DNA of 64,000 bases from a virus, in IMG/VR virus record IMGVR_UViG_3300031578_000004, positions 1-64,000 of that record; one strand, given 5' to 3'. The position numbers were made by a program, and so were the translations under genes. Below, piece by piece: positions 1-64,000 of the stretch (position 1 is its first letter; every line of letters begins with the position of its first letter). The notes below the pieces were generated by a model, which was not told the origin of the DNA, searched no databases, and worked only from the letters and a program-made list of their open reading frames with translations.

Positions 1-1
1 G

Positions 2-193
2 ACTCTTGTAAGCGCTGTTCCAATTATTGGAAGCAGTTACGTAAACCTATTTGACTATCTCTTTGCCGGGTATATTGACGAAATCCACGTAGTTAAAGGG
101 ATCGCCCAATGGACGGCAAACTTCACAGTTCCTACCACACCATATTCCTTGATTCCTATTGAAAGTCGAGCATATTGTTTTGTAGTTTCATAA
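2..193 (+). CDS. C-terminal end of a LamG-like phage tail/adhesin protein (partial)
   Basis: Open from the left edge, so only the last 63 residues are seen. The reading YIDEIHVVKGIAQW followed by an FTVPTTPY-type ending is the typical last strand and tail of a LamG/concanavalin-A-like domain as found in phage tail and surface proteins that bind glycans (family knowledge). It is followed at once by tail and lysis genes, which supports a virion-surface role. Its DNA is visibly richer in GC than all neighbouring genes, suggesting the domain was acquired from another source. The start and full domain order lie outside the window. Confidence 0.7.
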   Translation, partial: TLVSAVPIIGSSYVNLFDYLFAGYIDEIHVVKGIAQWTANFTVPTTPYSLIPIESRAYCFVVS

Positions 194-215
194 TTTTAGA
201 AAGGTAGTGAAAATA

Positions 216-824
216 ATGTTACTGACAACAAACCAACAGAATCAAATCAATGCTGTAAAAGCAAATATTGAGGCATTAACCATTAAACAAGAATCAATTC
301 GCCAACAAACACAAATAGATTTAGGCACTTTGCAACAGCAAATTTCAATTAAACAAACACAAAGGGATACAGATATAAATGATATCCAAACAAGTATAAA
401 TACTTTCCAAACTAATATGAATCTAATAGTTTCACCCCCTACTCCTGCTCCTGAAGATATGCTCAAATATGCTCAGGCAATTAGAATAGTTCAATTAGGC
501 GACACTTATAATGAAAAATTAACTGAAGGATTTAATTCAAATGCAACAGGAATTCAGTATCATTTTAGATACAATGAATTTGACCAAAAAAAATTTATAA
601 AGGTATCTTTAATGGCAATTAAAAATAAAATTTCATTCCCAGTTGTCATTTCTGATACAAATGGAGTTTCAGTACTACACACAGCAGAACAATATGATAC
701 GTTGGAAAATGATATTAATATGTTCGAATGGGTGTTACAGAATAAACTTGAAGCCCTAACAAGAGAAGTTAAAGCATTAACTATTGTTGAAGACGTAGTT
801 GGTTGGATACCTGTATGGGATTAG
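216..824 (+). CDS. DUF4376-like tail protein with coiled coil
   Basis: The ATG at 216 is preferred over an in-frame GTG at 207 because the AAAGGTAG ribosome site ends just before 207. Residues about 10-75 are rich in Gln, Ile and Lys with heptad spacing and look like a coiled coil. The C-terminal half (GFNSNATGIQYHFRYN, then a TNGVSVLHTAEQYDTL stretch and a final Trp) resembles DUF4376, a domain common at the end of phage tail-fibre or tail-accessory proteins. It lies directly after the tail protein end and before the terminator at 871. The exact role is unknown; family match is by eye. Confidence 0.6.
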   Translation: MLLTTNQQNQINAVKANIEALTIKQESIRQQTQIDLGTLQQQISIKQTQRDTDINDIQTSINTFQTNMNLIVSPPTPAPEDMLKYAQAIRIVQLGDTYNEKLTEGFNSNATGIQYHFRYNEFDQKKFIKVSLMAIKNKISFPVVISDTNGVSVLHTAEQYDTLENDINMFEWVLQNKLEALTREVKALTIVEDVVGWIPVWD

Positions 825-870
825 AGATAGGAAATATTATTGCGTCTAGAGGAAATTCAAATAATATATA

Positions 871-910
871 AAATAAGAGACTAATCATTAAAAATTAGTC
901 TCTTATTTTA
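871..910 (+). terminator. Intrinsic terminator after the tail genes
   Basis: Perfect 15-bp inverted repeat, AAATAAGAGACTAAT (871-885) and its complement (894-908), with an 8-nt loop and a T-rich end. It separates the tail genes from the lysis genes and is nearly symmetric, so it could act on both strands. Confidence 0.8.
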
Positions 911-1020
911 TATTATATTAAACCCTAAAATTTATAAACAAACAAATTAACCAAGGAGAGTGTATGAAATGCACTAGTTAAATTATATAAAAATATACAT
1001 AGAAAGTAGGTACATAAATT

Positions 1021-1449
1021 ATGAGTGAATGTCCAAACCAATTACAACAAGAGCATATTAAGTCAATTGCAACGCTGGAAACTAAGGTGGAGAATCTTGA
1101 ACACAAGGTTGATGATTTCTCAATAATGAAAGATACGCTAGTTGAATTAAAAGCTTTATCAAAAGAGCAATCAAGTTATAATAAAAAATTTAATGAAATG
1201 TATGAGAAATCTATTGTATCAAATATTGAATTTAGTAATACATTGATTAATATTAATGCTAATTTAAACTCTTTAAATTCTGAAATTAAAGGTGTTAATG
1301 AAAGAATTGATGAAGTTGAATTAAAGATAGATGGTATAGATGATAAATCCAAAGTGGATTTTTTAATATTAGTAAAGCAATATGCTATCCCAGTAATTAT
1401 GGGTGGAGGTATTGTTTATTTTATATTAAGTGTAGTGGGAAAAATATAA
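1021..1449 (+). CDS. XhlA-like membrane-anchored coiled-coil protein
   Basis: 142 residues: a charged N-terminus, about 90 residues of heptad-like coiled coil, and one hydrophobic segment near the C-terminus (residues about 120-138, YAIPVIMGGGIVYFILSVV). This layout fits the hemolysin XhlA family, whose members sit in phage lysis cassettes and assist holin function at the inner membrane (family knowledge). The neighbours, two small membrane proteins and an endolysin, agree. Start ATG follows an AGTAGG site at about 10 nt. Roughly 1.5 times longer than classical XhlA, so the assignment is by architecture only. Confidence 0.55.
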   Translation: MSECPNQLQQEHIKSIATLETKVENLEHKVDDFSIMKDTLVELKALSKEQSSYNKKFNEMYEKSIVSNIEFSNTLININANLNSLNSEIKGVNERIDEVELKIDGIDDKSKVDFLILVKQYAIPVIMGGGIVYFILSVVGKI

Positions 1450-1496
1450 GTTAAATATTTAAAATAAGATATTTAAGATAAAGGATATAAAAATTT

Positions 1497-1559
1497 ATGA
1501 ATAAAAGAAATAACAATAAACAGCAAAATAAAAACAAGGGTATAGAAAAACTTCGTTAG
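1497..1559 (+). CDS. Possible 20-residue basic peptide
   Basis: ATG after an AAGGA site about 12 nt upstream opens a 20-codon frame rich in Asn, Lys and Gln. It is the only candidate gene in the 212-base gap between the XhlA-like and the small membrane protein; no terminator or promoter was seen there. No relatives are recognised and it may not be translated. Confidence 0.2.
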   Translation: MNKRNNNKQQNKNKGIEKLR

Positions 1560-1661
1560 GCACTCAATTTAACTATAACAATCCCTCGTTACTGATATTT
1601 TAACATTGATTAGTAGGATTGTAAAGAAGTATTAATTTTAGAATTATAAGGAGGTAAAGGA

Positions 1662-1925
1662 ATGATTAATTTTATAAAAAAGATGCAAACCAGTAAAAAA
1701 ATTACTTGGCTATTCATAATAGTTTATTTATTCGGTTTGTTAGGAACAGCAATAGCAAGTATGAAAGGTTTTGATTTAAGATTTATTATGGACTATCTTC
1801 ATCAGATAGTTTTAATAATTGTTGTTTCTTACTTTGGGTCTAAGACTATTGAAAATTTTGAAAAAATAAGAATTAGTGTTAAAAGTGGTAGTGAAGATAG
1901 TACTAATTTAAGTGGTGAAATTTAA
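1662..1925 (+). CDS. Small two-helix membrane protein, probable holin component
   Basis: 87 residues with two hydrophobic segments (about 15-34 and 44-60) separated by a short polar turn and a charged C-terminal tail, the usual shape of class II holins. A strong AAGGAGG site precedes the ATG. The stop codon abuts the endolysin ATG with no gap, so the two are probably translationally coupled. Holins time lysis by permeabilising the membrane; which of this protein, the XhlA-like protein or the later LLH-type protein is the true holin cannot be decided from sequence. Confidence 0.5.
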   Translation: MINFIKKMQTSKKITWLFIIVYLFGLLGTAIASMKGFDLRFIMDYLHQIVLIIVVSYFGSKTIENFEKIRISVKSGSEDSTNLSGEI

Positions 1926-3689
1926 ATGAAGAAATTAACTATTGTAAATGGAATAATTCAAGATAAATTTATTGATGATATTCCAATTAGAATTCAAATA
2001 GTAGAACCCAAAGGTAAAGCAAACGTAAGAACACTTATAAAAATGACAGAATGTATTGGTATCACTAATCATAATACAGGAAATAATTCACCTACAACTG
2101 GAGATGAACTTCATGCAAATTGGATGCAGAATGTTGAAAATGCTGATTTACAATATGTTTCAGCACATTTATATGTAGACCAAGATTCTATTACACAAAT
2201 AATACCATTAGATGAAGTTACTTTTAATGCTGGAGATGGTAAAGGTAGAGGAAATTATAAAACTATCTCTATTGAAATATGTGAAAATGCTAATGTTGAT
2301 AAAGCAGAAGAAAACGCAAAGAAGTTAAATGCTTCATTGATTCTTACATATTCAAATTTGAAAATTTATAAACATCAAGATTGGTCTGGAAAATACTGTC
2401 CTAGGGTTATATTAAATAAAAATGGTTGGAGTAAATTTGTTGAAGATATATTGAACTATGTAAGAATTGCAAATATGAAACTTACAGAAGTAAAAGAGGA
2501 AGTTAAAGTGATTTATACGACTCTCAGACTAGGTTTAAAAGGCAATGATGTATTACTACTACAAACGAAATTAAAGTCTTTAAACTATAAAATACAATTC
2601 GCAGACGGTATATTCGGGAATGAAACATTGGAAGCTGTAAAGGAATTTCAGAAGAATGAAAAACTTTATATAGATGGAATATTTGGGGCAATGAGCTGGA
2701 AGGCTTTGGAGACTGTTAAGGCTTTAGTTATTGAAGTGGTTAAACCTGTTGAAACTAAACCTGTAACTCCTGTAACTCCTGTATTTGCTATGCCTACTTT
2801 AAAATTAGGCTCAAAGGGCGAGGATGTAAAGACATTGCAAAGTAAGTTAAAAAATCTTAATTATATAATTTCAGTTGATGGTGATTTTGGTGTAGGTACA
2901 GATAAAATTGTAAAACAATTTCAAACCGATAATGGTTTGGTAGCAGACGGAATTGTGGGAAAAGGTACTTATGGTGCTTTGAAGGTTGCTAAGGCTATAG
3001 TTAAACTTACACCTATACTTGATACTCCTATTAGTAAATATGAAATTACTAAAACAAAAGATGGTATTAACATTGTTAAAATAAAGAAATCTTGTATAAA
3101 GAATATAGATGTTATACTTTGTAAACAACCTAAAGAAACACTAAAGAATCTATATACTAGACTGGCTAAGAAGCCTACATTCTTGATTAATGGCGGTCTT
3201 TTCGCAATGAATAATGGCAACTCAATGAGTTCTATGTTTGATGAAGAGAAGAAAATTGTTTCAGGTTACTTCTCAGATTTTGGTTTATATGTTAAAAAAG
3301 ATGGTTCTTATGGATTTGATAATTTTAACAATGTAAAGGATATTCGTGATTTCATAGGTGCATCTCCGACTTTAATTGTCAATGGTATAAAGAATGTTGA
3401 CCTAAAAGGACTAACCAAAGATAAAGCATTTACTGATAGTAGACATCCAAGAACTTGTATTGGTATGGATGCAAATTATTTTTATTTAATAATTATTGAT
3501 GGTAGGCAATTAGGTAAAAAGGGTATGACAGTAAATGAGTTAGTTGACTTTGGATTAAAAATGAAATTAAAATTTATGATTAATCTTGATGGTGGATATT
3601 CAAGTTTGATACTAGATGCAAATGGAAAATCTGTAAACTCACAATCAGAAAACAGAGCTATAGATAATGCTATAGCTTTTTATTTATAA
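1926..3689 (+). CDS. Endolysin: amidase + two peptidoglycan-binding repeats + phosphodiester glycosidase domain
   Basis: 587 residues with four parts. Residues about 40-180 form an Amidase_2 N-acetylmuramoyl-L-alanine amidase domain with the zinc ligands H49 (in TNHNTG), H150 and C158. Two PG_binding_1 repeats follow (about 196-265 and 290-352, each with a DGxFG-type turn). Residues about 375-587 resemble the NAGPA / phosphodiester glycosidase (DUF2233) family: an FLINGGLFAMNNG segment, a HPRTCIGMD segment and NLDGGYSS. The first three parts are standard endolysin modules that cut and bind the cell wall after lysis. The last is unusual on an endolysin and could attack a sugar-phosphate linkage such as in wall teichoic acid or capsule (inference). 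Start directly abuts the upstream membrane gene. Confidence 0.85.
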   Translation: MKKLTIVNGIIQDKFIDDIPIRIQIVEPKGKANVRTLIKMTECIGITNHNTGNNSPTTGDELHANWMQNVENADLQYVSAHLYVDQDSITQIIPLDEVTFNAGDGKGRGNYKTISIEICENANVDKAEENAKKLNASLILTYSNLKIYKHQDWSGKYCPRVILNKNGWSKFVEDILNYVRIANMKLTEVKEEVKVIYTTLRLGLKGNDVLLLQTKLKSLNYKIQFADGIFGNETLEAVKEFQKNEKLYIDGIFGAMSWKALETVKALVIEVVKPVETKPVTPVTPVFAMPTLKLGSKGEDVKTLQSKLKNLNYIISVDGDFGVGTDKIVKQFQTDNGLVADGIVGKGTYGALKVAKAIVKLTPILDTPISKYEITKTKDGINIVKIKKSCIKNIDVILCKQPKETLKNLYTRLAKKPTFLINGGLFAMNNGNSMSSMFDEEKKIVSGYFSDFGLYVKKDGSYGFDNFNNVKDIRDFIGASPTLIVNGIKNVDLKGLTKDKAFTDSRHPRTCIGMDANYFYLIIIDGRQLGKKGMTVNELVDFGLKMKLKFMINLDGGYSSLILDANGKSVNSQSENRAIDNAIAFYL

Positions 3690-3734
3690 ACAAAACAAAC
3701 AACAACTATAAAAAATTATTAGGAGGAAATGTAA

Positions 3735-4145
3735 ATGTTTGATTATTCAATATTATTTTTATTCGGATTTATCGTATTATCACTAGGAGTTGTTGCTGGG
3801 GTAGTTTTATTAATGAAGAACTACAATATCTCTCCCAAACAATTAACCGAAGGAATAGATATATCTAAAACAATAAGTATAATAATAAAAGTTACTGCAA
3901 AAGAATTAAATTTCGTCAATGATGAATCAGTGGATGAAATTGCAAACATAGTAATAGATTCGTTAGATTATATAAAAACAATAGCTAATGATGCAACTAA
4001 AGAAGAAAAAGTTCAAGCTGGAATTAAGTATGTTGAAGAATTGTGTTTATCTTTTGATATTCAAATGAATGAAGATAGAATGTTTGTGGCTACTACTTTG
4101 TTGCAATTGGGAATTAATTTGTTGGAAACATTGGAAGTTAAGTAA
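3735..4145 (+). CDS. LLH-type phage holin
   Basis: 136 residues: an N-terminal membrane segment (about 6-28), then a mostly helical cytoplasmic part with repeated K/E-rich helices. This matches the LLH holin family (single N-terminal helix plus long soluble tail) that lies next to endolysins in Firmicute phages. GGAGG site 9 nt before the ATG. An ACTATAAAA box lies in the gap upstream (3705-3713), the same word that precedes several promoters in this window. Confidence 0.6.
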   Translation: MFDYSILFLFGFIVLSLGVVAGVVLLMKNYNISPKQLTEGIDISKTISIIIKVTAKELNFVNDESVDEIANIVIDSLDYIKTIANDATKEEKVQAGIKYVEELCLSFDIQMNEDRMFVATTLLQLGINLLETLEVK

Positions 4146-4178
4146 GAAATAGAACAAACAATAACTATAAAATAATAA

Positions 4179-4210
4179 AGAAGGTTGATATTTAATTATA
4201 TTAGCCTTCT
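4179..4210 (+). terminator. Probable terminator after lysis genes
   Basis: 12-bp stem AGAAGGTTGATA / TATTAGCCTTCT with two G-U pairs and an 8-nt loop. The trailing sequence is AT-rich but lacks a real T run, so termination may be partial. Confidence 0.5.
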
Positions 4211-4229
4211 CTAAATAAATAACAAAAAC

Positions 4230-4272
4230 TATAAAATTAAGTATTGCAATATATAAAATATGGGTGTATAAT
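4230..4272 (+). promoter_or_regulatory. Sigma-A promoter with upstream TATAAAA box
   Basis: TTGCAA (4244-4249), 17-bp spacer, TATAAT (4267-4272). TATAAAA at 4230-4236 ends exactly 7 bp before the -35, the same spacing as at the minus-strand promoters near 36.8, 40.7 and 48.8 kb. It should drive the DUF5659-like gene at 4364. Confidence 0.75.
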
Positions 4273-4287
4273 TATGGTAATGGGATT

Positions 4288-4327
4288 CCATTGTTGCGAC
4301 AATGGTTAAACTGCTAAAGCAGTTTAA
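4288..4327 (+). promoter_or_regulatory. Structured 5' leader with two hairpins
   Basis: Two adjacent perfect hairpins start about 10 nt after the predicted transcription start: CCATTGT-TGCG-ACAATGG (4288-4305) and TTAAACTGC-TAAA-GCAGTTTAA (4306-4327). Neither is followed by a T run, so this is a structured leader rather than a terminator. A role in translation control or RNA stability is inference. Confidence 0.6.
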
Positions 4328-4363
4328 ATAACAATAATGTTTATTTTAAAAGGAGGATTTTGC

Positions 4364-4582
4364 ATGAATAATGTATTTCAAACATCAAGTCTTAATATCG
4401 TTGCATGGTTGCTAACTAAGGGGTATCAGGTCAAAGAAAAAATGCGTTTAAATAATAGCACTATTTTTTACTTTGACAGGGATGAAAACCTACAGAAAAC
4501 AATTGATGAATATAATAACAACAAAGAATTAAAAGACTTCATATCGAAATTTAGAGAAGTTAAAATAATGGCTAAACAGTAA
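4364..4582 (+). CDS. Small DUF5659-like protein
   Basis: 72 residues from the ATG at 4364, which follows AAAGGAGGA at 8 nt; an upstream in-frame ATG at 4337 lacks a ribosome site. The opening FQTSSLNIVAWLLTKGYQV and a later FYFDRDENL segment resemble DUF5659, a small family of unknown function in clostridial phages and their hosts. It is the only gene of a single-gene transcription unit with its own promoter, structured leader and terminator, which suggests expression independent of the lysis operon, for example in the prophage state (inference). Confidence 0.6.
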   Translation: MNNVFQTSSLNIVAWLLTKGYQVKEKMRLNNSTIFYFDRDENLQKTIDEYNNNKELKDFISKFREVKIMAKQ

Positions 4583-4603
4583 CAAAATATATAAAATTAT
4601 CTT

Positions 4604-4628
4604 AAAGACTTAGAAATGAGTCTTTTTT
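4604..4628 (+). terminator. Intrinsic terminator of the DUF5659-like gene
   Basis: AAAGACT (4604-4610) and AGTCTTT (4619-4625) form a 7-bp stem with an 8-nt loop, followed by six T residues. Confidence 0.75.
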
Positions 4629-4673
4629 ATTTGCACAAATTTAACATGTTTATTTTACAGGAGGTATTAAATT

Positions 4674-5261
4674 ATGAATAGTGAAAAATATGGAATCAAT
4701 GGTAATACAGTTTTTGATAGACAAACAGGTGCAGTAATTGACTTACAGGAAGTTAAGAAGGCAAAAGAAAGAGATGCGATAGATACCTTTCATAATAGTA
4801 TGGAAGAATTGCATGAGTTGGGACTAACCCCTGATTTAGTAGTAGTGAAATATAGAAATAGAGAATATCAATGTGTTGAGATTAAAAGAGAATACGAATT
4901 CAATAAGGAGTTTAGAGTTGAATTGAGAGATTTAATGTTGAGTAAAGAACTAAGTAAAAATGCTCGTTGTTTTATTGGAACATTATCTCCTTTTGTGAGT
5001 TTTCCAAGTAATGCAATACATATAAAATATAAGAATCCTAGTTTAGATGAGTTAATGGAAATTTTAGATATGAGTAAAAATACCTTATCAGCCACTTTAA
5101 AAGAATTAGAAGATTTAACAATTATAAAAAGAGTTAAAAGAGATGGACAGTTGATAATTTACTTCAATTGTTTTTTATTTTGTGGTGGATTGGCGAGAAC
5201 GTGTAGTTTCAATAGATGTACGTTCTTTTTTATATTCAAAATTTGGGAAACAGAGTATTAA
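4674..5261 (+). CDS. Winged-helix DNA-binding protein, probably frameshifted near its 3' end
   Basis: 195 residues as read. Residues about 125-160 (MEILDMSKNTLSATLKELED then an IKRVKRDGQLIIYFN wing) look like a winged helix-turn-helix such as that of plasmid RepL or MarR-like proteins; the N-terminal 120 residues are not recognised. After FLFCGGL at about 5190 the frame becomes unlike protein (Cys and Phe rich). Dropping one base there gives a continuation RERVVSIDVRSFLYSKFGK that fits the usual ending of this family and reaches a TAA at 5296-5298, touching the next ATG. A one-base insertion is therefore likely. Role could be replication control or transcription regulation. Confidence 0.6.
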   Translation: MNSEKYGINGNTVFDRQTGAVIDLQEVKKAKERDAIDTFHNSMEELHELGLTPDLVVVKYRNREYQCVEIKREYEFNKEFRVELRDLMLSKELSKNARCFIGTLSPFVSFPSNAIHIKYKNPSLDELMEILDMSKNTLSATLKELEDLTIIKRVKRDGQLIIYFNCFLFCGGLARTCSFNRCTFFFIFKIWETEY

Positions 5262-5298
5262 AATTTGGTTATTTAACAAGTTTAAGGAGGAATATTAA

Positions 5299-5958
5299 AT
5301 GAAAACAAAAATATGTATACAATGTAAAAAAGAATTTCCTGAAACAAATGAATATTTTTATAAACAAACTAAAGGTGGTTTTAGTGGAAGATGTAAGACT
5401 TGTCAAAAAGAATATGGTATAACATATAGAAGTGTTAATAAAGAAAAAATACAAGAAAAAGATAAGATATATTATCAAGAGAATAAAAATAAAGTTATAT
5501 CAAGGCAAACTAAATATTATTATAAAAACTCCGAAAATTATAAAGAGTATTATAAAGAAAACAGAAGTGATATTTTAGATTACCAAAAAGAATATAAATC
5601 AAAAAATCCAGAATTAATAAAAGAAATAGGTAAAAGAAGAGATAATAAAAGAAAAATATTAAAAATTGAAAATGGTGGATTTTATACTGAAGAAGAGTGG
5701 AATAATTGTCTGTCTTTTTTCGATTATAAATGTTGCTATAGTGGACAAATTTTAACTGATAAAAATATTAGTATTGAACATATTATACCTATAATTAAAG
5801 GTGGAATAAATAATATATATAATATTGTTTGCTGTGATACACATGTGAACTCTAGTAAGGGAAGTAAAGATATGGAAGATTGGTATAGAGAGCAAGAATT
5901 TTTTAGTGAGCAACGTTTACAAAAAATATATGAGTGGATAGAAATAAATATAAAATAG
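5299..5958 (+). CDS. HNH endonuclease with N-terminal zinc knuckle
   Basis: 219 residues. Residues 6-36 carry two CxxC pairs (CIQC, CKTC), a zinc knuckle common in free-standing phage HNH homing nucleases. A long Lys/Tyr/Glu-rich linker with tandem YYxEN-like repeats spans about 45-115. The C-terminal part contains CCYSG, IEHIIPIIKGG and NIVCCDTHVNSSKG, an HNH/His-Me finger core. Such genes nick DNA and usually spread by homing; a packaging-associated HNH role is an alternative. GGAGG site directly upstream. Confidence 0.8.
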   Translation: MKTKICIQCKKEFPETNEYFYKQTKGGFSGRCKTCQKEYGITYRSVNKEKIQEKDKIYYQENKNKVISRQTKYYYKNSENYKEYYKENRSDILDYQKEYKSKNPELIKEIGKRRDNKRKILKIENGGFYTEEEWNNCLSFFDYKCCYSGQILTDKNISIEHIIPIIKGGINNIYNIVCCDTHVNSSKGSKDMEDWYREQEFFSEQRLQKIYEWIEINIK

Positions 5959-5960
5959 TT

Positions 5961-6003
5961 AATAAGCCATATGCACTTAATTGTGTATATGGCTTATTTT
6001 TTT
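5961..6003 (+). terminator. Terminator at the junction of the plus and minus gene blocks
   Basis: AATAAGCCATATGCAC (5961-5976) pairs with 5983-5998 with one mismatch, followed by seven T residues. It ends the plus-strand block. Confidence 0.85.
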
Positions 6004-6011
6004 CTCACTTT

Positions 6012-6090
6012 TGTCATACTTTTAAGTATGATTTTATGTAAATTATCACACTTTTTAGTACATAAAAATGAAAAATGTCATACTTTTTGC
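6012..6090. repeat. Three TGTCATACTTTT-type boxes at exact 32-bp spacing
   Basis: TGTCATACTTTTAAG at 6012, TATCACACTTTTTAG at 6044 and TGTCATACTTTTTGC at 6076 begin exactly 32 bp apart (about three helical turns). The first box is part of a palindrome CATACTTTTAAGTATG. They lie in the noncoding gap just downstream of the recombinase genes. They could be binding sites for the recombinase, its partner or a repressor, or belong to an attachment site; function is not known. Confidence 0.55.
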
Positions 6091-6094
6091 ATAA

Positions 6095-6418
6095 CTAAAA
6101 AAACTTAATATTATTTTCTTTTAGACACTGTATATTTCCATTTTTATAATAGATTGTGAAACAACTTTTATTATGTGCTATAATTTTTTCAATATGTTGT
6201 TGTATTAATAATTGTGTAGGATTAAATTCTATTTTATTTTTATCACAGTAAATCTTAAAAAAATTAAGAAGTTCTAATTCTTCTATAATGTTTCTTGGAC
6301 ATTTTTTATATTGATAATTTGAACAGATATATTTATTTTTCTGACGTTCTGTGATAAGTTTATAATTTTTTGTGCATAATTCACATTGTATCATTGAACT
6401 AAATAAAGCTTTAGACAT
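6095..6418 (-). CDS. Small zinc-ribbon protein related to the C-terminal part of serine recombinases
   Basis: 107 residues. CELCTKNY near the start and CSNYQYKKCPRNIIEE form a zinc ribbon like that of large serine recombinases, and the end (IEKIIAHNKSCFTIYYKNGN) resembles the last beta-hairpin region of the same proteins. It has no catalytic domain. It lies just downstream of the full recombinase and has its own promoter inside the 3' end of that gene. It may be a remnant of a second recombinase or a partner that modulates direction or DNA binding (inference). GAGAGG site before the ATG. Confidence 0.55.
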   Translation of the reverse strand: MSKALFSSMIQCELCTKNYKLITERQKNKYICSNYQYKKCPRNIIEELELLNFFKIYCDKNKIEFNPTQLLIQQHIEKIIAHNKSCFTIYYKNGNIQCLKENNIKFF

Positions 6419-6454
6419 AATTAATTACCTCTCAAAATAAAAAGTGATATATTA

Positions 6455-6483
6455 ATTATACCACTTCAAATCTTTAAGCACAA
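6455..6483 (-). promoter_or_regulatory. Promoter of the small zinc-ribbon gene
   Basis: On the minus strand TTGTGC (6478-6483), 17-bp spacer, TATAAT (6455-6460). The -10 is also half of an imperfect palindrome AAGTG..TATA / TATA..CACTT at 6441-6466, a possible operator. Confidence 0.6.
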
Positions 6484-8225
6484 AGTCTTAATTCAGTTTC
6501 TACTTGTATATTAATATCATACCCCTTCTGTCCACGATTGTTGGTATTCCTTGAGAATTTGAACTGCTGTTTGTTTCCGACCATATGTGTAGTCAGCAAC
6601 AAATGCATGTTCTCAAATATATCTCTTCTATATATGGCTTTTATTGATATTGCAGGTTTTAATATTACATTTAATCTAACTTCATTGTCTTTTATTCCCT
6701 TGGTAATAATAACCTTTTCTAAAAAACTATTTACTATATCATCTGTAACTTCATCTGCATTAGCAAACTCTATGTTTTTATTCATAAGATTATTAATCAT
6801 TTTTAATTGTTCTTCAACATCAAATTTAACATCATTTAATTCTTCATACTTTTTAATTTGTTGTTCTATTAATACTATTTCATCATTAAGTGCATTATTT
6901 TTATTTTCAAATTCTTCATTTGTAAGTCTATTTTCGAGATTCAATTCAAGTATTTTATCTTTCTTTTTATGAACAAATGAGATTTTAGCTTTCAAGTCTT
7001 TTATATCTTTGTCGTGATTTACATCATTAATATATTTCTTATATAAATCCATAAGTTTAGTTAAATGATGTTCTTTATTAGCAAACATTTCTTTAATACA
7101 ATTTCTCACTATTATATCAAGTTCATGTTTATATATTATAGGAGTATCACAACCTTTTTTGCCATCTTTTCTATAAACTTTACATTGCCATACTTCCTTA
7201 TCTTCTATTGTTTTATATTTATATAAACTTCTCCAATAAGCAACATTATGTTGAGAACAATATATTTTACCTGAATATAAGAATTTATTTTGGTAAGAAG
7301 TTTTATCATCTGAAGCCATTTTTTCAGCTTTCTTTTTTAGTTTATTATTTGCTTTATGCCAAGTTTCTTCACTTACTATAGGAGGTATTATATCTGGGGC
7401 AGAATAGACAATCCAATCTTTAGGTTTAAGATATTCACGTTCTTTTGTCATATAATCTAATGTAATACTTTTTTTAGCAGTATAATAACCCATATACCTC
7501 ATATTCGTTAATATACCTCTAATACTTGAGAAACTAAATGGATTATTATTGTGGTTTTTATAATCTACACTAATAATATTTGCTATATTTCTCAAACCTT
7601 TATCTTGCAAATATAAATCAAATATCATTCTAACCATTTTGGCTTCTTCTTCATTAATAACTAACTTATGTCCATCTCTATTATATCCCCAAAATCTTTC
7701 ATTGCACATTACAAGACCATTTTCCATAGCTCTTTTCTTTCCCCATTTAACACGTTCAGATATTTTTCTACTTTCTTCTTGTGCTATAGAACTCATAATA
7801 GTTAATCTTAATTCACTATCAGGATATAAAGTATTTATATTATCATTTGTAAAAAATACACCTACTCCACTTTTTAATAATTCTCTAGTATAAAATAAAC
7901 TATCCATTGTATTTCTTGAGAATCTACTAATTTCCTTCGTTAACACTAAAGAAAACTTTTTATTACGTCCATCTTCTATCATTTTATTAAAAGCATCTCT
8001 TTTAGTTGTTTGAACTCCAGAAATTGCCTCATCAATATAACCTTCAACATATTCCCAATTTGGTTGGTTGTTTATATATTCTATAAAATAATCTCGTTGA
8101 TTTTTTAAGCTACTAAGTTGTTCATCTGACCCCGTACTTACCCTTGAATAAAATGTTACTTTTAAAGTTAGGTCAAATATTGTTTTACCTGCCATTAATT
8201 GATTTCTTATATTATATAAATCCAT
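6474..8225 (-). CDS. Large serine recombinase (phage integrase)
   Basis: 583 residues. Residues about 22-165 form the resolvase catalytic domain, with the nucleophile S30 in YSRVST, later SRFSRN and a QEESRKISERVKWGKKRA segment. A recombinase domain follows, then a zinc ribbon near residues 345-390 (YCSQH..WQC..GCDTP) and a long coiled coil around 400-480, the order of large serine integrases. These cut and rejoin attP and attB through a 5' phosphoserine link, integrating or excising a prophage. GGAGG precedes the ATG. Downstream gaps (6012-6090) and upstream gap (8226-8302) are the places where attP is normally expected next to such a gene. Confidence 0.93.
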   Translation of the reverse strand: MDLYNIRNQLMAGKTIFDLTLKVTFYSRVSTGSDEQLSSLKNQRDYFIEYINNQPNWEYVEGYIDEAISGVQTTKRDAFNKMIEDGRNKKFSLVLTKEISRFSRNTMDSLFYTRELLKSGVGVFFTNDNINTLYPDSELRLTIMSSIAQEESRKISERVKWGKKRAMENGLVMCNERFWGYNRDGHKLVINEEEAKMVRMIFDLYLQDKGLRNIANIISVDYKNHNNNPFSFSSIRGILTNMRYMGYYTAKKSITLDYMTKEREYLKPKDWIVYSAPDIIPPIVSEETWHKANNKLKKKAEKMASDDKTSYQNKFLYSGKIYCSQHNVAYWRSLYKYKTIEDKEVWQCKVYRKDGKKGCDTPIIYKHELDIIVRNCIKEMFANKEHHLTKLMDLYKKYINDVNHDKDIKDLKAKISFVHKKKDKILELNLENRLTNEEFENKNNALNDEIVLIEQQIKKYEELNDVKFDVEEQLKMINNLMNKNIEFANADEVTDDIVNSFLEKVIITKGIKDNEVRLNVILKPAISIKAIYRRDIFENMHLLLTTHMVGNKQQFKFSRNTNNRGQKGYDINIQVETELRLCA

Positions 8226-8264
8226 TATTAATCCTCCAGTATCCTTTTGTACTATATCACAATT

Positions 8265-8293
8265 AATATAACACGTTAGTTATTTGTATGCAA
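8265..8293 (-). promoter_or_regulatory. Promoter of the serine recombinase gene
   Basis: Minus-strand TTGCAT (8288-8293), 17-bp spacer, TATATT (8265-8270), about 40 bp upstream of the recombinase ATG. Confidence 0.5.
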
Positions 8294-8296
8294 TAG

Positions 8297-8334
8297 AAAA
8301 GGTTAAAGCTTTTCTATATCGGCTTTAACCTTTT
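8297..8334 (-). terminator. Hairpin ending the small SHOCT-like gene
   Basis: AAAAGGTTAAAGC (8297-8309) pairs perfectly with 8322-8334. The stem spans the last codons and stop of the small gene; on the minus strand it ends in CCTTTTCTATT, a weak T-rich tail. Confidence 0.5.
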
Positions 8335-8452
8335 GGTATACATCATATGTAATTAAACCTGAATCATAGACCTGTTTATTTAATGTGAGTAGCAAATCTT
8401 TATTCAGATAATTTCCTTCGTATGGATTAATATTATCCAATACAACTTCCAT
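8303..8452 (-). CDS. 49-residue SHOCT-like protein upstream of the recombinase
   Basis: ATG preceded by GAGGGGGT at about 6 nt. The C-terminal half (YDSGLITYDVYQKVKADIEKL) has the pattern of a SHOCT domain, where a GLIT-type turn joins two short helices. Small proteins of this sort often sit beside large serine recombinases in clostridia. It may help control recombination direction or dimerisation, which is inference; it could also be an unrelated small protein. Confidence 0.6.
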   Translation of the reverse strand: MEVVLDNINPYEGNYLNKDLLLTLNKQVYDSGLITYDVYQKVKADIEKL

Positions 8453-8504
8453 CTATCTACCCCCTCATACAAGCATTATATTCATAAATTTTTATCTATA
8501 TTCC

Positions 8505-8696
8505 TCACTCACAATTATTAATATCATGATACAATTCCATTTTCTTTTCATATTCATTACTATCAGCACTATAACAATCCACAAAATCCTCACAGTAAAT
8601 TTCATCTTCTTTAATCCTAGCCATTCTTTCAAATTGGCATTGTCCGTAGTAATGTATACATGTATCCTTCTTACAGTCTAAAATTATATGTGTCAT
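8505..8696 (-). CDS. Cysteine-rich DUF1540-like small protein
   Basis: 63 residues with cysteines arranged C-x4-C-x5-C-x12-C (in CKKDTCIHYYGQCQ and later YCEDF), close to the short metal-binding DUF1540 pattern of Clostridium. No catalytic motif. AAGGAG site about 13 nt upstream. Role unknown. Confidence 0.55.
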   Translation of the reverse strand: MTHIILDCKKDTCIHYYGQCQFERMARIKEDEIYCEDFVDCYSADSNEYEKKMELYHDINNCE

Positions 8697-8812
8697 ATCT
8701 ATATCAATTCTCCTTTCTTATCTTCCCACATACCCCTACAACCGTCTAAATTAAACTGTGATAAAACTTATTAGGCTAGTAATGTCATAAGTATACTGAT
8801 TATTTAATTGGC

Positions 8813-9313
8813 TTAAACTTCAATTGTTTCTACATTACTTTCCTTTTTAATTATTTTAGGAATAATACTCTTAACAACATGCCATCCTTGACATATTGCA
8901 TCAGCTTCATCTTCGGAAACATCTATATTGAATTTATTTTTAACAAATAATTGAGCATTTTTCTTTTGCTCTTCTCTTTTACGTCCTTTAACATTGCAAG
9001 TACTTTTCCATTGAGTAGATGCTACTATAAAATATAAAAATTCTTTTTCAAATAAATTGTTTTCAAGGACACCTTTTAATTCAGCTAATTGTTTAAATGT
9101 TTTGGGGTTTACTTGTTGCTGTATATCTTCAATACTACATATTTCTGGATTATATTTTTCTATGTAATCATTCTGCATTTTTTTAATTTCACTAATGCGT
9201 TCAGTAAAGTCATCAATTTTACCAAAATCTTTTATTCCATAGTGAATTAATTCTTCATCATCATATATTGCATATCCTGTTTTTGTCGCTTGGTCTAAAC
9301 TTAATACTCTCAA
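8813..9313 (-). CDS. Phage RuvC-like Holliday junction resolvase
   Basis: 166 residues starting with a TTG codon behind GAGG. The RNase H-like fold acids are visible: D7 in LSLDQATKTGY, E62 in SIEDIQ, and D135 and D138 in EDEADAI. It matches the phage RuvC family that resolves branched replication and recombination intermediates before packaging. The basic stretch KGRKREEQKK is typical of the same family. It opens the leftmost end of the nucleotide and DNA metabolism block. Confidence 0.85.
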   Translation of the reverse strand: MRVLSLDQATKTGYAIYDDEELIHYGIKDFGKIDDFTERISEIKKMQNDYIEKYNPEICSIEDIQQQVNPKTFKQLAELKGVLENNLFEKEFLYFIVASTQWKSTCNVKGRKREEQKKNAQLFVKNKFNIDVSEDEADAICQGWHVVKSIIPKIIKKESNVETIEV

Positions 9314-9359
9314 TCCATAACCTCACTTTGTAATATTTTTATATTTGTTATTCTATGTA

Positions 9360-10046
9360 TTATTTATTTTCAAATTTACTCTTATATTTCTCATAATTGA
9401 TTTTACCTATATAATAATCTTTAAACTGACTAAAATCATCGTATGCCATTTCTTTTATTTCTTCATATCTTAAAATATAATGTTCACAGCCATAACATTT
9501 GCTACTTACATTTGAGCTTGTGGTTTGCCCATATATTCCATTCGCTCCAAAAGTACACCAACATCCTTGAGAGCCGTCTTTGTGGGTTACATTAATAGGA
9601 TGATTACAAGTAGGAAATCTTTCTTCGTAAGCTTTTATCTGTCTAGGTGAATATATTCCATATTCTTCATATTTTTCATCAGGTAATACGTTATTTTTCA
9701 TATCAATCCAATCTTGTCTTGGCAAAGTGTATCTATTATCACCATTCCATACATATTCTTGATTTTCTACAATAAAAGAATCAACTAAATTATGTATATC
9801 ATCTTCATATTTATAGGTTTCTACATATTCATGCTCTATAGTAGGACTTTCATAAAACCATTTTTCATAGTCTGTTTTGTTGCACTTGTCACATATTTGT
9901 ATTTGAAATCTACAACTATCAAATCCACTACCATAACCTCTATAATTTATACCATATGTATTAATTTGGTCTGTATTTTCTTGTAGGGTATCGCATTGAT
10001 AACACAGTTTTTCACAATTTTTATGTTTTATTTCTCTATTAGTCAT
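9360..10046 (-). CDS. Unrecognised cysteine-rich protein
   Basis: 228 residues. An N-terminal cluster C..CYQC..C..CDKC (residues about 10-57) and a C-terminal cluster with C..CWC..C..CEHY (about 147-190) look like two zinc sites joined by a Tyr-rich, acidic middle. No enzyme motif is seen. It lies between the RuvC-like nuclease and the decayed methyltransferase with normal spacing and GAGGG ribosome site. DNA or RNA binding is possible but unproven. Confidence 0.6.
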   Translation of the reverse strand: MTNREIKHKNCEKLCYQCDTLQENTDQINTYGINYRGYGSGFDSCRFQIQICDKCNKTDYEKWFYESPTIEHEYVETYKYEDDIHNLVDSFIVENQEYVWNGDNRYTLPRQDWIDMKNNVLPDEKYEEYGIYSPRQIKAYEERFPTCNHPINVTHKDGSQGCWCTFGANGIYGQTTSSNVSSKCYGCEHYILRYEEIKEMAYDDFSQFKDYYIGKINYEKYKSKFENK

Positions 10047-10069
10047 TAATTTCCCTCACTTTTACAATT

Positions 10070-10531
10070 TTATATTATTTGTTCTAATCTCTGTTTAGCA
10101 ATCTCACAATACTTTTCATCTAATTCAATTCCTATACATTTTCTATTTAAGTTTTTACTTGCAACATTATCACCTGTATCTCCTGCTTTATGACTGTTTT
10201 TATATGGTTTCTCTTCGGTCATCTGGGGATTATAAATAGGAGGTTTTTTATAAAATACTAGAACATTTTCATGTGCTTTCATTGGCATCTTTCTAGCATT
10301 TAAATAGCCTGTAGACTTTGACTTTTCCCAAATCCATTCGTACTTTAACCATTTTAAATTACTACAACCTAATACCTTATCAAATGGAGTTTGAGTAGTA
10401 CCATAAGGAAGGTCTGCTAATATCATATCTACCTTAATTCCTTTCTCAATCATCTTATCCATGACTTCTAAGCAATCACCTTGAATTAATTTTACATATT
10501 CATCTTTATAATATTGTTTCATTAATATCAA
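10070..10531 (-). pseudogene. N6/N4 DNA methyltransferase with two internal deletions
   Basis: 153 residues, against about 230-300 for the family. Motif IV is present as ADLPYGTT (DPPY type), then TQTPFDK jumps directly to SNLKWLKYEWIWEK, skipping about 35 residues that normally lie between. Later NPQMTEEKP runs into DTGDNVASKNLNRKCIGIELDEKY, so the HPTQKP and the GSGTTG (motif I, AdoMet-binding) region is gone. Both losses keep the frame. Without motif I it should not bind AdoMet. Start is TTG at 10531 or ATG at 10522. A second remnant of such an enzyme lies at 44630-44721. Confidence 0.75.
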
Positions 10532-10568
10532 ATATCCTCCTTTATTTTTATATCTCTCATTCTTACCA

Positions 10569-11144
10569 CTACCTTAAAAACTCATTAGCCACAGCTTCAT
10601 AATTCAACAATCTCTTATAACTACTCTCAACATTCCAAGGTTTCTCTACTCCATAAACATAGTTATGTACTGACCTAACACTTAATAAATTCTTGAACAC
10701 ATCATCCATAAATATGCTATCTTCAGGACAATTCACAATTGACTTATTCATCTCACTACCTTTATTATAAATCAAAACAACATTATCTATAAATGACAAC
10801 TTATCTCCTATGTATTTTGCTTTATGCTGTAAATTATTCATTGTGCCTATACTCACCAAACATAAATCATATTTCTTATTTAATTCTCTAACAACATCAT
10901 AAGCATCATGTTGTAACTCTAAGCCTTTAAAAAACTCTTTCATTCCAAATAAATCTTCAACAGTATATTTATTACGTTTTTTTAGTAAAGGACATTCAAT
11001 TTCAAATCCCCACTTGTCGTTTAATCTATAGTTAGGTTTTATAAAGTCTAAATCATCACTGTATATTTCAGAGTATAGTTCACAGAAGCGTTTACTTGAT
11101 TGTACTAAAGTATCATCGAAATCAATATAGAACTTTTGCTTCAT
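10569..11144 (-). CDS. 5'(3')-deoxyribonucleotidase-like HAD hydrolase
   Basis: 191 residues. The HAD nucleophile motif DFDDTLV (D8, D10) is at the N-terminus and a late FMDDVFKNL supplies the motif IV acids; CLVSIGT fits motif II. The length and layout match the NT5C-type deoxyribonucleotidases of Firmicute phages, which remove phosphate from dNMPs and so shape the dNTP pool. It stands beside dUTPase and the anaerobic reductase. GAGGAGG site before the ATG. Confidence 0.8.
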   Translation of the reverse strand: MKQKFYIDFDDTLVQSSKRFCELYSEIYSDDLDFIKPNYRLNDKWGFEIECPLLKKRNKYTVEDLFGMKEFFKGLELQHDAYDVVRELNKKYDLCLVSIGTMNNLQHKAKYIGDKLSFIDNVVLIYNKGSEMNKSIVNCPEDSIFMDDVFKNLLSVRSVHNYVYGVEKPWNVESSYKRLLNYEAVANEFLR

Positions 11145-11262
11145 TTACATTCCTCCTCTAAATCTCATTAAATTTTATTTCCGAATATCCTAATTCAATA
11201 ATTAAACTCCTTAAATTATCCTTCAAACTCTCATAAGCACTATCAAAATATTCATATGATTT

Positions 11263-11799
11263 TTATTTATTAGAACTACCCAAACAATTTAAACCACGTT
11301 CTGATTCTATCTTTAGCAATTCATCGTAGGTGATTTCTTCTATATCTACATCAGGTACTAATTCTAACGCTATTTGACCAATTGCTTTTGAATAAGGATA
11401 TATTGTAAACATAGAATCTACATTTATATTTAAAATTTGTTCTAAACTCAATCTAATATCTAATGGATTTTTTGTTATTATTATATATTTATTAGTTGTA
11501 TTATTTATAGGAAAGAACCACTCAGACCTAAATCCACTATCAATTTGTCCTGCTCTCCTAGCCATTCCTTTAGTGCCAGAACTTCCTCTTTCTCTAAGGT
11601 CTGCTCTATATTTATGAGTGAAAGCACTAGCTATACCTGTTGATATAAGTCTAATTTCTTGAGGTGGTATAGTTATTACATCTTCATCAAAACAAGCATA
11701 AATATCATAACAACCATCTTCTTCTCTTTTACTAGGTATTATTGCATCAGGTTTTACTTTTGCGAACTTTATTTTATCTTTGTCTATTTTATTATTCAT
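11263..11799 (-). CDS. dut: dUTP diphosphatase
   Basis: 178 residues of the trimeric dUTPase family: DGCYDIYA (motif 1, about 28-35), RERGSSG (motif 2), GQIDSGFRSEW (motif 3, 84-94), KAIGQIAL (motif 4) and a C-terminal ERGLNCLGSS in place of the usual RGxxGFGSTG. It hydrolyses dUTP to dUMP, keeping uracil out of DNA. The start overlaps the end of nrdG by 8 bp. After its TAA (11263-11265) the same frame stays open for 34 plausible codons to a TAG at 11158-11160, filling the gap before the next gene without an ATG. Confidence 0.92.
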   Translation of the reverse strand: MNNKIDKDKIKFAKVKPDAIIPSKREEDGCYDIYACFDEDVITIPPQEIRLISTGIASAFTHKYRADLRERGSSGTKGMARRAGQIDSGFRSEWFFPINNTTNKYIIITKNPLDIRLSLEQILNINVDSMFTIYPYSKAIGQIALELVPDVDIEEITYDELLKIESERGLNCLGSSNK

Positions 11800-12262
11800 T
11801 TATATCCTCCATTTTATATATCTTCTGATTGCTCGTAGCTAGTTTTATTCCGAATACTATATTATCATCACACTCAAGTTCTGGGATATAACTACCTGTC
11901 TTTATATAGCTACAATAATACTTAACATATTGTGGTACTTTATTTATTTCATAATGAGTAAACAACCATATATCTTTATCTAATGTATTTAATTCAAATA
12001 ACAACTCACTTATTTCATCTGTTGTATTATCCAAAGGCTCTCCACCTAGAATATAAATATTTTTTATTAATATATCAAATTCTTTAACTTTACTTTTAAT
12101 CTTTAAAAAATAATTAGTATCGTATTCTTCTCCTATATCAAATCTCCAAAGTTCAGGGTTATGGCATCCATTACAATGAACACCATTATTCCCTTTGCAA
12201 CCCGATAGATATATCTCAAATGATTGAGTATTTAAACTATATTGTGTTGATGCTATTTTCAT
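11792..12262 (-). CDS. nrdG: Anaerobic ribonucleotide reductase activating protein (radical SAM)
   Basis: 156 residues. The radical SAM cysteines are C22, C30 and C33 in SGCKGNNGVHCNGCHNPE, a C-x7-C-x2-C spacing instead of the usual C-x3-C-x2-C, and a GGEPL motif follows. It installs the glycyl radical on NrdD using AdoMet and a 4Fe-4S cluster. Overlaps nrdD by 26 bp, so the pair is translationally coupled. Confidence 0.9.
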   Translation of the reverse strand: MKIASTQYSLNTQSFEIYLSGCKGNNGVHCNGCHNPELWRFDIGEEYDTNYFLKIKSKVKEFDILIKNIYILGGEPLDNTTDEISELLFELNTLDKDIWLFTHYEINKVPQYVKYYCSYIKTGSYIPELECDDNIVFGIKLATSNQKIYKMEDINE

Positions 12263-14144
12263 TTATATCACCATAAAACACACGCAATGGGTAGTCTTTT
12301 TCTCTTCTGACTTGATGAAAGTTTTTTGTATTAACAAGAAAGCCAACTACCCTTGTGAAGTTATCGGTTATCTTACTTCCACAAATAGAACATGTTTCAT
12401 TTTTACCTATTGACATATGATTATTTTCACACTTTTGTAAATTGTAATTTATTGCCCAGTAAATAACGTTGAGTTTTGCACATGTTTCAATTAATTTTTC
12501 AATCAACTCTACATCTTCTATTTTTGTTTCTACATTAATATGTGCTATTGCTCCACCAGACATTTTACTATCAAACAATCCTTGCAATTTAATTCTATCT
12601 AACATATCTGCGTTAGTAGTTAATGGTATAAATTGATTAGAATACAAATCATATTCATTTTGGTATCCTAATAATTTATCTTTACTAGCTAATTTTATAG
12701 AGGAATTTTCCGCTGGAACTTGTTCCATATTTATCGGTTCACTATATTTTTTACTTGCTTTATCATTTAGGTCATTTATAGAATTTAAAATTTTAGTAGT
12801 AAAAGTTTGCCCATCTGCATTTAAAATATCTAATCCCATGAATCTACAAGTTTCATTTAATCCTACTAAGCCTACTGTTCCATATTGAGTCTTTAAATCC
12901 ATAAAACCTAAGTTATATAGAGGTAAACAATTACTGTCTATTCTTTTCTTTAAAATATATCTTTTTACATGATTAATTTTTATTGCCATAGTGGTATATT
13001 CTTGAAGTAAACTAAAAAATACTTCTTCATTTCCTTTTGATTTAATAGCAACTCTTGGAATATTTAATGAAACCACACCTAGAGAACCTATCTTAGTTCC
13101 ACCTGCTCCAAATTGATTGAAATATTCGCCTTTCATTTCACTGCGAAGTCTACAGCACGAACTGAGCGTACTTGTTGCCCCACAATAGATATTTATATAT
13201 CCAAAATCTTTATTTTTCTCTGCTATAAATTTTACAAAGTCTTTATCTTGTATATTTTTATTTTCATCTACTGAAAAACAAGCTGTGGTTATTGGAAAAG
13301 TAATCGCTGTATTTTTTAAAGTATCATTCATTAAGTCAAGATATAATTCTTGTAATTGCATTACTGTTTCTACACTTGACGTTGAACCATCTGGAAATAT
13401 ATACTCACTACACATTTTCTCTAGGAAATATTTATCATAAATACTTATATTATAAAATCCTGATTGTAATCCCCCTCTAAATGGTTGATTGCATGAGAAT
13501 ATAAATGATTGAAATTCTTGTTGTATTTGTTTCCATAAATATTCTTTTGGTACGTTTGGATTTTCTTTAAATAATTTATCAACATAGTAACTTGAAACTA
13601 TTAATACATCTGCAATACCGACCGCACCCAACACTGAATTACTTGCATACACTGTAAAATGTATTAATTGACCTATAAATGAACTCAAATGTTTTGGTGG
13701 TTTACTTGTAATCTTCTTTACAAATGGCAATCCTTTTAACATTACATCATAGGTACTAAAATTATAACAATAAGGTTTCATTATGCCTGTAAAATCATTT
13801 ATATAAATATCTCCTGTGATTTGCATTTCTACTGCTTTATTGGCAGTTTCTAAATCATATAATTGCCTTAAATATTTCCATGTTAGGTACAAAGAGTTTA
13901 ATCTAAAGAACGGTTTGGGTAATTCATTTTCATAAGCAATTATACTCATATCATCTACATTGCTATTTGCATCTACAGACATATCAGCAACAGTAGTTTT
14001 AGTATTAAAGAACTCTTTTGAGAATAAAGATAAATCAGTCTGCTTACCTATCCCCTCTAAATCAAATAACTTTTCTGAATATTTGCTACGTAGATGCATT
14101 ACTAAATCTTCAAATTGCAAGTCGTATGTGGTTCTTATGTACAT
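12237..14144 (-). CDS. nrdD: Anaerobic ribonucleoside-triphosphate reductase
   Basis: 635 residues, class III. The C-terminal part has a zinc site (CENNH..CSICG) and the glycyl-radical motif RVVGFL with the radical glycine near residue 601. The middle carries SCCRLRSEM and FGAGGTKIGS typical of the active-site barrel. It lacks the N-terminal ATP-cone of many cellular enzymes. It reduces NTPs to dNTPs without oxygen, matching an anaerobic host. AAGGAGG before the ATG; overlaps the glutaredoxin-like gene upstream and nrdG downstream. Confidence 0.93.
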   Translation of the reverse strand: MYIRTTYDLQFEDLVMHLRSKYSEKLFDLEGIGKQTDLSLFSKEFFNTKTTVADMSVDANSNVDDMSIIAYENELPKPFFRLNSLYLTWKYLRQLYDLETANKAVEMQITGDIYINDFTGIMKPYCYNFSTYDVMLKGLPFVKKITSKPPKHLSSFIGQLIHFTVYASNSVLGAVGIADVLIVSSYYVDKLFKENPNVPKEYLWKQIQQEFQSFIFSCNQPFRGGLQSGFYNISIYDKYFLEKMCSEYIFPDGSTSSVETVMQLQELYLDLMNDTLKNTAITFPITTACFSVDENKNIQDKDFVKFIAEKNKDFGYINIYCGATSTLSSCCRLRSEMKGEYFNQFGAGGTKIGSLGVVSLNIPRVAIKSKGNEEVFFSLLQEYTTMAIKINHVKRYILKKRIDSNCLPLYNLGFMDLKTQYGTVGLVGLNETCRFMGLDILNADGQTFTTKILNSINDLNDKASKKYSEPINMEQVPAENSSIKLASKDKLLGYQNEYDLYSNQFIPLTTNADMLDRIKLQGLFDSKMSGGAIAHINVETKIEDVELIEKLIETCAKLNVIYWAINYNLQKCENNHMSIGKNETCSICGSKITDNFTRVVGFLVNTKNFHQVRREKDYPLRVFYGDINENSINTI

Positions 14145-14359
14145 TCAATAACCTCCTTGAAGCCAATTATCTTATTGTCTTTAATTATCAGTGGTAATTC
14201 TATTAATTTACTTTCTCTTGCCATTGCTAAATATCTAAATTTTATATCATTAGATAAATCATTTAATAACTTATATTCAAATTCAATATTCTTGTTTGTT
14301 AGTATATTTTTAATCATGTCACATCTGCTACAATTTTCTTTTCCTAATAATAAGTACAT
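14135..14359 (-). CDS. Glutaredoxin/thioredoxin-like protein of the NrdD operon
   Basis: 74 residues with a CSRC redox pair at residues 10-13 and a LPLIIKDN cis-Pro region, as in NrdH and glutaredoxin-like proteins. Overlaps nrdD by 10 bp. Likely supplies electrons to the reductase or repairs it; class III enzymes often use formate or thioredoxin, so its exact partner is inference. Confidence 0.8.
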   Translation of the reverse strand: MYLLLGKENCSRCDMIKNILTNKNIEFEYKLLNDLSNDIKFRYLAMARESKLIELPLIIKDNKIIGFKEVIECT

Positions 14360-14399
14360 TCATTTCCTCCATTGTCATTTTAATTTTATAATCTTTATT

Positions 14400-14633
14400 C
14401 TATGCCTTCTCTTTAAGAAAATTAAAAACCCTATTTACATATAATTGTTCTTCTCTGTCTAAACAATTTTCTAATATATATTCTTTTCTCAAATCCTCTA
14501 ATCTGTTTTGAGCTGTTTCACGTATGTATCCCATATATTTATTCACCTTTCCTGTTTTATTACAGTCTTCTTTTAATCTCTCGTCTCTCTCAATCTCGTC
14601 TAATGTATGGACTTTGGTTTCGTTCCTATACAT
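14400..14633 (-). CDS. Small charged protein of unknown function
   Basis: 77 residues, rich in Glu, Arg and Lys, predicted all-helical, no cysteine motif. AAAGGAG site before the ATG. First of the train of small genes to the right of nrdD. Confidence 0.5.
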   Translation of the reverse strand: MYRNETKVHTLDEIERDERLKEDCNKTGKVNKYMGYIRETAQNRLEDLRKEYILENCLDREEQLYVNRVFNFLKEKA

Positions 14634-14651
14634 GACTATACTCTCCTTTCT

Positions 14652-14951
14652 TTAATCTAAATCAATAGCACTACTATATTCATCAAGGTTGACATTCCAA
14701 AGTTCTGCCATCCAATCAAGCATTACTAAAGAATTACAAATTGCACCTTCCAAAAACTCAATATCAAAGTTATTATTCTTGTAATCCTGTTTAAGTTGTA
14801 TCATATCTTGTTTCATCTTATCTGCTAACTGAAATACTTTCTTATCTATATATAATTGTGATTTATCAACCTTTAATATTGTATCTAAGTATAAATTAGG
14901 TTTAAAATTATTGAAGTTTATTTTACCTACTTGTAAATCTTTATCCGACAT
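14652..14951 (-). CDS. Small protein of unknown function
   Basis: 99 residues from the ATG at 14951; an ATG six bases upstream lies too close to the AAGGAGA site. Contains an amphipathic helix (QLADKMKQDMIQLKQDYKN) and a Trp-rich acidic end. Overlaps the next upstream gene by 11 bp. Confidence 0.5.
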   Translation of the reverse strand: MSDKDLQVGKINFNNFKPNLYLDTILKVDKSQLYIDKKVFQLADKMKQDMIQLKQDYKNNNFDIEFLEGAICNSLVMLDWMAELWNVNLDEYSSAIDLD

Positions 14952-15162
14952 TAACATTCTCCTTCACAATCCAATGATTATTATATATTTTATCCTCTAC
15001 ATCCCTCTTATCATAGAAAACGAATGTAGTTGGTTCTTCTCTATCTAGCCATGATATTTTATATGTATTTACGTCAAGTTCTTTAGCATGATATTTATGA
15101 CACAACTCTGGAAATTCTCTCTTTAATCTATCGGATACTTCAAAATCGAATTCTGTTGGCAT
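14941..15162 (-). CDS. Small protein of unknown function
   Basis: 73 residues, alternating charged and aromatic strands (TYKISWLDREEPTTFVFYD), good AAGGAGAG site. Translationally coupled to the gene downstream. No family recognised. Confidence 0.5.
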   Translation of the reverse strand: MPTEFDFEVSDRLKREFPELCHKYHAKELDVNTYKISWLDREEPTTFVFYDKRDVEDKIYNNHWIVKENVNVG

Positions 15163-15181
15163 TGTTTTGGACTCTCCTTTC

Positions 15182-15526
15182 TTATTTAATTTCTGGTCTT
15201 TGTGCTTCTTCTATAATCTTTAAATATTGATTTCTACCACCAAATATTTTCTTTAAGTAAGCCATAGCAAAACCATTTTCTTCAGAAAATTCTTCATTGT
15301 GTGTTTTTACTACAGTTTTACTTCCATCTTTCCAAATTATTATTGTAGCTGGATTATTGTATATTACTTGTTTGATTTCAGGTATTGATTTAGATGAAAT
15401 AAAACCACCTGTAAAATAAGGTTCAACTTTAATTTTTGACCAATCAATTCCATATGTAGGCATAATAATTTTTTCCTCCTTAATTAATTTTTTAAATTCT
15501 TCATATATTAGATTATAATTTGACAT
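15182..15526 (-). CDS. Conserved phage protein of the 'KDGSKTVVK' type
   Basis: 114 residues. The core YNNPATIIIWKDGSKTVVK, followed by an ENGFAMAYLKKIFG helix, is a pattern repeatedly found in small proteins of Firmicute phages, function unknown. The protein at 16350 carries a diverged version (NTTIAILEDGSKGIAKC), so two members sit within 1.5 kb. Confidence 0.6.
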   Translation of the reverse strand: MSNYNLIYEEFKKLIKEEKIIMPTYGIDWSKIKVEPYFTGGFISSKSIPEIKQVIYNNPATIIIWKDGSKTVVKTHNEEFSEENGFAMAYLKKIFGGRNQYLKIIEEAQRPEIK

Positions 15527-15560
15527 TAGAATTTCCTCTAAATTTGTTTTTGCTTGAAAT

Positions 15561-16007
15561 TTAAAATGTCAGTATATAAAACATATATCCAAAATACATT
15601 AGACACACTAAATTATATAAATACGATTTTAATGTTTTACCTTTATGTATTTGACTTCTATATTTCATTTGACCTTCTTCAGTGGTTAAATCATATTTCT
15701 TTTGTTTGAAAAGTATAGGTGTCACTATGATATAAAACAACATTACTATTGATGGATATTTTAAAGTGTCTATTTTAATAGCATTAATTAAGTAAGTAAT
15801 TTCAGCTATTATTAAAGGTAACAACCAAAATATAGGCAATGCTTTTATTGTTTGTTTCTTTTTCAATTCTGTTTTTTCTTCTTCTGTTTGTGCATTGGCT
15901 ATTTTTATATCATACTCTCCTGAAACACTGGCGACTTCTTTTAAAGTATTGCTCTTGAATAATAACCAAAGATTATAAGTAATAAAAACTATTGTCCAAA
16001 ATAACAT
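15561..16007 (-). CDS. Membrane protein with about four helices
   Basis: 148 residues: one hydrophobic N-terminal segment, a charged Glu/Lys stretch (about 30-50), then three segments (about 55-75, 82-98, 128-146). No family recognised. Its start overlaps the stop region of the upstream gene (GAGGAAATGTAA). A phage membrane protein in the early region could act in superinfection exclusion, but nothing specific shows this. Confidence 0.6.
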   Translation of the reverse strand: MLFWTIVFITYNLWLLFKSNTLKEVASVSGEYDIKIANAQTEEEKTELKKKQTIKALPIFWLLPLIIAEITYLINAIKIDTLKYPSIVMLFYIIVTPILFKQKKYDLTTEEGQMKYRSQIHKGKTLKSYLYNLVCLMYFGYMFYILTF

Positions 16008-16010
16008 ATC

Positions 16011-16316
16011 TTACATTTCCTCCTTGCTTATTGAAATCTTTTCAAATTCTGAAACTAAATCATCTTCTATATCTGAATAACAATTTCCGTATGTAAAACC
16101 AATTATCTTAATACCATTAAAAGTCTTTAAAGTTAAATCATCATTATAAGCCTTTTGATAATAAGCTAATTTAGTTTCAAAGTTTTCAAATGGATTTATA
16201 ATAACTTCAGGTTGTTCAAATCCTTGCATTTGTATTTTTACTCCAATATAAGGCATTTCTTTTTCTAATGCAATCTTAATACAAATTTCCAAATTCGCTA
16301 ATGTGTTAAATCTCAT
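16011..16316 (-). CDS. Small protein of unknown function
   Basis: 101 residues with strands resembling a compact alpha-beta fold (MPYIGVKIQMQGFEQPEVII). Strong AAAGGAGG site. Coupled to the membrane-protein gene downstream. No recognised relative. Confidence 0.5.
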   Translation of the reverse strand: MRFNTLANLEICIKIALEKEMPYIGVKIQMQGFEQPEVIINPFENFETKLAYYQKAYNDDLTLKTFNGIKIIGFTYGNCYSDIEDDLVSEFEKISISKEEM

Positions 16317-16349
16317 AAATTTAATTCCTCCTTTCTATTTATTTATTTC

Positions 16350-16859
16350 TTATTTACTTAACTTCTTTATTTGTTTTTGATATGATTTAACTAACGCTTT
16401 ATAACATGCAATTTCCATATCCTTTTGTTTATCATATGTATCAGACTCTAGACATTTTGCAATCCCTTTTGAGCCATCTTCTAATATTGCTATTGTTGTA
16501 TTACCATTATGAATTATCTTAAATGGGAATTTAGTTACTTCAGTGGTCATAGATTTAGATATATTATCTTTATTTGAGTTAACTATCCATTGTGCTGTGT
16601 AAGGTTGTTGTATATAATTAATTATTTCTACTTGAGGCTTTATAACTTTTTTAATTTTATATTCTTTGTATTCTTTTTTAAAACCATCAATTCCTAGGTA
16701 TGCCCAACCCATCATCCAATATTTCTCTGTATAATTATCATTTTTATCATTCTTACAAATTTTAAGCTCTTCATTGGAATGACCTTCTATAATTACCTTA
16801 TCTCCAAGATATAATTTATTTCCATAATTATCTGTTTTACCAGTAAATTCTTTCAACAT
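16350..16859 (-). CDS. Phage protein with YopX-like start and 'EDGSKGIAK' end
   Basis: 169 residues. The first 75 (FTGKTDNYGNKLYLGDKVII..) resemble the opening of YopX-type phage proteins, which begin with a small beta barrel. The end (NTTIAILEDGSKGIAKC and a basic helix) is a diverged copy of the domain in the gene at 15182. Two modules are thus fused here. Function unknown. Confidence 0.55.
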   Translation of the reverse strand: MLKEFTGKTDNYGNKLYLGDKVIIEGHSNEELKICKNDKNDNYTEKYWMMGWAYLGIDGFKKEYKEYKIKKVIKPQVEIINYIQQPYTAQWIVNSNKDNISKSMTTEVTKFPFKIIHNGNTTIAILEDGSKGIAKCLESDTYDKQKDMEIACYKALVKSYQKQIKKLSK

Positions 16860-16901
16860 CTATTTATCCTCCTTATTATTTAATCCTAATTTATCTTTTA
16901 T

Positions 16902-17039
16902 CTAAATACAGAATATTCTTTTAGAACCGTTTCCTTCATTGTATCTCATGTGAATACATACCAAAGGTTTCTTATGTAAATCCCACTGTTCTTTATTATG
17001 TATATGGAATCTACCTATTCTATAACTATAATCTCTCAT
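16902..17039 (-). CDS. 45-residue small protein
   Basis: ATG overlaps the TGA of the upstream gene in an ATGA, with GGAGG about 8 nt before, so translation is coupled. Rich in His, Arg and Tyr (RFHIHNKEQWDLHKK). No family recognised. Confidence 0.6.
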   Translation of the reverse strand: MRDYSYRIGRFHIHNKEQWDLHKKPLVCIHMRYNEGNGSKRIFCI

Positions 17040-17263
17040 TCCTTTTCCTCCTTAACTTCAACAACATTACTAATAACAATCTTCTTGCTCGAAGGAATAT
17101 TTATCATTAACTTTCTATCATATGTAAAGCTCCCAAACTGGTCATTTATTAAATTTGTTGCATGTAGGTCATCTTTTGCCTCTACCTTTATTGTTCTTGT
17201 CATTGGATGTTGCTTGTTTGTACTTGTGAAAGTTACCTCGAATTTCTTTAGGTTGTTTTTCAT
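17036..17263 (-). CDS. Small protein of unknown function
   Basis: 75 residues, Lys and Thr rich beta-like start (KFEVTFTSTNK), Ser/Val rich middle and an acidic-basic tail. AAAAGGAG site. The 116 bases upstream (17264-17379) hold no gene or clear signal. Confidence 0.5.
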   Translation of the reverse strand: MKNNLKKFEVTFTSTNKQHPMTRTIKVEAKDDLHATNLINDQFGSFTYDRKLMINIPSSKKIVISNVVEVKEEKE

Positions 17264-17379
17264 TGATTCATTTCTCCTTTTGATTTTATTATTTTATTTA
17301 TTTTTATAATTGTTGTTTGTTGGATTTTTGACAATATTATCCTTTCAAATCCTGACCAATATCTAATTCTAAGGACAAC

Positions 17380-17859
17380 TCATAAATTCTTTAATCTTTG
17401 CACTAATTCTTCAGACCACTCTAACATAATTTGTTTTTCTTTTATCGTATCATAATTGGAATATTCATATAAAGCTCTGCAAATATCTTGTATTCTTTGT
17501 TCTTCATATATGTATTTTGGCATAACTCCTAATGGTAATTTTATATTTTCTACTTTATTATCCTGATTTAACTGATTTCCTACAATTATATCTATATCTA
17601 TGTCAGTAAGAAAATCTGAGCAAGTGCCATTATCATATAATAAACAATACTTATTATTTAATTTATGTGAGATTTTTACCTTATCTCCCACTTCAATATT
17701 TCCAACTTTTCCATTAGTATCTTTCATACCACAAATTTTACAATCTTGTAGAAATGTTTTGCATTTAATATTACAATCAACAAATCTCCAATTATATTTT
17801 ATATTTCTAAGACTTTGTATTGTAATCTCTAATCCATTCGGATATTTATTTTCCACCAT
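17380..17859 (-). CDS. Phage protein with C-terminal 'PLGVMPK' helical domain
   Basis: 159 residues from the ATG at 17859, directly behind GGAGG; the in-frame ATG at 17889 lies upstream of the ribosome site. Cysteines at about 30-45 (CNIKCKTFLQDCKICG) suggest a metal site. The last 55 residues (LPLGVMPKYIYEEQRIQDI, ending in a W-EELVQRL helix) match the whole small protein at 36864-37055, so a recurring phage domain occurs here fused and there alone. First gene of the unit driven by the promoter at 17898. Confidence 0.6.
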   Translation of the reverse strand: MVENKYPNGLEITIQSLRNIKYNWRFVDCNIKCKTFLQDCKICGMKDTNGKVGNIEVGDKVKISHKLNNKYCLLYDNGTCSDFLTDIDIDIIVGNQLNQDNKVENIKLPLGVMPKYIYEEQRIQDICRALYEYSNYDTIKEKQIMLEWSEELVQRLKNL

Positions 17860-17897
17860 TTTTCCTCCTTCCTTCCTTAATTTCTCCACTTAATACA

Positions 17898-17938
17898 ATT
17901 CTACCACGAATATTTTAATTGTCAATAGTGTTTTTATA
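17898..17938 (-). promoter_or_regulatory. Promoter, TTGACA-N16-TAGAAT with TATAAAA box
   Basis: Minus-strand -35 TTGACA (17920-17925), 16-bp spacer, -10 TAGAAT (17898-17903); TATAAAA (17932-17938) ends 6 bp before the -35. Confidence 0.8.
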
Positions 17939-17950
17939 GTATTTGTTCTT

Positions 17951-18559
17951 TTATTTTTTACTAAACTCTATGTAGTTTCTCCAGAACAATAATTCAGATG
18001 TACTTCTATATGCTACATCTTCTAATACATCGGCACACCATTTTTTATATGCTTCTTCTGTTTTAAATCTACTATCTATCTTTTTCTTTGCTCTTTTAGT
18101 CAACTTTACACCTGTTATATCTGAAATTAGTTGAGACCTTTTAGGCAATTCAAATTTATCTAAATCCACCTCAATGAGTCCTATGTGATTTGGTAATAAA
18201 TCTATAGGTATTGTATTTATTGGACAAATTATATAAGTATAAGCACATCCACAGCAATATCCATTCTTAAAATCAGATAGACTTGCTTTAGCTTCAATTC
18301 CTTTTACATCATAGTAATGTTCATAGTATCTACTATTAGGCAACTTCTTTTTACACTTCTTAACTCCAACAGCATCTATAATTTTCTTAAAGTCCTTACC
18401 TTTTACTCTGTTATTATCATAGGAGTACATACCATTAACTTCCGTTCCTATTCTATTATATCCCCATCCAAACAATATGTATTTAGATATTTCTTTTAGT
18501 AGAAAATGTGTTTCAGTTTCATTTTTAGGATGTTTATATATTCGTATCACCTCCTGCAC
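17951..18559 (-). CDS. Possible PD-(D/E)XK-type nuclease
   Basis: 202 residues. The core YYDVKGIEAKASLSDFKNGY followed by YTYIICP resembles the acidic-lysine core of restriction-like nucleases, with E and K of EAK and an upstream acid. A Cys-rich CCGC follows. No other motif supports this, so the call is tentative. The start is unclear: GTG at 18559 precedes, rather than follows, the GGAGGTGAT ribosome site and no in-frame ATG lies at a good distance after it. Confidence 0.45.
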   Translation of the reverse strand: MQEVIRIYKHPKNETETHFLLKEISKYILFGWGYNRIGTEVNGMYSYDNNRVKGKDFKKIIDAVGVKKCKKKLPNSRYYEHYYDVKGIEAKASLSDFKNGYCCGCAYTYIICPINTIPIDLLPNHIGLIEVDLDKFELPKRSQLISDITGVKLTKRAKKKIDSRFKTEEAYKKWCADVLEDVAYRSTSELLFWRNYIEFSKK

Positions 18560-18593
18560 TATTTTAAGAAAAGTGCCAATTGTATCAAATTAT

Positions 18594-18761
18594 TTATTCA
18601 AACCATTTTTGCTTTAATCCTATCATCATAATACTTATTATTATAGTCCATGCTCCGACCAAACTTAAATGAAGAGTTATGTTTGAATTTAAAAGCCAAG
18701 ATATACAACTCATTACTCCTGCTGTTGGTAAGCATGTTTTAAATAAAAATTCTTTAGCCAT
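18594..18761 (-). CDS. Small two-helix membrane protein
   Basis: 55 residues from the ATG at 18761 behind AAGGAG. Two hydrophobic segments (TAGVMSCISWLLN and a WTIIISIMMIGL segment). Resembles small holin-like or unknown phage membrane proteins; no lysis gene is nearby. Confidence 0.55.
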   Translation of the reverse strand: MAKEFLFKTCLPTAGVMSCISWLLNSNITLHLSLVGAWTIIISIMMIGLKQKWFE

Positions 18762-18796
18762 CTTATCTCCTTTCAAGTTTCGTCCAAATTCCTCTT

Positions 18797-18946
18797 TTAT
18801 AGTAGTTCACCTAATTGCTTCTTTGTTGCTAAGATATGCTTTTGATATGTATTTTTCATTCCACACATATCAAAATATCCTTTTGCATCTTCTAAAGCTT
18901 GTAATATATTTTTTAAATATACTTCTGTAACTTCTATCTTTTTCAT
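18797..18946 (-). CDS. 49-residue helical protein
   Basis: AAGGAG followed by ATG at 18946; the sequence (VYLKNILQALEDAKGYFDM then KHILATKKQLGELL) is an amphipathic helical hairpin. Downstream of a 24-codon frame with which it is likely coupled. Confidence 0.6.
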   Translation of the reverse strand: MKKIEVTEVYLKNILQALEDAKGYFDMCGMKNTYQKHILATKKQLGELL

Positions 18947-18949
18947 AAT

Positions 18950-19024
18950 TTATCTCCTTCTTGTAACTTCATTAAAAGCTAATTTTATTATTAATAATCT
19001 GACATATTTGTCTATAGCGAACAT
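18950..19024 (-). CDS. 24-residue basic peptide
   Basis: GGAGGTAAT precedes an ATG that opens MFAIDKYVRLLIIKLAFNEV and ends three bases before the next ATG. Good ribosome site and close packing favour translation; role unknown. Confidence 0.4.
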   Translation of the reverse strand: MFAIDKYVRLLIIKLAFNEVTRRR

Positions 19025-19047
19025 TGTATTACCTCCAAAGTTATACT

Positions 19048-19428
19048 TTATGGTCTTATTCTTTTTTGATAATCTAGACATTTCTCACAGCAAAACAAAT
19101 CTTCAACAACTGTTATTCTATTATTTTGAGTATGCCTTGTTTCTATTTTTATATATCTATGTACACATGACAATTCTTTAAATTCTATATTTTTACCCAA
19201 CCTTTCATTTACATTGTATTCTATATGCTCGAGTGTTTTCTCATATGTAATATCAAATTTATCAGAACATTTTTGAATGAACCCACCAATGTCATAATGT
19301 ATATCTTTTTCAAATTCCATAACTTTTTCTGATATATCTGACTCATTATTATATCTACCACACCCACCACACTGAGTACAATCTACGGTGTCATAAACAC
19401 AACCTTCACTATTATTGTCATTCCACAT
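19048..19428 (-). CDS. Cysteine-rich small protein
   Basis: 126 residues with an N-terminal CTQCGGCGRY knot and a C-terminal CCEKC pair, probably one or two zinc or iron sites, and an acidic helical middle. No enzyme motif. GGAGG site. Confidence 0.55.
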   Translation of the reverse strand: MWNDNNSEGCVYDTVDCTQCGGCGRYNNESDISEKVMEFEKDIHYDIGGFIQKCSDKFDITYEKTLEHIEYNVNERLGKNIEFKELSCVHRYIKIETRHTQNNRITVVEDLFCCEKCLDYQKRIRP

Positions 19429-19445
19429 TTTATATTCCTCCTATC

Positions 19446-19631
19446 TTAAAAATAACCCACTTCATCAGGTTCTATATTAATTATAAAATCTAATTTCTGC
19501 AATTCTTCCAAACTCTTATCACTTTTAAATATCAACATTTTATTAAGCATCTTAAACTCATACTCAATTTCTCCATAAGGTAATAGTTTCTCTTTGTCTT
19601 GAGGTTGTATTTGTAATATGTATTTATTCAT
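19446..19631 (-). CDS. Small protein of unknown function
   Basis: 61 residues, beta-alpha-beta-like (YILQIQPQDK, helix SLEELQKLDF, IINIEP). Spacer between GGAG and ATG reads AAATATAAAAAT, a form common in this window. Confidence 0.5.
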   Translation of the reverse strand: MNKYILQIQPQDKEKLLPYGEIEYEFKMLNKMLIFKSDKSLEELQKLDFIINIEPDEVGYF

Positions 19632-19646
19632 ATTTTTATATTTCTC

Positions 19647-19823
19647 CTATCTTAATTGTTCGGCGTAATATTCAATCTGTCTTGCCATACTCTCAAAATC
19701 TTTATCTACATAAGCCATTGACTCTTTTAACTGTTGTCTTTGCATATTCTCAGCCATCATCCCTAGGCTTCTTGTAAACTCTGCTAGAATATGACCTTTA
19801 TTTGATAATCTTGCATCATTCAT
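19647..19823 (-). CDS. 58-residue helical protein
   Basis: ATG directly behind AAAGGAGA. Met- and Gln-rich amphipathic helix (MMAENMQRQQLKESMAYV). Fills the gap 19632-19858. No family recognised. Confidence 0.6.
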   Translation of the reverse strand: MNDARLSNKGHILAEFTRSLGMMAENMQRQQLKESMAYVDKDFESMARQIEYYAEQLR

Positions 19824-19858
19824 TCTCCTTTCTATATTAAAACCAGTATTTGTTTAAA

Positions 19859-20041
19859 CTATTGTACTCTTATAATATTATATATTTTCTTACAGTGAGG
19901 ACATTTAAACTCAATTCCGTTTTCATCATTATATTCTAAACCCATAGTATCAATATCCAAAGATAAAATTATTTTATTTTCATCTTCAAACATATAATCC
20001 AAATACCCTCTTTGACCACAATCACATTCTATTTTTAACAA
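19859..20041 (-). CDS. Small zinc-ribbon protein
   Basis: 60 residues starting with TTG behind AAAGGAGG. CDCG near the start and CPHC near the end make a rubredoxin-like four-cysteine zinc ribbon. Nucleic-acid or protein binding is likely, target unknown. Confidence 0.6.
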   Translation of the reverse strand: MLKIECDCGQRGYLDYMFEDENKIILSLDIDTMGLEYNDENGIEFKCPHCKKIYNIIRVQ

Positions 20042-20078
20042 ATCATTAACCTCCTTTGTGTTTAGATAAAACCTAGTT

Positions 20079-20444
20079 TTAGCATTCTTTTTTAGATATT
20101 ATATAAAGTCGATAAATTATTATCCATCTTCGATACAGCCTTATTAATTTATTAGGTCTTTTACCAAGAATAAATATATCGTCATCATACCAACAATCAA
20201 TATAATTAAGTCTATTAGCAATACAAGTTGGACAGAGAATTCCAGCACCTTTATGAATAGTTGGATTAATCTTTTCCCATAAATTATCTGGAATTATCAT
20301 ATCTTCAATTTCGGCATAGGGTATTCCACAATCATAACAAAGACTATCTTCTCTTAGATTTCTTTCTTCCTCTGTATATCTCCATTTGTATTTATAATTT
20401 TTCATATTATACTTCTTTTCAATTGCTTTCTTTGTTAATTTCAT
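20079..20444 (-). CDS. Conserved phage zinc-finger protein
   Basis: 121 residues. CYDCGIPYAEIEDMIIPDNL, then NPTIHKGAGILCPTCI, is a four-cysteine treble-clef-like pattern found in many tailed phages (C..C, I/V-P-x-x-L-W-x-x-I-N-P, GAGILCPxC). No function is established. The ATG overlaps the stop of the upstream gene (ATGA). Confidence 0.65.
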   Translation of the reverse strand: MKLTKKAIEKKYNMKNYKYKWRYTEEERNLREDSLCYDCGIPYAEIEDMIIPDNLWEKINPTIHKGAGILCPTCIANRLNYIDCWYDDDIFILGKRPNKLIRLYRRWIIIYRLYIISKKEC

Positions 20445-20662
20445 ACTTTTTCCTCCAATAATTCTTTTTTCACTTTATCTAATGCTTCAAAGAACATTCT
20501 CTTACCACTTATTCTACCTATATTTGCTTGCCATCGTGCATCAGGATTCTTTATATATTCTTTGAGTATATGAGATTGCCAAGCAAGTAGTTCATATCCT
20601 AGCACTTCTTTTATGTATTCTTCTAAGTGTTCTTTGTAATAGTTTCTTTTATCAGTGTCCAT
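20441..20662 (-). CDS. Small protein resembling the N-terminus of terminase/helicase ATPases
   Basis: 73 residues from the ATG at 20662 behind GGAGG. YELLAWQSHILKEYI followed by IGRISGKRMFFEALD looks like a Q-motif plus a degenerate Walker A as found at the start of large terminases, but there is no room for the remaining ATPase motifs. Either a stand-alone family of unknown role or a remnant. Confidence 0.5.
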   Translation of the reverse strand: MDTDKRNYYKEHLEEYIKEVLGYELLAWQSHILKEYIKNPDARWQANIGRISGKRMFFEALDKVKKELLEEKV

Positions 20663-20690
20663 GTTTACCTCCAATATCTCATTTTATCTA

Positions 20691-20876
20691 TTATTCTAGT
20701 GTACAACAGTGAAAATCATCGCATCCACCACTAGCATCCGTTCTAATATTTTTTAATTCACATAAACCTTCTCCTTCAAACGTTTCAGGATTGAATCCTT
20801 CTGTTTCTGAATCATCTAAATAATACTTACAAAAATCACATACTGCATGACACCCATTATTGCAAAACTTAGCCAT
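20691..20876 (-). CDS. Cysteine-rich small phage protein
   Basis: 61 residues with CNNGCHAVCDFCKYY, GEGLC and CDDFHCC, eight or more cysteines in a metal-binding pattern that recurs in gut and Clostridium phages. Function unknown. GGAG site. Confidence 0.6.
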   Translation of the reverse strand: MAKFCNNGCHAVCDFCKYYLDDSETEGFNPETFEGEGLCELKNIRTDASGGCDDFHCCTLE

Positions 20877-20899
20877 TATTTTCTCCTTTCAATATTGTT

Positions 20900-21085
20900 T
20901 TATCGTCTTTCCTCAATTTCTTTTTCTATACATTCCAACCATTCTTTTTCTTCAGGAAAGAATATATCTCTGCCTATCTTATCGGCAAGTAAATAAATTA
21001 TTTGTCCAAATCTATAATCGGGATGCAATAACCATAACTCTTCTATTTTATTAAGAAATGGTTTTATTCTATTTTTATCTCTCAT
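20900..21085 (-). CDS. Conserved phage protein of the 'MRDKNRIKPFL' type
   Basis: 61 residues from the ATG at 21085. The text MRDKNRIKPFLNKIEELW, PDYRFGQIIYLLADKIG and DIFFPEE is a well-conserved small phage family, role unknown. GGAG site about 12 nt upstream; an in-frame TTG further up overlaps the ribosome site. Confidence 0.65.
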   Translation of the reverse strand: MRDKNRIKPFLNKIEELWLLHPDYRFGQIIYLLADKIGRDIFFPEEKEWLECIEKEIEERR

Positions 21086-21102
21086 ACTTGAGGTTACTCC
21101 TT

Positions 21103-21330
21103 TCAACTTTCACATAATACTTTTATATCTTCTTTAAACTTTTTTATATCTTGAATTTCTGCATATATTTCAATATACCTTTTATCTCCTTTGGTTAATC
21201 CTACTATTACATCCACTTCTTTATCAAATTGAATATCATTATACTCTGTAAGTAATCCAACCTTAATATCCACATCTCCAAATTTTACTATAATATTAAT
21301 TACTTCTTTTGCTAATTCAGATGCTTTCAT
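21103..21330 (-). CDS. Small protein of unknown function
   Basis: 75 residues, alternating strands (DVDIKVGLLTEY, VDVIVGLTKGDKR) as in a small beta-rich fold. AAAGGAG site. Upstream gap 21331-21435 contains an open but start-less stretch. Confidence 0.5.
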   Translation of the reverse strand: MKASELAKEVINIIVKFGDVDIKVGLLTEYNDIQFDKEVDVIVGLTKGDKRYIEIYAEIQDIKKFKEDIKVLCES

Positions 21331-21435
21331 ATATTCTCCTTTCTTAAATCCTTTATATTTGTGAAACTTTAATAACTCAATTGATGTTCTGACACCAGCA
21401 TCTTTTTACTTAAATTGTCGGGAATATCATTTTCA

Positions 21436-21780
21436 CTATCTACTGAACTTACTATACTTTTCTTCCAATTCTTCCTTACTAGACGTATTTTTTAATGTAT
21501 TTATTGCGTTATCTAAATCTACTGTTTCTTGATTGTACATTCTTTCCATAGCCTTATCATATTTGGTGGTGTTTTTACTTTTATATAATGTCTTATTTAC
21601 TACTTTACTGAATACATATAACATCGGTATTCCTATTATAAAACTCAACACAATAGATACAGATACTAAGCCATTATTTCTATAATCTTGTAGTATAGAG
21701 TATCCTAGTGAATATGATATTGATACAATTCCAATTATTAAGCCGATACCTAGTAGCCATTCAAATATTTTATTCTTCAT
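21436..21780 (-). CDS. Membrane protein with two helices
   Basis: 114 residues from the ATG at 21780 (GGAG, 8 nt). Hydrophobic segments about 8-28 and 41-62, then a charged cytoplasmic tail ending EELEEKYSKF. No family recognised. Confidence 0.55.
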   Translation of the reverse strand: MKNKIFEWLLGIGLIIGIVSISYSLGYSILQDYRNNGLVSVSIVLSFIIGIPMLYVFSKVVNKTLYKSKNTTKYDKAMERMYNQETVDLDNAINTLKNTSSKEELEEKYSKFSR

Positions 21781-21799
21781 ATTTTTATCTCCTTCCATA

Positions 21800-22045
21800 T
21801 TAATCTTCATCACTTAAACTGAGCCTTATTAACTCTTGTATTCTTGGTGTATAGATTTTAGGGTCTATATTATAATTTCTGATTTTAGGATATTTACTGT
21901 ATACTGATTTCATTCGTATAAAAATAATATCTTCAAGATAAGGACATTCTTCTAATCCTGCTTCTTCTAATAATTTATTAAATTCTTCATCGGACATTGC
22001 ATCAATATGTGCAATAACTTCTTCTCCATATTTTTTAATATCCAT
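21800..22045 (-). CDS. Small acidic protein
   Basis: 81 residues; MSDEEFNKLLEEAGLEECPYLE is a motif recurring in small phage proteins of Firmicutes. Its ATG overlaps the stop of the next gene (TAATG). Function unknown. Confidence 0.55.
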   Translation of the reverse strand: MDIKKYGEEVIAHIDAMSDEEFNKLLEEAGLEECPYLEDIIFIRMKSVYSKYPKIRNYNIDPKIYTPRIQELIRLSLSDED

Positions 22046-22260
22046 TATTCTACTCCCATCAATGTTTTTACGATATTATAGTCACTATATAATTGTATAC
22101 TTTGAAATATTAATTCCTTTAATCTACTAAATTCTTTACCGCTCACTGGATTCCATGAATACTCATCATAATACCTATTACCATAATAATTCTTCATGGC
22201 TGTTTCAATTTCATTTTCTAAATGTTCATCAATTTGTAATTTAATTTTAGAATCTTCCAT
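22045..22260 (-). CDS. Small protein of unknown function
   Basis: 71 residues, acidic-helical with Tyr-rich middle (NYYGNRYYDEYSW). GGAG site with a TATAAAA spacer. Coupled to the downstream gene. Confidence 0.5.
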   Translation of the reverse strand: MEDSKIKLQIDEHLENEIETAMKNYYGNRYYDEYSWNPVSGKEFSRLKELIFQSIQLYSDYNIVKTLMGVE

Positions 22261-22262
22261 TT

Positions 22263-22448
22263 TTATATCTCCTTTTTATAATTATTTACAGCCTCGATTA
22301 TCATTTGTGCATCGGGCATAGGTGAACAGTATTCATTAAAGTCTTTATCATACATACAACACACTCTATTATCATTGGCATCAACTATATATACTCTTAG
22401 GTTATCCATTGCATCTAGGTTCTTAACTATTTTTAGTGGTAGTTCCAT
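22263..22448 (-). CDS. Conserved small phage protein ('ELPLKIV..VYIVDANDN' type)
   Basis: 61 residues; starts with a beta strand pair (LPLKIVKN, RVYIVDANDNRV) and ends with DAQMIIEAVNNYK, a short family seen in many siphophages, usually with unknown function. Confidence 0.6.
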   Translation of the reverse strand: MELPLKIVKNLDAMDNLRVYIVDANDNRVCCMYDKDFNEYCSPMPDAQMIIEAVNNYKKEI

Positions 22449-22461
22449 TTTTTAATTCCTC

Positions 22462-22884
22462 CTATAAACTACATACTAATATTTCAATATCAGTATCGTT
22501 AAACACTTCTTGAATAATTTCTCTAACCTTACCCCATTGTAGTCTATCAAGACCACAACCTATCTTTGGCATTGCAATTTTATGTATATCTAATAGTAAA
22601 GCTTGGTTTTTCATTACTATTACAGCCTCAGTCAATGATTCAATAGTCGGTTTATTGTAATAAAACTTCTTAGTGATAAGATTGAAAACACCATTTACAT
22701 AAATACTGTTTGGATGCCTTCTTTGTTCTTTTGGTAAACTCAATAGATAAATTTTTAATTTAAATCTCTTTTGAAATTCAACCGCTATTCCAGCACCCAT
22801 TTCACAATCTGAAGATATGCAATGTGCTAATTTATACTCTTTTGGTACTTCAAATAGGTTCATTTTCTTTTCTATTAATTGCAT
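22462..22884 (-). CDS. TARG1-type macro domain (ADP-ribose hydrolase-like)
   Basis: 140 residues forming one complete macro domain. Seen: AHCISSDCEMGAGIAVEF (ADP-ribose loop), VFNLITK (second strand) and KIAMPKIGCGLDRLQWGKV (third loop), the pattern of TARG1/OARD1-like proteins. Family members remove ADP-ribose from glutamate or from DNA; DarG uses the same domain to reverse DarT. In a phage such a protein could undo host ADP-ribosylation defences (inference). It is close to the right end of the small-gene train, one gene from the promoter at 23147. Confidence 0.8.
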   Translation of the reverse strand: MQLIEKKMNLFEVPKEYKLAHCISSDCEMGAGIAVEFQKRFKLKIYLLSLPKEQRRHPNSIYVNGVFNLITKKFYYNKPTIESLTEAVIVMKNQALLLDIHKIAMPKIGCGLDRLQWGKVREIIQEVFNDTDIEILVCSL

Positions 22885-22887
22885 TTT

Positions 22888-23094
22888 TTACTTCCTCTCT
22901 ATTAATATCTTAATCTTATACCACTTACAAACTAACCAAACATGAATATCGTCAAAGAAGCAAACGACTTTCCATCTGAATAGTTTAAATCCTTTTAATG
23001 ATTTTTCATAGTCTGTGATAATAGTCCAATGATTTTGTAGTTTATTATTGTTTATAATTAAATACTCCTTTTTATTTTTATATACTTTGTTCAT
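22888..23094 (-). CDS. Small protein of unknown function
   Basis: 68 residues, Lys- and Trp-rich (FRWKVVCFFDDIHVWLVCKWY), with a hydrophobic patch that may touch membranes. No clear ribosome site; first gene after the promoter at 23147, whose leader begins with a hairpin (23109-23143). Confidence 0.45.
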   Translation of the reverse strand: MNKVYKNKKEYLIINNNKLQNHWTIITDYEKSLKGFKLFRWKVVCFFDDIHVWLVCKWYKIKILIERK

Positions 23095-23146
23095 AATTAA
23101 ATACTAAAACAAGGGAATAAAGACTTTTATATCTCTACTCCCTTCT

Positions 23147-23196
23147 AGTATAGCATAGTGGTTTTATTTGTCAATAGGTTATTTGTTAATTTTATA
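23147..23196 (-). promoter_or_regulatory. Promoter, TTGACA-N16-TATACT
   Basis: Minus-strand TTGACA (23169-23174), 16-bp spacer, TATACT (23147-23152); ACTATAAAA lies further up (TATAAAA 23190-23196, 15 bp from the -35). Reads into the small-gene train. Confidence 0.75.
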
Positions 23197-23200
23197 GTTT

Positions 23201-25459
23201 TTATTTAATTAATTTTAGTAATTCTTTTAAGTATGTATTTCTATTAAAATCTGCTTTTTTCTTAATACATTTATTAACTGTCTCTGTTTCGCCAAAATGA
23301 AATACCTTTTGTTTAGCTCTAGTCTGACCTACATAAATAAGATTACTATTTAAATAGAATGTGTGTGCTTTAGGAGTTAACAAAATAACTATCTTTGCTT
23401 GACCGCCTTGGCTTTTCAATATGGATATTGAATATGCTAATTTTATTTGTGTTAATTCTGCTTTGGTATACACTACTTCCTCATCAAATTTAATAACAAT
23501 TTCATTATATCCAATCTTTATTATTGTACCTATTTCGCCATTGGGTACAAAAGTTTTGTCATCTTCATTACTAAAATTAGGATTATATTTGATTGCTTTA
23601 TAATTATTTACTGTTTGAATTACCAAATCACCTTCATAAAACTTTGTATCACCCATCTCAATATAAGTACCTTTTAATTGCACATTTGGATTTGATATCG
23701 GTTGTAGATGTTTATTAATATTTACTGTACCATATTCACCAATATTATATGCAGATAGGATTAATATATCTTCTCTTGTATAACCTGTTGATAATAATTT
23801 TTTATACAGTGCAGTAATATTACTAATTATCTTTTCTTGTTGTGTAGGTATAAACATATAACCCTTATCTTCTCCGAATTGTTCAGGTTGATTAGTGTCT
23901 CCTAAGAATTTTTCACACTTTCTTGTTTTTGTTGCTACAGTTAATATTCCACCTTTACCATATCTAAAAACTACAGTTAATGTATTTTGAGGAATAACAT
24001 TTGAATTAATCATGTCATAAAAAACATTACCAGCCGAAACAGAAGGCGTTTGGTTTTCATCTCCAACAAATAAAACCTTTGTTTTAGTAAAATCTATAGC
24101 CTCTATTAATCTTCTCATTAAGAAAACATCAATCATAGAAGACTCATCAACTATTACCATATCATATTCTAATTTATTTTGCTCATTATAACCCCATCCT
24201 AGTGCTGGGTTATACATTAATCCTCTATGTATAGTTGAAGCTGGTTTAGATGTAAATTCTGAAACTACTTTAGCTGCCCTACCTGTAGGAGATAGTATTA
24301 AAAATGTCTTAACGTTATCTATAAGCATATTTAATACTGCTTTGGTAGATTGACTCTTGCCCATTCCTGCCCCTCCACGAAGTATAGATATATTATCTTT
24401 ACATATCATAGGTATGGTCAAACACTGTTCTTCAGTTAATTGAATATCATCTAACTGACTATAATCTTTTTCTTTTATTTCCCATTTATTTTCTACTTTC
24501 AACCCTTCAATAATTCTATCTGCTATGTATTGTTCAGTATTAAAAGTTTCTTGTAAAGCTACAGTCATAGATTTTTTATCAAAATAAATATCTTCATCAT
24601 TTTTAACTATATCTACAAAATGTTCTATACACTTATTAGCTAATGTTTCTGATTGTTTTCTTAATTCCTTAATATCTATTCTAGTATTACCATTATTCTC
24701 GTTTTCTTCTAATAGAAACATAATAGCTGCTTTTTGCCTTTGTGGTGAAGTTAACAAATCAACAGTAAAATTAATAGGTGGTGTTTCACCTACACTTATC
24801 ATTTTCTTACACTCTTCATTAAACTCTAGTAGTATTTTATCTGCGGTTTTGAAAGAAATACGTGAGAGTTTGCAAAGACATTTGTAGGGATTGTCGATTA
24901 ATACTTCCTTTATTCTTTCTATTGAATTATATTTATCATATAAAACCTTGAGTACTTTAAATTCAAAATACCCTTTAAATTCGTTGACCATATCGGCAAG
25001 TGCAAAATTTTCAATAATTCTCTTTTTAATAATATTAAAACGATATTCTCCTATATTGTAGAGCTTCTTTAAATCAACATCTTCTAGTCTATTATTAATA
25101 ACTCTATCAATTATATCTGGATAATTTTTCATAAGTTCTTCTACTTGTTGCTGTGATTCTAATATTTGAGATAAAAACAATCTTACAGATGTTTCGGTTT
25201 TAGGTCTATCCATCTCTATATTATTTATTTTGTAGGTTATACCATTCTTACCTGATTCTTCTATGGCTTTTACTTTATACTCAACACCATTCTCGAGGTC
25301 ATGTATATTTCCTGCAATAGATACGTTTCCAAATTTGTTAAGTTTTATATTTGGAAATTTATTATAATCTACTGCTAATCCATAAACTTTAAAATTTTCA
25401 GAATTGTAAGGGTTGGCTACTACCGTTCCCTTAAACTCTAAATTTTTTTTATCTGTCAA
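23201..25459 (-). CDS. recD2: RecD2-like SF1B helicase
   Basis: 752 residues, TTG start behind GAGGTGA. N-terminal OB-like part and helical hairpin region (residues about 1-225), then helicase motifs: Walker A GGAGMGKS (362-369), VDESSMID (motif II), FVGDENQTPSV (motif III), late LAYSISILKSQGG and VGQTRAKQKV (motifs V and VI). This order is that of RecD2, a 5'-3' helicase without RecBC partners. In phages it aids replication fork progress or recombination. Last gene of the replication operon. Confidence 0.88.
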   Translation of the reverse strand: MTDKKNLEFKGTVVANPYNSENFKVYGLAVDYNKFPNIKLNKFGNVSIAGNIHDLENGVEYKVKAIEESGKNGITYKINNIEMDRPKTETSVRLFLSQILESQQQVEELMKNYPDIIDRVINNRLEDVDLKKLYNIGEYRFNIIKKRIIENFALADMVNEFKGYFEFKVLKVLYDKYNSIERIKEVLIDNPYKCLCKLSRISFKTADKILLEFNEECKKMISVGETPPINFTVDLLTSPQRQKAAIMFLLEENENNGNTRIDIKELRKQSETLANKCIEHFVDIVKNDEDIYFDKKSMTVALQETFNTEQYIADRIIEGLKVENKWEIKEKDYSQLDDIQLTEEQCLTIPMICKDNISILRGGAGMGKSQSTKAVLNMLIDNVKTFLILSPTGRAAKVVSEFTSKPASTIHRGLMYNPALGWGYNEQNKLEYDMVIVDESSMIDVFLMRRLIEAIDFTKTKVLFVGDENQTPSVSAGNVFYDMINSNVIPQNTLTVVFRYGKGGILTVATKTRKCEKFLGDTNQPEQFGEDKGYMFIPTQQEKIISNITALYKKLLSTGYTREDILILSAYNIGEYGTVNINKHLQPISNPNVQLKGTYIEMGDTKFYEGDLVIQTVNNYKAIKYNPNFSNEDDKTFVPNGEIGTIIKIGYNEIVIKFDEEVVYTKAELTQIKLAYSISILKSQGGQAKIVILLTPKAHTFYLNSNLIYVGQTRAKQKVFHFGETETVNKCIKKKADFNRNTYLKELLKLIK

Positions 25460-25476
25460 ATTATCACCTCTTTATT

Positions 25477-28400
25477 TTAATATACTTCATATGAATATAG
25501 AATATCTTCTAATTCACTTGTTTTTTGCCACTTGCCACCTATGTTTTTAGTTTTATATTGTTGTTTCCATTCATTTACTTTTAAAACATCATATAATTTA
25601 AATGGATTTTCTATAAACACCTGTGGGTCTTTAATCTTAGTCTTAATTTCATCACCTGTCTGTATATGTTTTAAAGTAACATAAGGTTTTCTTTTATCAT
25701 TATAAGTTGTATATTCAATAACAATATAAAACTTTTCATTAACTTCAGGATTTGTATAGACTACATATTCCAAATAATCCTTCTCGAATTTTACTTGTTC
25801 TTTTACAGATAGTGAAGCATCCTCAATATTATTTGTTAGTTCTGTGATTAAACCAATAATATCTATTTCTTTATACAACGCTTCGGTTTCTTTATTGCTA
25901 TATTTTTTAATTAACACTTCGGTTAATCCTAACTTTTCTAGTTCTGATTTCTTAATTTGCTTTCTGCCATTGAAATTACTAAATATATTTATATAACTTA
26001 ATAATTTTTTATTCTTTCCGTACTTTCTAAAGAATCCCAAACCAGTTAAAATCATTAAGTGTCTTGAATTTACCGAAGTCTTTTCTACTATATCTTTTAA
26101 TAGTTCGACAAACGTATTGTATTTATTATTTCTTAATTCATAAAGTTCATATGCTATTTGAGCATTGCAGAATTTAATACTTTCAATTCCTTTGTATATA
26201 GTATTAGTTGTTTTATCAAAAGTATATTTATCAATTGACTGTCCAAACTCAATAGGCTTTATTTTGATATTTTTCAGCTTTGCTAATTCTATGCCATTAT
26301 TAGTATCCTCTTCATTATTTGCATTATTTAAATACGCTGTTATAAATTCAATGGGATGATAATACCTAAAATACCCACATAAATAACCTATCATACTATA
26401 ACCTGTTGAATGGTTATATCCAAACATATAAGAAGATGCTGATTCTATAATATCTAAAAATTCTTTTGCTTCCTTTTCAGATTCTTCTCTAGGTTTATCT
26501 GATTTATTGCAATAACCTTCTAATATTTTAGGAAGTGCTTCATCAATTCTATCTTTTTGTTTCCTACCAATAGCTCTTCTTACATTATCTGCTTCGCTAC
26601 CACTAAGACCACAAATTTGTTGTAAAAAAGCAATAACATCTTCCTGAAAAACGAGAAATCCATTATTATTTTTTAAAAGGCTATCAATTAATACTGAAGG
26701 ATTATTATTAAACTCTCTTGCTATTAATTTATCTCTATAACTAGCACCAGATGGGCGTAGACAGGCATTCACTAAAGATAAATCATTTATTTTTAATGGG
26801 ACATAATTTTTCAATAAGTTAAAAGCATAACTTCCTTCAAATTGAAATATTCCTACATTAGAAGTAATTATATCGTCCCAAACCTTTCTATCCTCCCAAT
26901 CAATTTCATGTGATAAAGGATAAGGAATATCTAACATAGAACAGGTATCTTTTATAATTTCAATATTTTTTAGTCCTAATATATCATATTTTACTAGAGA
27001 TACCTCATGTACTTCTTCCATATTAATACATAAAATTCTTTTACCCTCTTTCCAAATAGTTCCATAATTATCTGGTAGAGAAATAGGACTTGCTATCATT
27101 CCTGCTGGATGCATTGATTGTGAGATTGATGTATTTAAAAGTCCATCAAAATAATAAAACAAGTCAGGATATTTAACTTTAGCTTCTTCTGGATTTTTTT
27201 CATACTCATCTTTTATTAATGACACAGTAGGTAAAGGATAATCTAATGCTCTGCCTATTGTGTCGATAGTACCCTTATCAACCATTGTTCCAATTGCTAA
27301 AATATAAGCAGTATAATCAGTTCCAAATCTATTGATAATATAATTATAAACTAATTCTCTTTGAGAAGGACTGAAATCGACATCAATATCCCCAATCTCA
27401 ACACGACTTTCATTTGCAAATCTTGAAAAAACTGTATTCCATTTAATAGGATTTAAATCTATTATATCAAGGATATATGCAATAGTGCTACCCCCAACAC
27501 TTCCACGACAATTTCCAAAAGGTATACCATTATCCTTGCACCATGTCATCATCTCTGACATAAATAACATAAATCCAATCATTCCTACCTTTTTTATAAC
27601 TCTTAGTTCTTCTAAAATATTATCTTTGTAAATTTTATCCTTATTAATTATTCCTTGTTTAATTTTATATTTATATTTTGTATTAATAAGTTTTTTAAAA
27701 ACACTTTCTTCATTGTCATATAATATAGGATATTTAAAAGATAAATCAAGTTCAAAACTTACAATGGAATCTGACATTATATTAGTATTATTAATTGCTT
27801 CTAAATATATAGACTCAGGTAATATATCCTGCTGTTTGAACATTTCTACTACTTCATTATAACTTTTGTATGTAAGGTCATATTTATCTTCATCGCTATA
27901 TTCAATTTTCTTTGATTTCTGAAGAATATCCCTGCATTCAGATTTATATGAATTAAGAGAATGAGTATCTGTACCAGCAATTAAAGGTTTATTATATTTT
28001 AATGATAAATCCCAAAGCTTTTGATTATAAACTTTTTGACTTTCAGAATAAATATGTGGTTGTACTTCATAATAATCGTATTTATTTAATAATTTCTCAT
28101 AATATATATCATCTATATCCAATCTATTTAAAGGCGAAGCTAAACAAGCTGAGATTCTAATTATATTATCTGATATATTTAAAAATTCATCAAAAGTTAT
28201 TCTATTTTTATAATAAAAATGGTCTTCTTGAGTAGAAATATCAATTAATTTATTTAATTCCTTTAGTCCTTCATAATTACGACATATCAATATAGTATGA
28301 AAGTTATCTCTAATTTTATCATCTAAACTTTTAGTCAAATACATTTCTACGCCATGAATATATTTTATATTATTTTTATCACAATACATTTTTTTATTTA

Positions 28401-28545
28401 TCCAATTATAAATATTCCCATGTTCCGTAAAGCAAATAGAACTTTGACCAAGTTCTATTGCTTTATCTATGTATAATTTATAATTAGTACAACTATCTAA
28501 GAGAGACAATTCAGTATGAAGGTGATATGTAACGTAATTTTTCAT
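25477..28545 (-). CDS. dnaE: DNA polymerase III alpha subunit, DnaE type
   Basis: 1022 residues. PHP domain at the start (HLHTELSLLDSC, TEHGN, GTDTHS), then the C-family palm with GGSTIAYILDI (352-362) and GDIDVDFSPSQRE (385-397; D386 and D388 catalytic). The helix-hairpin-helix and a shortened OB/tau region follow; it is somewhat shorter than bacterial DnaE (about 1160). It has no exonuclease insert, so it is not PolC. Phage ownership of a C-family replicase occurs in a minority of large phages. Its ATG overlaps the stop of a 61-residue gene (ATGA). Confidence 0.93.
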   Translation of the reverse strand: MKNYVTYHLHTELSLLDSCTNYKLYIDKAIELGQSSICFTEHGNIYNWINKKMYCDKNNIKYIHGVEMYLTKSLDDKIRDNFHTILICRNYEGLKELNKLIDISTQEDHFYYKNRITFDEFLNISDNIIRISACLASPLNRLDIDDIYYEKLLNKYDYYEVQPHIYSESQKVYNQKLWDLSLKYNKPLIAGTDTHSLNSYKSECRDILQKSKKIEYSDEDKYDLTYKSYNEVVEMFKQQDILPESIYLEAINNTNIMSDSIVSFELDLSFKYPILYDNEESVFKKLINTKYKYKIKQGIINKDKIYKDNILEELRVIKKVGMIGFMLFMSEMMTWCKDNGIPFGNCRGSVGGSTIAYILDIIDLNPIKWNTVFSRFANESRVEIGDIDVDFSPSQRELVYNYIINRFGTDYTAYILAIGTMVDKGTIDTIGRALDYPLPTVSLIKDEYEKNPEEAKVKYPDLFYYFDGLLNTSISQSMHPAGMIASPISLPDNYGTIWKEGKRILCINMEEVHEVSLVKYDILGLKNIEIIKDTCSMLDIPYPLSHEIDWEDRKVWDDIITSNVGIFQFEGSYAFNLLKNYVPLKINDLSLVNACLRPSGASYRDKLIAREFNNNPSVLIDSLLKNNNGFLVFQEDVIAFLQQICGLSGSEADNVRRAIGRKQKDRIDEALPKILEGYCNKSDKPREESEKEAKEFLDIIESASSYMFGYNHSTGYSMIGYLCGYFRYYHPIEFITAYLNNANNEEDTNNGIELAKLKNIKIKPIEFGQSIDKYTFDKTTNTIYKGIESIKFCNAQIAYELYELRNNKYNTFVELLKDIVEKTSVNSRHLMILTGLGFFRKYGKNKKLLSYINIFSNFNGRKQIKKSELEKLGLTEVLIKKYSNKETEALYKEIDIIGLITELTNNIEDASLSVKEQVKFEKDYLEYVVYTNPEVNEKFYIVIEYTTYNDKRKPYVTLKHIQTGDEIKTKIKDPQVFIENPFKLYDVLKVNEWKQQYKTKNIGGKWQKTSELEDILYSYEVY

Positions 28546-28727
28546 TTTGCCTCCTTTATTATACTATTAATGTTTTTACCTTTAGACATTTTTCCCCAAG
28601 TATTTTTATAACTTAAGTTAAACCTTATACAAATATCTGTAAGTAAAATTTCTTCATTAATATATTTTTGATAACACCAATCATAATATTGATAAATAGC
28701 TTTAAATTTTGAATTATATTTATTCAA
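28542..28727 (-). CDS. 61-residue protein coupled to the polymerase gene
   Basis: TTG start behind GAGGTAG. Ends in an ATGA overlap with dnaE, so its translation likely feeds the polymerase. LTDICIRFNLSYKNTWGKM looks like a short helix-turn-helix. Function unknown. Confidence 0.5.
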   Translation of the reverse strand: MNKYNSKFKAIYQYYDWCYQKYINEEILLTDICIRFNLSYKNTWGKMSKGKNINSIIKEAK

Positions 28728-28757
28728 TTATCTACCTCTATTTTTATATTTTTCATT

Positions 28758-29906
28758 CTAAATATTTTCAAGCCATGACATATCATCTTCAACAATTTTA
28801 CCATCTTTAACAAAACTATCTTTATTTAACTCTTTCTTCGCATTTAATTTTTCTAAATATTCTCGATAAGGTAAATGAAGTTTTGCTGAATAACCACTTA
28901 AATTAGCAAAATAATAACTCTGTCCATCAGTAACTTCTTCCCACCAAATATGTTCATCTTTTGTCTTAAAATATTCTATTTCTTTTTTACCTATCTCAAC
29001 AATTGTATCTACTATATCTAATTTTAAACTGTCAATTGCTTCTTCAGTAATAGGTATATAAACATAACAATCTGAAATTTTATATTTATCTTTTATATCT
29101 TCTGGTAGATTATTTATATCATTTGTACTTTCTAATAAATCCAAATATGATTCTATTTCTTCATTAGTATAACAATTTGCTTTGGTTAACCACATTTTCG
29201 CATTTGATTTTAAACTTTCACCAATTTCAGTTCTTATTATGTTTCTTTCAGTAGATTTTCCATTAGCTTGTTGTACTTCAACAATTACATACTTGAGAAA
29301 GTTCCATCTAGCCTTGATTTTATCCAACGGAATACCTAATTGTCTAATACCTTCACTATATAAAACTAATTGTCCTATTTCTTTTAGTATCTTTTTTCCT
29401 GTGTAAATAGATGATGATTTCCAATCTGAAATTATGTAGTAATCATCTTCTTTATGTATAGCATCAATATATCCCTGAAATATGAAATTATTTATTTTAA
29501 TTGTTATAAATCTTTCTAACTCTAATTTCTTATTAATTACAGTATGATTTTGAAAAAAATGTCTTATACAAGCCTCATATTTATTTGCTATTGCATCGTT
29601 CTTTTCTTTATTACATCTATCATATTTTAATTCTCCTACATTGAATGTAAATAAAGCATCTTCGTATTCTTGTAACATATCTTCATATTTAATTTCTTTT
29701 GAATATAGTTTTTCGAGAATTGTATGGCATATATTACCAGAAATTCCATATATCCCATCATCTCTATCTTCTTTTACTTTAGCTATATACTTTAAGTAGA
29801 ATTCAAAACAACTGTTTTTATATGTATTGTATTTAGACCAACTCCAGAGCTGACTTACTTTGAATTTCTTTTTTATTAATTCTAATTGTTCAGGTGTTTT
29901 TCTCAT
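28758..29906 (-). CDS. PD-(D/E)XK (RecB/Cas4-like) nuclease
   Basis: 382 residues. H61 in GNICHTILEKL, E131, D148 in GYIDAI, D161 and K163 in SDWKSS, then Q179 and Y183 (GQLVLYSEG) form the complete PDDEXK_1 core. Such nucleases act as 5'-3' exonucleases in phage recombination. Position between polymerase and primase and overlap with the primase gene (ATGA-like) put it in the replication operon. Confidence 0.85.
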   Translation of the reverse strand: MRKTPEQLELIKKKFKVSQLWSWSKYNTYKNSCFEFYLKYIAKVKEDRDDGIYGISGNICHTILEKLYSKEIKYEDMLQEYEDALFTFNVGELKYDRCNKEKNDAIANKYEACIRHFFQNHTVINKKLELERFITIKINNFIFQGYIDAIHKEDDYYIISDWKSSSIYTGKKILKEIGQLVLYSEGIRQLGIPLDKIKARWNFLKYVIVEVQQANGKSTERNIIRTEIGESLKSNAKMWLTKANCYTNEEIESYLDLLESTNDINNLPEDIKDKYKISDCYVYIPITEEAIDSLKLDIVDTIVEIGKKEIEYFKTKDEHIWWEEVTDGQSYYFANLSGYSAKLHLPYREYLEKLNAKKELNKDSFVKDGKIVEDDMSWLENI

Positions 29907-30970
29907 ACATCCTCCTTATACTTCAAATATTCTTTATGTTCATTTTCGTCATATTTAACCCTATATTTAAACAAATAATTATATATTTTATTAGTTGCAT
30001 CCATGGGAGCTTCTTTATCTTTTAATAAATTATATTTATCATATATATAAAACACATTTCTAATGTTATAAAACTTTTCACACATATCTCTTATATGATT
30101 TATACTTATTCCAACATCCATTGCAATTACAACTTCCACATTTAATCCAATTATAATTTTAACTTGCTCATCTGAAATATCATGACTTCCTATTGATACA
30201 ACTGTTTTATCATTCCTACTATGTCTTTTTAAAACAGATTTTTGACTTTCAGCTATTACCACAACGGATGATTCTTGAATACTTTTATAGTTTTCTTGTA
30301 ATCCGTATAAGTTTGAACTTTTAGGAAATGATTTTATAGGAAAATACTTTGGAATATCAAATAATTCAAAATTAGGTACAATAGTGCGACCCATTATTCC
30401 TATAAATTCATTTGGTTCTCCACACCAATATCTTTCTGGGATGATTATTCTTCTATACTTAGGACTATAACCAATTTTAAATTCTTCACAAGTATTAGGC
30501 ATAATACCTTCTCTCACCCAATCAATATGTGGATAAGGCATATAGTCAGTTAGTTCATTTTCATCTAGTAATTCTATATCGTACACATTGCATATATTGT
30601 TTTTATTCTTAACTCTTTTAAATATTTGCAGAGGGTCATTCATTTCTTTTTCTTTTGTATCTTTTAATTTAAATTTATATTCTAATTCTAGTATTTCATG
30701 TAAGTATTTAATTGCTTTAACAAATATTATATTCTTAATTGTCATACAAAGTGTTAAGATATCACCTCTAATTATTTTTTCATCAGATTGAAATATCTTA
30801 ACACCTAATGTATCTTTTTTTATTGCAATGGCTGTTTTATTTTGTCTATCAGGCAACCCTGCTCTAAACTCTTTAAAATGAGATTTGATGTCATGGCAAC
30901 CCAATTCTTCTAATATAAATTCAATTTTATCATTATCAATTATGTATTGTTTTAACTCCATAACATCCAT
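29903..30970 (-). CDS. TOPRIM-containing DnaG-like primase
   Basis: 355 residues. An N-terminal region with CHDIKSHFKEFRAGLPD resembles a degenerate zinc/CHC2-type start that has lost its cysteines. Residues about 240-320 (VVVIAESQKSVLKRH, SIGSHDISDEQVKIIIG, EVVIAMDVG) make a TOPRIM domain in which the first acid is kept but the DxD is DVG. Makes primers for the phage fork, or is a diverged primase-like protein. Next to the DnaB-like helicase. Confidence 0.75.
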   Translation of the reverse strand: MDVMELKQYIIDNDKIEFILEELGCHDIKSHFKEFRAGLPDRQNKTAIAIKKDTLGVKIFQSDEKIIRGDILTLCMTIKNIIFVKAIKYLHEILELEYKFKLKDTKEKEMNDPLQIFKRVKNKNNICNVYDIELLDENELTDYMPYPHIDWVREGIMPNTCEEFKIGYSPKYRRIIIPERYWCGEPNEFIGIMGRTIVPNFELFDIPKYFPIKSFPKSSNLYGLQENYKSIQESSVVVIAESQKSVLKRHSRNDKTVVSIGSHDISDEQVKIIIGLNVEVVIAMDVGISINHIRDMCEKFYNIRNVFYIYDKYNLLKDKEAPMDATNKIYNYLFKYRVKYDENEHKEYLKYKEDV

Positions 30971-30979
30971 TACTATTAC

Positions 30980-32494
30980 CTACCAATCCATAGGAACATT
31001 AGCTATTCCTATTTCTTTATATACATTTCTACTTAAATCATTCTCAGCTATAATTTGAAATTCATTTGTTGCTCCAAACCTATTCTTAGTTATAAAAATA
31101 ATACTATAATGTTTATCTCTATCTAATGTAAAAGGAATCTTTGTAAGTCCTCTTTTACCTTCTAGTCTATAACATTTTAATTCATTTTTACCACCTAAAT
31201 ATTCATCATCAAATGGTTTTCTAATCATTATATTAGTAGATGCTACGTCTACAATATTCTTAGCCAAGCCGATATTATCATTAGTATAATATCTTTGTTT
31301 TGTACTTCCTTTACCTAACTGATATGTAATCCATATATGAACATTTTTTACTGTAGGTTTGATTGTGTCATAAATTGCAACACTATCTTTTGTCATTTCA
31401 CTCCATATTTGCTCTGTTTGAGTATCCGTACTGACTTTAAATGTATCTAATATAAATTTTTTACAACCCATACTGGCATATTTCTTAATTATTTTTATTG
31501 CTAAAGATGTTTTATATCTTGGTAGAGGTATAATTGTAAGGATTTTACTTTCTTTTTTTTCTTCAATCCAATCTGCACATTTCCATAATACTTCCATATG
31601 CTCTTTTGAAAAATTCCCATCTCTTAATATATACTTTTGAATATTCATATTAAATATATTATTTGCTGTCCACATCAACAATTCTGTCTGCCATTTTTCT
31701 TTATCTTCTTCATTAATTATTATACAAAGTTTTTCATTATATTTTATTGTCTGTGGGAGTATCCATTCAATAGTTGTGGTGGTCTTACCTGCTCCGCTTA
31801 ATGCACCCAACATAGTTACATTACCTTCTAAATTACCTCCAATTTCTTTGTTTAATATGGGAGAATTAAATAATGGCATTCCTACATTTCTCCCATTATT
31901 TAATTTATCTAATAATGTATGCAATCCTTCGCAGAGGTTATAACTCTTTACATTCCCATCTACACTAACAAACACATGATTAATCTTTGCTTCCCATTCA
32001 TCATATATTTGGTCTGCTGTCATATCTGCAAATCTACTTAGGTCATCATATACAGGAAACTTCATTTTGAGTAATTGTAAAACTACATTCCATTTTTTTA
32101 ATTCATTGATATAACCATCCATATTTTCTTCTTTTACATATTCTTTTGCTTTTAGAATGGTATTGTAGCCACCGTAACTTGTATATTTTTCTTGTAATTT
32201 AAGATGTTTTTCTAAATACAATCCTATGGTTATATCATCTAAAGACTTTTTATCTTCTTTAATTACAATATCATGAGCAATTGTATAATATACTTTCCAT
32301 GCATTTTCGCTAAAGTCTTCTAGCTTTAAATTATCATATGTATATATTAATTCTAAATTTGAATAAAATATTGAAACTATATTTGCTTCAGCAGCTAGTT
32401 TAAATTCTCTTACTTTTTTTACAGCTTTTACGAGTTCCTCTTCAAACGCTGTAATTTCTTTTTTTGTAGATGATTTTGTTGTTGTTTTTGCCAA
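30980..32494 (-). CDS. DnaB-like replicative helicase
   Basis: 504 residues, TTG start. N-terminal helical domain (about 20-150) followed by a RecA-type ATPase: Walker A GALSGAGKTT (230-239), an IINEEDKEKW segment, KKFILDTFK (Walker B) and HIWITYQLGKGS (H3/H4). Hexameric 5'-3' fork helicase. It lies directly before the primase gene and after a small gene in the place where helicase loaders sometimes sit. Confidence 0.88.
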   Translation of the reverse strand: MAKTTTKSSTKKEITAFEEELVKAVKKVREFKLAAEANIVSIFYSNLELIYTYDNLKLEDFSENAWKVYYTIAHDIVIKEDKKSLDDITIGLYLEKHLKLQEKYTSYGGYNTILKAKEYVKEENMDGYINELKKWNVVLQLLKMKFPVYDDLSRFADMTADQIYDEWEAKINHVFVSVDGNVKSYNLCEGLHTLLDKLNNGRNVGMPLFNSPILNKEIGGNLEGNVTMLGALSGAGKTTTTIEWILPQTIKYNEKLCIIINEEDKEKWQTELLMWTANNIFNMNIQKYILRDGNFSKEHMEVLWKCADWIEEKKESKILTIIPLPRYKTSLAIKIIKKYASMGCKKFILDTFKVSTDTQTEQIWSEMTKDSVAIYDTIKPTVKNVHIWITYQLGKGSTKQRYYTNDNIGLAKNIVDVASTNIMIRKPFDDEYLGGKNELKCYRLEGKRGLTKIPFTLDRDKHYSIIFITKNRFGATNEFQIIAENDLSRNVYKEIGIANVPMDW

Positions 32495-32506
32495 TATATC
32501 ACCGTC

Positions 32507-32950
32507 CTAAAACCATAATTCATCTAAATCTTTATTAACTTGTGTTGTTTTACTTTTATATTCAGAGCCTTCATTAGTTTGATTTTCCATTTTCATTTTT
32601 TCTATTTTATCTTCAGAATGTTTTACATTTTTCAATCTTATGGTTACATCATTTATTTCATTTTCTACAAATAACATAATAGTATTTATCTTATGTCTTT
32701 CATCTTTAAATTTAGTTTGATTACCTATGAAGTATTGTAATATTTTAGACTTGCATATTTTAAATGTAATTAATATTGTTTTATAATCATAATTTGCTTG
32801 AGGTGTTTGCTTTTTATTAGCAATAAACTGTCCACTCTCCAACCCTCTTAATCTTAACGCTAAATATTTAGGAAACTTCATATCATTTGGGTACTCTAAT
32901 ATTTCTTTTTTTACATATTCACATAAATCATTCCACTCATTGTTAGCCAT
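32507..32950 (-). CDS. Conserved protein next to the helicase, possible loader
   Basis: 147 residues, helical, basic middle (KTILITFKICKSKILQYFIG) and a disordered Lys/Asn end. AGAGGTGAG site. No ATPase motif, so if it loads the helicase it would be of a non-AAA type (inference from position only). Confidence 0.5.
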   Translation of the reverse strand: MANNEWNDLCEYVKKEILEYPNDMKFPKYLALRLRGLESGQFIANKKQTPQANYDYKTILITFKICKSKILQYFIGNQTKFKDERHKINTIMLFVENEINDVTIRLKNVKHSEDKIEKMKMENQTNEGSEYKSKTTQVNKDLDELWF

Positions 32951-33025
32951 AGTCTCACCTCTAATTTAATATTTAGGAAGAGAAATTAATCTCTCCCCAT
33001 TATTAAAATCTATAATTTTATAATT

Positions 33026-34156
33026 TTATAATATTTCTATTAAATCTAATAACTCTTTTGCATGTTCTAAATTGTCAACCTTTGTAGGATTTATGTATCC
33101 TAACTCTTTTGATTTAACAAGTAAAGGCTTTAATTTATCTGTATTTGTTTTATTAGCCTTTACAAAATTTGTTATCTTTTTTAATACCTCATCTAATTCC
33201 TTTAAATCGAAATCTGCTTTCTTTATAGAAACATTTTTTTCAACAAGTTTTTCTTTCTCTTTTTCTTGCTCTTTTTTAGTATCTTCTGTAGATTTATTTC
33301 CAACTTGTTTATCATGCTCTACTTTTATTGCATCTTCAACTGCTTTTATAAACTCATCAGGATTCAAAGCTATAGTATCAATAATTTCTGAGAATCTTGA
33401 TTTTGAATCTATATTAAAATTGTCATCTCTAAAAGTAATAAGTCTTGTTTCATTTTCAATTGTACCTTTTACTTCATCTTTCTTTTCTTTGCCTTTTCCA
33501 ACTTTTTTACCAGTTTTAGCCTGAGTAATTTGTCTATCAATAGAAGCTACCCCAAGGACATGTAATTTATTTTTTATAGCATTAAAATATCTATTAGACA
33601 TATTAGTTGTGAGCATGTCATATTCAATACCAGTAACCACATCAGTTAATGTTCTTTTCTTTGTATGTCCTAGTATAAACATACTTACTCCGACTTTCTT
33701 TAATTCCCAAATTCTATCAGTAATAATTTCTATTGCTTTATCTTCTCCACTCATATATCCACCGAAAGCTGCTTTTATTGTTGTAACTGGCTTATCGGGA
33801 TTTTCACTATTGTGTAGTCTTATAACTTCCGGTTCTGCTATTTCAAATAATTCATCCAGTGTATCATATACAATAACTTTTAAATCTTTATAATCTGTAA
33901 GTTTATTTTCCAATATATCATCAGTAATTTCTTCAAATGCATCCCAATCTGGAACGTCTTCATACATTGCACCAGCAATGGCATCTATACCATCTTCTTT
34001 ACCTATATTTGCTATTATATATCCATTTTCTCCAACTAACTTCTCACAAACCTCTTTTGCAAGAGTAGTCTTTCCAATTCCACTTTCTCCAATTAACCCT
34101 AAATTATAAGCTAAAGGGTCTATCTTAATTACATTCTTTTTACCGAATTTCCCCAA
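33026..34156 (-). CDS. RecA-like/Sak4-type ATPase
   Basis: 376 residues from the TTG at 34156, which has AAAGGTGG at 8 nt; a GTG at 34168 overlaps that site. Walker A GESGIGKTT (23-31), Walker B KVIVYDTLDELF, and a FILGHTKK segment with a Q/H switch. Members of this AAA_24/Sak4 group are phage single-strand annealing or recombination ATPases. The last 120 residues are Lys/Glu-rich coiled coil and not part of the core. Confidence 0.8.
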   Translation of the reverse strand: MGKFGKKNVIKIDPLAYNLGLIGESGIGKTTLAKEVCEKLVGENGYIIANIGKEDGIDAIAGAMYEDVPDWDAFEEITDDILENKLTDYKDLKVIVYDTLDELFEIAEPEVIRLHNSENPDKPVTTIKAAFGGYMSGEDKAIEIITDRIWELKKVGVSMFILGHTKKRTLTDVVTGIEYDMLTTNMSNRYFNAIKNKLHVLGVASIDRQITQAKTGKKVGKGKEKKDEVKGTIENETRLITFRDDNFNIDSKSRFSEIIDTIALNPDEFIKAVEDAIKVEHDKQVGNKSTEDTKKEQEKEKEKLVEKNVSIKKADFDLKELDEVLKKITNFVKANKTNTDKLKPLLVKSKELGYINPTKVDNLEHAKELLDLIEIL

Positions 34157-34201
34157 AACATATTCCACCTTTCAATTATTTAATTTAATTATTTAAGTTG
34201 A

Positions 34202-34224
34202 GAGGAGAGCGATAAACTCTCCTC
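34202..34224 (-). other. Intergenic hairpin between the SSB-like and ATPase genes
   Basis: GAGGAGAG (34202-34209) and CTCTCCTC (34217-34224) form an 8-bp stem, with no T run after it on the minus strand. Similar U-tract-free hairpins lie at 32976-32998, 37111-37173, 38192-38227 and in the leader at 23109-23143. Confidence 0.55.
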
Positions 34225-34242
34225 GTGTAATTTTACTTAATT

Positions 34243-35427
34243 TTAATCTTCGCCTAGTGCATCTAACCAAGATGTATCTTCTTCAGGTTCTTTTTTATCT
34301 ACGTCAAATGGCACTTCTCCATCCTCGTCATCCTCATCATCTTCAAGCATAAAATCAAATATTAAATCTTCATCTTTATATTTTTCTTCTTCTTTTAGTA
34401 TAATTGGTTTCTTATTATCATCTTCGCCAACCATTTTAATAGTAGGTCTACGAATAATCATTCTTTTTTCTTTAGTACCTCCAACAGCAAGTTTATTAAC
34501 TGCATCTTCCATTGTGTAAGCACCCATCTCAATTAATTCCATAATATCAGCAGGTATATCTTTTTCAGTGATATTTACTAATGATTGACCTTCTACTATA
34601 TCACCTTCAAGAGTTATTTCTGTATAACCCTTCTTAACCTTTAGTATTTTGTCAATAAACTTCTTAGTGTTTTCTGGATTCTTTTTATCTACTTCTAGGT
34701 CAAAAATCTTACTAAAAGCAATATTCTGTTTAACTAATTTGTCGTTATATTCTTTTATATAATCAACTATTCTAACTTTAATAGGATATAACGCTTTATC
34801 CTTATCTAACTTGCCAACACAATCTTTATTAATTAATACAGTTTGTGTAAACGTTGCCTTATACCTAGATGAATCGTCTACTTTTGATAAGAATATACTC
34901 TTAATTTCTTTTGATGCTTGAGTAACATCATTATAAGTTTTATATTTAAACTCACCCTTAACATTAATAACCATTCCACTTTCAAGATGCTCTTTTACAT
35001 ATTCAATTGCATCATATGCTGATAAAAATTTCTTAGCATATACTTTATCTTTCTTATCTTTTTCTAATCCAACAGTTATAAAGCATTTTTCACCTAGCGT
35101 TTCAAGTATATCTTCATCAAATCTGTCTTCCCAAGCTATTGTAAATCTGTTTTCAAAATCATCTACATCTTTGTCATTGTTATTCTTTTTCTTACCATGA
35201 ACATATAATACATTCTCTCTATCTGAGCCATATCCACCCATTAAGTCAGCATAGACTACATTACCATTTCCACAATCAACACCTAAGTTTAATTGATTCC
35301 AAATCCAATCTGACTTCTTGGAAGTTTCATCAATCTTAAATGTAAAATCTGTAATCTTAGCTTCACCTATAAACTGAAATAGTGATTGACCTTTCTTTAG
35401 TGGTTTTTTTACTTCTTGTTTAGCCAT
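34243..35427 (-). CDS. Probable phage single-strand DNA-binding protein
   Basis: 394 residues. A beta-rich body (IGEAKITDFTFKID, ADLMGGYGSDRENVLYVHG, VINVKGEFKYKT) suggests OB folds, and the C-terminus is a long acidic tail (EDDEDDEDGEVPFD, ending WLDALGED), the hallmark of SSB proteins that recruit partners. It is first in the replication operon, next to the Sak4-type ATPase. No sequence family is recognised with certainty. Confidence 0.55.
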   Translation of the reverse strand: MAKQEVKKPLKKGQSLFQFIGEAKITDFTFKIDETSKKSDWIWNQLNLGVDCGNGNVVYADLMGGYGSDRENVLYVHGKKKNNNDKDVDDFENRFTIAWEDRFDEDILETLGEKCFITVGLEKDKKDKVYAKKFLSAYDAIEYVKEHLESGMVINVKGEFKYKTYNDVTQASKEIKSIFLSKVDDSSRYKATFTQTVLINKDCVGKLDKDKALYPIKVRIVDYIKEYNDKLVKQNIAFSKIFDLEVDKKNPENTKKFIDKILKVKKGYTEITLEGDIVEGQSLVNITEKDIPADIMELIEMGAYTMEDAVNKLAVGGTKEKRMIIRRPTIKMVGEDDNKKPIILKEEEKYKDEDLIFDFMLEDDEDDEDGEVPFDVDKKEPEEDTSWLDALGED

Positions 35428-35495
35428 TATATATGTATCCTCCTAATATTCTATTATTATTTTTATAGTTATCATTCTTTATATTGCATTGTTCC

Positions 35496-35585
35496 TTATA
35501 ATTCAGTATATTTTATTTTAATAGGTGGACTTTTAGCTCTACGGATAACTTTACGTATGCCCTTCTTGAACTTTATACTTATCAA
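35496..35585 (-). CDS. Possible 29-residue basic peptide
   Basis: A TTG-started frame behind AAGGAG encodes a Lys/Arg-rich peptide (KFKKGIRKVIRRAK). The ribosome site almost touches the TTG, so the start is uncertain. It sits in the 194-base gap upstream of the SSB-like gene, which otherwise shows only an ACTATAAAA word (near 35463) without a -35 or -10. Confidence 0.3.
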   Translation of the reverse strand: MISIKFKKGIRKVIRRAKSPPIKIKYTEL

Positions 35586-35621
35586 CTCCTTATAATTATT
35601 TTAAAATTTCAATATTCTATC

Positions 35622-35825
35622 CTAACACAACTCTAACCATCTAATGCTAAAATTATAATCACTACCTACTAAATAGTAACTAGCATCACTATCAGTACCA
35701 AAATACCTATCCACAATAAATTCTTTATCAAACATTTCATTTAACTCATATTGAGGTATTCCAGATTCATACTGTGTTGTAGTTGTTTTAACTTTTACTT
35801 TTTCTCCAACTTCGATTAATTCCAT
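35622..35825 (-). CDS. Small beta-barrel-like protein
   Basis: 67 residues. VGEKVKVKTTTTQYE and later SYYLVGSDYNFSIRWLEL look like an SH3/KOW-type barrel. GAGGGAG site. Function unknown. Confidence 0.5.
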   Translation of the reverse strand: MELIEVGEKVKVKTTTTQYESGIPQYELNEMFDKEFIVDRYFGTDSDASYYLVGSDYNFSIRWLELC

Positions 35826-35837
35826 AATATCTCCCTC

Positions 35838-36173
35838 TTAATTAACCATATAATCTTTTATATCACTAGCTCTCCTATGTCTAGCCATTTGAACGTTTAC
35901 ATCAGCCTTAAATCTGCCTTCTTTATTCTGTATTACCTGTCTCATCTTATGTACTGATATAATTGATAAATCCATAATATGTAAATCCTTTAAATCTTTT
36001 GCACCAAGTTCTTCACAACACTTCAAATACAATGTCGTATCATTTGCTCTAGTCTCTGGATAATATTCTAATGTGTGTTCTACAAGGTCTTTAATTGTAT
36101 TTAGGTGATTGGTTATTGAATTTATTGTAGTCGTATTTGTGTTTGTGTTAATGTTTGTAACCTCCTTATTCAT
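35838..36173 (-). CDS. Conserved phage helical protein
   Basis: 111 residues: Thr/Asn-rich start, then VEHTLEYYPETRANDTTLYLKCCEELG and a basic HKMRQVIQNKEGRF region with RHRRA. This pattern recurs near replication genes of Firmicute phages; a DNA-binding role is plausible but unproven. Confidence 0.6.
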   Translation of the reverse strand: MNKEVTNINTNTNTTTINSITNHLNTIKDLVEHTLEYYPETRANDTTLYLKCCEELGAKDLKDLHIMDLSIISVHKMRQVIQNKEGRFKADVNVQMARHRRASDIKDYMVN

Positions 36174-36197
36174 TTAGTTTTATATTTCTCTTTTATA

Positions 36198-36310
36198 TTT
36201 TTTATAATTTAAAGTGAAATTCTCCGCACTCAATCCCTACAGCCATCTTTCAAACTGAGCTAAGTCATAGATGGATACGATTTTTTCATCACTTAGGGAC
36301 TTTCCCTATC
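36198..36310 (-). other. Structured noncoding segment
   Basis: 113 bases with no good reading frame and higher GC than the surroundings. On the minus strand AGTCCCTA and TAGGGATT can pair (8 bp with one G-U) around an inner 6-bp stem CCATCT/AGATGG; AAGTGA/TCACTT and CTAAGT/ACTTAG are competing helices. It could be a leader or small RNA. No known RNA family was recognised. Confidence 0.4.
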
Positions 36311-36317
36311 TATTGTA

Positions 36318-36509
36318 TTAAACTTCAACCACTTCATCAGTAACTAATTGACATTGTAATTTTGTATTCTTTATATTTGTTCTCACTATGTAATATTGAT
36401 TCAAATGTTTATAATATGGATAACCAAACATATTTGCCTCAATCATTAAATGCTCATTTGTTACTGCTTCATTCTTTAGTATGTAATTGCTATTAATTCT
36501 TCTTATCAT
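36318..36509 (-). CDS. Small protein of unknown function
   Basis: 63 residues, two strands and a helix (ILKNEAVTNEHLMIEANMFG), basic start. GGAG site. Nothing recognised. Confidence 0.45.
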   Translation of the reverse strand: MIRRINSNYILKNEAVTNEHLMIEANMFGYPYYKHLNQYYIVRTNIKNTKLQCQLVTDEVVEV

Positions 36510-36518
36510 ATGTATCTC

Positions 36519-36773
36519 CTATATAACGTCAAATCTATATGTAGAATTTTCTGTATACACCCAAATTCCTCCATCTGTCTCTTCAAACTTTTCTACGTAT
36601 GAAGTTCTCATTGCTTTACCTTTTAATTCTTCTGAATCATACTCAAACCACATTGGAGTATTTATTTCTAAATAGGATATTAAACCAGTTCTACCTATTG
36701 TATGTTGAGCAGATTCTTTTGGAGTCTTTGCATCCTTTTCATAAACAGCACCTATTATGTATCTTTGTTGCAT
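36519..36773 (-). CDS. Small beta-rich protein
   Basis: 84 residues with alternating strands (MWFEYDSEELKGKAMRTSYV, GGIWVYTENSTYRFDV). AAGGAGG site; first gene after the promoter at 36818. Confidence 0.5.
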   Translation of the reverse strand: MQQRYIIGAVYEKDAKTPKESAQHTIGRTGLISYLEINTPMWFEYDSEELKGKAMRTSYVEKFEETDGGIWVYTENSTYRFDVI

Positions 36774-36817
36774 GTTTTCCTCCTTACTATTTTTATATTA
36801 TTTGTTATTACTTATTA

Positions 36818-36859
36818 AGTATATCACAGATTTGTAGCGTGTCAATATGTAGTTTTATA
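36818..36859 (-). promoter_or_regulatory. Promoter, TTGACA-N16-TATACT with TATAAAA box at 7 bp
   Basis: Minus-strand TTGACA (36840-36845), 16-bp spacer, TATACT (36818-36823), TATAAAA (36853-36859) ending 7 bp before the -35. Drives 36773 leftwards and perhaps the whole replication operon. Confidence 0.85.
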
Positions 36860-36863
36860 GTTT

Positions 36864-37055
36864 TTATTCTTCATCTAACAAATATTTATAACTATATAAT
36901 TCTTCATTTAATTCATCCGCCCAAGTAATTAAATCATCAATTTTTACATTTTCAGATACAAAAATTGAATATTCATGTATTGCTCTACTTAATTCTTGTA
37001 TTCTTAATAATTTATGTATTCTTTTAGGGGTTACACCCAATGGTGGTTTATTCAT
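36864..37055 (-). CDS. Stand-alone 'PLGVTPK' helical domain
   Basis: 63 residues from the ATG at 37055 (GGAGG, 11 nt). KPPLGVTPKRIHKLLRIQEL and a final ITWADELNEEL helix equal the C-terminal domain of the protein at 17380, so the two are paralogues. A common tiny protein of clostridial phages with unknown role. Confidence 0.6.
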   Translation of the reverse strand: MNKPPLGVTPKRIHKLLRIQELSRAIHEYSIFVSENVKIDDLITWADELNEELYSYKYLLDEE

Positions 37056-37110
37056 CAAAATAATTTCCTCCTTTTCCTATAAAATCTCCATACTGAAGTT
37101 ATTTTATAAT

Positions 37111-37173
37111 CAACAATGGGATGATATAGAGAGGAATTACCAGAGTAACCCATTTTCTATAGTCCCATTGTTG
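37111..37173 (-). other. Long three-part intergenic hairpin
   Basis: CAACAATGGGA (37111-37121) pairs perfectly with 37163-37173; inside it TATAGA/TCTATA and a small TTAC/GTAA hairpin can stack. It follows the stop of the coiled-coil gene, but no T run follows on the minus strand, so it may act in RNA stability or attenuation rather than simple termination. Confidence 0.6.
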
Positions 37174-37183
37174 TTCTCATTTA

Positions 37184-37900
37184 TTATTCTTCCTCTTCAA
37201 TATCCTCTTCAACATTCCTATTTAACCAATCACAATACTTCTTACATTCTTCTTTTGAACTAAACAACGTGTCATCAAGGTCTGAAGCCACCGATTCATC
37301 AAATACATTAACAAGTTGAGTAAATTCCAGTTTGTTCCATCTATAATCATCGCCACTTCTATCTTGATATTTTGGAGTAATACCAAATTTCTTTTCATAA
37401 CTGTCTGATTTATATAAGTTTAATATTTGTATTACAGAATGTTTAGGTACATAATAAGCATAATTTTTCAAACATAAACAATCTTTTTGTACAATATCAC
37501 CTTTTAGAGAAGTATATGTAACCTTTCTATTTTCGTCACAATCTTTACATTTTCTTTTCATTTTATATGTATGTACTGCATAATATCCACTATATTGCTC
37601 TTCAAATGGTTTTAATAATTCTGAAAACTTCTTACGGTAGAAGTTACTTTCTAGGCTACTTTCTAATGTCTTTTCTCTAGCATCTAACACCCTTTGTTTT
37701 TGCTCTACTTGATTTTGTGAATCTCTTAATTTTTTATTTTCCTCTTTAAGCCTTGTATTCTCAGATTTAGTATTTTCTATACTAGACTTAACACTGTCTA
37801 ATAAAGCATCCTTCATTTTCTGTTGATACTCTATTAGTATCTCATCGGCTACAGTTGGTTCGTAATATGGTTCATTGTTGTAATCATCTTCGTAAAACAT
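37184..37900 (-). CDS. Phage coiled-coil protein with zinc motif
   Basis: 238 residues: an acidic Tyr-rich start, a coiled coil (about 40-90), then CKDCDENRKVTYTS..DCLC with four cysteines, and a C-terminal domain ending in an acidic tail. The layout is seen in other clostridial phages near replication genes. Role unknown. GGGAGG site. Confidence 0.6.
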   Translation of the reverse strand: MFYEDDYNNEPYYEPTVADEILIEYQQKMKDALLDSVKSSIENTKSENTRLKEENKKLRDSQNQVEQKQRVLDAREKTLESSLESNFYRKKFSELLKPFEEQYSGYYAVHTYKMKRKCKDCDENRKVTYTSLKGDIVQKDCLCLKNYAYYVPKHSVIQILNLYKSDSYEKKFGITPKYQDRSGDDYRWNKLEFTQLVNVFDESVASDLDDTLFSSKEECKKYCDWLNRNVEEDIEEEE

Positions 37901-37933
37901 TATTTATCTTTCCTCCCTAATAATATTATTTAT

Positions 37934-38146
37934 TTAATATATCTTATCACTTAACCTATCAACTAATTCATATATTTCTTTTATTTCTGACAGAGCAGTA
38001 AGTGGTTCTAGTTTGTCTTTTATCTCATTTAGATAACATTCTATATCATTAATAGTGTCTTTTGCATCTTCTAGTGTTATATAAGTTATTCCATCAAAAT
38101 CTATACTATCTCGCTCTAAGTCTTTTCTAAATTCACCTTTTGACAA
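37934..38146 (-). CDS. Small helical protein
   Basis: 70 residues, TTG start behind AAGGAG; helix-rich (DAKDTINDIECYLNEIKDKL). Nothing recognised. Confidence 0.5.
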   Translation of the reverse strand: MSKGEFRKDLERDSIDFDGITYITLEDAKDTINDIECYLNEIKDKLEPLTALSEIKEIYELVDRLSDKIY

Positions 38147-38191
38147 TTGATTTCTCCTTTCTTTTTATATGTTTATATTAATTATGTATCA

Positions 38192-38227
38192 GATAGTAGA
38201 GAAGGGAATTAACCCTTTCTCCCTATC
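38192..38227 (-). other. Hairpin spanning the ligA stop codon
   Basis: GATAGGGAGAAAGGG pairs with a nearby CCCTTCTCTACTATC with small bulges, a TTAA loop and the ligA TAA inside. No T run follows. One of several such hairpins between replication genes. Confidence 0.45.
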
Positions 38228-40179
38228 ATTTCATTAAACTGTTGCTCTGTAATTATAGGTACTCCCACTTCTTTAGCTTTTTGATTTTTACCAGACACAG
38301 AAGTAATATCACTATTTATTAAATATGCTGTATTCTTTGATACACTTCCTGATAACTTCCCATTGAGTGAAATTATTAAGTCCCCTAATTCATTCCTATT
38401 CTTATAGGTTGTGACTTCACCAGTAACTACAAACGTTTTACCTGTTAAATCTGTTAGTGTATTATTAACTTTCTTTTCTTCTTGAATAATCTCAAGTTCT
38501 TCAATTAAATAAATCCACATTCTTGATTCATTTTTATCCTTATACCATTTATTAATTGACTCACTTGTAATACTACCGAAATCCTCTAATTTACTAAAAT
38601 TAAATCCAAAACTACAAGCTCTTAAAAATTCTTGTAAATTATTATTAAAATATTTCGCAATTGTTTTACTTGACGAAACACCTATATTTGGTATTCCTAA
38701 AGCATATATGAAGCTACTTAATTTAGCTTTTCTTGATTTATCTATGGCTTGAATAAGTTTATTATAACTTCTATCTCCCCAGCCTTCTAATTCAAGGATT
38801 TCACACTTATAATCTTCGAGACCGTAAATATCATCAAAATATTGTATAAAACCTTTACTGATAAACAATTCAATTCCTGCTTCAGAGAATCCATCTATAT
38901 TCATTGCATTCTTTGAACAGAAATGCACAACTTTATTAATCAACTTAGCAGGACAATTATCATTTTCACAGAATAAAAATCTTGCTTCTTTAGGTCTTCT
39001 AATAATAATATTACTTTCACATGAAGGACAATGCATATCTATTTTATAAGCACCAGAACGAGTTAGGTTATCTTCTATTTGAGGAATTACTGCATTGGCT
39101 CGATAAACCGTAACTATATCTCCTACACCTAATTCTAGTTCTTCAAATATATCATAATTGTGTAAACTTGCCCTTGATACTTCTACTCCATCAATATTAG
39201 TAGTATCAAATAATCCTGTAATTGAAACCATTCCTGTACGAGTAGTATTTAATTCTACCCCTCTAAATATTGTTTCATTTGTTTCATCAATCCACTTGAG
39301 AGCAAACATATTTTTGGTATGATGTCCTGTAAGACCTTGCATTTTACCATATATTATATCATTAAATTCAAATATCAATCCATCTGTCAGATAATCAAGT
39401 GTTTCAATTTGTCTTTTAAAATAACCAATTGCATTATTTATATTGTTATTAGTAACATCTACACTTTCAACTACATCAAATCCTAAAGATTTTAAAAATT
39501 CAAACTGTAGATTTTTATATAGGATATAATTATCACACTTTACAATTCCAAATGTTATAAATATAAGATTTCTATTCTTCGTAATTGTAGCATCTAATTG
39601 TCTTACGCTTCCTGCTGCCAAATTTCTAGGACTTGAATAAGGCTCTTCGCCTTTAGCTATTAATTCAGCATTTATTCTTTCAAAATCTTTAAATGTAACT
39701 AATCCTTCTCCACGAATTTCAAGATAGTTTTTATATTCTATTGTTAAAGGAATATTAGTAAAAGTTCTTACGGTGTGTGTTACATCCTCGCCGATATCAC
39801 CCCCACCACGTGTAATTGCTTGTAGAAACTTACCATCAATGTATTTTAATACCAACGTTAAACCGTCTAACTTCCATGATAATACACAATTTTGATTGCC
39901 CATGAATTTAATTACATCAGTTATATCTTTTGATTTCTCTGCTGATAACATAGGTTCTGTATGTTGTACTTTTGTTAGACTATCTATTATTTCACCTTGA
40001 ACCTTTTGAGTTGGTGATGAAGACATAATATAGTTTGTTTGTTGCTCAAGTGTTTCTAATTCTGAATATAACTTATCATATTCTTTATCTGTAATTTCAG
40101 GCTTATCTTGAGTGTAATATAATTTACTATGATAATTACAAAGTTTAATTAACTCTTGAATCCTTTTAATATTTTCCAT
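38209..40179 (-). CDS. ligA: NAD-dependent DNA ligase
   Basis: 656 residues from the ATG at 40179 (GGAGGGAATATAT before it); the frame is open further up but without a ribosome site. YYTQDKPEITDKEYD (NMN-binding Ia domain), adenylation lysine K103 in SWKLDGL, a four-cysteine zinc finger (CPSC..CENDNCPAK), helix-hairpin-helix repeats and a C-terminal BRCT domain give the full bacterial LigA layout. Seals nicks at the phage fork. Unusual among phages, most of which use ATP ligases. Confidence 0.93.
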   Translation of the reverse strand: MENIKRIQELIKLCNYHSKLYYTQDKPEITDKEYDKLYSELETLEQQTNYIMSSSPTQKVQGEIIDSLTKVQHTEPMLSAEKSKDITDVIKFMGNQNCVLSWKLDGLTLVLKYIDGKFLQAITRGGGDIGEDVTHTVRTFTNIPLTIEYKNYLEIRGEGLVTFKDFERINAELIAKGEEPYSSPRNLAAGSVRQLDATITKNRNLIFITFGIVKCDNYILYKNLQFEFLKSLGFDVVESVDVTNNNINNAIGYFKRQIETLDYLTDGLIFEFNDIIYGKMQGLTGHHTKNMFALKWIDETNETIFRGVELNTTRTGMVSITGLFDTTNIDGVEVSRASLHNYDIFEELELGVGDIVTVYRANAVIPQIEDNLTRSGAYKIDMHCPSCESNIIIRRPKEARFLFCENDNCPAKLINKVVHFCSKNAMNIDGFSEAGIELFISKGFIQYFDDIYGLEDYKCEILELEGWGDRSYNKLIQAIDKSRKAKLSSFIYALGIPNIGVSSSKTIAKYFNNNLQEFLRACSFGFNFSKLEDFGSITSESINKWYKDKNESRMWIYLIEELEIIQEEKKVNNTLTDLTGKTFVVTGEVTTYKNRNELGDLIISLNGKLSGSVSKNTAYLINSDITSVSGKNQKAKEVGVPIITEQQFNEMIGRKG

Positions 40180-40195
40180 ATATATTCCCTCCTTC

Positions 40196-40651
40196 TTAAT
40201 AATTGTCATAGTATCTATATAGACTAGACACACTAATATCTCTTTCTATACTACCATCATATATTACATATGTATTGATTAACTTCCCACCTAGTCTTTC
40301 TATTTCATTTTTTATCGCATTTCTAGTCTTACCACTGTAAAAACTATCATCTATGAATATATAATCTTCAGTTTTTATTTTGTATTCTAAGTATGTTAAA
40401 TCTTTTATTTTTATATTCTTTCTTAGTCCACCACTTACAACTATAATATTGGGATGGCTACTAAACAAATTCTTAAAGAATACACCGAATTTACCAGATA
40501 CTATTATATTCTTTCTATCATGTTTTATAGAGTCAAATAAATCATATACTACTGGTATTTCTTGTATTGTTTTATCAAGATGGTCAAAGAATTTTTCTCC
40601 GCCTTTATGTTGCTCTAAACATTGTCTTACTATTTCGTCTAATAAATTCAA
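40196..40651 (-). CDS. Phosphoribosyltransferase-like protein
   Basis: 151 residues, TTG start behind GGAGG. DYIFIDDSFYSGKTRNAI is a PRPP-binding loop (hydrophobic strand, two acids, then a Gly-Lys-Thr turn) of the type I PRTase fold, and IIVSGKFGVFF fits the first strand and loop. Substrate unknown; nucleobase salvage or a regulatory role. Lies between ligA and the promoter at 40674. Confidence 0.65.
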   Translation of the reverse strand: MNLLDEIVRQCLEQHKGGEKFFDHLDKTIQEIPVVYDLFDSIKHDRKNIIVSGKFGVFFKNLFSSHPNIIVVSGGLRKNIKIKDLTYLEYKIKTEDYIFIDDSFYSGKTRNAIKNEIERLGGKLINTYVIYDGSIERDISVSSLYRYYDNY

Positions 40652-40673
40652 ATGTATTCCTCCTTTTATATAA

Positions 40674-40715
40674 ATTATATCATAGATATTTAGCGTGTCA
40701 ATGCGTAATTTTATA
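40674..40715 (-). promoter_or_regulatory. Promoter, TTGACA-N16-TATAAT with TATAAAA box at 7 bp
   Basis: Minus-strand TTGACA (40696-40701), 16-bp spacer, TATAAT (40674-40679), TATAAAA (40709-40715). Sequence around the -35 (TTGACACGCTA) is the same as at the 36.8 kb promoter. Confidence 0.88.
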
Positions 40716-40731
40716 TTATTTGTTTATAATA

Positions 40732-40917
40732 CTATATTAATTCCACAAAATCAGATGCTTTTACTATTTCAAGTAACAAATCAAATTTACTATTTCTTAA
40801 TTCTTCTACTTGCAAAATCACATATTGAGAACTTTCAATCACTCCCATATTTGTATTTGCAAAGTTTGAATCATGATGCACTTTAACTATTTTACTTTTG
40901 GGGTGAGACTTTACCAT
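40732..40917 (-). CDS. Small protein of unknown function
   Basis: 61 residues; basic start, then a beta strand and helix (YVILQVEELRNSKFDLLLEIV). GGAG site. Nothing recognised. Confidence 0.45.
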   Translation of the reverse strand: MVKSHPKSKIVKVHHDSNFANTNMGVIESSQYVILQVEELRNSKFDLLLEIVKASDFVELI

Positions 40918-40933
40918 TCTTATGTCTCCTTTC

Positions 40934-41134
40934 TTATTTAGTCCACAAGTAATCTAAAAAATCTATATACTCATTAAGCTTCTCAATAGTAATTCTTTCA
41001 AAAGACTTTTCTTCCATTCTAAACTCATATTCACTACTTCTTATAAAGTCTAAATAATTTTCCACTGGCATTATAACTGAAAGAGTATCAAAATTACATC
41101 TTTGGTTTAACTTTTCTTGTACTGCTTTATCCAT
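40934..41134 (-). CDS. Small acidic helical protein
   Basis: 66 residues ending in KLNEYIDFLDYLW. AAGGAG site before ATG. Nothing recognised. Confidence 0.45.
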   Translation of the reverse strand: MDKAVQEKLNQRCNFDTLSVIMPVENYLDFIRSSEYEFRMEEKSFERITIEKLNEYIDFLDYLWTK

Positions 41135-41145
41135 TTACAATCTCC

Positions 41146-41454
41146 TTACTCATACTCATTAACACATTCAATATCCTTCAATTCTTCTTTAGTCAAAGGC
41201 AATACATGTTGTTCTAATATATCAAAACCTCTGAAACTAAAATTATATTTATGTCCACATAAACGACAATACATATGGAATTCCTGACCATTTCCATCTG
41301 ATTCATAAAATTCTAAAGTGCCATCATCATTAATATAATATTCAGTATAAGTATTATCTTCAATCTTTAATACTAGCCTATTATCATCTTCATTTTCTTT
41401 ATAATACTTAATACAGTCTATATTCTTACATTTGAATTTTTTATTTATTTTCAT
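41146..41454 (-). CDS. Zinc-ribbon-like small protein
   Basis: 102 residues. CKNIDC near residue 9 and CRLCGH near residue 63 could bind one zinc; the stretch between is an acidic beta region. Function unknown. Confidence 0.5.
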   Translation of the reverse strand: MKINKKFKCKNIDCIKYYKENEDDNRLVLKIEDNTYTEYYINDDGTLEFYESDGNGQEFHMYCRLCGHKYNFSFRGFDILEQHVLPLTKEELKDIECVNEYE

Positions 41455-41469
41455 AATTTCCTCCTTTTT

Positions 41470-42558
41470 CTAACTAATTTCAAACTTATAACGCTCATCG
41501 CTATCATCTGAATAGCTTTCAATATCACATATATCTTTACTCATGACCTGTTCAAAACTTACGTCATAATTTTTAATAATAAAGGTTTTAGCTTCTCCTA
41601 TGTTTTTAAAATCTTGTACGGCTACTTCTTTATCATCATAATCTTTTACAATTAATCTAATACCACTTAAAGTAATGTCTAACAAACTAATAATCTCTTT
41701 TACTTCAGCAACATTAGACCATTTTCTCAAAACAATATCAAAATCTTTGTTCTTTTTTAAATCTTGAATTTCTGACTCTTCAAGTAATTTAACACAATTC
41801 AAAGCAATATCATGTAAACCGCAATCTAACAACGCTATTATTACTTTAGTTTTATAATAATCATACTGTTTAAAATATTTAACTAAACCATTTTCAAGTA
41901 AATATCTTATATTTGTTTTAGATGCTGTACTAGTATCTTTTCTGTTGAAATTACTTTTTATTGTATTGTCATAATCATTGCTAAGTATTATATCTTTTAG
42001 TGAAATTTCAAATTCTGTAAATGTTTCTTTTATGTATTTAAAGTAGTCATACAATCTTATGTCATAACCTTCGTTTGCATATGAAAGATTCTCAAACATC
42101 TGAGATGAAAAATCCTCAAGTAATCTATCATTATACATTTCTTGAAATACCTCTTCTTTGTTTGCAAATTTCTTGACAACATCAAACTCTGAAACCTCAT
42201 AAATTACCCTTGTTAAATAACTATAATTATTTCTTACTTCGTTTGAAGCCAATGGTTTAATTTTATATATTATATAATTATCATAATCATATAAATAAGT
42301 TGTAAATGAAGAGTTATATATAGTGTCTAATGTAAATTTACAATTATATAAGTTACAATATCCAGAGTCTAATTGTTTAATTGTATCTTGTTGTTGTTTT
42401 AAGTTTTTATTTTTTTCTTTTAGTTCATCTGCTGACAACTTTTTCTTATCTTTCTGTGGTTTAAAATGATTTTCTCCATATTTACACAAAGTCAAATAAC
42501 AATTTTCAAGTGGTACTTTTACATTATATTTTTCTAGTGGTAATGAGTAAAAAGCCAT
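41470..42558 (-). CDS. Unrecognised 362-residue protein
   Basis: Starts MAFYSLPLEKYNV, has a charged linker (about 38-60), a Tyr-rich beta region and a helical C-terminal half with repeated LLDCGLHDIALNCVKLLEESEI-like helices. No enzyme or binding motif is seen. GGGGAGG site. Its size makes it the largest unknown in this stretch. Confidence 0.55.
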   Translation of the reverse strand: MAFYSLPLEKYNVKVPLENCYLTLCKYGENHFKPQKDKKKLSADELKEKNKNLKQQQDTIKQLDSGYCNLYNCKFTLDTIYNSSFTTYLYDYDNYIIYKIKPLASNEVRNNYSYLTRVIYEVSEFDVVKKFANKEEVFQEMYNDRLLEDFSSQMFENLSYANEGYDIRLYDYFKYIKETFTEFEISLKDIILSNDYDNTIKSNFNRKDTSTASKTNIRYLLENGLVKYFKQYDYYKTKVIIALLDCGLHDIALNCVKLLEESEIQDLKKNKDFDIVLRKWSNVAEVKEIISLLDITLSGIRLIVKDYDDKEVAVQDFKNIGEAKTFIIKNYDVSFEQVMSKDICDIESYSDDSDERYKFEIS

Positions 42559-42747
42559 TTATAATAACCTCCCCTGTTTATCATACGTAGTGTACTTATT
42601 TTTATTTTCTTCTTTCTTTTGTTCTAAAGTGAATAATTTTATCTTTAGTCTATTATTTAAATATGTAATATAGGCTTCAACCTCTAGTAGTATTAAGAAT
42701 ATTATAAAGAAAGTTAATATTGGATGCTCAAAACACCATTCTTTCAT
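42559..42747 (-). CDS. Small membrane-anchored protein
   Basis: 62 residues: short N-terminus, one membrane helix (about 9-31, PILTFFIIFLILLEVEAYITY), charged cytoplasmic tail. AAAAGGAG site. Confidence 0.55.
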   Translation of the reverse strand: MKEWCFEHPILTFFIIFLILLEVEAYITYLNNRLKIKLFTLEQKKEENKNKYTTYDKQGRLL

Positions 42748-42749
42748 AT

Positions 42750-42938
42750 TTACTTCTCCTTTTTATTATCAGTGCAATAGAAACCGCCACCTGTAAAAAT
42801 TGTACCGATAGGCGTATATACTCTATCAGATGTAGCACTACAGTTTGGGCATTGTTCCACTTCACTATATTCAGATAGTTTTCTATCTACCTCAAAACAA
42901 CCACATCTATAGGGACATTTATAACGATATGTAGGCAT
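42750..42938 (-). CDS. FmdB-type zinc-ribbon protein
   Basis: 62 residues. MPTYRYKCPYRCGCFE, CPNCSA and GTIFTGGGFYCTDN match the FmdB putative regulatory family, with the first CxxC slightly expanded. Seen in many phages and bacteria; it folds as a zinc ribbon that probably binds nucleic acid or protein. Confidence 0.8.
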   Translation of the reverse strand: MPTYRYKCPYRCGCFEVDRKLSEYSEVEQCPNCSATSDRVYTPIGTIFTGGGFYCTDNKKEK

Positions 42939-42951
42939 ATATTTATACCTC

Positions 42952-43467
42952 CTATTTCTCTTTAACTGGAAATGTTTTATCTAATAAGATATTCATTTCT
43001 CTATAAATTTTTAAGAATTCATCTAAAGAAACTTCTTCTCTCTTCTTTACCTCATCTTCAACCATTACTTCATGTAGTCTAAAGAATGCCGACTTATAAT
43101 CAGAACGGAAGCATTTTAATACATTTACCCACTTTTTATATTCCTCTCCTATTTTAACTCCTTTGTTATCTTCATCATCTTTTTCGTCTTTTGTTCTTAT
43201 TTTAATTATTAACCTTTGAATAATTTTATTGCGACCATCCGATTCATCTATCCTATATGTATCCGTGATATTGATAATTGCTTTTGGTGTTTCGACCGTA
43301 AACCCCTTTTCTCTACCTCTTGTTTTCTTAGTTTGTTCTTTTTCAATATCTATATCTTCTTCTTGAACTTCATTATTAACTTTTTCTTTAACAGGTTTGG
43401 TATCCTTTTTTATATCTTTCTTTTGTTGTGTAGTATTTTTATTTATTTCAACTTTTGCCTTTGCCAT
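42952..43467 (-). CDS. Charged protein with disordered N-terminus
   Basis: 171 residues: about 55 residues of Lys/Glu repeats, then a compact part with INITDTYRIDESDGRNKII and a Lys/Asp-rich loop. Ends EMNILLDKTFPVKEK. May bind nucleic acid or another replication protein; not recognised. Confidence 0.5.
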   Translation of the reverse strand: MAKAKVEINKNTTQQKKDIKKDTKPVKEKVNNEVQEEDIDIEKEQTKKTRGREKGFTVETPKAIINITDTYRIDESDGRNKIIQRLIIKIRTKDEKDDEDNKGVKIGEEYKKWVNVLKCFRSDYKSAFFRLHEVMVEDEVKKREEVSLDEFLKIYREMNILLDKTFPVKEK

Positions 43468-43512
43468 ATATTTACCTCCATATAATTTTATATTTATTCT
43501 ATATTTTATTAT

Positions 43513-43812
43513 CTACTTGCTTTTAACTAGGTTAACATCTGCAATTCTACCTTCAGAAACCTTAATACTGACAATATCTCCAGTTTCAATTTCTAAGAAG
43601 TCATATTTGCCGATTGCTCCAAGTGTCATACTCTCTTCATTTATGTATATTGTCTTGGTTGTATTACCTACTGAAGCAGTTACCTTATCACTATCTATTA
43701 ATATTATTGTTGCTTGATATTCTCCTTTGAGAGATTGTTGTGTGCAGGATGCTAGGGTTAGTGTTGTTAGTATTAAGGTTATTACTAGAATTATCGTTAT
43801 TAGTTTTTTCAT
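43513..43812 (-). CDS. Secreted lipoprotein
   Basis: 99 residues. Lys-Lys start, hydrophobic signal (about 4-20) and the lipobox LASC with the lipidated Cys at about residue 23, so it is predicted to be exported and anchored outside the membrane. The mature part is a beta-rich domain (ATIILIDSDKVTASVGN, GDIVSIKVSEG) of OB-like look. Phage lipoproteins often mediate superinfection exclusion or lysogenic conversion (family knowledge); for this one it is inference. Confidence 0.75.
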   Translation of the reverse strand: MKKLITIILVITLILTTLTLASCTQQSLKGEYQATIILIDSDKVTASVGNTTKTIYINEESMTLGAIGKYDFLEIETGDIVSIKVSEGRIADVNLVKSK

Positions 43813-43835
43813 TATTTTTATATTCTCCTTTTTTA

Positions 43836-44051
43836 TTATAATAAAGTTTCTAAATCTTCTATTATTTTAATTGTATTTACTAAATCTTCACTAAATCCAG
43901 ATGCTCTTAAAAACAATTTAAATTCATCTACTAGCAATTCAAAATCTGAATAATCTTCTATACACGCTGTTGTTAATGTTTTAGTCGTTAATGATTCTTG
44001 ACCAAATTCATCTGTATATGAAAAACTTATTTTTAACATTTTTTCTTCCAT
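43836..44051 (-). CDS. Small protein of unknown function
   Basis: 71 residues, beta start (MLKISFSYTDEFG) and acidic helical end. GGAG with a TATAAAA spacer before ATG. Nothing recognised. Confidence 0.45.
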   Translation of the reverse strand: MEEKMLKISFSYTDEFGQESLTTKTLTTACIEDYSDFELLVDEFKLFLRASGFSEDLVNTIKIIEDLETLL

Positions 44052-44053
44052 TT

Positions 44054-44245
44054 TTATATCTCCTTTTCCTGATTATTTCTCACTATCTCAAGTTGATTTT
44101 CTACATATTGCAAGTGCCTTTTTATCTCTAATATTTTTTCTTCTCCACAACATTCATCATCAGCTAAAAACTTATCAAGTAAATAACAAGATTCAAATCT
44201 ATCTGATTCTAAATAATTAGGGCATTTGCTTTTAATACACTTCAT
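44054..44245 (-). CDS. Small cysteine-containing protein
   Basis: 63 residues with CIKSKCPNY, SCYLL and ECCGE, five or six cysteines in the first half, and a coiled-coil end. GGAGG site. Confidence 0.5.
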   Translation of the reverse strand: MKCIKSKCPNYLESDRFESCYLLDKFLADDECCGEEKILEIKRHLQYVENQLEIVRNNQEKEI

Positions 44246-44277
44246 ATATTACCTCCAAACTTGTCTTTTATTATAAA

Positions 44278-44399
44278 TTAGTCCTCTTCATCTTCATCAT
44301 CGGTTGAATACTTGCAAAAATCTTCATCTCCTTCTAATATTTCTATAAACGCATTTTCAATAACTGATGCTTCAATAAATTTTACTTTCTTTAAACCAT
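44278..44399 (-). pseudogene. Small acidic-tail gene with a probable one-base deletion at its start
   Basis: GGAGGCA-ATG at 44399 opens only ATG GTT TAA. One base over, a well-formed frame follows (KKVKFIEASVIENAFIEILE, acidic end DDEDEED, TAA at 44278). Adding one base in the GGTTT run would join the start to it. Alternatively the frame is an overlapping extension of the gene at 44372. Confidence 0.4.
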
Positions 44400-44554
44400 T
44401 GCCTCCAGTTAATAAATTTTTTAAATTGGACATCATCTAATTTCTTAATATCCTCAACCCAAAATTCTTTATTGCTAGGTATATGTATATATCTATCTCC
44501 TGCGTATTCAAAATTATTTTCTTTGAGAACTTTTATTCTTTTATCCCAATCCAT
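44372..44554 (-). CDS. Small protein of unknown function
   Basis: 60 residues, Trp/Lys-rich (WVEDIKKLDDVQFKKFINWR). GGGAG site. Overlaps the damaged acidic-tail gene downstream. Confidence 0.5.
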   Translation of the reverse strand: MDWDKRIKVLKENNFEYAGDRYIHIPSNKEFWVEDIKKLDDVQFKKFINWRQWFKESKIY

Positions 44555-44590
44555 ACAAATCTCCCTTCACATAATTACTTGTATGTTGTC

Positions 44591-44631
44591 ATAGTGTTAT
44601 TTGCTTCGCTATATTCTTGAATTGTGCAACT
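44591..44631 (-). repeat. Intergenic linker element, copy E1
   Basis: Minus strand: begins right after the TAG of the methyltransferase remnant as TTGCACAATTCAAGAATAT and ends with an ACACTAT. See E3, E4 and E6-E8 for the fuller form. Confidence 0.65.
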
Positions 44632-44721
44632 AAACTATTTTGCTAATTTTTTCATTTGCTATGTTGTAGTAACTTTCGTCTAATTCAATTCCTATAAAGT
44701 TTCTATTAATATTTATACAGG
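44630..44721 (-). pseudogene. 3' fragment of a DNA methyltransferase
   Basis: The frame reading ININRNFIGIELDESYYNIAN, followed by EKISKIV and TAG, is the conserved C-terminal end of N6/N4 DNA methyltransferases and matches the end of the decayed gene at 10070 (NLNRKCIGIELDEKY). The rest of the enzyme is absent; a 29-codon small gene is joined to its 5' side. Confidence 0.7.
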
Positions 44722-44811
44722 TCAACAACGTACTTCTCCCTCTTTTTCTTGCGTAATAACAAAACCTTTTATTTGTTCGAGTGTGAGTTCTCTGCCAAAC
44801 ATTTCAATCAT
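44722..44811 (-). CDS. 29-residue peptide next to the methyltransferase fragment
   Basis: ATG behind GGGGTGAT; MIEMFGRELTLEQIKGFVIT and an EKEGEVRC end. Possibly the surviving start of a longer gene truncated when the methyltransferase fragment arrived. Confidence 0.4.
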   Translation of the reverse strand: MIEMFGRELTLEQIKGFVITQEKEGEVRC

Positions 44812-44815
44812 TTTA

Positions 44816-45004
44816 TCACCCCTTATATCGCAATATAATATATTTAGATAAATTAGCAAGTGCCTTTCTGTATTTTTCATTTTCTTCTATACAGGCAATT
44901 GCTGTTTCTAGTATGTCTTGCATTAATACACTGTTCATACTCCCATTCAAATCATTTATCTTGTTCTTTCGTAGGTATAATTCTAAATCTTTTTTGGTTT
45001 TCAT
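44816..45004 (-). CDS. Small helical protein in the linker block
   Basis: 62 residues (TKKDLELYLRKNKINDL, then a helix with ACIEENEKYRKALANL). GGGAGG site directly after linker E2. Nothing recognised. Confidence 0.5.
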   Translation of the reverse strand: MKTKKDLELYLRKNKINDLNGSMNSVLMQDILETAIACIEENEKYRKALANLSKYIILRYKG

Positions 45005-45017
45005 ATTACTAACCTCC

Positions 45018-45053
45018 CGCGTTATATATTCATAGTGTTCTTGATATGTGCAT
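45018..45053 (-). repeat. Intergenic linker element, copy E2
   Basis: Minus strand TTGATGCACATATCAAGAAC then ACTATGAATATATAACGCG. Unlike other copies it lies inside the 3' end of the preceding reading frame, which lost its earlier stop. Confidence 0.65.
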
Positions 45054-45218
45054 CAAGTATTTGAAAAATAAAATTATATTATATCCAAATACTTGAATAC
45101 GATTTTTATGTCCTATATATCCAATAACTACTAATCCGTTAATACTGTTACACATATAAGCACCTCCATGTCCGTCTATCTTTTTGGTAATCCATTCATC
45201 ATCGATATGTTTTTTCAT
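45030..45218 (-). CDS. Small protein running into linker E2
   Basis: 62 residues as read, but the last 12 codons (YLMHISRTL region) are encoded by linker E2, where other copies carry the stop codon; the original protein was probably about 50 residues. GGAG site 4 nt before ATG. Confidence 0.45.
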   Translation of the reverse strand: MKKHIDDEWITKKIDGHGGAYMCNSINGLVVIGYIGHKNRIQVFGYNIILFFKYLMHISRTL

Positions 45219-45240
45219 AATTCTCCAACTTTCATTACTT

Positions 45241-45279
45241 CGCGTTATATATTCATAGTGTTCTTGATATGTGCAACTA
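45241..45279 (-). repeat. Intergenic linker element, copy E3
   Basis: Minus strand TTGCACATATCAAGAACACT then ATGAATATATAACGCG, starting right after the TAG of the gene at 45277. Shares 30 contiguous positions with E2. Confidence 0.7.
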
Positions 45280-45573
45280 TTCTATCCATTCCAAATTAAG
45301 CAATGCCTTTTTCGCCCTTTCAAGGAACTCCTTGCCAACATACAGATTATGTTTCCCGTTTTCGTCTAACGGTTCAGACTCAAAAGCCTTAATTTGTTTT
45401 GATATAAAATCAAATCCTGCTTTACTCTTGATTTTTAATTCTTCATTTCTTCTATCCAATTCTGCTATTGTTGCAATTAAACTTAAAACAGTTGTATTCG
45501 CCCAATTGAATTGTGTTTCGGCTCTCGCTTTTATTTCTTGAATTTGTTTGTCTGTAAATATTATTTCACTCAT
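45277..45573 (-). CDS. Helical protein in the linker block
   Basis: 98 residues from the ATG at 45573 (GTGAGG, 7 nt); a longer frame to 45612 would overlap the neighbour. SEIIFTDKQIQEIKARAETQ then TIAELDRRNEELKIK is a long helix of coiled-coil type. Nothing recognised. Confidence 0.55.
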   Translation of the reverse strand: MSEIIFTDKQIQEIKARAETQFNWANTTVLSLIATIAELDRRNEELKIKSKAGFDFISKQIKAFESEPLDENGKHNLYVGKEFLERAKKALLNLEWIE

Positions 45574-45601
45574 TTTAAACCTCACTTTCTGCAAATTAAT
45601 G

Positions 45602-45946
45602 TTACGATTCAACTTTCCCGCTCAAGATAGACAGCCATTCCTCATTAGGATTTAACCACTCGCCCGCATTGACATAAAATTGAATGTGCAATCCAAGGTC
45701 TGCGTGCTTATCATAGTGTACTTCACCATCAAATACCCTAAATGTATGTTGTCCTCTAAACTCCCTTGTATCAGTATTAAAATGTAACTCGTAAACCAAA
45801 CTAATTTCATGTCCTCTTGCTACTTCAATTGCTTTTTTCAATGCATCATCAAATTTGTCATATAAGAAATAATCGAACTCACCATTTAACGTTACTAAGT
45901 ATTCAAACAATGGTTTTTCTGTCTTTTTCAGCATTGGGTATTTCAC
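45602..45946 (-). CDS. Alpha-beta protein in the linker block
   Basis: 114 residues, GTG start behind GAAGGTGA. Contains FDYFLYDKFDDALKKAIEVA and repeated His/Asp positions (VHYDKHADLGLHIQF) but no known enzyme motif. Confidence 0.5.
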   Translation of the reverse strand: MKYPMLKKTEKPLFEYLVTLNGEFDYFLYDKFDDALKKAIEVARGHEISLVYELHFNTDTREFRGQHTFRVFDGEVHYDKHADLGLHIQFYVNAGEWLNPNEEWLSILSGKVES

Positions 45947-45966
45947 ATTTTCACCTTCTTTTTATT

Positions 45967-46016
45967 ACGTAGTTTTATTCAGATAGTGACACTATTTTCT
46001 TGAAATGTGTAGCATT
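45967..46016 (-). repeat. Intergenic linker element, copy E4
   Basis: Minus strand GCTACACATTTCAAGAAAAT, then ATAGTGTCACTATCTGAATA and AAACTACGT. Carries the palindrome ATAGTG-T-CACTAT shared with E5, E7 and E8. A 9-codon frame (46050-46024) ends at its start. Confidence 0.75.
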
Positions 46017-46093
46017 ATTTTAATAAAATTAAATTCTTTAACATAGTTAATCTCCTTTCTATATTTCCTCCAAATACCTATACCAAGGCAATT

Positions 46094-46422
46094 TTAATAA
46101 AAACTATCTTCAAATTGACTACAAATATCATCTGCTAAAGACTTAGCACCTTCCGCAATCTTATCATCTGTCATTATTTCTTTATTTTTATCAATAACCT
46201 CAAACCACAACTTATCACCATATCCATATAAAGAACATTCATCACCATAAAAATTTAATATATAAAATCCATATTGGCTATCGGTATAAGAATCACATTT
46301 GCAACCAGTTTTATATTTGCCAAACTTAACTTCTCTAGTTACCCAATCTTTCCATATACTTTTTACTTTACTACCTTCTATGACTTTTTATTGTTTTGGT
46401 CTAGTAGGTTTGTGTCTCTCAT
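46094..46422 (-). pseudogene. Frameshifted small gene
   Basis: ATG at 46422 behind AAAGGAG opens 14 codons to a TAG. Removing one A from the A run near 46384-46388 joins it to a 95-codon frame with natural composition (WKDWVTREVKFGKYKTGCKC, then DICSQFEDSFY and TAA at 46094). A single-base change therefore broke the gene, or a sequencing error did. Product unknown. Confidence 0.55.
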
Positions 46423-46464
46423 TTATATTCTCCTTTCTTAATTTTCACTCCTTTGATGGTCTTT

Positions 46465-46818
46465 TTATTTATTTTTATATTTATTCATAAAATAAAACTG
46501 TGGTATTACTATTAAAAAGAGTATCCAGAAACGTTGTGTATAGACACTTACTATGAATATCGCCATTAGGATAAAAGCACCTATAAGCATATCTCTTAGA
46601 AAAATCCAGTTCTTATTTTTAATATCGGTATACACTATGCTAAATAATATTACAAAAATCATTAGTGTATTTACTATAGGAATAATAGGTATATAATATA
46701 TTTCTTTCAAAACTTGCTTAAAAGTCTTTTGTTTACTAACTGGCATATACCATGCCATAATACATATCATAAATGATAGTAGATACATGAATAACCACGT
46801 TGTTATTAAATTTAACAA
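46465..46818 (-). CDS. Membrane protein with three to four helices
   Basis: 117 residues, TTG start behind AGGAGG. Hydrophobic segments at about 4-24, 45-62, 75-92 and 95-110. No family recognised. Confidence 0.55.
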   Translation of the reverse strand: MLNLITTWLFMYLLSFMICIMAWYMPVSKQKTFKQVLKEIYYIPIIPIVNTLMIFVILFSIVYTDIKNKNWIFLRDMLIGAFILMAIFIVSVYTQRFWILFLIVIPQFYFMNKYKNK

Positions 46819-46831
46819 TATTTTATTCCTC

Positions 46832-47011
46832 CTATAAATGTCTATTTTTATAAAACTTATAATCTAATCTAAGCATCAGTCTAAGTGTTTTAAAGGCATT
46901 TTCTTCAGAACTTCCAATTCTTATCATATATGTAATAAATCTTGAAATTAGTGATTCACAAGTAACTAAACTACCTATAACAACACCTAATAATATCCAC
47001 CATATAAACAA
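46832..47011 (-). CDS. 59-residue single-helix membrane protein
   Basis: TTG start behind GGAGG (6 nt). N-terminal membrane helix (IWWILLGVVIGSLVT) followed by a basic cytoplasmic tail (LRLMLRLDYKFYKNRHL). Downstream of, and close to, another small gene. Confidence 0.55.
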   Translation of the reverse strand: MFIWWILLGVVIGSLVTCESLISRFITYMIRIGSSEENAFKTLRLMLRLDYKFYKNRHL

Positions 47012-47051
47012 ATTCTTCCTCCTTTATTTCACGACCAAATTGTTCTTCTAT

Positions 47052-47201
47052 CTAAATTGAATTACTGATACCAATAATTAAAAATCCTAAGAATAAATCA
47101 TTTGACATACCTAATGTTAATCCAATTCTAAATTCATCAGTAGTTCCAATATAAGTAACCCAATTTCTAGTAATCCATTTTTCTAACCAAAACTTTTTCA
47201 T
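47052..47201 (-). CDS. 49-residue small protein
   Basis: ATG overlaps the stop of the upstream gene (TAATG) behind GGAGG. Contains WITRNWVTYIGTTDEFRIG and a hydrophobic end (LFLGFLIIGIS), perhaps membrane-associated. Confidence 0.55.
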   Translation of the reverse strand: MKKFWLEKWITRNWVTYIGTTDEFRIGLTLGMSNDLFLGFLIIGISNSI

Positions 47202-47416
47202 TATTTATCCTCCTTTAAACAATCATATATGTCCTCATTATGTATTTTCTGACACCCACAACTTTTTGTATGATTATTCTTTAAATCTGCACCACGAACA
47301 AAAACTTCTTTATCACTTCCACAATCACACTTGCATAGCCATATACTTTTGCCTAAATATTTCATTGCTGTTAAATGATTAAATTTTAATCCTGTTAAAT
47401 CAATTAATTTACCCAC
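47201..47416 (-). CDS. Zinc-knuckle domain as in HNH/AP2 mobile proteins
   Basis: 71 residues, GTG start behind GGAGG. KFNHLTAMKYLGKSIWLCKC, CDCGSDKEVFVRGADLKN and TKSCGCQ make the small zinc-bound DNA-binding module that normally starts or accompanies HNH homing proteins. Here it stands alone, so it is either a remnant or an independent DNA-binding protein. Confidence 0.65.
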   Translation of the reverse strand: MGKLIDLTGLKFNHLTAMKYLGKSIWLCKCDCGSDKEVFVRGADLKNNHTKSCGCQKIHNEDIYDCLKEDK

Positions 47417-47427
47417 GTAAATCCTCC

Positions 47428-48072
47428 TTAATAAGTCTTGAAATAATCTTCCATATTTTTATGTTTAAATCTATCTTTCCAATTAGGTAAATCTTGCATC
47501 TCAGGCATATACTTTTCAAAGTGCATTACTGCAAAAGCATTCCATACAACAGCAGCCGAATGGTCTTCGTCATCCCAACCATCTATTAATTTAGTTAAAT
47601 GTCTCATACCACTATCAACACATCTTGAAATAGGCATCCCTTTTTCCCAATTTCTATCACTGTATTTATATGAGCCTAATTCTCCCCATTTTGCAAGTCT
47701 TATCAATCCTTTCGGTGATAGTAAATCATATCTACCTAGTTTATTTATTAATTCATATTTTGTTATTTTTATTGTAGATTCTGTTTCTATAATCTGAATA
47801 TAGTTTAAAATATTAGCTCCTACACCAGCTATAAAATCCTCTGTGCTATTACCACTTATATATTCAACATAGCAATAGAAAGCTTCATTTAAATAATCTT
47901 CTTTACTTTTAGTTGAATATTCTTCAATATGTTTTTCTATGTATTTTGCAGTTCTTCTTAATCCCTCTGTAGCTATTAAATCAAATCTTCCTTTACCTGT
48001 GGTAGTGTCTCTAACTGCTCCTGTACCAAATTCTTGTCTCTCTCCTGAGTCATGCATTTGACCATCAATCAT
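47428..48072 (-). CDS. dATP/dGTP diphosphohydrolase-like protein (DUF5664), internally duplicated
   Basis: 214 residues made of two related halves. Residues about 26-95 (GKGRFDLIATEGLRRTAKYI ...) and about 110-195 (LGRYDLLSPKGLIRLAKWGE, DRNWEKGMPISRCVDSGMRH, DEDHSAAVVWNAFAVMHF) both match the DUF5664 / dATP-dGTP diphosphohydrolase N-terminal family. Only the second half keeps the whole NWEKG..R..HL..DEDH set expected for metal-dependent nucleotide hydrolysis. Helps shape the dNTP pool (family knowledge). Confidence 0.75.
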   Translation of the reverse strand: MIDGQMHDSGERQEFGTGAVRDTTTGKGRFDLIATEGLRRTAKYIEKHIEEYSTKSKEDYLNEAFYCYVEYISGNSTEDFIAGVGANILNYIQIIETESTIKITKYELINKLGRYDLLSPKGLIRLAKWGELGSYKYSDRNWEKGMPISRCVDSGMRHLTKLIDGWDDEDHSAAVVWNAFAVMHFEKYMPEMQDLPNWKDRFKHKNMEDYFKTY

Positions 48073-48089
48073 TCTGTTCTATTCCTCCT

Positions 48090-48716
48090 TTAATTTCTTT
48101 TTAATATAATAATATTTGCTTTAGTTAAACCGAAATCCATAGCCTTTTGTGAAACTTTTTCACCTGTATCTTCCATAAAGAAGTCTATCTTATTACCTTT
48201 GATTAATCTTCCTGTATCTTCGGCGTGATATATTCCTGAAAAGTTTTTATATTCTTCATTAGTAAACTGAATATAAACTTTACTACCTAATGGTATAACA
48301 CTTGGGTCAACTGCTATTACTCTTGCTGTCTTATATGTATGACCTTTTAAATCAAATCCTGTTCTAGTAATGCCATAACCCCTTGATGTTATTTTCTTTC
48401 CACAGCTTTGTACGGATAAATCATAGGCTGACACTGTAAATCCTTCTAATATTTCATATGTATTTTCTTTTACTTGAGCCTTTGGTTTAGGATTATCCAT
48501 CCACTCTCTCAACTCAACAGGTAAACCATTCCAATTCTCTAAAAACTCATTTTGTTCCTTTGTAAATATGTATATGCTTTTATTACTTTTATATTCTTCG
48601 TTCTTTGTATTTTTTAAATTATTCGCATTACCAAACAATATCACAGCTATTAAAATTATTCCTAGTAAACATTCATATAACCTGTATTTATCCACATCAT
48701 CTTGATACTTTTTCAT
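48090..48716 (-). CDS. Membrane-anchored 3D-domain cell-wall protein
   Basis: 208 residues from the ATG at 48716 (GGAGGTT). One N-terminal membrane helix (about 10-30), a linker, then a 3D domain: FTVSAYDLSVQSCGK, GYGITRTG, VIAVDPSVIPLGSKVYI and YHAEDTGRLIKGNKIDFFM with the three aspartates. Related domains are peptidoglycan lytic enzymes (YuiC, Sps proteins). It could remodel the wall of the infected or lysogenic cell. First gene after the promoter at 48790. Confidence 0.8.
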   Translation of the reverse strand: MKKYQDDVDKYRLYECLLGIILIAVILFGNANNLKNTKNEEYKSNKSIYIFTKEQNEFLENWNGLPVELREWMDNPKPKAQVKENTYEILEGFTVSAYDLSVQSCGKKITSRGYGITRTGFDLKGHTYKTARVIAVDPSVIPLGSKVYIQFTNEEYKNFSGIYHAEDTGRLIKGNKIDFFMEDTGEKVSQKAMDFGLTKANIIILKRN

Positions 48717-48789
48717 ATGTATAACCTCCGTCAATTTATTATAGTACTTATTGGTGAAAAATCTAATAATTTATATCTCCCATAATTTA

Positions 48790-48831
48790 ATTATAACACC
48801 GTTAATTTATATGTCAATACCTAGTTTTATA
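48790..48831 (-). promoter_or_regulatory. Promoter, TTGACA-N16-TATAAT with TATAAAA box at 7 bp
   Basis: Minus-strand TTGACA (48812-48817), 16-bp spacer, TATAAT (48790-48795), TATAAAA (48825-48831). Confidence 0.88.
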
Positions 48832-48854
48832 TTTTTTGTTTTGTATTATAAATC

Positions 48855-48902
48855 GTAACAAATGGATTGCTATATCTCGTATAACATTAATCCAATTGCT
48901 AC
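48855..48902 (-). terminator. Hairpin after the 48916 gene
   Basis: GTAACAAATGGATT (48855-48868) pairs with AATCCAATTGCTAC (48889-48902) with three mismatches. It separates the gene at 48916 from the promoter at 48790. Confidence 0.5.
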
Positions 48903-48915
48903 TTTTTTATATGTT

Positions 48916-49476
48916 CTATTGTTTGCTTAATTGTTTTATGTAACTTATGTTATAGCAGACCAAGCTTTTTAAATTTCTTTTCTGTAAGTAGAAACCGTAT
49001 ATGTCAGAGGCATCTAATCCAATATGTATTAATCCTAAGATTCTATCAAATATATGCTGTTCTATTGGTTCAAGAAATAGCTCTTGCAAAGTCATATGGA
49101 GTGCCGAGTGACACTCATATTTAATCATTTTATCCATTACACCTAAATATTCATCTGTACTACCCCTACTATCTAATATGTATCTTCTATATTTCCTAAA
49201 TTGCTGTGCAATATTTCCATCAGCATCATAAAACTTTTCATAAAACACTTTAAGTCTTTCTGTTGTGTTACAAAGTAAGTTTGCTAACTTGATAAAATAG
49301 TAGCTGTGAAGCTCTAGGATGCCTTTAAAGACATTTTGGGGATATATATAGTTATAATAGTATAATACTTTGTTGTTTTTAAGACCTAATATCTCATCAT
49401 TTAATCCTAATTCAAATATAAACCTATTAACCTCTGCAACCATTTCTTGAGCAGATAACTTAGTGTTTTCCTTCAT
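48916..49476 (-). CDS. Unrecognised helical protein
   Basis: 186 residues, all-helical look, rich in Leu, Tyr and Ile; TTERLKVFYEKFYDADGN and HMTLQELFLEPIEQHIFDRI are typical stretches. AAAGGAG site. Next to the IscB element, which appears not to have cut any gene. Confidence 0.5.
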   Translation of the reverse strand: MKENTKLSAQEMVAEVNRFIFELGLNDEILGLKNNKVLYYYNYIYPQNVFKGILELHSYYFIKLANLLCNTTERLKVFYEKFYDADGNIAQQFRKYRRYILDSRGSTDEYLGVMDKMIKYECHSALHMTLQELFLEPIEQHIFDRILGLIHIGLDASDIYGFYLQKRNLKSLVCYNISYIKQLSKQ

Positions 49477-49517
49477 GTTTTTCTCTCCTTTACATTATAA
49501 TTTGGTGTTGTAAATTT

Positions 49518-49563
49518 TTGTCGAAAACTTTTGTTTGTATTATAAAGAGAAAAACATTATAAT
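49518..49563 (+). promoter_or_regulatory. Plus-strand promoter pair for a small RNA
   Basis: Two overlapping candidates: TTGTCG-N17-TATAAA (49518-49546) and TTGTAT-N17-TATAAT (49535-49563), pointing right against all neighbouring genes. Confidence 0.6.
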
Positions 49564-49567
49564 GATT

Positions 49568-49640
49568 TGTAGGCAAAAGTCGTGAACTCGGCAAAAGACA
49601 CACGATTGCTACAGAGGCTAGAGGAAACTCTAGCTTTTTG
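49568..49640 (+). ncRNA. Candidate small RNA with own promoter and terminator
   Basis: About 73 nt, noncoding. A nested stem TGTAG/CTACA (49568-49572, 49609-49613) encloses TCGTG/CACGA (49580-49584, 49601-49605); then GCTAGAG-GAAA-CTCTAGC (49617-49634) with a GNRA loop followed by TTTTTGTTTTT is a textbook intrinsic terminator. It is the only transcript seen on the plus strand right of 6 kb. Target unknown; an antisense or trans-acting regulator is inference. Confidence 0.65.
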
Positions 49641-49756
49641 TTTTTCTCAAACTTTTTTGTTAATTGTTTTTTAATTAAATATGTAGAACATTTTATTTTA
49701 TATCTCTTATTTTATATCTCTTATTTTATATCTCTTATTTTATTACCTCAACAAGA

Positions 49757-51300
49757 ACACTCGTGACTTCAGTCATGAGATGAATTGTTGACAATCTATA
49801 ATCCATGATTTTCTAGCCTGTATTCTTTCCATTTTACTAAACTTAGGAATAGGTTTTAAATTAATCTTATTTCCTTGAATATCCATTAAAATTGCATAAC
49901 CTGTAGACATTCTCCCCTTGATAAAATATTCATTACCCAAATACCTCACCTTATCAAACTTTCTAAAACCTTTAATTTTACCTGTGTTGATTCGTTGCTC
50001 ACTTCTAATGCCTTTCGTTTGCTGACAATCACCATCGGAAACACACTTTTTTAACAATATTATATTGTTTTTAAATTGAATTTCATTCCCTTGACTTGCA
50101 ATAACTACAGCATCCATGTAATGCTCTTTAGGCAAGTTCAATAATTGTCTATGTTCTTTGGTTATAAATCCAAAGGTTTCTTCCGCATTGGGTAATAACT
50201 TCAATAATTGAGTTCTTATGCTATTCATTTGAGTAGCATGTTTTAATTGCCCTTTGATTTTTCCACCTTTTAAAGTAATATTTCCTTCATGTAAATTATC
50301 ATGACAGGTTTTACATAAAGTTATCAAATTACTTTCTTCATCTGAACCTCCATTTCTTCTAAAGGTTATATGATGTACTTCAAGTTTACTATTCTTATTT
50401 TTATCTTTACAATGTTGACAGGTGTAATTATCTCTATTTAATACATATGCCTTAGTATTAGCAAATCCATAATTAATGCCTTTTTGATATAACCACTTAT
50501 TCCATAATACACTAGGATTCTTTAAAGCATGTGTATCAAATGTAGCAGTTTCTAATATTACTTTTGTAATAGGCAATATTGATTTTACAAAATTAATTTC
50601 CTTTAAATGGCTGTTTATTTTACTATTCATTGTGGGAGAAAATCTGTCCTTTTTAATTGAATTTTTTCTGTTCAACCATCTTGCTTTTCTGTATCTGGTT
50701 TTCCTATTACGTCTATTTCTGCGATATTTAGAACGTCTTGTCATCTTGTCTGAAATATCATTTCTAATTTCAACTTGCGACATATAAACAACATTACCAT
50801 TATCTTTAACTGCCGAACTACCAATTTTACTACTTCCAGTATCAATGCCTAATATAATATTTTGAGTGTAGTTTGTAGTTTGATAAAGAAGTTTAATAGT
50901 AAAGGGTATTCTTCTAATACATTTAGCTTTGCATTGTTTGAGCAGTAATCTTGCAATCGCTGATGAACAAGGCATCAATGGTGTGCCATCATAATTAATT
51001 ACATAAACCATATAATCAACTCCTGATAAATTCTCTACATTACTGTAGGATGTGCGTATCTTATTACTATTACCATAATAAGAATTCGTCTTCATCTCGA
51101 CAAAGATAATTAGGCTTTTGCACTTATATCACCGAACCTTACCTTAGTTCTACTTAAATATAAGTGATAGAGCAACGGTCTGATGCGTCAACCATAGGTA
51201 TCATGACCTAACTATCGTAGTATCCGTTTCTGGGTACTGAATCTGGTGAACTTAGCATTAGATGCCTACGACTTTAGTCGTGGGTAGTTCAAATCCGTAC
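49757..51300 (-). mobile_element. IS200/IS605-superfamily element carrying IscB, without TnpA
   Basis: One iscB gene flanked by the two subterminal hairpins expected of single-strand transposons: CTCGTGACTTCAGTCATGAG (49760-49779) and CCTACGACTTTAGTCGTGGG (51265-51284). No Y1 transposase is present, so it must move in trans or has stopped. Exact ends were not determined. It lies between intact genes. Confidence 0.8.
49773..51011 (-). CDS. iscB: IscB RNA-guided nuclease
   Basis: 412 residues from the ATG at 51011 (CAGGAG, 8 nt); an in-frame ATG at 51095 lies inside the presumed RNA region and has no ribosome site. PLMP domain (TPLMPCSSAIARLLL), RuvC-I with D57 (ILGIDTGSSKIG), Arg-rich bridge helix (RRSKYRRNRRNRKTRYRKAR), RuvC-II with E154 (ILETATFDTHA), HNH with C198, C201, H213, H214, C233 and C236, and RuvC-III with H297 and D300 (HYMDAVVIA). 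All catalytic residues are present, so it should be active. IscB is the ancestor-like relative of Cas9 and is guided by an omega RNA encoded upstream. Confidence 0.93.
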   Translation of the reverse strand: MVYVINYDGTPLMPCSSAIARLLLKQCKAKCIRRIPFTIKLLYQTTNYTQNIILGIDTGSSKIGSSAVKDNGNVVYMSQVEIRNDISDKMTRRSKYRRNRRNRKTRYRKARWLNRKNSIKKDRFSPTMNSKINSHLKEINFVKSILPITKVILETATFDTHALKNPSVLWNKWLYQKGINYGFANTKAYVLNRDNYTCQHCKDKNKNSKLEVHHITFRRNGGSDEESNLITLCKTCHDNLHEGNITLKGGKIKGQLKHATQMNSIRTQLLKLLPNAEETFGFITKEHRQLLNLPKEHYMDAVVIASQGNEIQFKNNIILLKKCVSDGDCQQTKGIRSEQRINTGKIKGFRKFDKVRYLGNEYFIKGRMSTGYAILMDIQGNKINLKPIPKFSKMERIQARKSWIIDCQQFIS

Positions 51301-51310
51301 AATGTATGTT
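51012..51310 (-). ncRNA. HEARO / omega RNA of the IscB element
   Basis: About 300 noncoding bases upstream of iscB with dense structure: the end hairpin (51265-51284), several short stems and a CACTTATAT/ATATAAGTG stem (about 51130-51175) near a GGTAAGGTTCGG segment. HEARO RNAs (IscB omega RNAs) occupy this place. The guide should be read from the flank beyond the element end, near 51300-51320 (inference). The segment 51012-51095 may be RNA scaffold or leader. Confidence 0.7.
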
Positions 51311-51551
51311 CGTTTGCTATAATAATAACACTATTATGTTAATTAATATAGTAAAACCATATTGCATAATTCAACATAATTCGACATATTTTTCATATAC
51401 AAATGTTAGTTATATTCACAATATACTTAATTTATCAATATTATAGAATGTATGTTCGTATTTATAGTATATTACTTATTGTATTTATTCGCAAGGTATT
51501 TATGGAAATTAAGGTAATATTTTTTATATCTTTTATCAAATATTATTGACA

Positions 51552-51698
51552 TTATGCATTAATTTGATAATTAAGCCACTTTCCTTTTATTGATTTATAA
51601 TATAATCTTTTTATGGCTTTCTTTCTAATTCGCCATGATTTAGAATGTATTGATATATTTGTTAATCTTATTTCTTGTTTTACTGTTAAATATGACAT
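51552..51698 (-). CDS. 48-residue basic protein
   Basis: ATG behind CGGAGG. Very basic (SKSWRIRKKAIKRLYYKSIKGKW), likely nucleic-acid binding. The 240 bases between it and the IscB element (51311-51551) hold no gene; two GTATGTTCG words there (51304 and 51449) resemble LexA half-sites. Confidence 0.55.
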   Translation of the reverse strand: MSYLTVKQEIRLTNISIHSKSWRIRKKAIKRLYYKSIKGKWLNYQINA

Positions 51699-51741
51699 GT
51701 TTTATTCCTCCGTTGAACTGCCTTCCAAATATCGTTTTTTT

Positions 51742-51993
51742 CTAAACTTCATCTTTATCCCATATGTCTTTTCTTACAAACAAACTATCCCAATTCAAAC
51801 CAAAATCTTCAGAGTTACATTCATTTTCAAAATCACTACGAACATTATCAAAATAATCGTCCATATCACTCCAGCTATTACTATACTCAAACATATACTT
51901 ATATTGTTGACCATCTGTTGTTTCAACTAATCCTGCTACGCTATGAAAGACCCCTATACCATATTCAAATGTGCTTATTGATTTAATCTCCAT
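51742..51993 (-). CDS. Small acidic protein
   Basis: 83 residues, beta start (FEYGIGVFHSVAGLV) and acidic middle with a SWSDMDDYFDNVRSDFEN stretch. GGAGG site. Nothing recognised. Confidence 0.5.
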   Translation of the reverse strand: MEIKSISTFEYGIGVFHSVAGLVETTDGQQYKYMFEYSNSWSDMDDYFDNVRSDFENECNSEDFGLNWDSLFVRKDIWDKDEV

Positions 51994-52075
51994 TTTTGCT
52001 TCCTCCTAATATAATTGACTTTCGACAGTATCCCGATTCTATAGACATTTCTGATTGTTACAACCATTGGAAATA

Positions 52076-52408
52076 CTATATCTCCGATTTTTGGTTTTTC
52101 ATTAATTCAGCAATCCTTTTGGTTTGTTCTTCATTCATAAGCCATAACTTTTTAGGAACTAGATTATTTTGTGAAATACTTTCAATATAATATTTTATTC
52201 CCTTGTATTCAGCCATAACGCCATATACATATCCTCCAGTTTCTTTTACAACTTTGGACTTTAGTATATTTACAATTTCTACAGGCTGTTTGGATTTAAG
52301 TGTAAAATCCTTATATTGTTCATCATCGGCACTAAAATTCAATATACCTCTCACCCGTTTACCGTTATCAACGTGTGCTATGTCTCCAATATTAAATTCT
52401 GAATTCAT
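52076..52408 (-). CDS. Small barrel-like protein
   Basis: 110 residues from the ATG at 52408 (GAGGTGG, 7 nt). FNIGDIAHVDNGKRVRGI then KQPVEIVNILKS suggest an SH3-like barrel, with a helical end. Nothing recognised. Confidence 0.5.
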   Translation of the reverse strand: MNSEFNIGDIAHVDNGKRVRGILNFSADDEQYKDFTLKSKQPVEIVNILKSKVVKETGGYVYGVMAEYKGIKYYIESISQNNLVPKKLWLMNEEQTKRIAELMKNQKSEI

Positions 52409-52459
52409 ATATTTTCCACCTCTCAAATTTTATTACGTTCCTCTACAACCTTAAGATGT

Positions 52460-52864
52460 TTATTTGTCTATATTTATAGCCATGTTTTTAGGATTATACT
52501 CCATTACGCAATATGGGTAATAATCGTCTGTATTTGCAGTGCCTATCGCTAATACAAGTTTATTAGTGGTTGTGTCCCACATTTCTAATACATCATTAGT
52601 ATAGTAGGTTTCACTAGCTTTCATTTTGCAATATACTTCTACGGATGGTAAAGCATTTTTTATTATTTGTTCTGTTTCTTCTAACTCGTTCATATAACTT
52701 CTATATCCATCACCAGGATCTTCAATTGCCTTATATTTCTTATTGTCTAACCCAAATATGATAAAATTTCTATCCCCTTCACAATCTTCATATTCTATAT
52801 AGGCTTCATTTCCTTGTTCCACTCCTGTTAATAAGTGTATTCCTTGTAAATCTGATAATTGCAT
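52460..52864 (-). CDS. Unrecognised alpha-beta protein
   Basis: 134 residues; contains LLTGVEQGNEAYIEYEDCEG and AIEDPGDGYRSYMNELEE, a pattern reminiscent of small phage proteins of unknown function. AAAGGAAGG site. Confidence 0.5.
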   Translation of the reverse strand: MQLSDLQGIHLLTGVEQGNEAYIEYEDCEGDRNFIIFGLDNKKYKAIEDPGDGYRSYMNELEETEQIIKNALPSVEVYCKMKASETYYTNDVLEMWDTTTNKLVLAIGTANTDDYYPYCVMEYNPKNMAINIDK

Positions 52865-52918
52865 AATTTATACCCTTCCTTTCAATACTTTTTATTTCTC
52901 CTTATATAATACTATAGG

Positions 52919-53089
52919 TTACACTATAATTTTTAAGTAAACTTCATCTAATATATCATCATCACTTTTCATTTCTGACGGATTACCTTTAAATCTTACT
53001 CCTGCTTTTACCAACGCATCGAACTCATTTTCCTTCTGTAGTAAATCATAATACCTTATAGCAGGTATTTTCACCATCTTATCTATCAT
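52919..53089 (-). CDS. 56-residue small protein
   Basis: ATG at 53089 next to AAGGGG, or ATG at 53077 with better spacing. IRYYDLLQKENEFDALVKAG and DDDILDEVYLKIIV make a helical, acidic protein. Nothing recognised. Confidence 0.5.
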   Translation of the reverse strand: MIDKMVKIPAIRYYDLLQKENEFDALVKAGVRFKGNPSEMKSDDDILDEVYLKIIV

Positions 53090-53113
53090 TACCCCTTACA
53101 CCCTCCCTTGTTC

Positions 53114-53173
53114 CTATCCTCTACAGTTGTTTTGGTTGAATGTGAAAAATTTTGTTTGTATTGCACTTTCCAT
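53114..53173 (-). pseudogene. Truncated start of the 'FTFNQNNSGG' phage protein family
   Basis: GGAGG then ATG opens MESAIQTKFFTFNQNNCRG and stops. Many phages carry a small protein beginning with a near-identical FTxxQNNSGGxF motif that continues for 60-80 residues with cysteines; here the reading stops at the SGG position. A remnant is likely. The sequence from 53090 to 53113 shows nothing else. Confidence 0.5.
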
Positions 53174-53209
53174 ATATAGGTACCTCCTAAATTTAATCTC
53201 TTACTTATA

Positions 53210-53261
53210 ATTATATAACACATATTTCCATTGTCAATACCTAAATCAAAATATTTTTATA
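53210..53261 (-). promoter_or_regulatory. Promoter, TTGACA-N16-TATAAT
   Basis: Minus-strand TTGACA (53232-53237), 16-bp spacer, TATAAT (53210-53215); TATAAAA (53255-53261) ends 17 bp before the -35, one helical turn further than the 7-bp class. Confidence 0.8.
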
Positions 53262-53309
53262 TTAATCATTCTATAATAGACACCGAAAATTATATCTCGA
53301 TGCCAACTC

Positions 53310-54266
53310 TTATAAATAATCCTCAATTTTCTGTTTTGTCTGATACCAATAAGTTTCTCCAGTTTCACCATATCTAAAATATTCATTTATTGCGATATAA
53401 TCTTCTTTCTCTAGTTTATCTTTTCCTAATTCTTCTTTTAATCTCTTAGCATATAAAATTACCCCACTCCACCAAAGATTAGTTATGTTTAAAAATGGTA
53501 AATCCATTAATGTAAATATATTACTCATTCTTCTACTTACAAGTTGTCTAGGTATTTTATCCTCTGTGCTTCGTTTTGTGGCTCTGAAAATGTATCCTGT
53601 GACTTTGAGTGGGAATGATTTTACACGTGCAGTTGGAGAGGGTTCTCCATTATTAACCTCATATCGTTCTTGATTAATCGCATCAGTAATCAATATAATT
53701 GTAGACTCATCTACTTCTAATGTTCTAATGACTTCATCATTTTCATTTCTTAAATCAATCTTTTTAGATATTGTGTGACAATCTTCAATTCTTAAATTTG
53801 ATAATTCTATCACTGTTAATCCTAGTGTAGTTAATTTGATTAGTAACGCATCTTGAGCATTAGCACAAAACTCTATTATGTCATCTAGGTCTGCTTGATT
53901 AGTAATGTGTTTATTGGCTTGCGCTACTTTATTAACATATTTACTATATTGACTTTCTCCACCTCTAAACATTTCAGATACCCAATTAACCTTACTCTTT
54001 ACATAGCCATTTTCCAAACACCATTGTACATATTGTTCAATTATACTTCTTCGTGTAGCAAATCCAATATCAGATTTTGACCTAAAACCTAAAAACATTC
54101 TATCAAAATCTTGAGTATTAAATTCATACATATCTTTTTCAAGTTCAAATTCTGTCTTAGCTGCACTTTGTAAAACATATTTAATATGTTCTTGTGTAGC
54201 TTCGGAATCATATGTCTTAACAAATCGTTCTTTTATTTCATTATTATATAAATCAAATGTTCTCAT
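53310..54266 (-). CDS. Tyrosine-recombinase-like protein lacking catalytic residues
   Basis: 318 residues from the ATG at 54266 (GGAG, 8 nt; a GTG at 54275 overlaps that site). A core-binding-like N-terminus (about 20-115) is followed by a region with the recombinase outline: LTTLGLTVIELSNLRIEDC stands where GLRxxEL..L..D is expected, so the first arginine is Thr; the HxLRH box reads NITNLWWSGVI; YWYQTKQKI ends the fold. With both arginines gone it should bind DNA but not recombine. Paired with the DGQHR/ParB-like gene upstream, 15 bp apart. Confidence 0.6.
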   Translation of the reverse strand: MRTFDLYNNEIKERFVKTYDSEATQEHIKYVLQSAAKTEFELEKDMYEFNTQDFDRMFLGFRSKSDIGFATRRSIIEQYVQWCLENGYVKSKVNWVSEMFRGGESQYSKYVNKVAQANKHITNQADLDDIIEFCANAQDALLIKLTTLGLTVIELSNLRIEDCHTISKKIDLRNENDEVIRTLEVDESTIILITDAINQERYEVNNGEPSPTARVKSFPLKVTGYIFRATKRSTEDKIPRQLVSRRMSNIFTLMDLPFLNITNLWWSGVILYAKRLKEELGKDKLEKEDYIAINEYFRYGETGETYWYQTKQKIEDYL

Positions 54267-54281
54267 TTTTCTCACTCCTTC

Positions 54282-55589
54282 CTAAACAAATTTTCTGAAA
54301 TAGTTAGCTATCTTTTTATAGTTGGTTTTTGATAATTTATGAGTATCAAATTTAAAACTATCAATCCAAATTGAGTTTTCTAAGCTAAAATCTATTTTAG
54401 ATAATATTTCGTTAAGACGAGTTCGCCAATCTGTGTTATCTTTTAATTCTTTAGACAAGGTAATATAACCAATAAAACTGTATTTATGATTCATAAAACT
54501 TTCATTCTTAGTTGTTTTGAAATCTGTAAATATATGAGCTACTTCATTTAAAAATTCTACAATCCATTCGCTTAATACTATTGCATCTCTCTTTGAATTT
54601 GTTTTTTCATTCAATTCATATTCATATTTTAAAGAATTAATAAGTGTCTCAAATGTAGTTAAAGAGTCACCATTAATAATATCTGTATTGTGTACTCCAA
54701 TCTTTCCTCTGAGGTCACTAGAAGGACTTTCATTAACTTTCTTTACTATTATAGTTTCAAGTTGAGTTGTGTCTTTAGATTGAATATAAACCTTACTTAT
54801 CTCATTATGTTCGTTTTCTTGTTTTATATATTGTATTGCTTTATCAGTATCATAATTTCTAATATAAACACCTGTAATATACTCGACATCAGAATTATCA
54901 TTGATAGCTGATAACATTCCCATTGAACGATGCATTCCATCAAGTATATCAAGTTCTCCACTATTAATAGTTAAAGTGTGATTCTTAGCATCATAAACAA
55001 ATTCGTCTGTTCCATCTTGTAATAAATTTAATGTTATATGATTTGTTTCTTGAGTACCATTTAATATATTTTCTTTGATACTTTGTACAGATTCATTGTT
55101 AATGTCAATAATCTCTACAAGTTGGTCACGAAATTTAGTTTGTTTAGTTTGTCTTTGTGTTTCTCTATTATAAGTAACTAGATTTCTTGCCCACCAATTA
55201 TTAACTATCTGACATGGTATTGCTGGAGCATCATATATATCGTCTTTTACCTTAAACACACCTTCAATAACTACAGGGAATCCACCCATTTTTATCTTTT
55301 CTCTTCTATATGAGTTTCCATCTGTTATTTCAGTTTCATTATACCAAGTTGTAGGATTAATAGTGCGTTCATCTGTATTGTCATGAAATAATTTAGTGAG
55401 TAAATATAAAGTAGGATTATCTATTGTCTCAACTGGAATATGACCATCTACTATTCTTAATACATCTCCACTGTAAAATCCTCTTTCGACAAATCCTTCA
55501 GTAACTTTACTTATTACATTTTTATTTGCGTTATACTTTTCAAATATGACCAATAACTCTTTTTCAAGCGTTTTTCTATCCTTTTTCAC
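54282..55589 (-). CDS. DGQHR/ParB-like protein
   Basis: 435 residues, GTG start. The motif LDILDGMHRSMGMLSAI (about 213-230) matches the DGQHR signature of DndB/ParB-related proteins, and KAIQYIKQENEHNEISKVY follows as in that fold. The remaining 200 residues are helical. Relatives act in DNA phosphorothioation control or plasmid partition; which applies here is not clear. Own promoter at 55625. With the next gene it forms an operon. Confidence 0.6.
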   Translation of the reverse strand: MKKDRKTLEKELLVIFEKYNANKNVISKVTEGFVERGFYSGDVLRIVDGHIPVETIDNPTLYLLTKLFHDNTDERTINPTTWYNETEITDGNSYRREKIKMGGFPVVIEGVFKVKDDIYDAPAIPCQIVNNWWARNLVTYNRETQRQTKQTKFRDQLVEIIDINNESVQSIKENILNGTQETNHITLNLLQDGTDEFVYDAKNHTLTINSGELDILDGMHRSMGMLSAINDNSDVEYITGVYIRNYDTDKAIQYIKQENEHNEISKVYIQSKDTTQLETIIVKKVNESPSSDLRGKIGVHNTDIINGDSLTTFETLINSLKYEYELNEKTNSKRDAIVLSEWIVEFLNEVAHIFTDFKTTKNESFMNHKYSFIGYITLSKELKDNTDWRTRLNEILSKIDFSLENSIWIDSFKFDTHKLSKTNYKKIANYFRKFV

Positions 55590-55624
55590 TTAATTCACAC
55601 CCTTTTTATATTTATCATAATTAA

Positions 55625-55654
55625 ATTATAGTATAATTATATCCTTCATGTCAA
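55625..55654 (-). promoter_or_regulatory. Promoter of the DGQHR gene
   Basis: Minus-strand TTGACA (55649-55654), 18-bp spacer, TATAAT (55625-55630). No TATAAAA box; the surrounding TATAATTATA words could be an operator. Confidence 0.65.
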
Positions 55655-55730
55655 GCAATTATACTATTCATTATGTATTAATAGGTGTAAACTTTATATT
55701 TATTGTTGGTGCAAATGGAATTTTATAGGT

Positions 55731-56099
55731 TTAAGTTGCAATTGTTTTGTTTTTATGTACGTTTTTATTTATTTTATTGTTTAAATTATTATGTATTGAT
55801 AATTGCTCAAATAACTTATCAATTCTTCTTTCTCCACTTCTACGTCTGTCATAGATTGTTTTAGTATCATGTTTGTTTATGTATTCTATCACTTCATTTA
55901 CATTGATAAATTTGTGGTTGTGCATATGACACATGTGTTTACAAACACCTTTATTTTTATGTTTCAATCTAAAGTGTGTGTCTTCATCTGAAATTATCCA
56001 AGTATTAAGTGCTGTTTCTATGTGGATTTGGTCAGGGTATATTTTATAGTTAATGTTATATCTGTTACATAGGCTTTCGACTCTGTTGATGTCAATCAT
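55731..56099 (-). CDS. Small His-rich protein
   Basis: 122 residues. An alpha-beta start (VESLCNRYNINYKIYPDQIH) and a Cys/His cluster (CKHMCHMHNHKF) suggest metal binding; basic RRRSGERR and Asn/Lys-rich tail. GAGGTG site. Nothing recognised with certainty. Confidence 0.5.
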   Translation of the reverse strand: MIDINRVESLCNRYNINYKIYPDQIHIETALNTWIISDEDTHFRLKHKNKGVCKHMCHMHNHKFINVNEVIEYINKHDTKTIYDRRRSGERRIDKLFEQLSIHNNLNNKINKNVHKNKTIAT

Positions 56100-56168
56100 A
56101 ATGTTTTCACCTCTGTTTCTTATTTTTTTTAATTAGTTTTATATAGTGTGTATAGAGTTAGAGGGGAC

Positions 56169-56846
56169 TTAAAACCCCTCTAGTTTGATTGGTGTTACCT
56201 TACTATTACTACAGTAGTTATTTACTGCCTGTATTCTACTTCGTAAATTAACGACAATATTTTCATCCTTTATTTTTACAATAGTTTCATCAAGTTGTTT
56301 TATTTGATTTTTTTCTATGTATATTTCACAGAGGGTTTCATAAGCATTATTAAAAAACCACTCTGCATTATTAAAAGAATCATCTTTTGTACTTATTATA
56401 TTATGTACTTCTGTTAAAAGTTCTTTTATCTTTTCATCATCTTTTTCAATCTTTGCTATATTAAAGTCCATATGAATACGTTCATCTTGCATCTTATTGT
56501 TTGTGAAATAGTCACTGCATTGTTTAAAAAACTTTATTGCTTTTTTATCTAATTTCAAAGAATAATAACAATTACCCATTACCCAATTACATTCCATATG
56601 TTCTTTAAAATCATTTGTGTAATTTTTACTTTCAGATACATAACTTAAAGCTTTTTTACATTGACCTTTTTTTCTATAACACATTGCAAGTATTAAATTG
56701 AAAAACCATAAATTATGATTGTCTTCGGGATAATCATTTTTTATCATTATTAATATTTCATCACATTTTTTTATTGCTTCGTCATATCTATCCTTATTTT
56801 TTAATGTAACAACCTCTTCTTGTTCTCTCACAAAATTATCTTTCAT
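56169..56846 (-). CDS. TPR-repeat protein
   Basis: 225 residues from the ATG at 56846 (GGAGG, 8 nt). At least four tetratricopeptide-like helix pairs (RYDEAIKKCDEIL, LAMCYRKKGQCKKALSYV, MGNCYYSLKLDKKAIKFF). Such proteins bind peptides or partner proteins; Rap-like and AimR-like regulators are TPR proteins but are longer. Lies 25 bp after the MazF gene, in the antitoxin or regulator position. Confidence 0.65.
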   Translation of the reverse strand: MKDNFVREQEEVVTLKNKDRYDEAIKKCDEILIMIKNDYPEDNHNLWFFNLILAMCYRKKGQCKKALSYVSESKNYTNDFKEHMECNWVMGNCYYSLKLDKKAIKFFKQCSDYFTNNKMQDERIHMDFNIAKIEKDDEKIKELLTEVHNIISTKDDSFNNAEWFFNNAYETLCEIYIEKNQIKQLDETIVKIKDENIVVNLRSRIQAVNNYCSNSKVTPIKLEGF

Positions 56847-56871
56847 CGTGCAATCCTCCATTCTATAAATT

Positions 56872-57528
56872 TTACATTGCATTTTGCTTTCTATTATCTG
56901 TAGATATTTTTATAAATGTTTTTTCTTTTAAAACTTTACTGTAATCATATCCATACTGATTGCAATATGATTGTAATTCTTTAACTAGTCTTATATGCAA
57001 TCTTGCATCTTCAGGGTCAAAACCATTTATGTGAGCTTCACACTCTACTTTATTAATCCAATTAACTGTATCCTTTATATATTCTAAATCAATTGTTCCT
57101 GCTTGAATTTTAACTGCTGTGTCAATTTGTTCCATAATATAATTTGAACATCTTCCGACTTTAGATATTATAAGTTTTTTGTCAATTGTGAAAACCTGTT
57201 CCACTAACACTAATGAATCAAATTTAAGTCCTGAATCCTCTAATACTTTTACATGTGTTGGCAGTTTGTTTTTATTAAGATTGGATGTTAATGTTGCTAC
57301 CCATATTGTTGGAGAAAACCTATTATTCACATTATTGCTTAAAACTACGGCTGGTCTAGGTTTTGATTGTATACTGTGGTCTCTACCACTCTTTATTAAT
57401 TGGTCGAAATCTACAAATATTAAATCACCCTTTTTAACTTCTAATAATTTTTGTACTTCATTGATTAGATTCTTGTTTGCTACATTGTATGTAGTATGAC
57501 TGTTAATATTTTGAATGCATGTTGTCAT
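56872..57528 (-). CDS. MazF/PemK-type toxin
   Basis: 218 residues. The MazF fold is seen in GDLIFVDFDQLIKSGRDHSI, SKPRPAVVLSNNV, WVATLTSN and SLVLVEQVFTIDKKLI, with a 25-residue N-terminal and a 75-residue C-terminal extension. MazF proteins are mRNA interferases. No classical MazE-like antitoxin lies next to it; the adjacent gene is a TPR protein. In a phage the pair may stabilise a plasmid-like prophage or block competitors. Confidence 0.8.
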   Translation of the reverse strand: MTTCIQNINSHTTYNVANKNLINEVQKLLEVKKGDLIFVDFDQLIKSGRDHSIQSKPRPAVVLSNNVNNRFSPTIWVATLTSNLNKNKLPTHVKVLEDSGLKFDSLVLVEQVFTIDKKLIISKVGRCSNYIMEQIDTAVKIQAGTIDLEYIKDTVNWINKVECEAHINGFDPEDARLHIRLVKELQSYCNQYGYDYSKVLKEKTFIKISTDNRKQNAM

Positions 57529-57627
57529 TTAATTTATTCACTCCTTTGTAATAATTTTATATTTTGTGTTTTTTGTTGAATTGGTCTATCTTTGGTTTGT
57601 ATTATTCTTGTGTTGTGACTTATTACC

Positions 57628-57885
57628 TTACTTTTTTCTGTTTACCTTCTTGGACTGCTTAGTCATCTTTTTTTTATTGCTTTTCTTCTTTTGCTTTGCC
57701 CAAGCTGTTAAGGGAGTATCTTTGTTCATATCTACAATTGTGCATTCCTTATCCCCTAGCTCAACTTCAGCTTCTTCCTCGTGTTCATTTGGTACAAATT
57801 GCAAAGCTTCCCCAAACATTTCTTTTAATTCCATTAACTCCTCAGCTGAATTAATACGATATAATTTACCTGTAGCTACATCCAT
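57628..57885 (-). CDS. Conserved phage protein with Lys-rich tail
   Basis: 85 residues: MDVATGKLYRINSAEELMEL, an acidic helix, CTIVDMNKDTPLTAWA and a strongly basic tail (KKKSNKKKMTKQSKK). The pattern is known from Firmicute phages and prophages; RNA or DNA binding by the tail is plausible. Next to linker E5. Confidence 0.6.
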   Translation of the reverse strand: MDVATGKLYRINSAEELMELKEMFGEALQFVPNEHEEEAEVELGDKECTIVDMNKDTPLTAWAKQKKKSNKKKMTKQSKKVNRKK

Positions 57886-57912
57886 TATTTTCCCTCGCTT
57901 TCAATTATTTAA

Positions 57913-57950
57913 TTACATATAGTGACACTATTTTATTGAATTGTGACTTA
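57913..57950 (-). repeat. Intergenic linker element, copy E5
   Basis: Minus strand GTCACAATTCAATAAAATAG then TGTCACTATATGTAATT, starting at the TAA of the gene at 57948. Confidence 0.75.
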
Positions 57951-58169
57951 GCTAAAAGCCTTAAAGTGTTCTGCTAATGTTTCGTTTGACATTTCAATCC
58001 AGCCATTCACATCAGATTCTAGTCTAACTTCTCCACCTATAAATCTATAATTTTCATTATCTGGAAGATGCCAAACTGTGCCTTCTTCCACAATCAGATA
58101 CTCATTATCTAAAGTAAAGCCATCGTCGTCACGTTTTTCTAAAGAAAATCCTTTAATACATTCAAACAT
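57948..58169 (-). CDS. Small beta-rich protein in the linker block
   Basis: 73 residues; CIKGFSLEKRDDDGFTLDN, YRFIGGEVRLES and an acidic end match a small Firmicute phage family of unknown function. AGGAGG site. Confidence 0.6.
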   Translation of the reverse strand: MFECIKGFSLEKRDDDGFTLDNEYLIVEEGTVWHLPDNENYRFIGGEVRLESDVNGWIEMSNETLAEHFKAFS

Positions 58170-58189
58170 TTTTCAAACCTCCTTTCTTA

Positions 58190-58239
58190 CGACATATTTT
58201 ATTCAGTAGTTGTATCTACTTCTTGAATTGTGCAACTTA
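58190..58239 (-). repeat. Intergenic linker element, copy E6
   Basis: Minus strand GTTGCACAATTCAAGAAGTA, then GATACAACTACTGAATAAAA and TATGTC. The palindrome of the other copies is diverged here. Follows the TAA of the tiny gene at 58237. Confidence 0.7.
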
Positions 58240-58311
58240 TCTGCTCATACCTAGTGCCATAGCTGTTGCCCCTAATATCATACCTATTATTAATATCAAA
58301 ACACCTTCCAT
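58237..58311 (-). CDS. 24-residue membrane peptide
   Basis: ATG behind GGAGG opens MEGVLILIIGMILGATAMAL and ends GMSR. A single hydrophobic helix, sitting as one cassette between linkers E6 and E7. Confidence 0.6.
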   Translation of the reverse strand: MEGVLILIIGMILGATAMALGMSR

Positions 58312-58324
58312 TCAATATCCTCCT

Positions 58325-58373
58325 TCGCATTTTATTCAGATAGTGACACTATTTTATTGTGATGCGACACTAT
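58325..58373 (-). repeat. Intergenic linker element, copy E7
   Basis: Minus strand TGTCGCATCACAATAAAATA, then GTGTCACTATCTGAATAAAA and TGCG. Best preserved palindrome ATAGTG-T-CACTAT. Starts at the TAG of the gene at 58370. Confidence 0.8.
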
Positions 58374-58630
58374 CCTTCATTTGAAACCCTTATTGCAACT
58401 TGCTCTAATGCTTCAACTTTATCAAAAGTATCTGTTTCGTAGAAATTAAATAAGTGTATTTGGTTTTCGCCTTTACTTTCGTATATCTGATAAAGTTTTA
58501 CCGTATACCCCTTGCGACTTATTTCAAGAGATAGATGCAGTTTCACTTCTTTTGCAAGGTCTTTATTTTTAATTGTATTTGTTTCAATCCAAACCCATAA
58601 ACCACAAAATGTTAATTTATTAAAGTCCAA
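58370..58630 (-). CDS. Small protein in the linker block
   Basis: 86 residues, TTG start behind GAGGG. Alpha-beta pattern (LAKEVKLHLSLEISRKGYTV, HLFNFYETDTFDKVEAL). Nothing recognised. Bounded by linkers E7 and E8. Confidence 0.55.
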   Translation of the reverse strand: MDFNKLTFCGLWVWIETNTIKNKDLAKEVKLHLSLEISRKGYTVKLYQIYESKGENQIHLFNFYETDTFDKVEALEQVAIRVSNEG

Positions 58631-58668
58631 TTTATCCCTCCTATCGTTTTGTTGCCCTTAACAATACG

Positions 58669-58712
58669 TCGCATTTTATTCAGATAGCGACACTATTTAA
58701 TTGAAATGTGTA
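58669..58712 (-). repeat. Intergenic linker element, copy E8
   Basis: Minus strand TACACATTTCAATTAAATAG, then TGTCGCTATCTGAATAAAAT and GCGAC. Follows the TGA of the gene at 58713. Confidence 0.8.
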
Positions 58713-58865
58713 TCAATCTTTCATATCTTTGTGGTCATTGCATGATTCGTCTGATTCTGTTTTCTCTTTCAAAACCGGGCAATATCCATATCCATCATCT
58801 TTGTCTTGCCAATGTTCACAACTACTACACGTTGTAAATTCATACCTGTATCTTTTCCTTTTCAT
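58713..58865 (-). CDS. 50-residue cysteine-rich protein
   Basis: ATG behind AAGTGAAGGG. CSSCEHWQDKDDGYGYCPVL and a later SCNDHK give four cysteines and His, a zinc-knuckle-like pattern. One cassette between linkers E8 and E9. Confidence 0.65.
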   Translation of the reverse strand: MKRKRYRYEFTTCSSCEHWQDKDDGYGYCPVLKEKTESDESCNDHKDMKD

Positions 58866-58880
58866 CCCTTCACTTCCTTA

Positions 58881-58909
58881 TGGCACAGTTTATTCAGATA
58901 GTGTCCTTA
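58881..58909 (-). repeat. Intergenic linker element, copy E9 (partial)
   Basis: Only the CTATCTGAATAAACTGTGCC half is present; the first half is replaced by the end of the 25-codon frame at 58890. Confidence 0.6.
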
Positions 58910-58967
58910 AAACTGTTTTTGCATATTTAGGAAATACATAAAATGTATCTGGTAAATGATTTTTCAT
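58890..58967 (-). CDS. 25-residue peptide ending in linker E9
   Basis: ATG behind AAGGCGAG, immediately after the stop of the next gene; MKNHLPDTFYVFPKYAKTVL then RTLSE, the last codons coming from the linker. May be a truncated gene. Confidence 0.4.
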   Translation of the reverse strand: MKNHLPDTFYVFPKYAKTVLRTLSE

Positions 58968-58968
58968 A

Positions 58969-59130
58969 TTAACTCGCCTTCCCTTTCTTAACATTCTTAT
59001 TCTTATCGACCACAAATTCTAACACTTTTTCAGTATTAATATCTATAAATTTTTCTATCAATGTATCTGATGGTAATTTACCATAATGTTCTTTGTACCA
59101 TGCTTTGTAGTCTTGTATAGTCATTGTCAT
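58969..59130 (-). CDS. 53-residue small protein
   Basis: GGAGG lies 14 nt before the ATG at 59130. DYKAWYKEHYGKLPSDTLIE and a basic end. Coupled to the 25-residue peptide. Nothing recognised. Confidence 0.5.
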   Translation of the reverse strand: MTMTIQDYKAWYKEHYGKLPSDTLIEKFIDINTEKVLEFVVDKNKNVKKGKAS

Positions 59131-59162
59131 ATAATTTTTCACTACCTCCTTATTATATTGGC

Positions 59163-59306
59163 TTAAACTTTAATATATGACCTTGCAGAGCCATCTAGTG
59201 ACTCATTTGGAGTGTTTACATTAAACTTTTGCTGATAACTTTCCAATGAGTTTTCATCTTTTTGATATTGTAGCCAGTCAGCACTTTCTGATTTGAATGT
59301 TCTCAT
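59163..59306 (-). CDS. 47-residue polar protein
   Basis: GGAGG then ATG after an AT-rich spacer. Polar, Ser/Gln-rich (FKSESADWLQYQKDENSLES), no recognised family. Located just downstream of the tyrosine recombinase gene. Confidence 0.5.
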   Translation of the reverse strand: MRTFKSESADWLQYQKDENSLESYQQKFNVNTPNESLDGSARSYIKV

Positions 59307-59330
59307 TTTTATTTATTCCTCCTTCTATTT

Positions 59331-60260
59331 TTATATATTTGATATTATACTACTTAATGGATTTGAATTAGCAACTTTTCTTTGTTGTTCTTTGTCGATA
59401 TGTGTATAAATTTGCGTAGTTGAAATATTACCATGCCCCAATGCTTCTTTTACTGCAATAATATCCCCACCATATTTATACATTAGCGTAGCTGCTACGT
59501 GCCTGAGGGAATGTGTAGAATATTTTTCTGTATCTAATCCTGCTTTCCCTATATAATTTTTAACAAGTGTATAAACTGATTTATCACTAATTCTTTCTTT
59601 TATTTCACTTAAAAATAATGCTTTCTCATTTACTTGCGGTCTTACTTTTAAATACTTTTCTATTGCCGATAAACAAGCAGGAGTTAATATTACAGTTCTC
59701 TCCTTATTCCCCTTACCTATAACTGTCAATAAATCACCTTTAATATGGTCTATATCAATTAAGGTCATTTCCTTACGTCTTAAACCACAATTAAGAAATA
59801 TAGTTAATATGGCATAATCACGTTCTTTGTTTCTATTGTGATTATTTTTCTTGTTAACACTATTTAATAACTTTATAGATTCTTCTAAATCAAAATATAC
59901 AGGTTTTCTTTCAGGTATCTTCGGAGTTTCCATATCCAAAGCAGGATTAACTATAATAACTTTAATCTTTGTTATATACTTAAAAAACTCTCTTATACTT
60001 GTTGTCTTTCTTGCTCTAGTGCTTTCAGCTTCTTCTTTGCCTGTTAGATAGTTCATGTAAAATTCTAAGTCTTGATATTCTATTGAATTAAAAAACTCCT
60101 TATCAAATGTATTTATGGATGCTGTCAGATTCTTGTTTTCTCGTATATAGTTAAGTAATTGAACATTATCTATCTCATAGCTGTTAATCGTGTTCTGTGA
60201 CCTTCCTTTTGATTTTAAGGCTAGAAGGAAATTATTGAGTAGACGGTTATTAGTTTTCAT
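59331..60260 (-). CDS. Tyrosine recombinase (XerC/D-like integrase)
   Basis: 309 residues. SAM-like core-binding domain (about 1-105), then a catalytic domain with R161 (NCGLRRKEM), the K183/K186 beta turn (GKGNKERTV), H250 and R253 (HSLRH), H276 (LGHGN) and nucleophile Y285 (IYTHI), all intact. It could integrate the phage, resolve genome dimers of a plasmid prophage, or act on a mobile segment. The window also has a serine integrase, so the two likely have different tasks. Confidence 0.9.
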   Translation of the reverse strand: MKTNNRLLNNFLLALKSKGRSQNTINSYEIDNVQLLNYIRENKNLTASINTFDKEFFNSIEYQDLEFYMNYLTGKEEAESTRARKTTSIREFFKYITKIKVIIVNPALDMETPKIPERKPVYFDLEESIKLLNSVNKKNNHNRNKERDYAILTIFLNCGLRRKEMTLIDIDHIKGDLLTVIGKGNKERTVILTPACLSAIEKYLKVRPQVNEKALFLSEIKERISDKSVYTLVKNYIGKAGLDTEKYSTHSLRHVAATLMYKYGGDIIAVKEALGHGNISTTQIYTHIDKEQQRKVANSNPLSSIISNI

Positions 60261-60353
60261 TTATTATTCACACCTTTTTATTTTATTATTTTTATAGTTT
60301 GTGTCCTTATTATATCATATGATGGATTTATCTGTATAATACTATTTTAGAAA

Positions 60354-60548
60354 CTATTTTGATAATCTTTCAATTGTATTTTTACAAGATTCCTTTTCTC
60401 CTTCAGTAGATGCACTATCATTTATTAGTGCCTGAAGCTTTCTAATTTTTCTTTCATTGTTTAATTGTTGTTCTGCTTTAATTAGTCTTTCATAAAGCAT
60501 TGCACCTTCTATTTCATTGCTCATTATTTTATCTGCTTTAATTATCAT
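60354..60548 (-). CDS. Small helical protein
   Basis: 64 residues, coiled-coil look (YERLIKAEQQLNNERKIRKL). AAAGGAG with a TATAAAA spacer. Nothing recognised. Confidence 0.5.
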   Translation of the reverse strand: MIIKADKIMSNEIEGAMLYERLIKAEQQLNNERKIRKLQALINDSASTEGEKESCKNTIERLSK

Positions 60549-60575
60549 TTTTATAGTCTCCTTTCTTATAATTAA

Positions 60576-60740
60576 TTAATGATGGTCATAATATCCTAGT
60601 ACCCAATTTAGTGTCTGCATCTGTTCTATACAAGCACGTTTAGCCTTATCTTGTAAATTTATATCTGTTATATTTTTTGAATCCTCTAGTTGCCATTTAA
60701 TCCAATCAATTTCTTTTTTAATTTCTTCTTGGGTTTTCAT
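60576..60740 (-). CDS. Small helical protein
   Basis: 54 residues from the ATG at 60740 (AAAGGAAG, 7 nt). KEIDWIKWQLEDSKNI and EQMQTLNWVLGYYDHH. Nothing recognised. Confidence 0.5.
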   Translation of the reverse strand: MKTQEEIKKEIDWIKWQLEDSKNITDINLQDKAKRACIEQMQTLNWVLGYYDHH

Positions 60741-60784
60741 TGTTGCACTTCCTTTCACCATTTTGTTGAAACTCTTATTTTGAC

Positions 60785-61045
60785 TTACATTACACTTTTA
60801 TATTTTTTCTGTGTGCTTAATCCACCCCTGATATGTTTTTCCTCAGAATTCATTTCCATTACAATTCCTACTTCTTCAGCCAGTCCACGATTGATTTCTA
60901 AAAGTTTTTGTGTTATATCCTTATGAACTGTACTTTTTGATATTCCAAATTTTTTAGCTGTTTCTCTTACTGTTGTTATATTATTGATTATGTACTGAGC
61001 TTCTTGTATAATTCTGTTTTCTAAGTATTGTTGATTTCTTGTCAT
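60785..61045 (-). CDS. spoIIID: SpoIIID-like sporulation transcription regulator
   Basis: 86 residues matching SpoIIID over nearly its full length: TTVRETAKKFGISKSTVHKD (helix-turn-helix, 25-43), LLEINRGLAEEVGIVME, then KHIRGG (70-75) and a basic KKYK tail. SpoIIID is a DNA-binding regulator of the mother cell in sporulating Firmicutes. A phage copy could alter host sporulation or use it to time the prophage (inference). AAAGGAAG site. Confidence 0.88.
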   Translation of the reverse strand: MTRNQQYLENRIIQEAQYIINNITTVRETAKKFGISKSTVHKDITQKLLEINRGLAEEVGIVMEMNSEEKHIRGGLSTQKKYKSVM

Positions 61046-61092
61046 TTGATTTACACTTCCTTTTTATTTTTTTATTTTGCTTTTTAAGGCTT

Positions 61093-61255
61093 CTATTTAC
61101 CCTCTACAAAGAAATAACTACCTTGCCTATACTCTAGTATTATACCTGATTTTTCTATTGTTAAGATGCTCTCTAGCGTGTTGTAAGCATCTGTATTCAT
61201 ATTCAAATTTCTCATTACCTTCTGTTATTTCTAATATGAATAATGATTCTGTCAT
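61093..61255 (-). pseudogene. Small gene with a probable frameshift
   Basis: ATG at 61255 opens 42 codons (SLFILEITEGNEKFEYEYR) ending at 61127. A second frame from 61200 (YNTLESILTIEKSGIILEYR, then QGSYFFVEGK, TAG at 61093) reads more naturally in its second half. A one-base shift near 61200 would join the two into one small phage protein. Overlapping genes are the alternative. Confidence 0.45.
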
Positions 61256-61291
61256 GGCTTTTCACTTCCTTAAATTTATTATCTTATCTAA

Positions 61292-61330
61292 ATACTAACA
61301 CTCGCTTTCCGTTGTGTCAATACTTTTATA
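61292..61330 (-). promoter_or_regulatory. Promoter, TTGACA with TATAAAA box
   Basis: Minus-strand TTGACA (61315-61320), 17-bp spacer, TAGTAT (61292-61297), TATAAAA (61324-61330) 3 bp before the -35. Drives the small gene and SpoIIID-like gene to its left. Confidence 0.65.
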
Positions 61331-61348
61331 GTTTACTTTCCTTGTATT

Positions 61349-61498
61349 TTATATAGTATTTTTATATACTTCTATGTATCTATTTAAGTAACTGTCACTA
61401 TACCAAAATAATTCTTTCCAATAAGTTGTTATATCTGCTGTTACTTTGGCTTTTGAGTAATCAAATGTATCTATGCCTATTACTTTGATTGCGTTCAC
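61349..61498 (-). CDS. 49-residue small protein
   Basis: GTG start behind AAAGGAG. Aromatic-rich (DITTYWKELFWYSDSYLNRY). Nothing recognised. Confidence 0.5.
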   Translation of the reverse strand: MNAIKVIGIDTFDYSKAKVTADITTYWKELFWYSDSYLNRYIEVYKNTI

Positions 61499-61596
61499 TG
61501 TTATTGCTCCTTTCAGCATTATGGTGTAATTGCTGTTATATGTATTTTAACGTTTATACTGCTTTTGTTTATAATAGCAGTATATTTGTCAAATTG

Positions 61597-61764
61597 TTAT
61601 AGAAAGAATTTTATAGCTAGAAACATCATCAATGCCATAGTGACGGCTGTTATAATTATATGTGTTAATTTGCTAAACTCCATCGACTTCATATTGTTAA
61701 ATGGTTTTATATTGTTTGTCTTTGGTGTTTCAAAATCAATTTGTCTACTGTTTGATGATTGCAT
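61597..61764 (-). CDS. 55-residue tail-anchored-like membrane protein
   Basis: Polar N-terminal half and one C-terminal hydrophobic helix (IIITAVTMALMMFLAIKFFL). Its ATG lies inside the end of the upstream gene, 20 bp before that stop, and it has no clear ribosome site, so it would rely on coupling. Confidence 0.4.
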   Translation of the reverse strand: MQSSNSRQIDFETPKTNNIKPFNNMKSMEFSKLTHIIITAVTMALMMFLAIKFFL

Positions 61765-62029
61765 GGCTGTTATACTGTTCTGCTATGTTTTGTAATTTAT
61801 TCCAGTTTATTTTTCTTTTTATTTTTGTTTCTACAGCATCTTTAAACTCATTCAAACTACTATAATTTATGTCTGTATCCAATCTATCTAATACATAATT
61901 TATTTCCATATTTGCATCGTATATGGCTGTATACCCATCTATGTCTTTTCTTGAAGTGTCTAATAATGTAATAACTAAACCACCTGTATAATTAATGTAA
62001 TTTAAAACATATTTATTGTTATATTTCAT
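61745..62029 (-). CDS. Unrecognised alpha-beta protein
   Basis: 94 residues from the ATG at 62029 (AAAGGA, 9 nt). VLNYINYTGGLVITLLDTSR suggests a beta sheet, SSLNEFKDAVETKIKRKI a basic helix. Nothing recognised. Confidence 0.5.
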   Translation of the reverse strand: MKYNNKYVLNYINYTGGLVITLLDTSRKDIDGYTAIYDANMEINYVLDRLDTDINYSSLNEFKDAVETKIKRKINWNKLQNIAEQYNSHAIIKQ

Positions 62030-62075
62030 TTCTTTCCATCCTTTCATATTTACATTATTTTACATGACTTTGAAT

Positions 62076-62207
62076 CTACTGTTTTATAGGCTGTTTACAA
62101 AAGGGACATTTTTCTAATTCCCCTTCATAGAATATACTAACAGTTTCACCACAAGAACAGGTTTTGTAAATAAAAAGATTTTCAACTACTTCATTTTTAT
62201 TATCCAT
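62076..62207 (-). CDS. 43-residue zinc-ribbon protein
   Basis: CSCGETVSIFYEGELEKCPFC is a complete four-cysteine zinc ribbon. GGAG site 11 nt before ATG. Function unknown. Confidence 0.6.
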   Translation of the reverse strand: MDNKNEVVENLFIYKTCSCGETVSIFYEGELEKCPFCKQPIKQ

Positions 62208-62261
62208 GTTTCACTTCACTCCTAATTATTTATTTCAGTTTCCTGTTTCCTGCTTATCAAA

Positions 62262-62537
62262 TTACTTTAATAATGCAATAATCTCTTCTATTTTTAATAT
62301 CAATACCTCTTTCTTATCAGGAGTAACATCCACATCTTCAGTTAAATTAATTAACATTCTTTCAATTGTGTTAAGATACTCTGTTTCAGGAGTATATTTC
62401 TTATAGCAAACCATATCATTATGAATAACTATCTCAAATGGGTCTCCTTCTCTAATACTCAATGTTCTTCTAATTTCTTTAGGAATAACCACTCTTCCTA
62501 AATCGTCAATTCTTCTTATAATTCCAGTTGCTTTCAT
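62262..62537 (-). CDS. AbrB-type transition-state regulator
   Basis: 91 residues. GIIRRIDDLGRVVIPKEIRR and IREGDPFEI (residues 5-40) are the AbrB/SpoVT swapped-hairpin DNA-binding domain; the rest is a helical oligomerisation region. AbrB-type proteins are global repressors or antitoxins; here it lies among phage regulators and may control lysogeny or host genes. Confidence 0.88.
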   Translation of the reverse strand: MKATGIIRRIDDLGRVVIPKEIRRTLSIREGDPFEIVIHNDMVCYKKYTPETEYLNTIERMLINLTEDVDVTPDKKEVLILKIEEIIALLK

Positions 62538-62590
62538 TTTATATTTCCACCTTTCAATATTTATTTATTTCCGTTTGATTCGTTACACTC

Positions 62591-62644
62591 ATATTACCAT
62601 ATGTTGTTATTTGCTGTCAAGTGGTTTTTGTAATTATTTTTATA
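62591..62644 (-). promoter_or_regulatory. Promoter of the AbrB-like gene
   Basis: Minus-strand TTGACA (62615-62620), spacer of 17-18, TAATAT (62591-62596); TATAAAA (62638-62644) ends 17 bp before the -35. Confidence 0.65.
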
Positions 62645-62694
62645 GTTTGTTTTCTTTATATTATTATATAAATTCCGTCAACTATTTATACCTT

Positions 62695-62927
62695 GCTGTT
62701 ATAGGAAATTTTGAAAAGTCCTTCAACCATTTCAGGCTCGCTGTTATAGTAACTTTTCAAAATCTCAGGGTCTACCACACATCGGCTGTTATAGTGATTT
62801 TACCTTTTCTAAACTAAATACCCTATAATATTCTTTGGCTGTCTTGTCTGTAATGCTGTACTTCTTACAGACTTCTGTTATAGACATTTTGTTAAAATCC
62901 TTGATGTAATTTTCCTTCGCTGTTATA
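62695..62927 (-). repeat. GCTGTTATAG repeats with 45-bp register
   Basis: Plus-strand GCTGTTATAG at 62695, 62740, 62785 and 62919, and TCTGTTATAG at 62874; the steps 62695-62740-62785 and 62874-62919 are exactly 45 bp. Most are followed after 3-4 bases by TTTT. More copies lie at 61532, 61646 and 61766. The array overlaps the 3' end of the HTH gene at 62789. Possible protein-binding sites or a decayed coding repeat. Confidence 0.6.
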
Positions 62928-63226
62928 GTCCATTTTGTGTCCTGCTCTGGTTGTTCTAGTTGCATCGGTTGTATTAGTTCTGTTATATTAATATTTAGAA
63001 TGTCGGAAATTAGTAAAGCTGGTATAAAGTCAACTTTATATGAATTATAAACTTTTCGTATTTGGTAAATAGTTTGAATTGATAGTTTTGACTGTTCTGC
63101 TATATACTGATTTTTAAGTCCAGAGGCATCTATAAAGCGTTTTATATTGGCTTTGATGATATCTTTATCAGTTGAATTATATTGGCTTATAAGGTGAATT
63201 AATTGCTTTTGTTGTAGTATATCCAT
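62789..63226 (-). CDS. XRE-type helix-turn-helix regulator
   Basis: 145 residues with two DNA-binding parts: an XRE-like HTH (about 25-80; LKNQYIAEQSKLSIQTIYQI, then IPALLISDILNINITELI) and a second short HTH (KMSITEVCKKYSITDKTAKE) near the C-terminus. Likely a phage repressor or replication regulator. GGAGG site. Repeats of GCTGTTATAG lie in its 3' part and just downstream. Confidence 0.75.
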   Translation of the reverse strand: MDILQQKQLIHLISQYNSTDKDIIKANIKRFIDASGLKNQYIAEQSKLSIQTIYQIRKVYNSYKVDFIPALLISDILNINITELIQPMQLEQPEQDTKWTITAKENYIKDFNKMSITEVCKKYSITDKTAKEYYRVFSLEKVKSL

Positions 63227-63365
63227 TATTATATATACCCTCCGAATTGCTGTGATTAGTTGTAGTGAGTTTAATTGATTTATGCTATTATGTATAATGT
63301 TATTAACTATAATTGCTTAGAATTGATTTAAACGCTTTGTATATTGCTGTATATGGTTATGTAAT

Positions 63366-63411
63366 AAAAATAGCTGATACAATAACCCTATAAAGGCTAT
63401 CATATCAGCTA
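63366..63411 (-). terminator. Intrinsic terminator of the right-edge gene
   Basis: TAGCTGATA (63371-63379) and TATCAGCTA (63403-63411) form a 9-bp stem; on the minus strand TTTTTATT follows. The gap 63227-63365 shows nothing else apart from AT-rich upstream sequence. Confidence 0.85.
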
Positions 63412-63468
63412 CAAAGATTTACACTAATTAAAGTAACTTTTGGTTTATGCTGTTTATTAAGTTTTGTA

Positions 63469-63999
63469 TTATCCTGCTATTTCTGATAATTCATTGACTA
63501 AATCGTAAATATCACCAGTGTATATTTTGTTTAACTTCTCAAGCTGCTTTTTACACTTTTTATAAATCTTTTCTGCTGTTCGGCTGTCTGAATCGTATCC
63601 AAATTCACTACAAAAGTTTTCAAAATTTTCTTTTGCTGATACTGCATCACCTACAAAACAATAAAAAGCATTTAATATGTCATACTCTGAGTTTAATACT
63701 GGATTCACTATTGATGCCCAAAATTCAAAAGTTATTTTTTGTTCTGTCTCTGTGTTTGTTACTGTTACCATGTGATTATTAAAATTATCACTTGACCAGT
63801 CGGCTTTTTTAGTTCCTTTATAACTTGCTTTGACTTCAAATTGCTTATATGTTGCTTTGTTTGTTTTCTGTTCTGTATGCTCAACTTTGTTATACTTTTC
63901 AAATATTGAGGTAATTTCTGTTATTACTTCTTCTGGTAGTGGATTAACTAACCATGCATGACCGTATTTATAATTATTATCTTCATATAATTCAGCTTT
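63469..63999 (-). CDS. Conserved mobile-element protein, cut by the window edge
   Basis: The frame is open without a stop from 63469 to the right edge (at least 176 residues); the internal ATG at 63771 lacks a ribosome site, so the start lies outside. FCSEFGYDSDSRTAEKIYKK after EYDILNAFYCFVGDAVSAKE is a pattern frequent in plasmids and phages of gut Firmicutes and Bacteroidetes, function unknown. The visible N-terminal part (YKYGHAWLVNPLPEEVITEI) is alpha-beta. Confidence 0.65.
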   Translation of the reverse strand, partial: KAELYEDNNYKYGHAWLVNPLPEEVITEITSIFEKYNKVEHTEQKTNKATYKQFEVKASYKGTKKADWSSDNFNNHMVTVTNTETEQKITFEFWASIVNPVLNSEYDILNAFYCFVGDAVSAKENFENFCSEFGYDSDSRTAEKIYKKCKKQLEKLNKIYTGDIYDLVNELSEIAG

Positions 64000-64000
64000 T

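What the first reader, a model, noticed from the sequence alone, without database searches (positions are those of the whole stretch)
44591..58909. Nine copies of one intergenic linker element separate tiny genes like cassettes
On the minus strand each copy starts at, or one or two bases after, a stop codon and ends before the next ribosome site. Consensus: GTTGCACAATTCAAG, then AATAGTGTCACTATCTGAATA, then AAATGCG, with a palindrome ATAGTG-T-CACTAT. Copies lie at 44591, 45018, 45241, 45967, 57913, 58190, 58325, 58669 and 58881, all in one orientation, in two blocks 12 kb apart. Between them sit genes of 24-114 codons with unrelated products, including a methyltransferase fragment. Two copies (45018 and 58881) have become part of coding sequence. 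This suggests genes that are swapped or inserted as units by recombination between linkers, or a shared regulatory site (dimeric repressor operator or RNA hairpin).
Basis: partly seen in the sequence, partly recalled or inferred. Interest (0 to 1): 0.8.

Follow-up and report, generated by a model that had tools for sequence, protein, structure and literature searches.

The report
Repeated spacer between tiny phage genes
In two gene islands of a 130-kb SPbeta-like phage, probably of a Clostridium-like host, small unrelated genes are preceded by mosaic copies of one short spacer found in no other sequence we searched, most likely a boundary carried along when such genes were shuffled, though no mechanism is proven.

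Summary
The repeat is real but overstated. Five copies (45967, 57913, 58190, 58325, 58669) score far above shuffled sequence; 44591 is marginal by score but has an exact 15-base front; 45018 and 45241 are a shortened pair, identical over 35 bases; 58881 keeps only the right third. No segment is shared by all nine. Left and right halves are related differently from copy to copy, so copies look chimeric. All are minus-strand. Each precedes an intact small ORF, while the gene just upstream is truncated or a remnant in four cases. The rest of the 130-kb record has no copy; IMG/VR, 85,000 bacterial/archaeal genomes, phages and plasmids gave only chance-level matches. The phage is SPbeta-like, with relatives of MrpR/YopR and YopQ. 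Block 2 lies inside that immunity gene cluster. A colinear relative has different genes and no linker at both loci, so both are accessory islands. The linker is not SPBRE, the known SPbeta repressor site: this phage has separate SPBRE-like elements elsewhere. RNA hairpin and promoter readings are not supported. Most likely the linker is a boundary or leader copied with small-gene cassettes from an unsampled source and used as a homology patch. An unknown operator or inert duplication remains possible.

The parts
44591..44630 (-). linker copy 44591: exact left segment GTTGCACAATTCAAG, then a 9-base longer middle, then CACTAT; follows a methyltransferase remnant
45018..45054 (-). linker copy 45018: short form, identical to 45241 over 35 bases; its left end is read into the ORF upstream
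45241..45277 (-). linker copy 45241: short form
45971..46013 (-). linker copy 45967: full form, after a 9-codon ORF remnant
57907..57949 (-). linker copy 57913: left segment and palindrome, diverged right segment
58192..58236 (-). linker copy 58190: left and right segments, palindrome replaced
58325..58376 (-). linker copy 58325: palindrome and right segment; left segment replaced by another half-site
58669..58714 (-). linker copy 58669: full form, palindrome with one change
58886..58904 (-). linker copy 58881: right part only (ACACTATCTGAATAAA), fused to a truncated ORF
44372..44554 (-). 60-aa ORF downstream of linker 44591, no family match
44632..44720 (-). 3' remnant of an N6/N4 DNA methyltransferase gene (77-79% DNA identity over about 85 bases to staphylococcal and enterococcal phage methyltransferases)
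44816..45004 (-). 62-aa ORF downstream of linker 45018
45030..45218 (-). 62-aa ORF between the two identical short linkers; its 3' end runs into linker 45018
45277..45573 (-). about 98-aa ORF; ends at linker 45241, no linker in front
45602..45946 (-). 114-aa ORF downstream of linker 45967, no relative found
57628..57885 (-). 85-aa ORF downstream of linker 57913
57948..58169 (-). 73-aa ORF downstream of linker 58190
58237..58311 (-). 24-aa hydrophobic ORF (MEGVLILIIGMILGATAMALGMSR) downstream of linker 58325
   Evidence: sequence
58370..58630 (-). 86-aa ORF (TTG start) downstream of linker 58669
58713..58865 (-). 50-aa cysteine-containing ORF downstream of linker 58881
58890..58967 (-). short, apparently truncated ORF fused to linker 58881
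53310..54275 (-). relative of MrpR (YopR), master repressor of SPbeta
54282..55589 (-). relative of SPbeta YopQ
56872..57528 (-). MazF/PemK-family protein, next gene downstream of block 2
59331..60260 (-). tyrosine recombinase upstream of block 2, weakly like SPbeta YopP, conserved in the linker-free relative

Best explanation
The two blocks are accessory-gene islands of an SPbeta-like phage, one of them inside its immunity gene cluster. The linker is a short intergenic sequence that sits at the 5' side of small ORFs and travels with them (linker, ribosome site, ORF), ending up directly behind the stop codon of the gene before. Shown here: repetition, mosaic copies, position, restriction to the islands, different genes and no linker at both loci in a relative. 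Inferred: that the set came from a source not in the databases, and that copies served as short homology patches at which cassettes were joined, duplicated and lost by the recombination system of phage or host. Any regulatory role is unproven.
For: Copies above controls and nowhere else in the record. Relative G002 is colinear on both sides of each block but has other ORFs there and no linker. Closest full-form pairs lie across blocks (45967/58669: 87.5% over 48 bases; 44591/58190: 18 identical bases). 44591 and 58190 share 17/17 in the left part and 9/21 in the right; left and right distance matrices are uncorrelated, r = -0.17. Exact 35-base repeats flank ORF 45030-45218. Four upstream neighbours are truncated or remnants (44632-44720, the ORF read into 45018, a 9-codon ORF before 45967, 58890-58967), while every downstream ORF is intact. 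Block genes average 31.4% GC against 28.4% for other small minus-strand ORFs, p about 0.015-0.024.
Against: No second genome with the linker, so no movement was observed directly. Homology of 15-48 bases is short for homologous recombination. The left/right incongruence rests on few bases and also fits indels and independent decay. GC contrast is weak. The source lineage is hypothetical.
Confidence: 0.45

Rival explanations
1. A regulatory site: the dyad ATAGTGTCACTAT or the segments around it bind a phage or host protein that co-regulates the small genes (operator or stoperator-like), other than MrpR at SPBRE.
For: Single orientation, placement just upstream of each ribosome site, an intact ORF always downstream, an exact 13-bp dyad in three copies and one change in a fourth. 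The phage encodes an MrpR relative and other DNA-binding proteins.
Against: The dyad is absent in five of nine copies and no segment is common to all. No dyad in excess of chance outside the copies, including near the repressor gene. Linkers match SPBRE-type motifs no better than random 60-mers. No promoter-like sites coincide with linkers on the gene strand.
Confidence: 0.25
2. An inert repeat: intergenic sequence duplicated a few times within accessory DNA and now decaying, with no role in gene exchange or regulation.
For: Copies range from intact to one third; five lack the palindrome; nearby genes are decayed.
Against: Consistent orientation and position between stop codon and ribosome site, and copies in both islands with cross-block pairs closest, would need several independent placements.
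Confidence: 0.2
3. An RNA hairpin in the mRNA (processing, stability or translation element).
For: Arms ATAG/CTAT or AGTAG/CTACT can pair in six copies by eye; 58325 folds well (z about -2.3 to -2.8).
Against: Eight of nine copies fold no better than dinucleotide shuffles, each into a different structure. No Rfam match at the linkers and no terminator-like sites.
Confidence: 0.07
4. Sites of a site-specific recombinase, such as the tyrosine recombinase 59331-60260, working like an integron.
For: A tyrosine recombinase gene lies just upstream of block 2.
Against: The relative keeps that gene (55% identity) at the same place without any linker. By eye the linkers lack integron core motifs GTTRRRY/RYYYAAC. 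Copies have variable length and no fixed crossover point.
Confidence: 0.03

Closest known systems
SPBRE, the SPbeta repeated element bound by MrpR (PMC10516654)
   Same: A short repeated intergenic element, multi-copy in an SPbeta-type phage; the phage here encodes an MrpR relative.
   Different: SPBRE is an AT-rich 15-bp promoter element (in SPbeta AAATAATATGTATAT). The linker does not resemble it, and this phage has separate SPBRE-like elements, AACAAATAATATAAAAATAA.
Promoter early stem-loop elements (PeSLEs) of T4-type phages, 'mobile regulatory cassettes' (Arbiol et al. 2010, cited in PMC4177764; the paper itself was not available, description from own knowledge)
   Same: Repeated intergenic elements in front of small accessory genes, proposed to mediate modular shuffling.
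   Different: No promoter and no supported stem-loop here; different phage group; seen in one genome only.
Start-associated sequences (SAS) and extended SAS of Cluster K mycobacteriophages (PMC3203893)
   Same: Repeats just upstream of start codons, nearly all in one orientation, restricted to non-structural genes, rare outside their cluster; ESAS carry imperfect inverted repeats.
   Different: SAS is a well-conserved 13-bp sequence tied to the start site and shared by all Cluster K phages; the linker is a poorly conserved mosaic, adjacent to the preceding stop, and not shared by its relative.
Stoperators of Cluster A mycobacteriophages (PMC9283540)
   Same: Short intergenic sites in one orientation relative to transcription.
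   Different: Stoperators are asymmetric 13-mers spread through the genome and bound by the repressor; the linker has a dyad in some copies and lies in two islands only.

Membership tests
SPBRE (MrpR operator) | match to the 15-bp SPBRE motif | tested here: not met
   best match 4-6 mismatches in every linker, same as random 60-mers
SPBRE (MrpR operator) | phage encodes an MrpR-type repressor | tested here: met
   Pfam MrpR_N_CB E 2e-18; BLASTP to SPbeta YopR 21% identity, E 3e-8
SPBRE (MrpR operator) | binding by the repressor | not testable with these tools
   needs ChIP/ChAP-seq or a gel-shift assay
PeSLE mobile regulatory cassettes | promoter within the element | tested here: not met
   no promoter-like site on the gene strand at the linkers, overall number as in shuffles
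PeSLE mobile regulatory cassettes | stable stem-loop in each copy | tested here: not met
   folding energies within shuffles for eight of nine copies
PeSLE mobile regulatory cassettes | same element around different genes in related phages | tested here: inconclusive
   no other genome with the linker was found
Start-associated sequences (Cluster K) | conserved short motif tied to the start codon and shared by related phages | tested here: not met
   mosaic copies, absent from relatives
Stoperators (Cluster A) | asymmetric sites spread over the genome | tested here: not met
   only two islands; partial dyad
Integron-type cassette sites (attC) | paired core sites GTTRRRY/RYYYAAC flanking each cassette | tested here: inconclusive
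   not seen on reading the linker sequences, but no dedicated scan was run
Rfam RNA families | covariance-model match | tested here: not met
   only a HEARO match, away from the linkers

The most novel reading that the evidence does not exclude
The linkers are active exchange points of a cassette system in an SPbeta-like phage: small lysogeny-expressed genes with a standard 45-base leader are captured, duplicated and lost by recombination at the leader, so that the immunity gene cluster works as an array of interchangeable genes.
Probability: 0.15. Interest if true: 0.7.

Novelty: new member of a known kind. Interest (0 to 1): 0.4.

Why it matters
Phages gain and lose small host-interaction genes fast, but how unrelated genes are joined without breaking operons is poorly known. 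A repeated leader at two variable loci, one inside an SPbeta-type immunity gene cluster, would be a concrete system to test homology-patch shuffling. If it is only an operator or a decaying duplicate, it is a minor genome feature.

Tried and rejected
(1) Linker as RNA hairpin: folds of single copies and of whole stop-to-start spans are within shuffles; an extended inverted repeat that looked convincing by eye did not survive this test. (2) Linker as MrpR operator: attractive once MrpR and YopQ relatives were found, but SPBRE derived from SPbeta does not match the linkers and SPBRE-like elements exist elsewhere in this genome. (3) Linker as promoter or terminator: no excess. (4) Linker as recombinase site: the recombinase is conserved in a linker-free relative. 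(5) Hits of 17-20-base core patterns in IMG/VR and GTDB genomes: single, partial matches without the full linker; the Bacteroides pair has further palindromes of its own nearby and the Clostridia MAG hit lies upstream of groES/groEL-like genes, by reading. (6) A model search of 391 genomes of the class of that Clostridia MAG was empty, but with strict filters and no positive control it shows little. (7) Protein searches for the small ORFs: orphans. (8) Relatives by the MazF gene: only the same relative G002.
Full report
What was checked. The window is bases 1-64000 of a 130,358-base virus record; the remaining 66 kb were fetched and included in the genome-wide scans. G+C is 28%. A gapped scan with the consensus against the whole record scored 70, 66, 64, 58, 46 and 40 for 45967, 58669, 58325, 57913, 58190 and 44591; the best score in 20 Markov controls was 39. 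A sequence profile of the first five found those five at E 1e-12 to 1e-8 and 44591 at 0.03; the five are its own training set, so this is partly circular. Copies 45018 and 45241 are identical to each other over 35 bases but score at chance level against the consensus; they are accepted because of their left ends GATGCACATATCAAG and GTTGCACATATCAAG and their position. 58881 has only the right part. No other gene end in the genome carries the linker.

Anatomy. The linker is best described as three segments: left GTTGCACAATTCAAG, middle ATAGTGTCACTAT, right CTGAATAAAA. No segment is present in all copies: the middle is exact in three and one change off in a fourth, the right is intact or nearly so in five, the left is exact in two and recognisable in five more. 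The distance between TTGCAC and CACTAT is 9, 18 or 27 bases by hand count. The left half of 44591 equals that of 58190 (17/17) while their right halves are unrelated (9/21); over eight copies the left and right distance matrices are uncorrelated (r = -0.17). So copies look chimeric, though with so few bases independent indels and decay cannot be excluded. The closest full-form pairs lie across the two blocks.

Genes. Every copy is followed by an intact ORF with a ribosome site (114, 62, 62 and 60 aa in block 1; 50, 86, 24, 73 and 85 aa in block 2). The genes before the copies are often broken: a methyltransferase 3' remnant before 44591 (77-79% DNA identity to staphylococcal and enterococcal phage methyltransferases), an ORF read into 45018, a 9-codon ORF before 45967, and a short ORF read into 58881. 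This asymmetry suggests that the linker belongs to the gene behind it. The small proteins have no relatives in PHROGs, Pfam, phages or IMG/VR beyond weak sub-threshold matches.

The phage. The DNA polymerase is closest among phage records to an unnamed faecal phage (45.1%) and Clostridioides phage LIBA6276 (44.5%). Window 53310-54275 is a relative of MrpR (YopR), the SPbeta master repressor (Pfam E 2e-18; 21% identity, E 3e-8). Window 54282-55589 is a relative of YopQ (25%, E 4e-25), and the recombinase 59331-60260 is weakly like YopP (E 8e-5). In SPbeta yopP, yopQ and yopR are adjacent; here block 2, a MazF-like gene and two others lie between the recombinase and the YopQ relative. So block 2 is inside the immunity gene cluster. 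That it is transcribed in the lysogen is an inference from SPbeta.

Comparison. The IMG/VR record behind L009 (G002, 137,947 bases, 28% GC) is colinear: block 1 is framed by genes matching G002 125047-125343 and 120504-120824, block 2 by genes matching 106980-107633 and 102274-102414. Between these G002 has other small ORFs and no linker. Both places are therefore variable islands in this phage group. Block genes average 31.4% GC against 28.4% for other small minus-strand ORFs (p about 0.015-0.024), which weakly favours recent arrival.

Elsewhere. Exact core patterns gave nothing or single partial matches in IMG/VR and GTDB genomes; a search with the 47-base consensus in phages and plasmids gave E 3 or worse. 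The source of the linker is unknown. The tools state that near-identical records may be left out, so copies in the same population would not be seen; one such contig (L008) is 100% identical over 14,505 bases at 20854-35358, outside the blocks.

Mechanism. Regulation by MrpR was tested because SPBRE is a repeated intergenic element bound by MrpR (PMC10516654). The SPBRE motif recovered from the SPbeta genome, AAATAATATGTATAT, does not match the linkers better than random 60-mers, while AACAAATAATATAAAAATAA, which resembles SPBRE, occurs repeatedly elsewhere in this genome. RNA folding is at shuffle level for eight of nine copies. No promoters on the gene strand and no terminators coincide with linkers. 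The recombinase near block 2 is conserved in the linker-free relative, against a site-specific system. What remains is a boundary or leader copied with small genes, with junctions at or inside it, usable as a homology patch. This is an inference from anatomy and comparison, not an observation of movement. Confidence 0.45; an unknown operator (0.25) and an inert duplicate (0.2) are the main rivals.

Novelty. Phage-specific repeated intergenic elements are known (SPBRE, PMC10516654; SAS and ESAS, PMC3203893; stoperators, PMC9283540; T4-type mobile regulatory cassettes, Arbiol et al. 2010, known to me and cited in PMC4177764). The linker fails at least one defining feature of each, so it is not filed under any; it is a new member of the general kind.

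Noticed in passing
window 49773-51292, minus strand: IscB-type RNA-guided nuclease gene (440 aa; RRXRR and HNH domains; best PDB relatives are IscB) with a HEARO (omega RNA) match directly upstream at 51085-51292, E 2e-20, between the two linker blocks.
   Followed up: partly
whole record, e.g. window 10071, 36794, 40712 (minus); record 77617, 78591, 80946, 82032, 82870, 94078 (plus): Repeated element AACAAATAATATAAAAATAA, often just upstream of ribosome sites or TTGACA boxes, resembling SPBRE of SPbeta; G002 has its own version (AATACTAATATAAAATT, 19 forward matches). Candidate MrpR operators in an AT-rich SPbeta relative.
   Followed up: partly
window 53310-57528, minus strand: SPbeta-like immunity gene cluster (MrpR and YopQ relatives) with a MazF-family gene upstream; in SPbeta YopM of the same operon is reported to bind the MazE antitoxin (PMC10516654).
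   Followed up: partly
record 122441-123340, plus strand: 299-aa protein with a long cysteine-rich repeat (CTGTCSGGCTSC...), of unknown role.
   Followed up: no
window 60785-61045, minus strand: SpoIIID family transcription regulator (Pfam E 4e-31) in the phage, and a MazE/AbrB-type DNA-binding protein at 62262-62537.
   Followed up: no
window 10070-10531 and 44632-44720, minus strand: Two partial DNA methyltransferase sequences sharing a C-terminal motif (84% over 45 bases); 10070-10531 matches only the last 25 positions of the Pfam profile.
   Followed up: no
window 62669-62758 and 62893-62937: Three 45-base repeats of about 71-73% identity, two in tandem, each with a CTATAACAGC-like core on the minus strand, near the regulator genes.
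   Followed up: no
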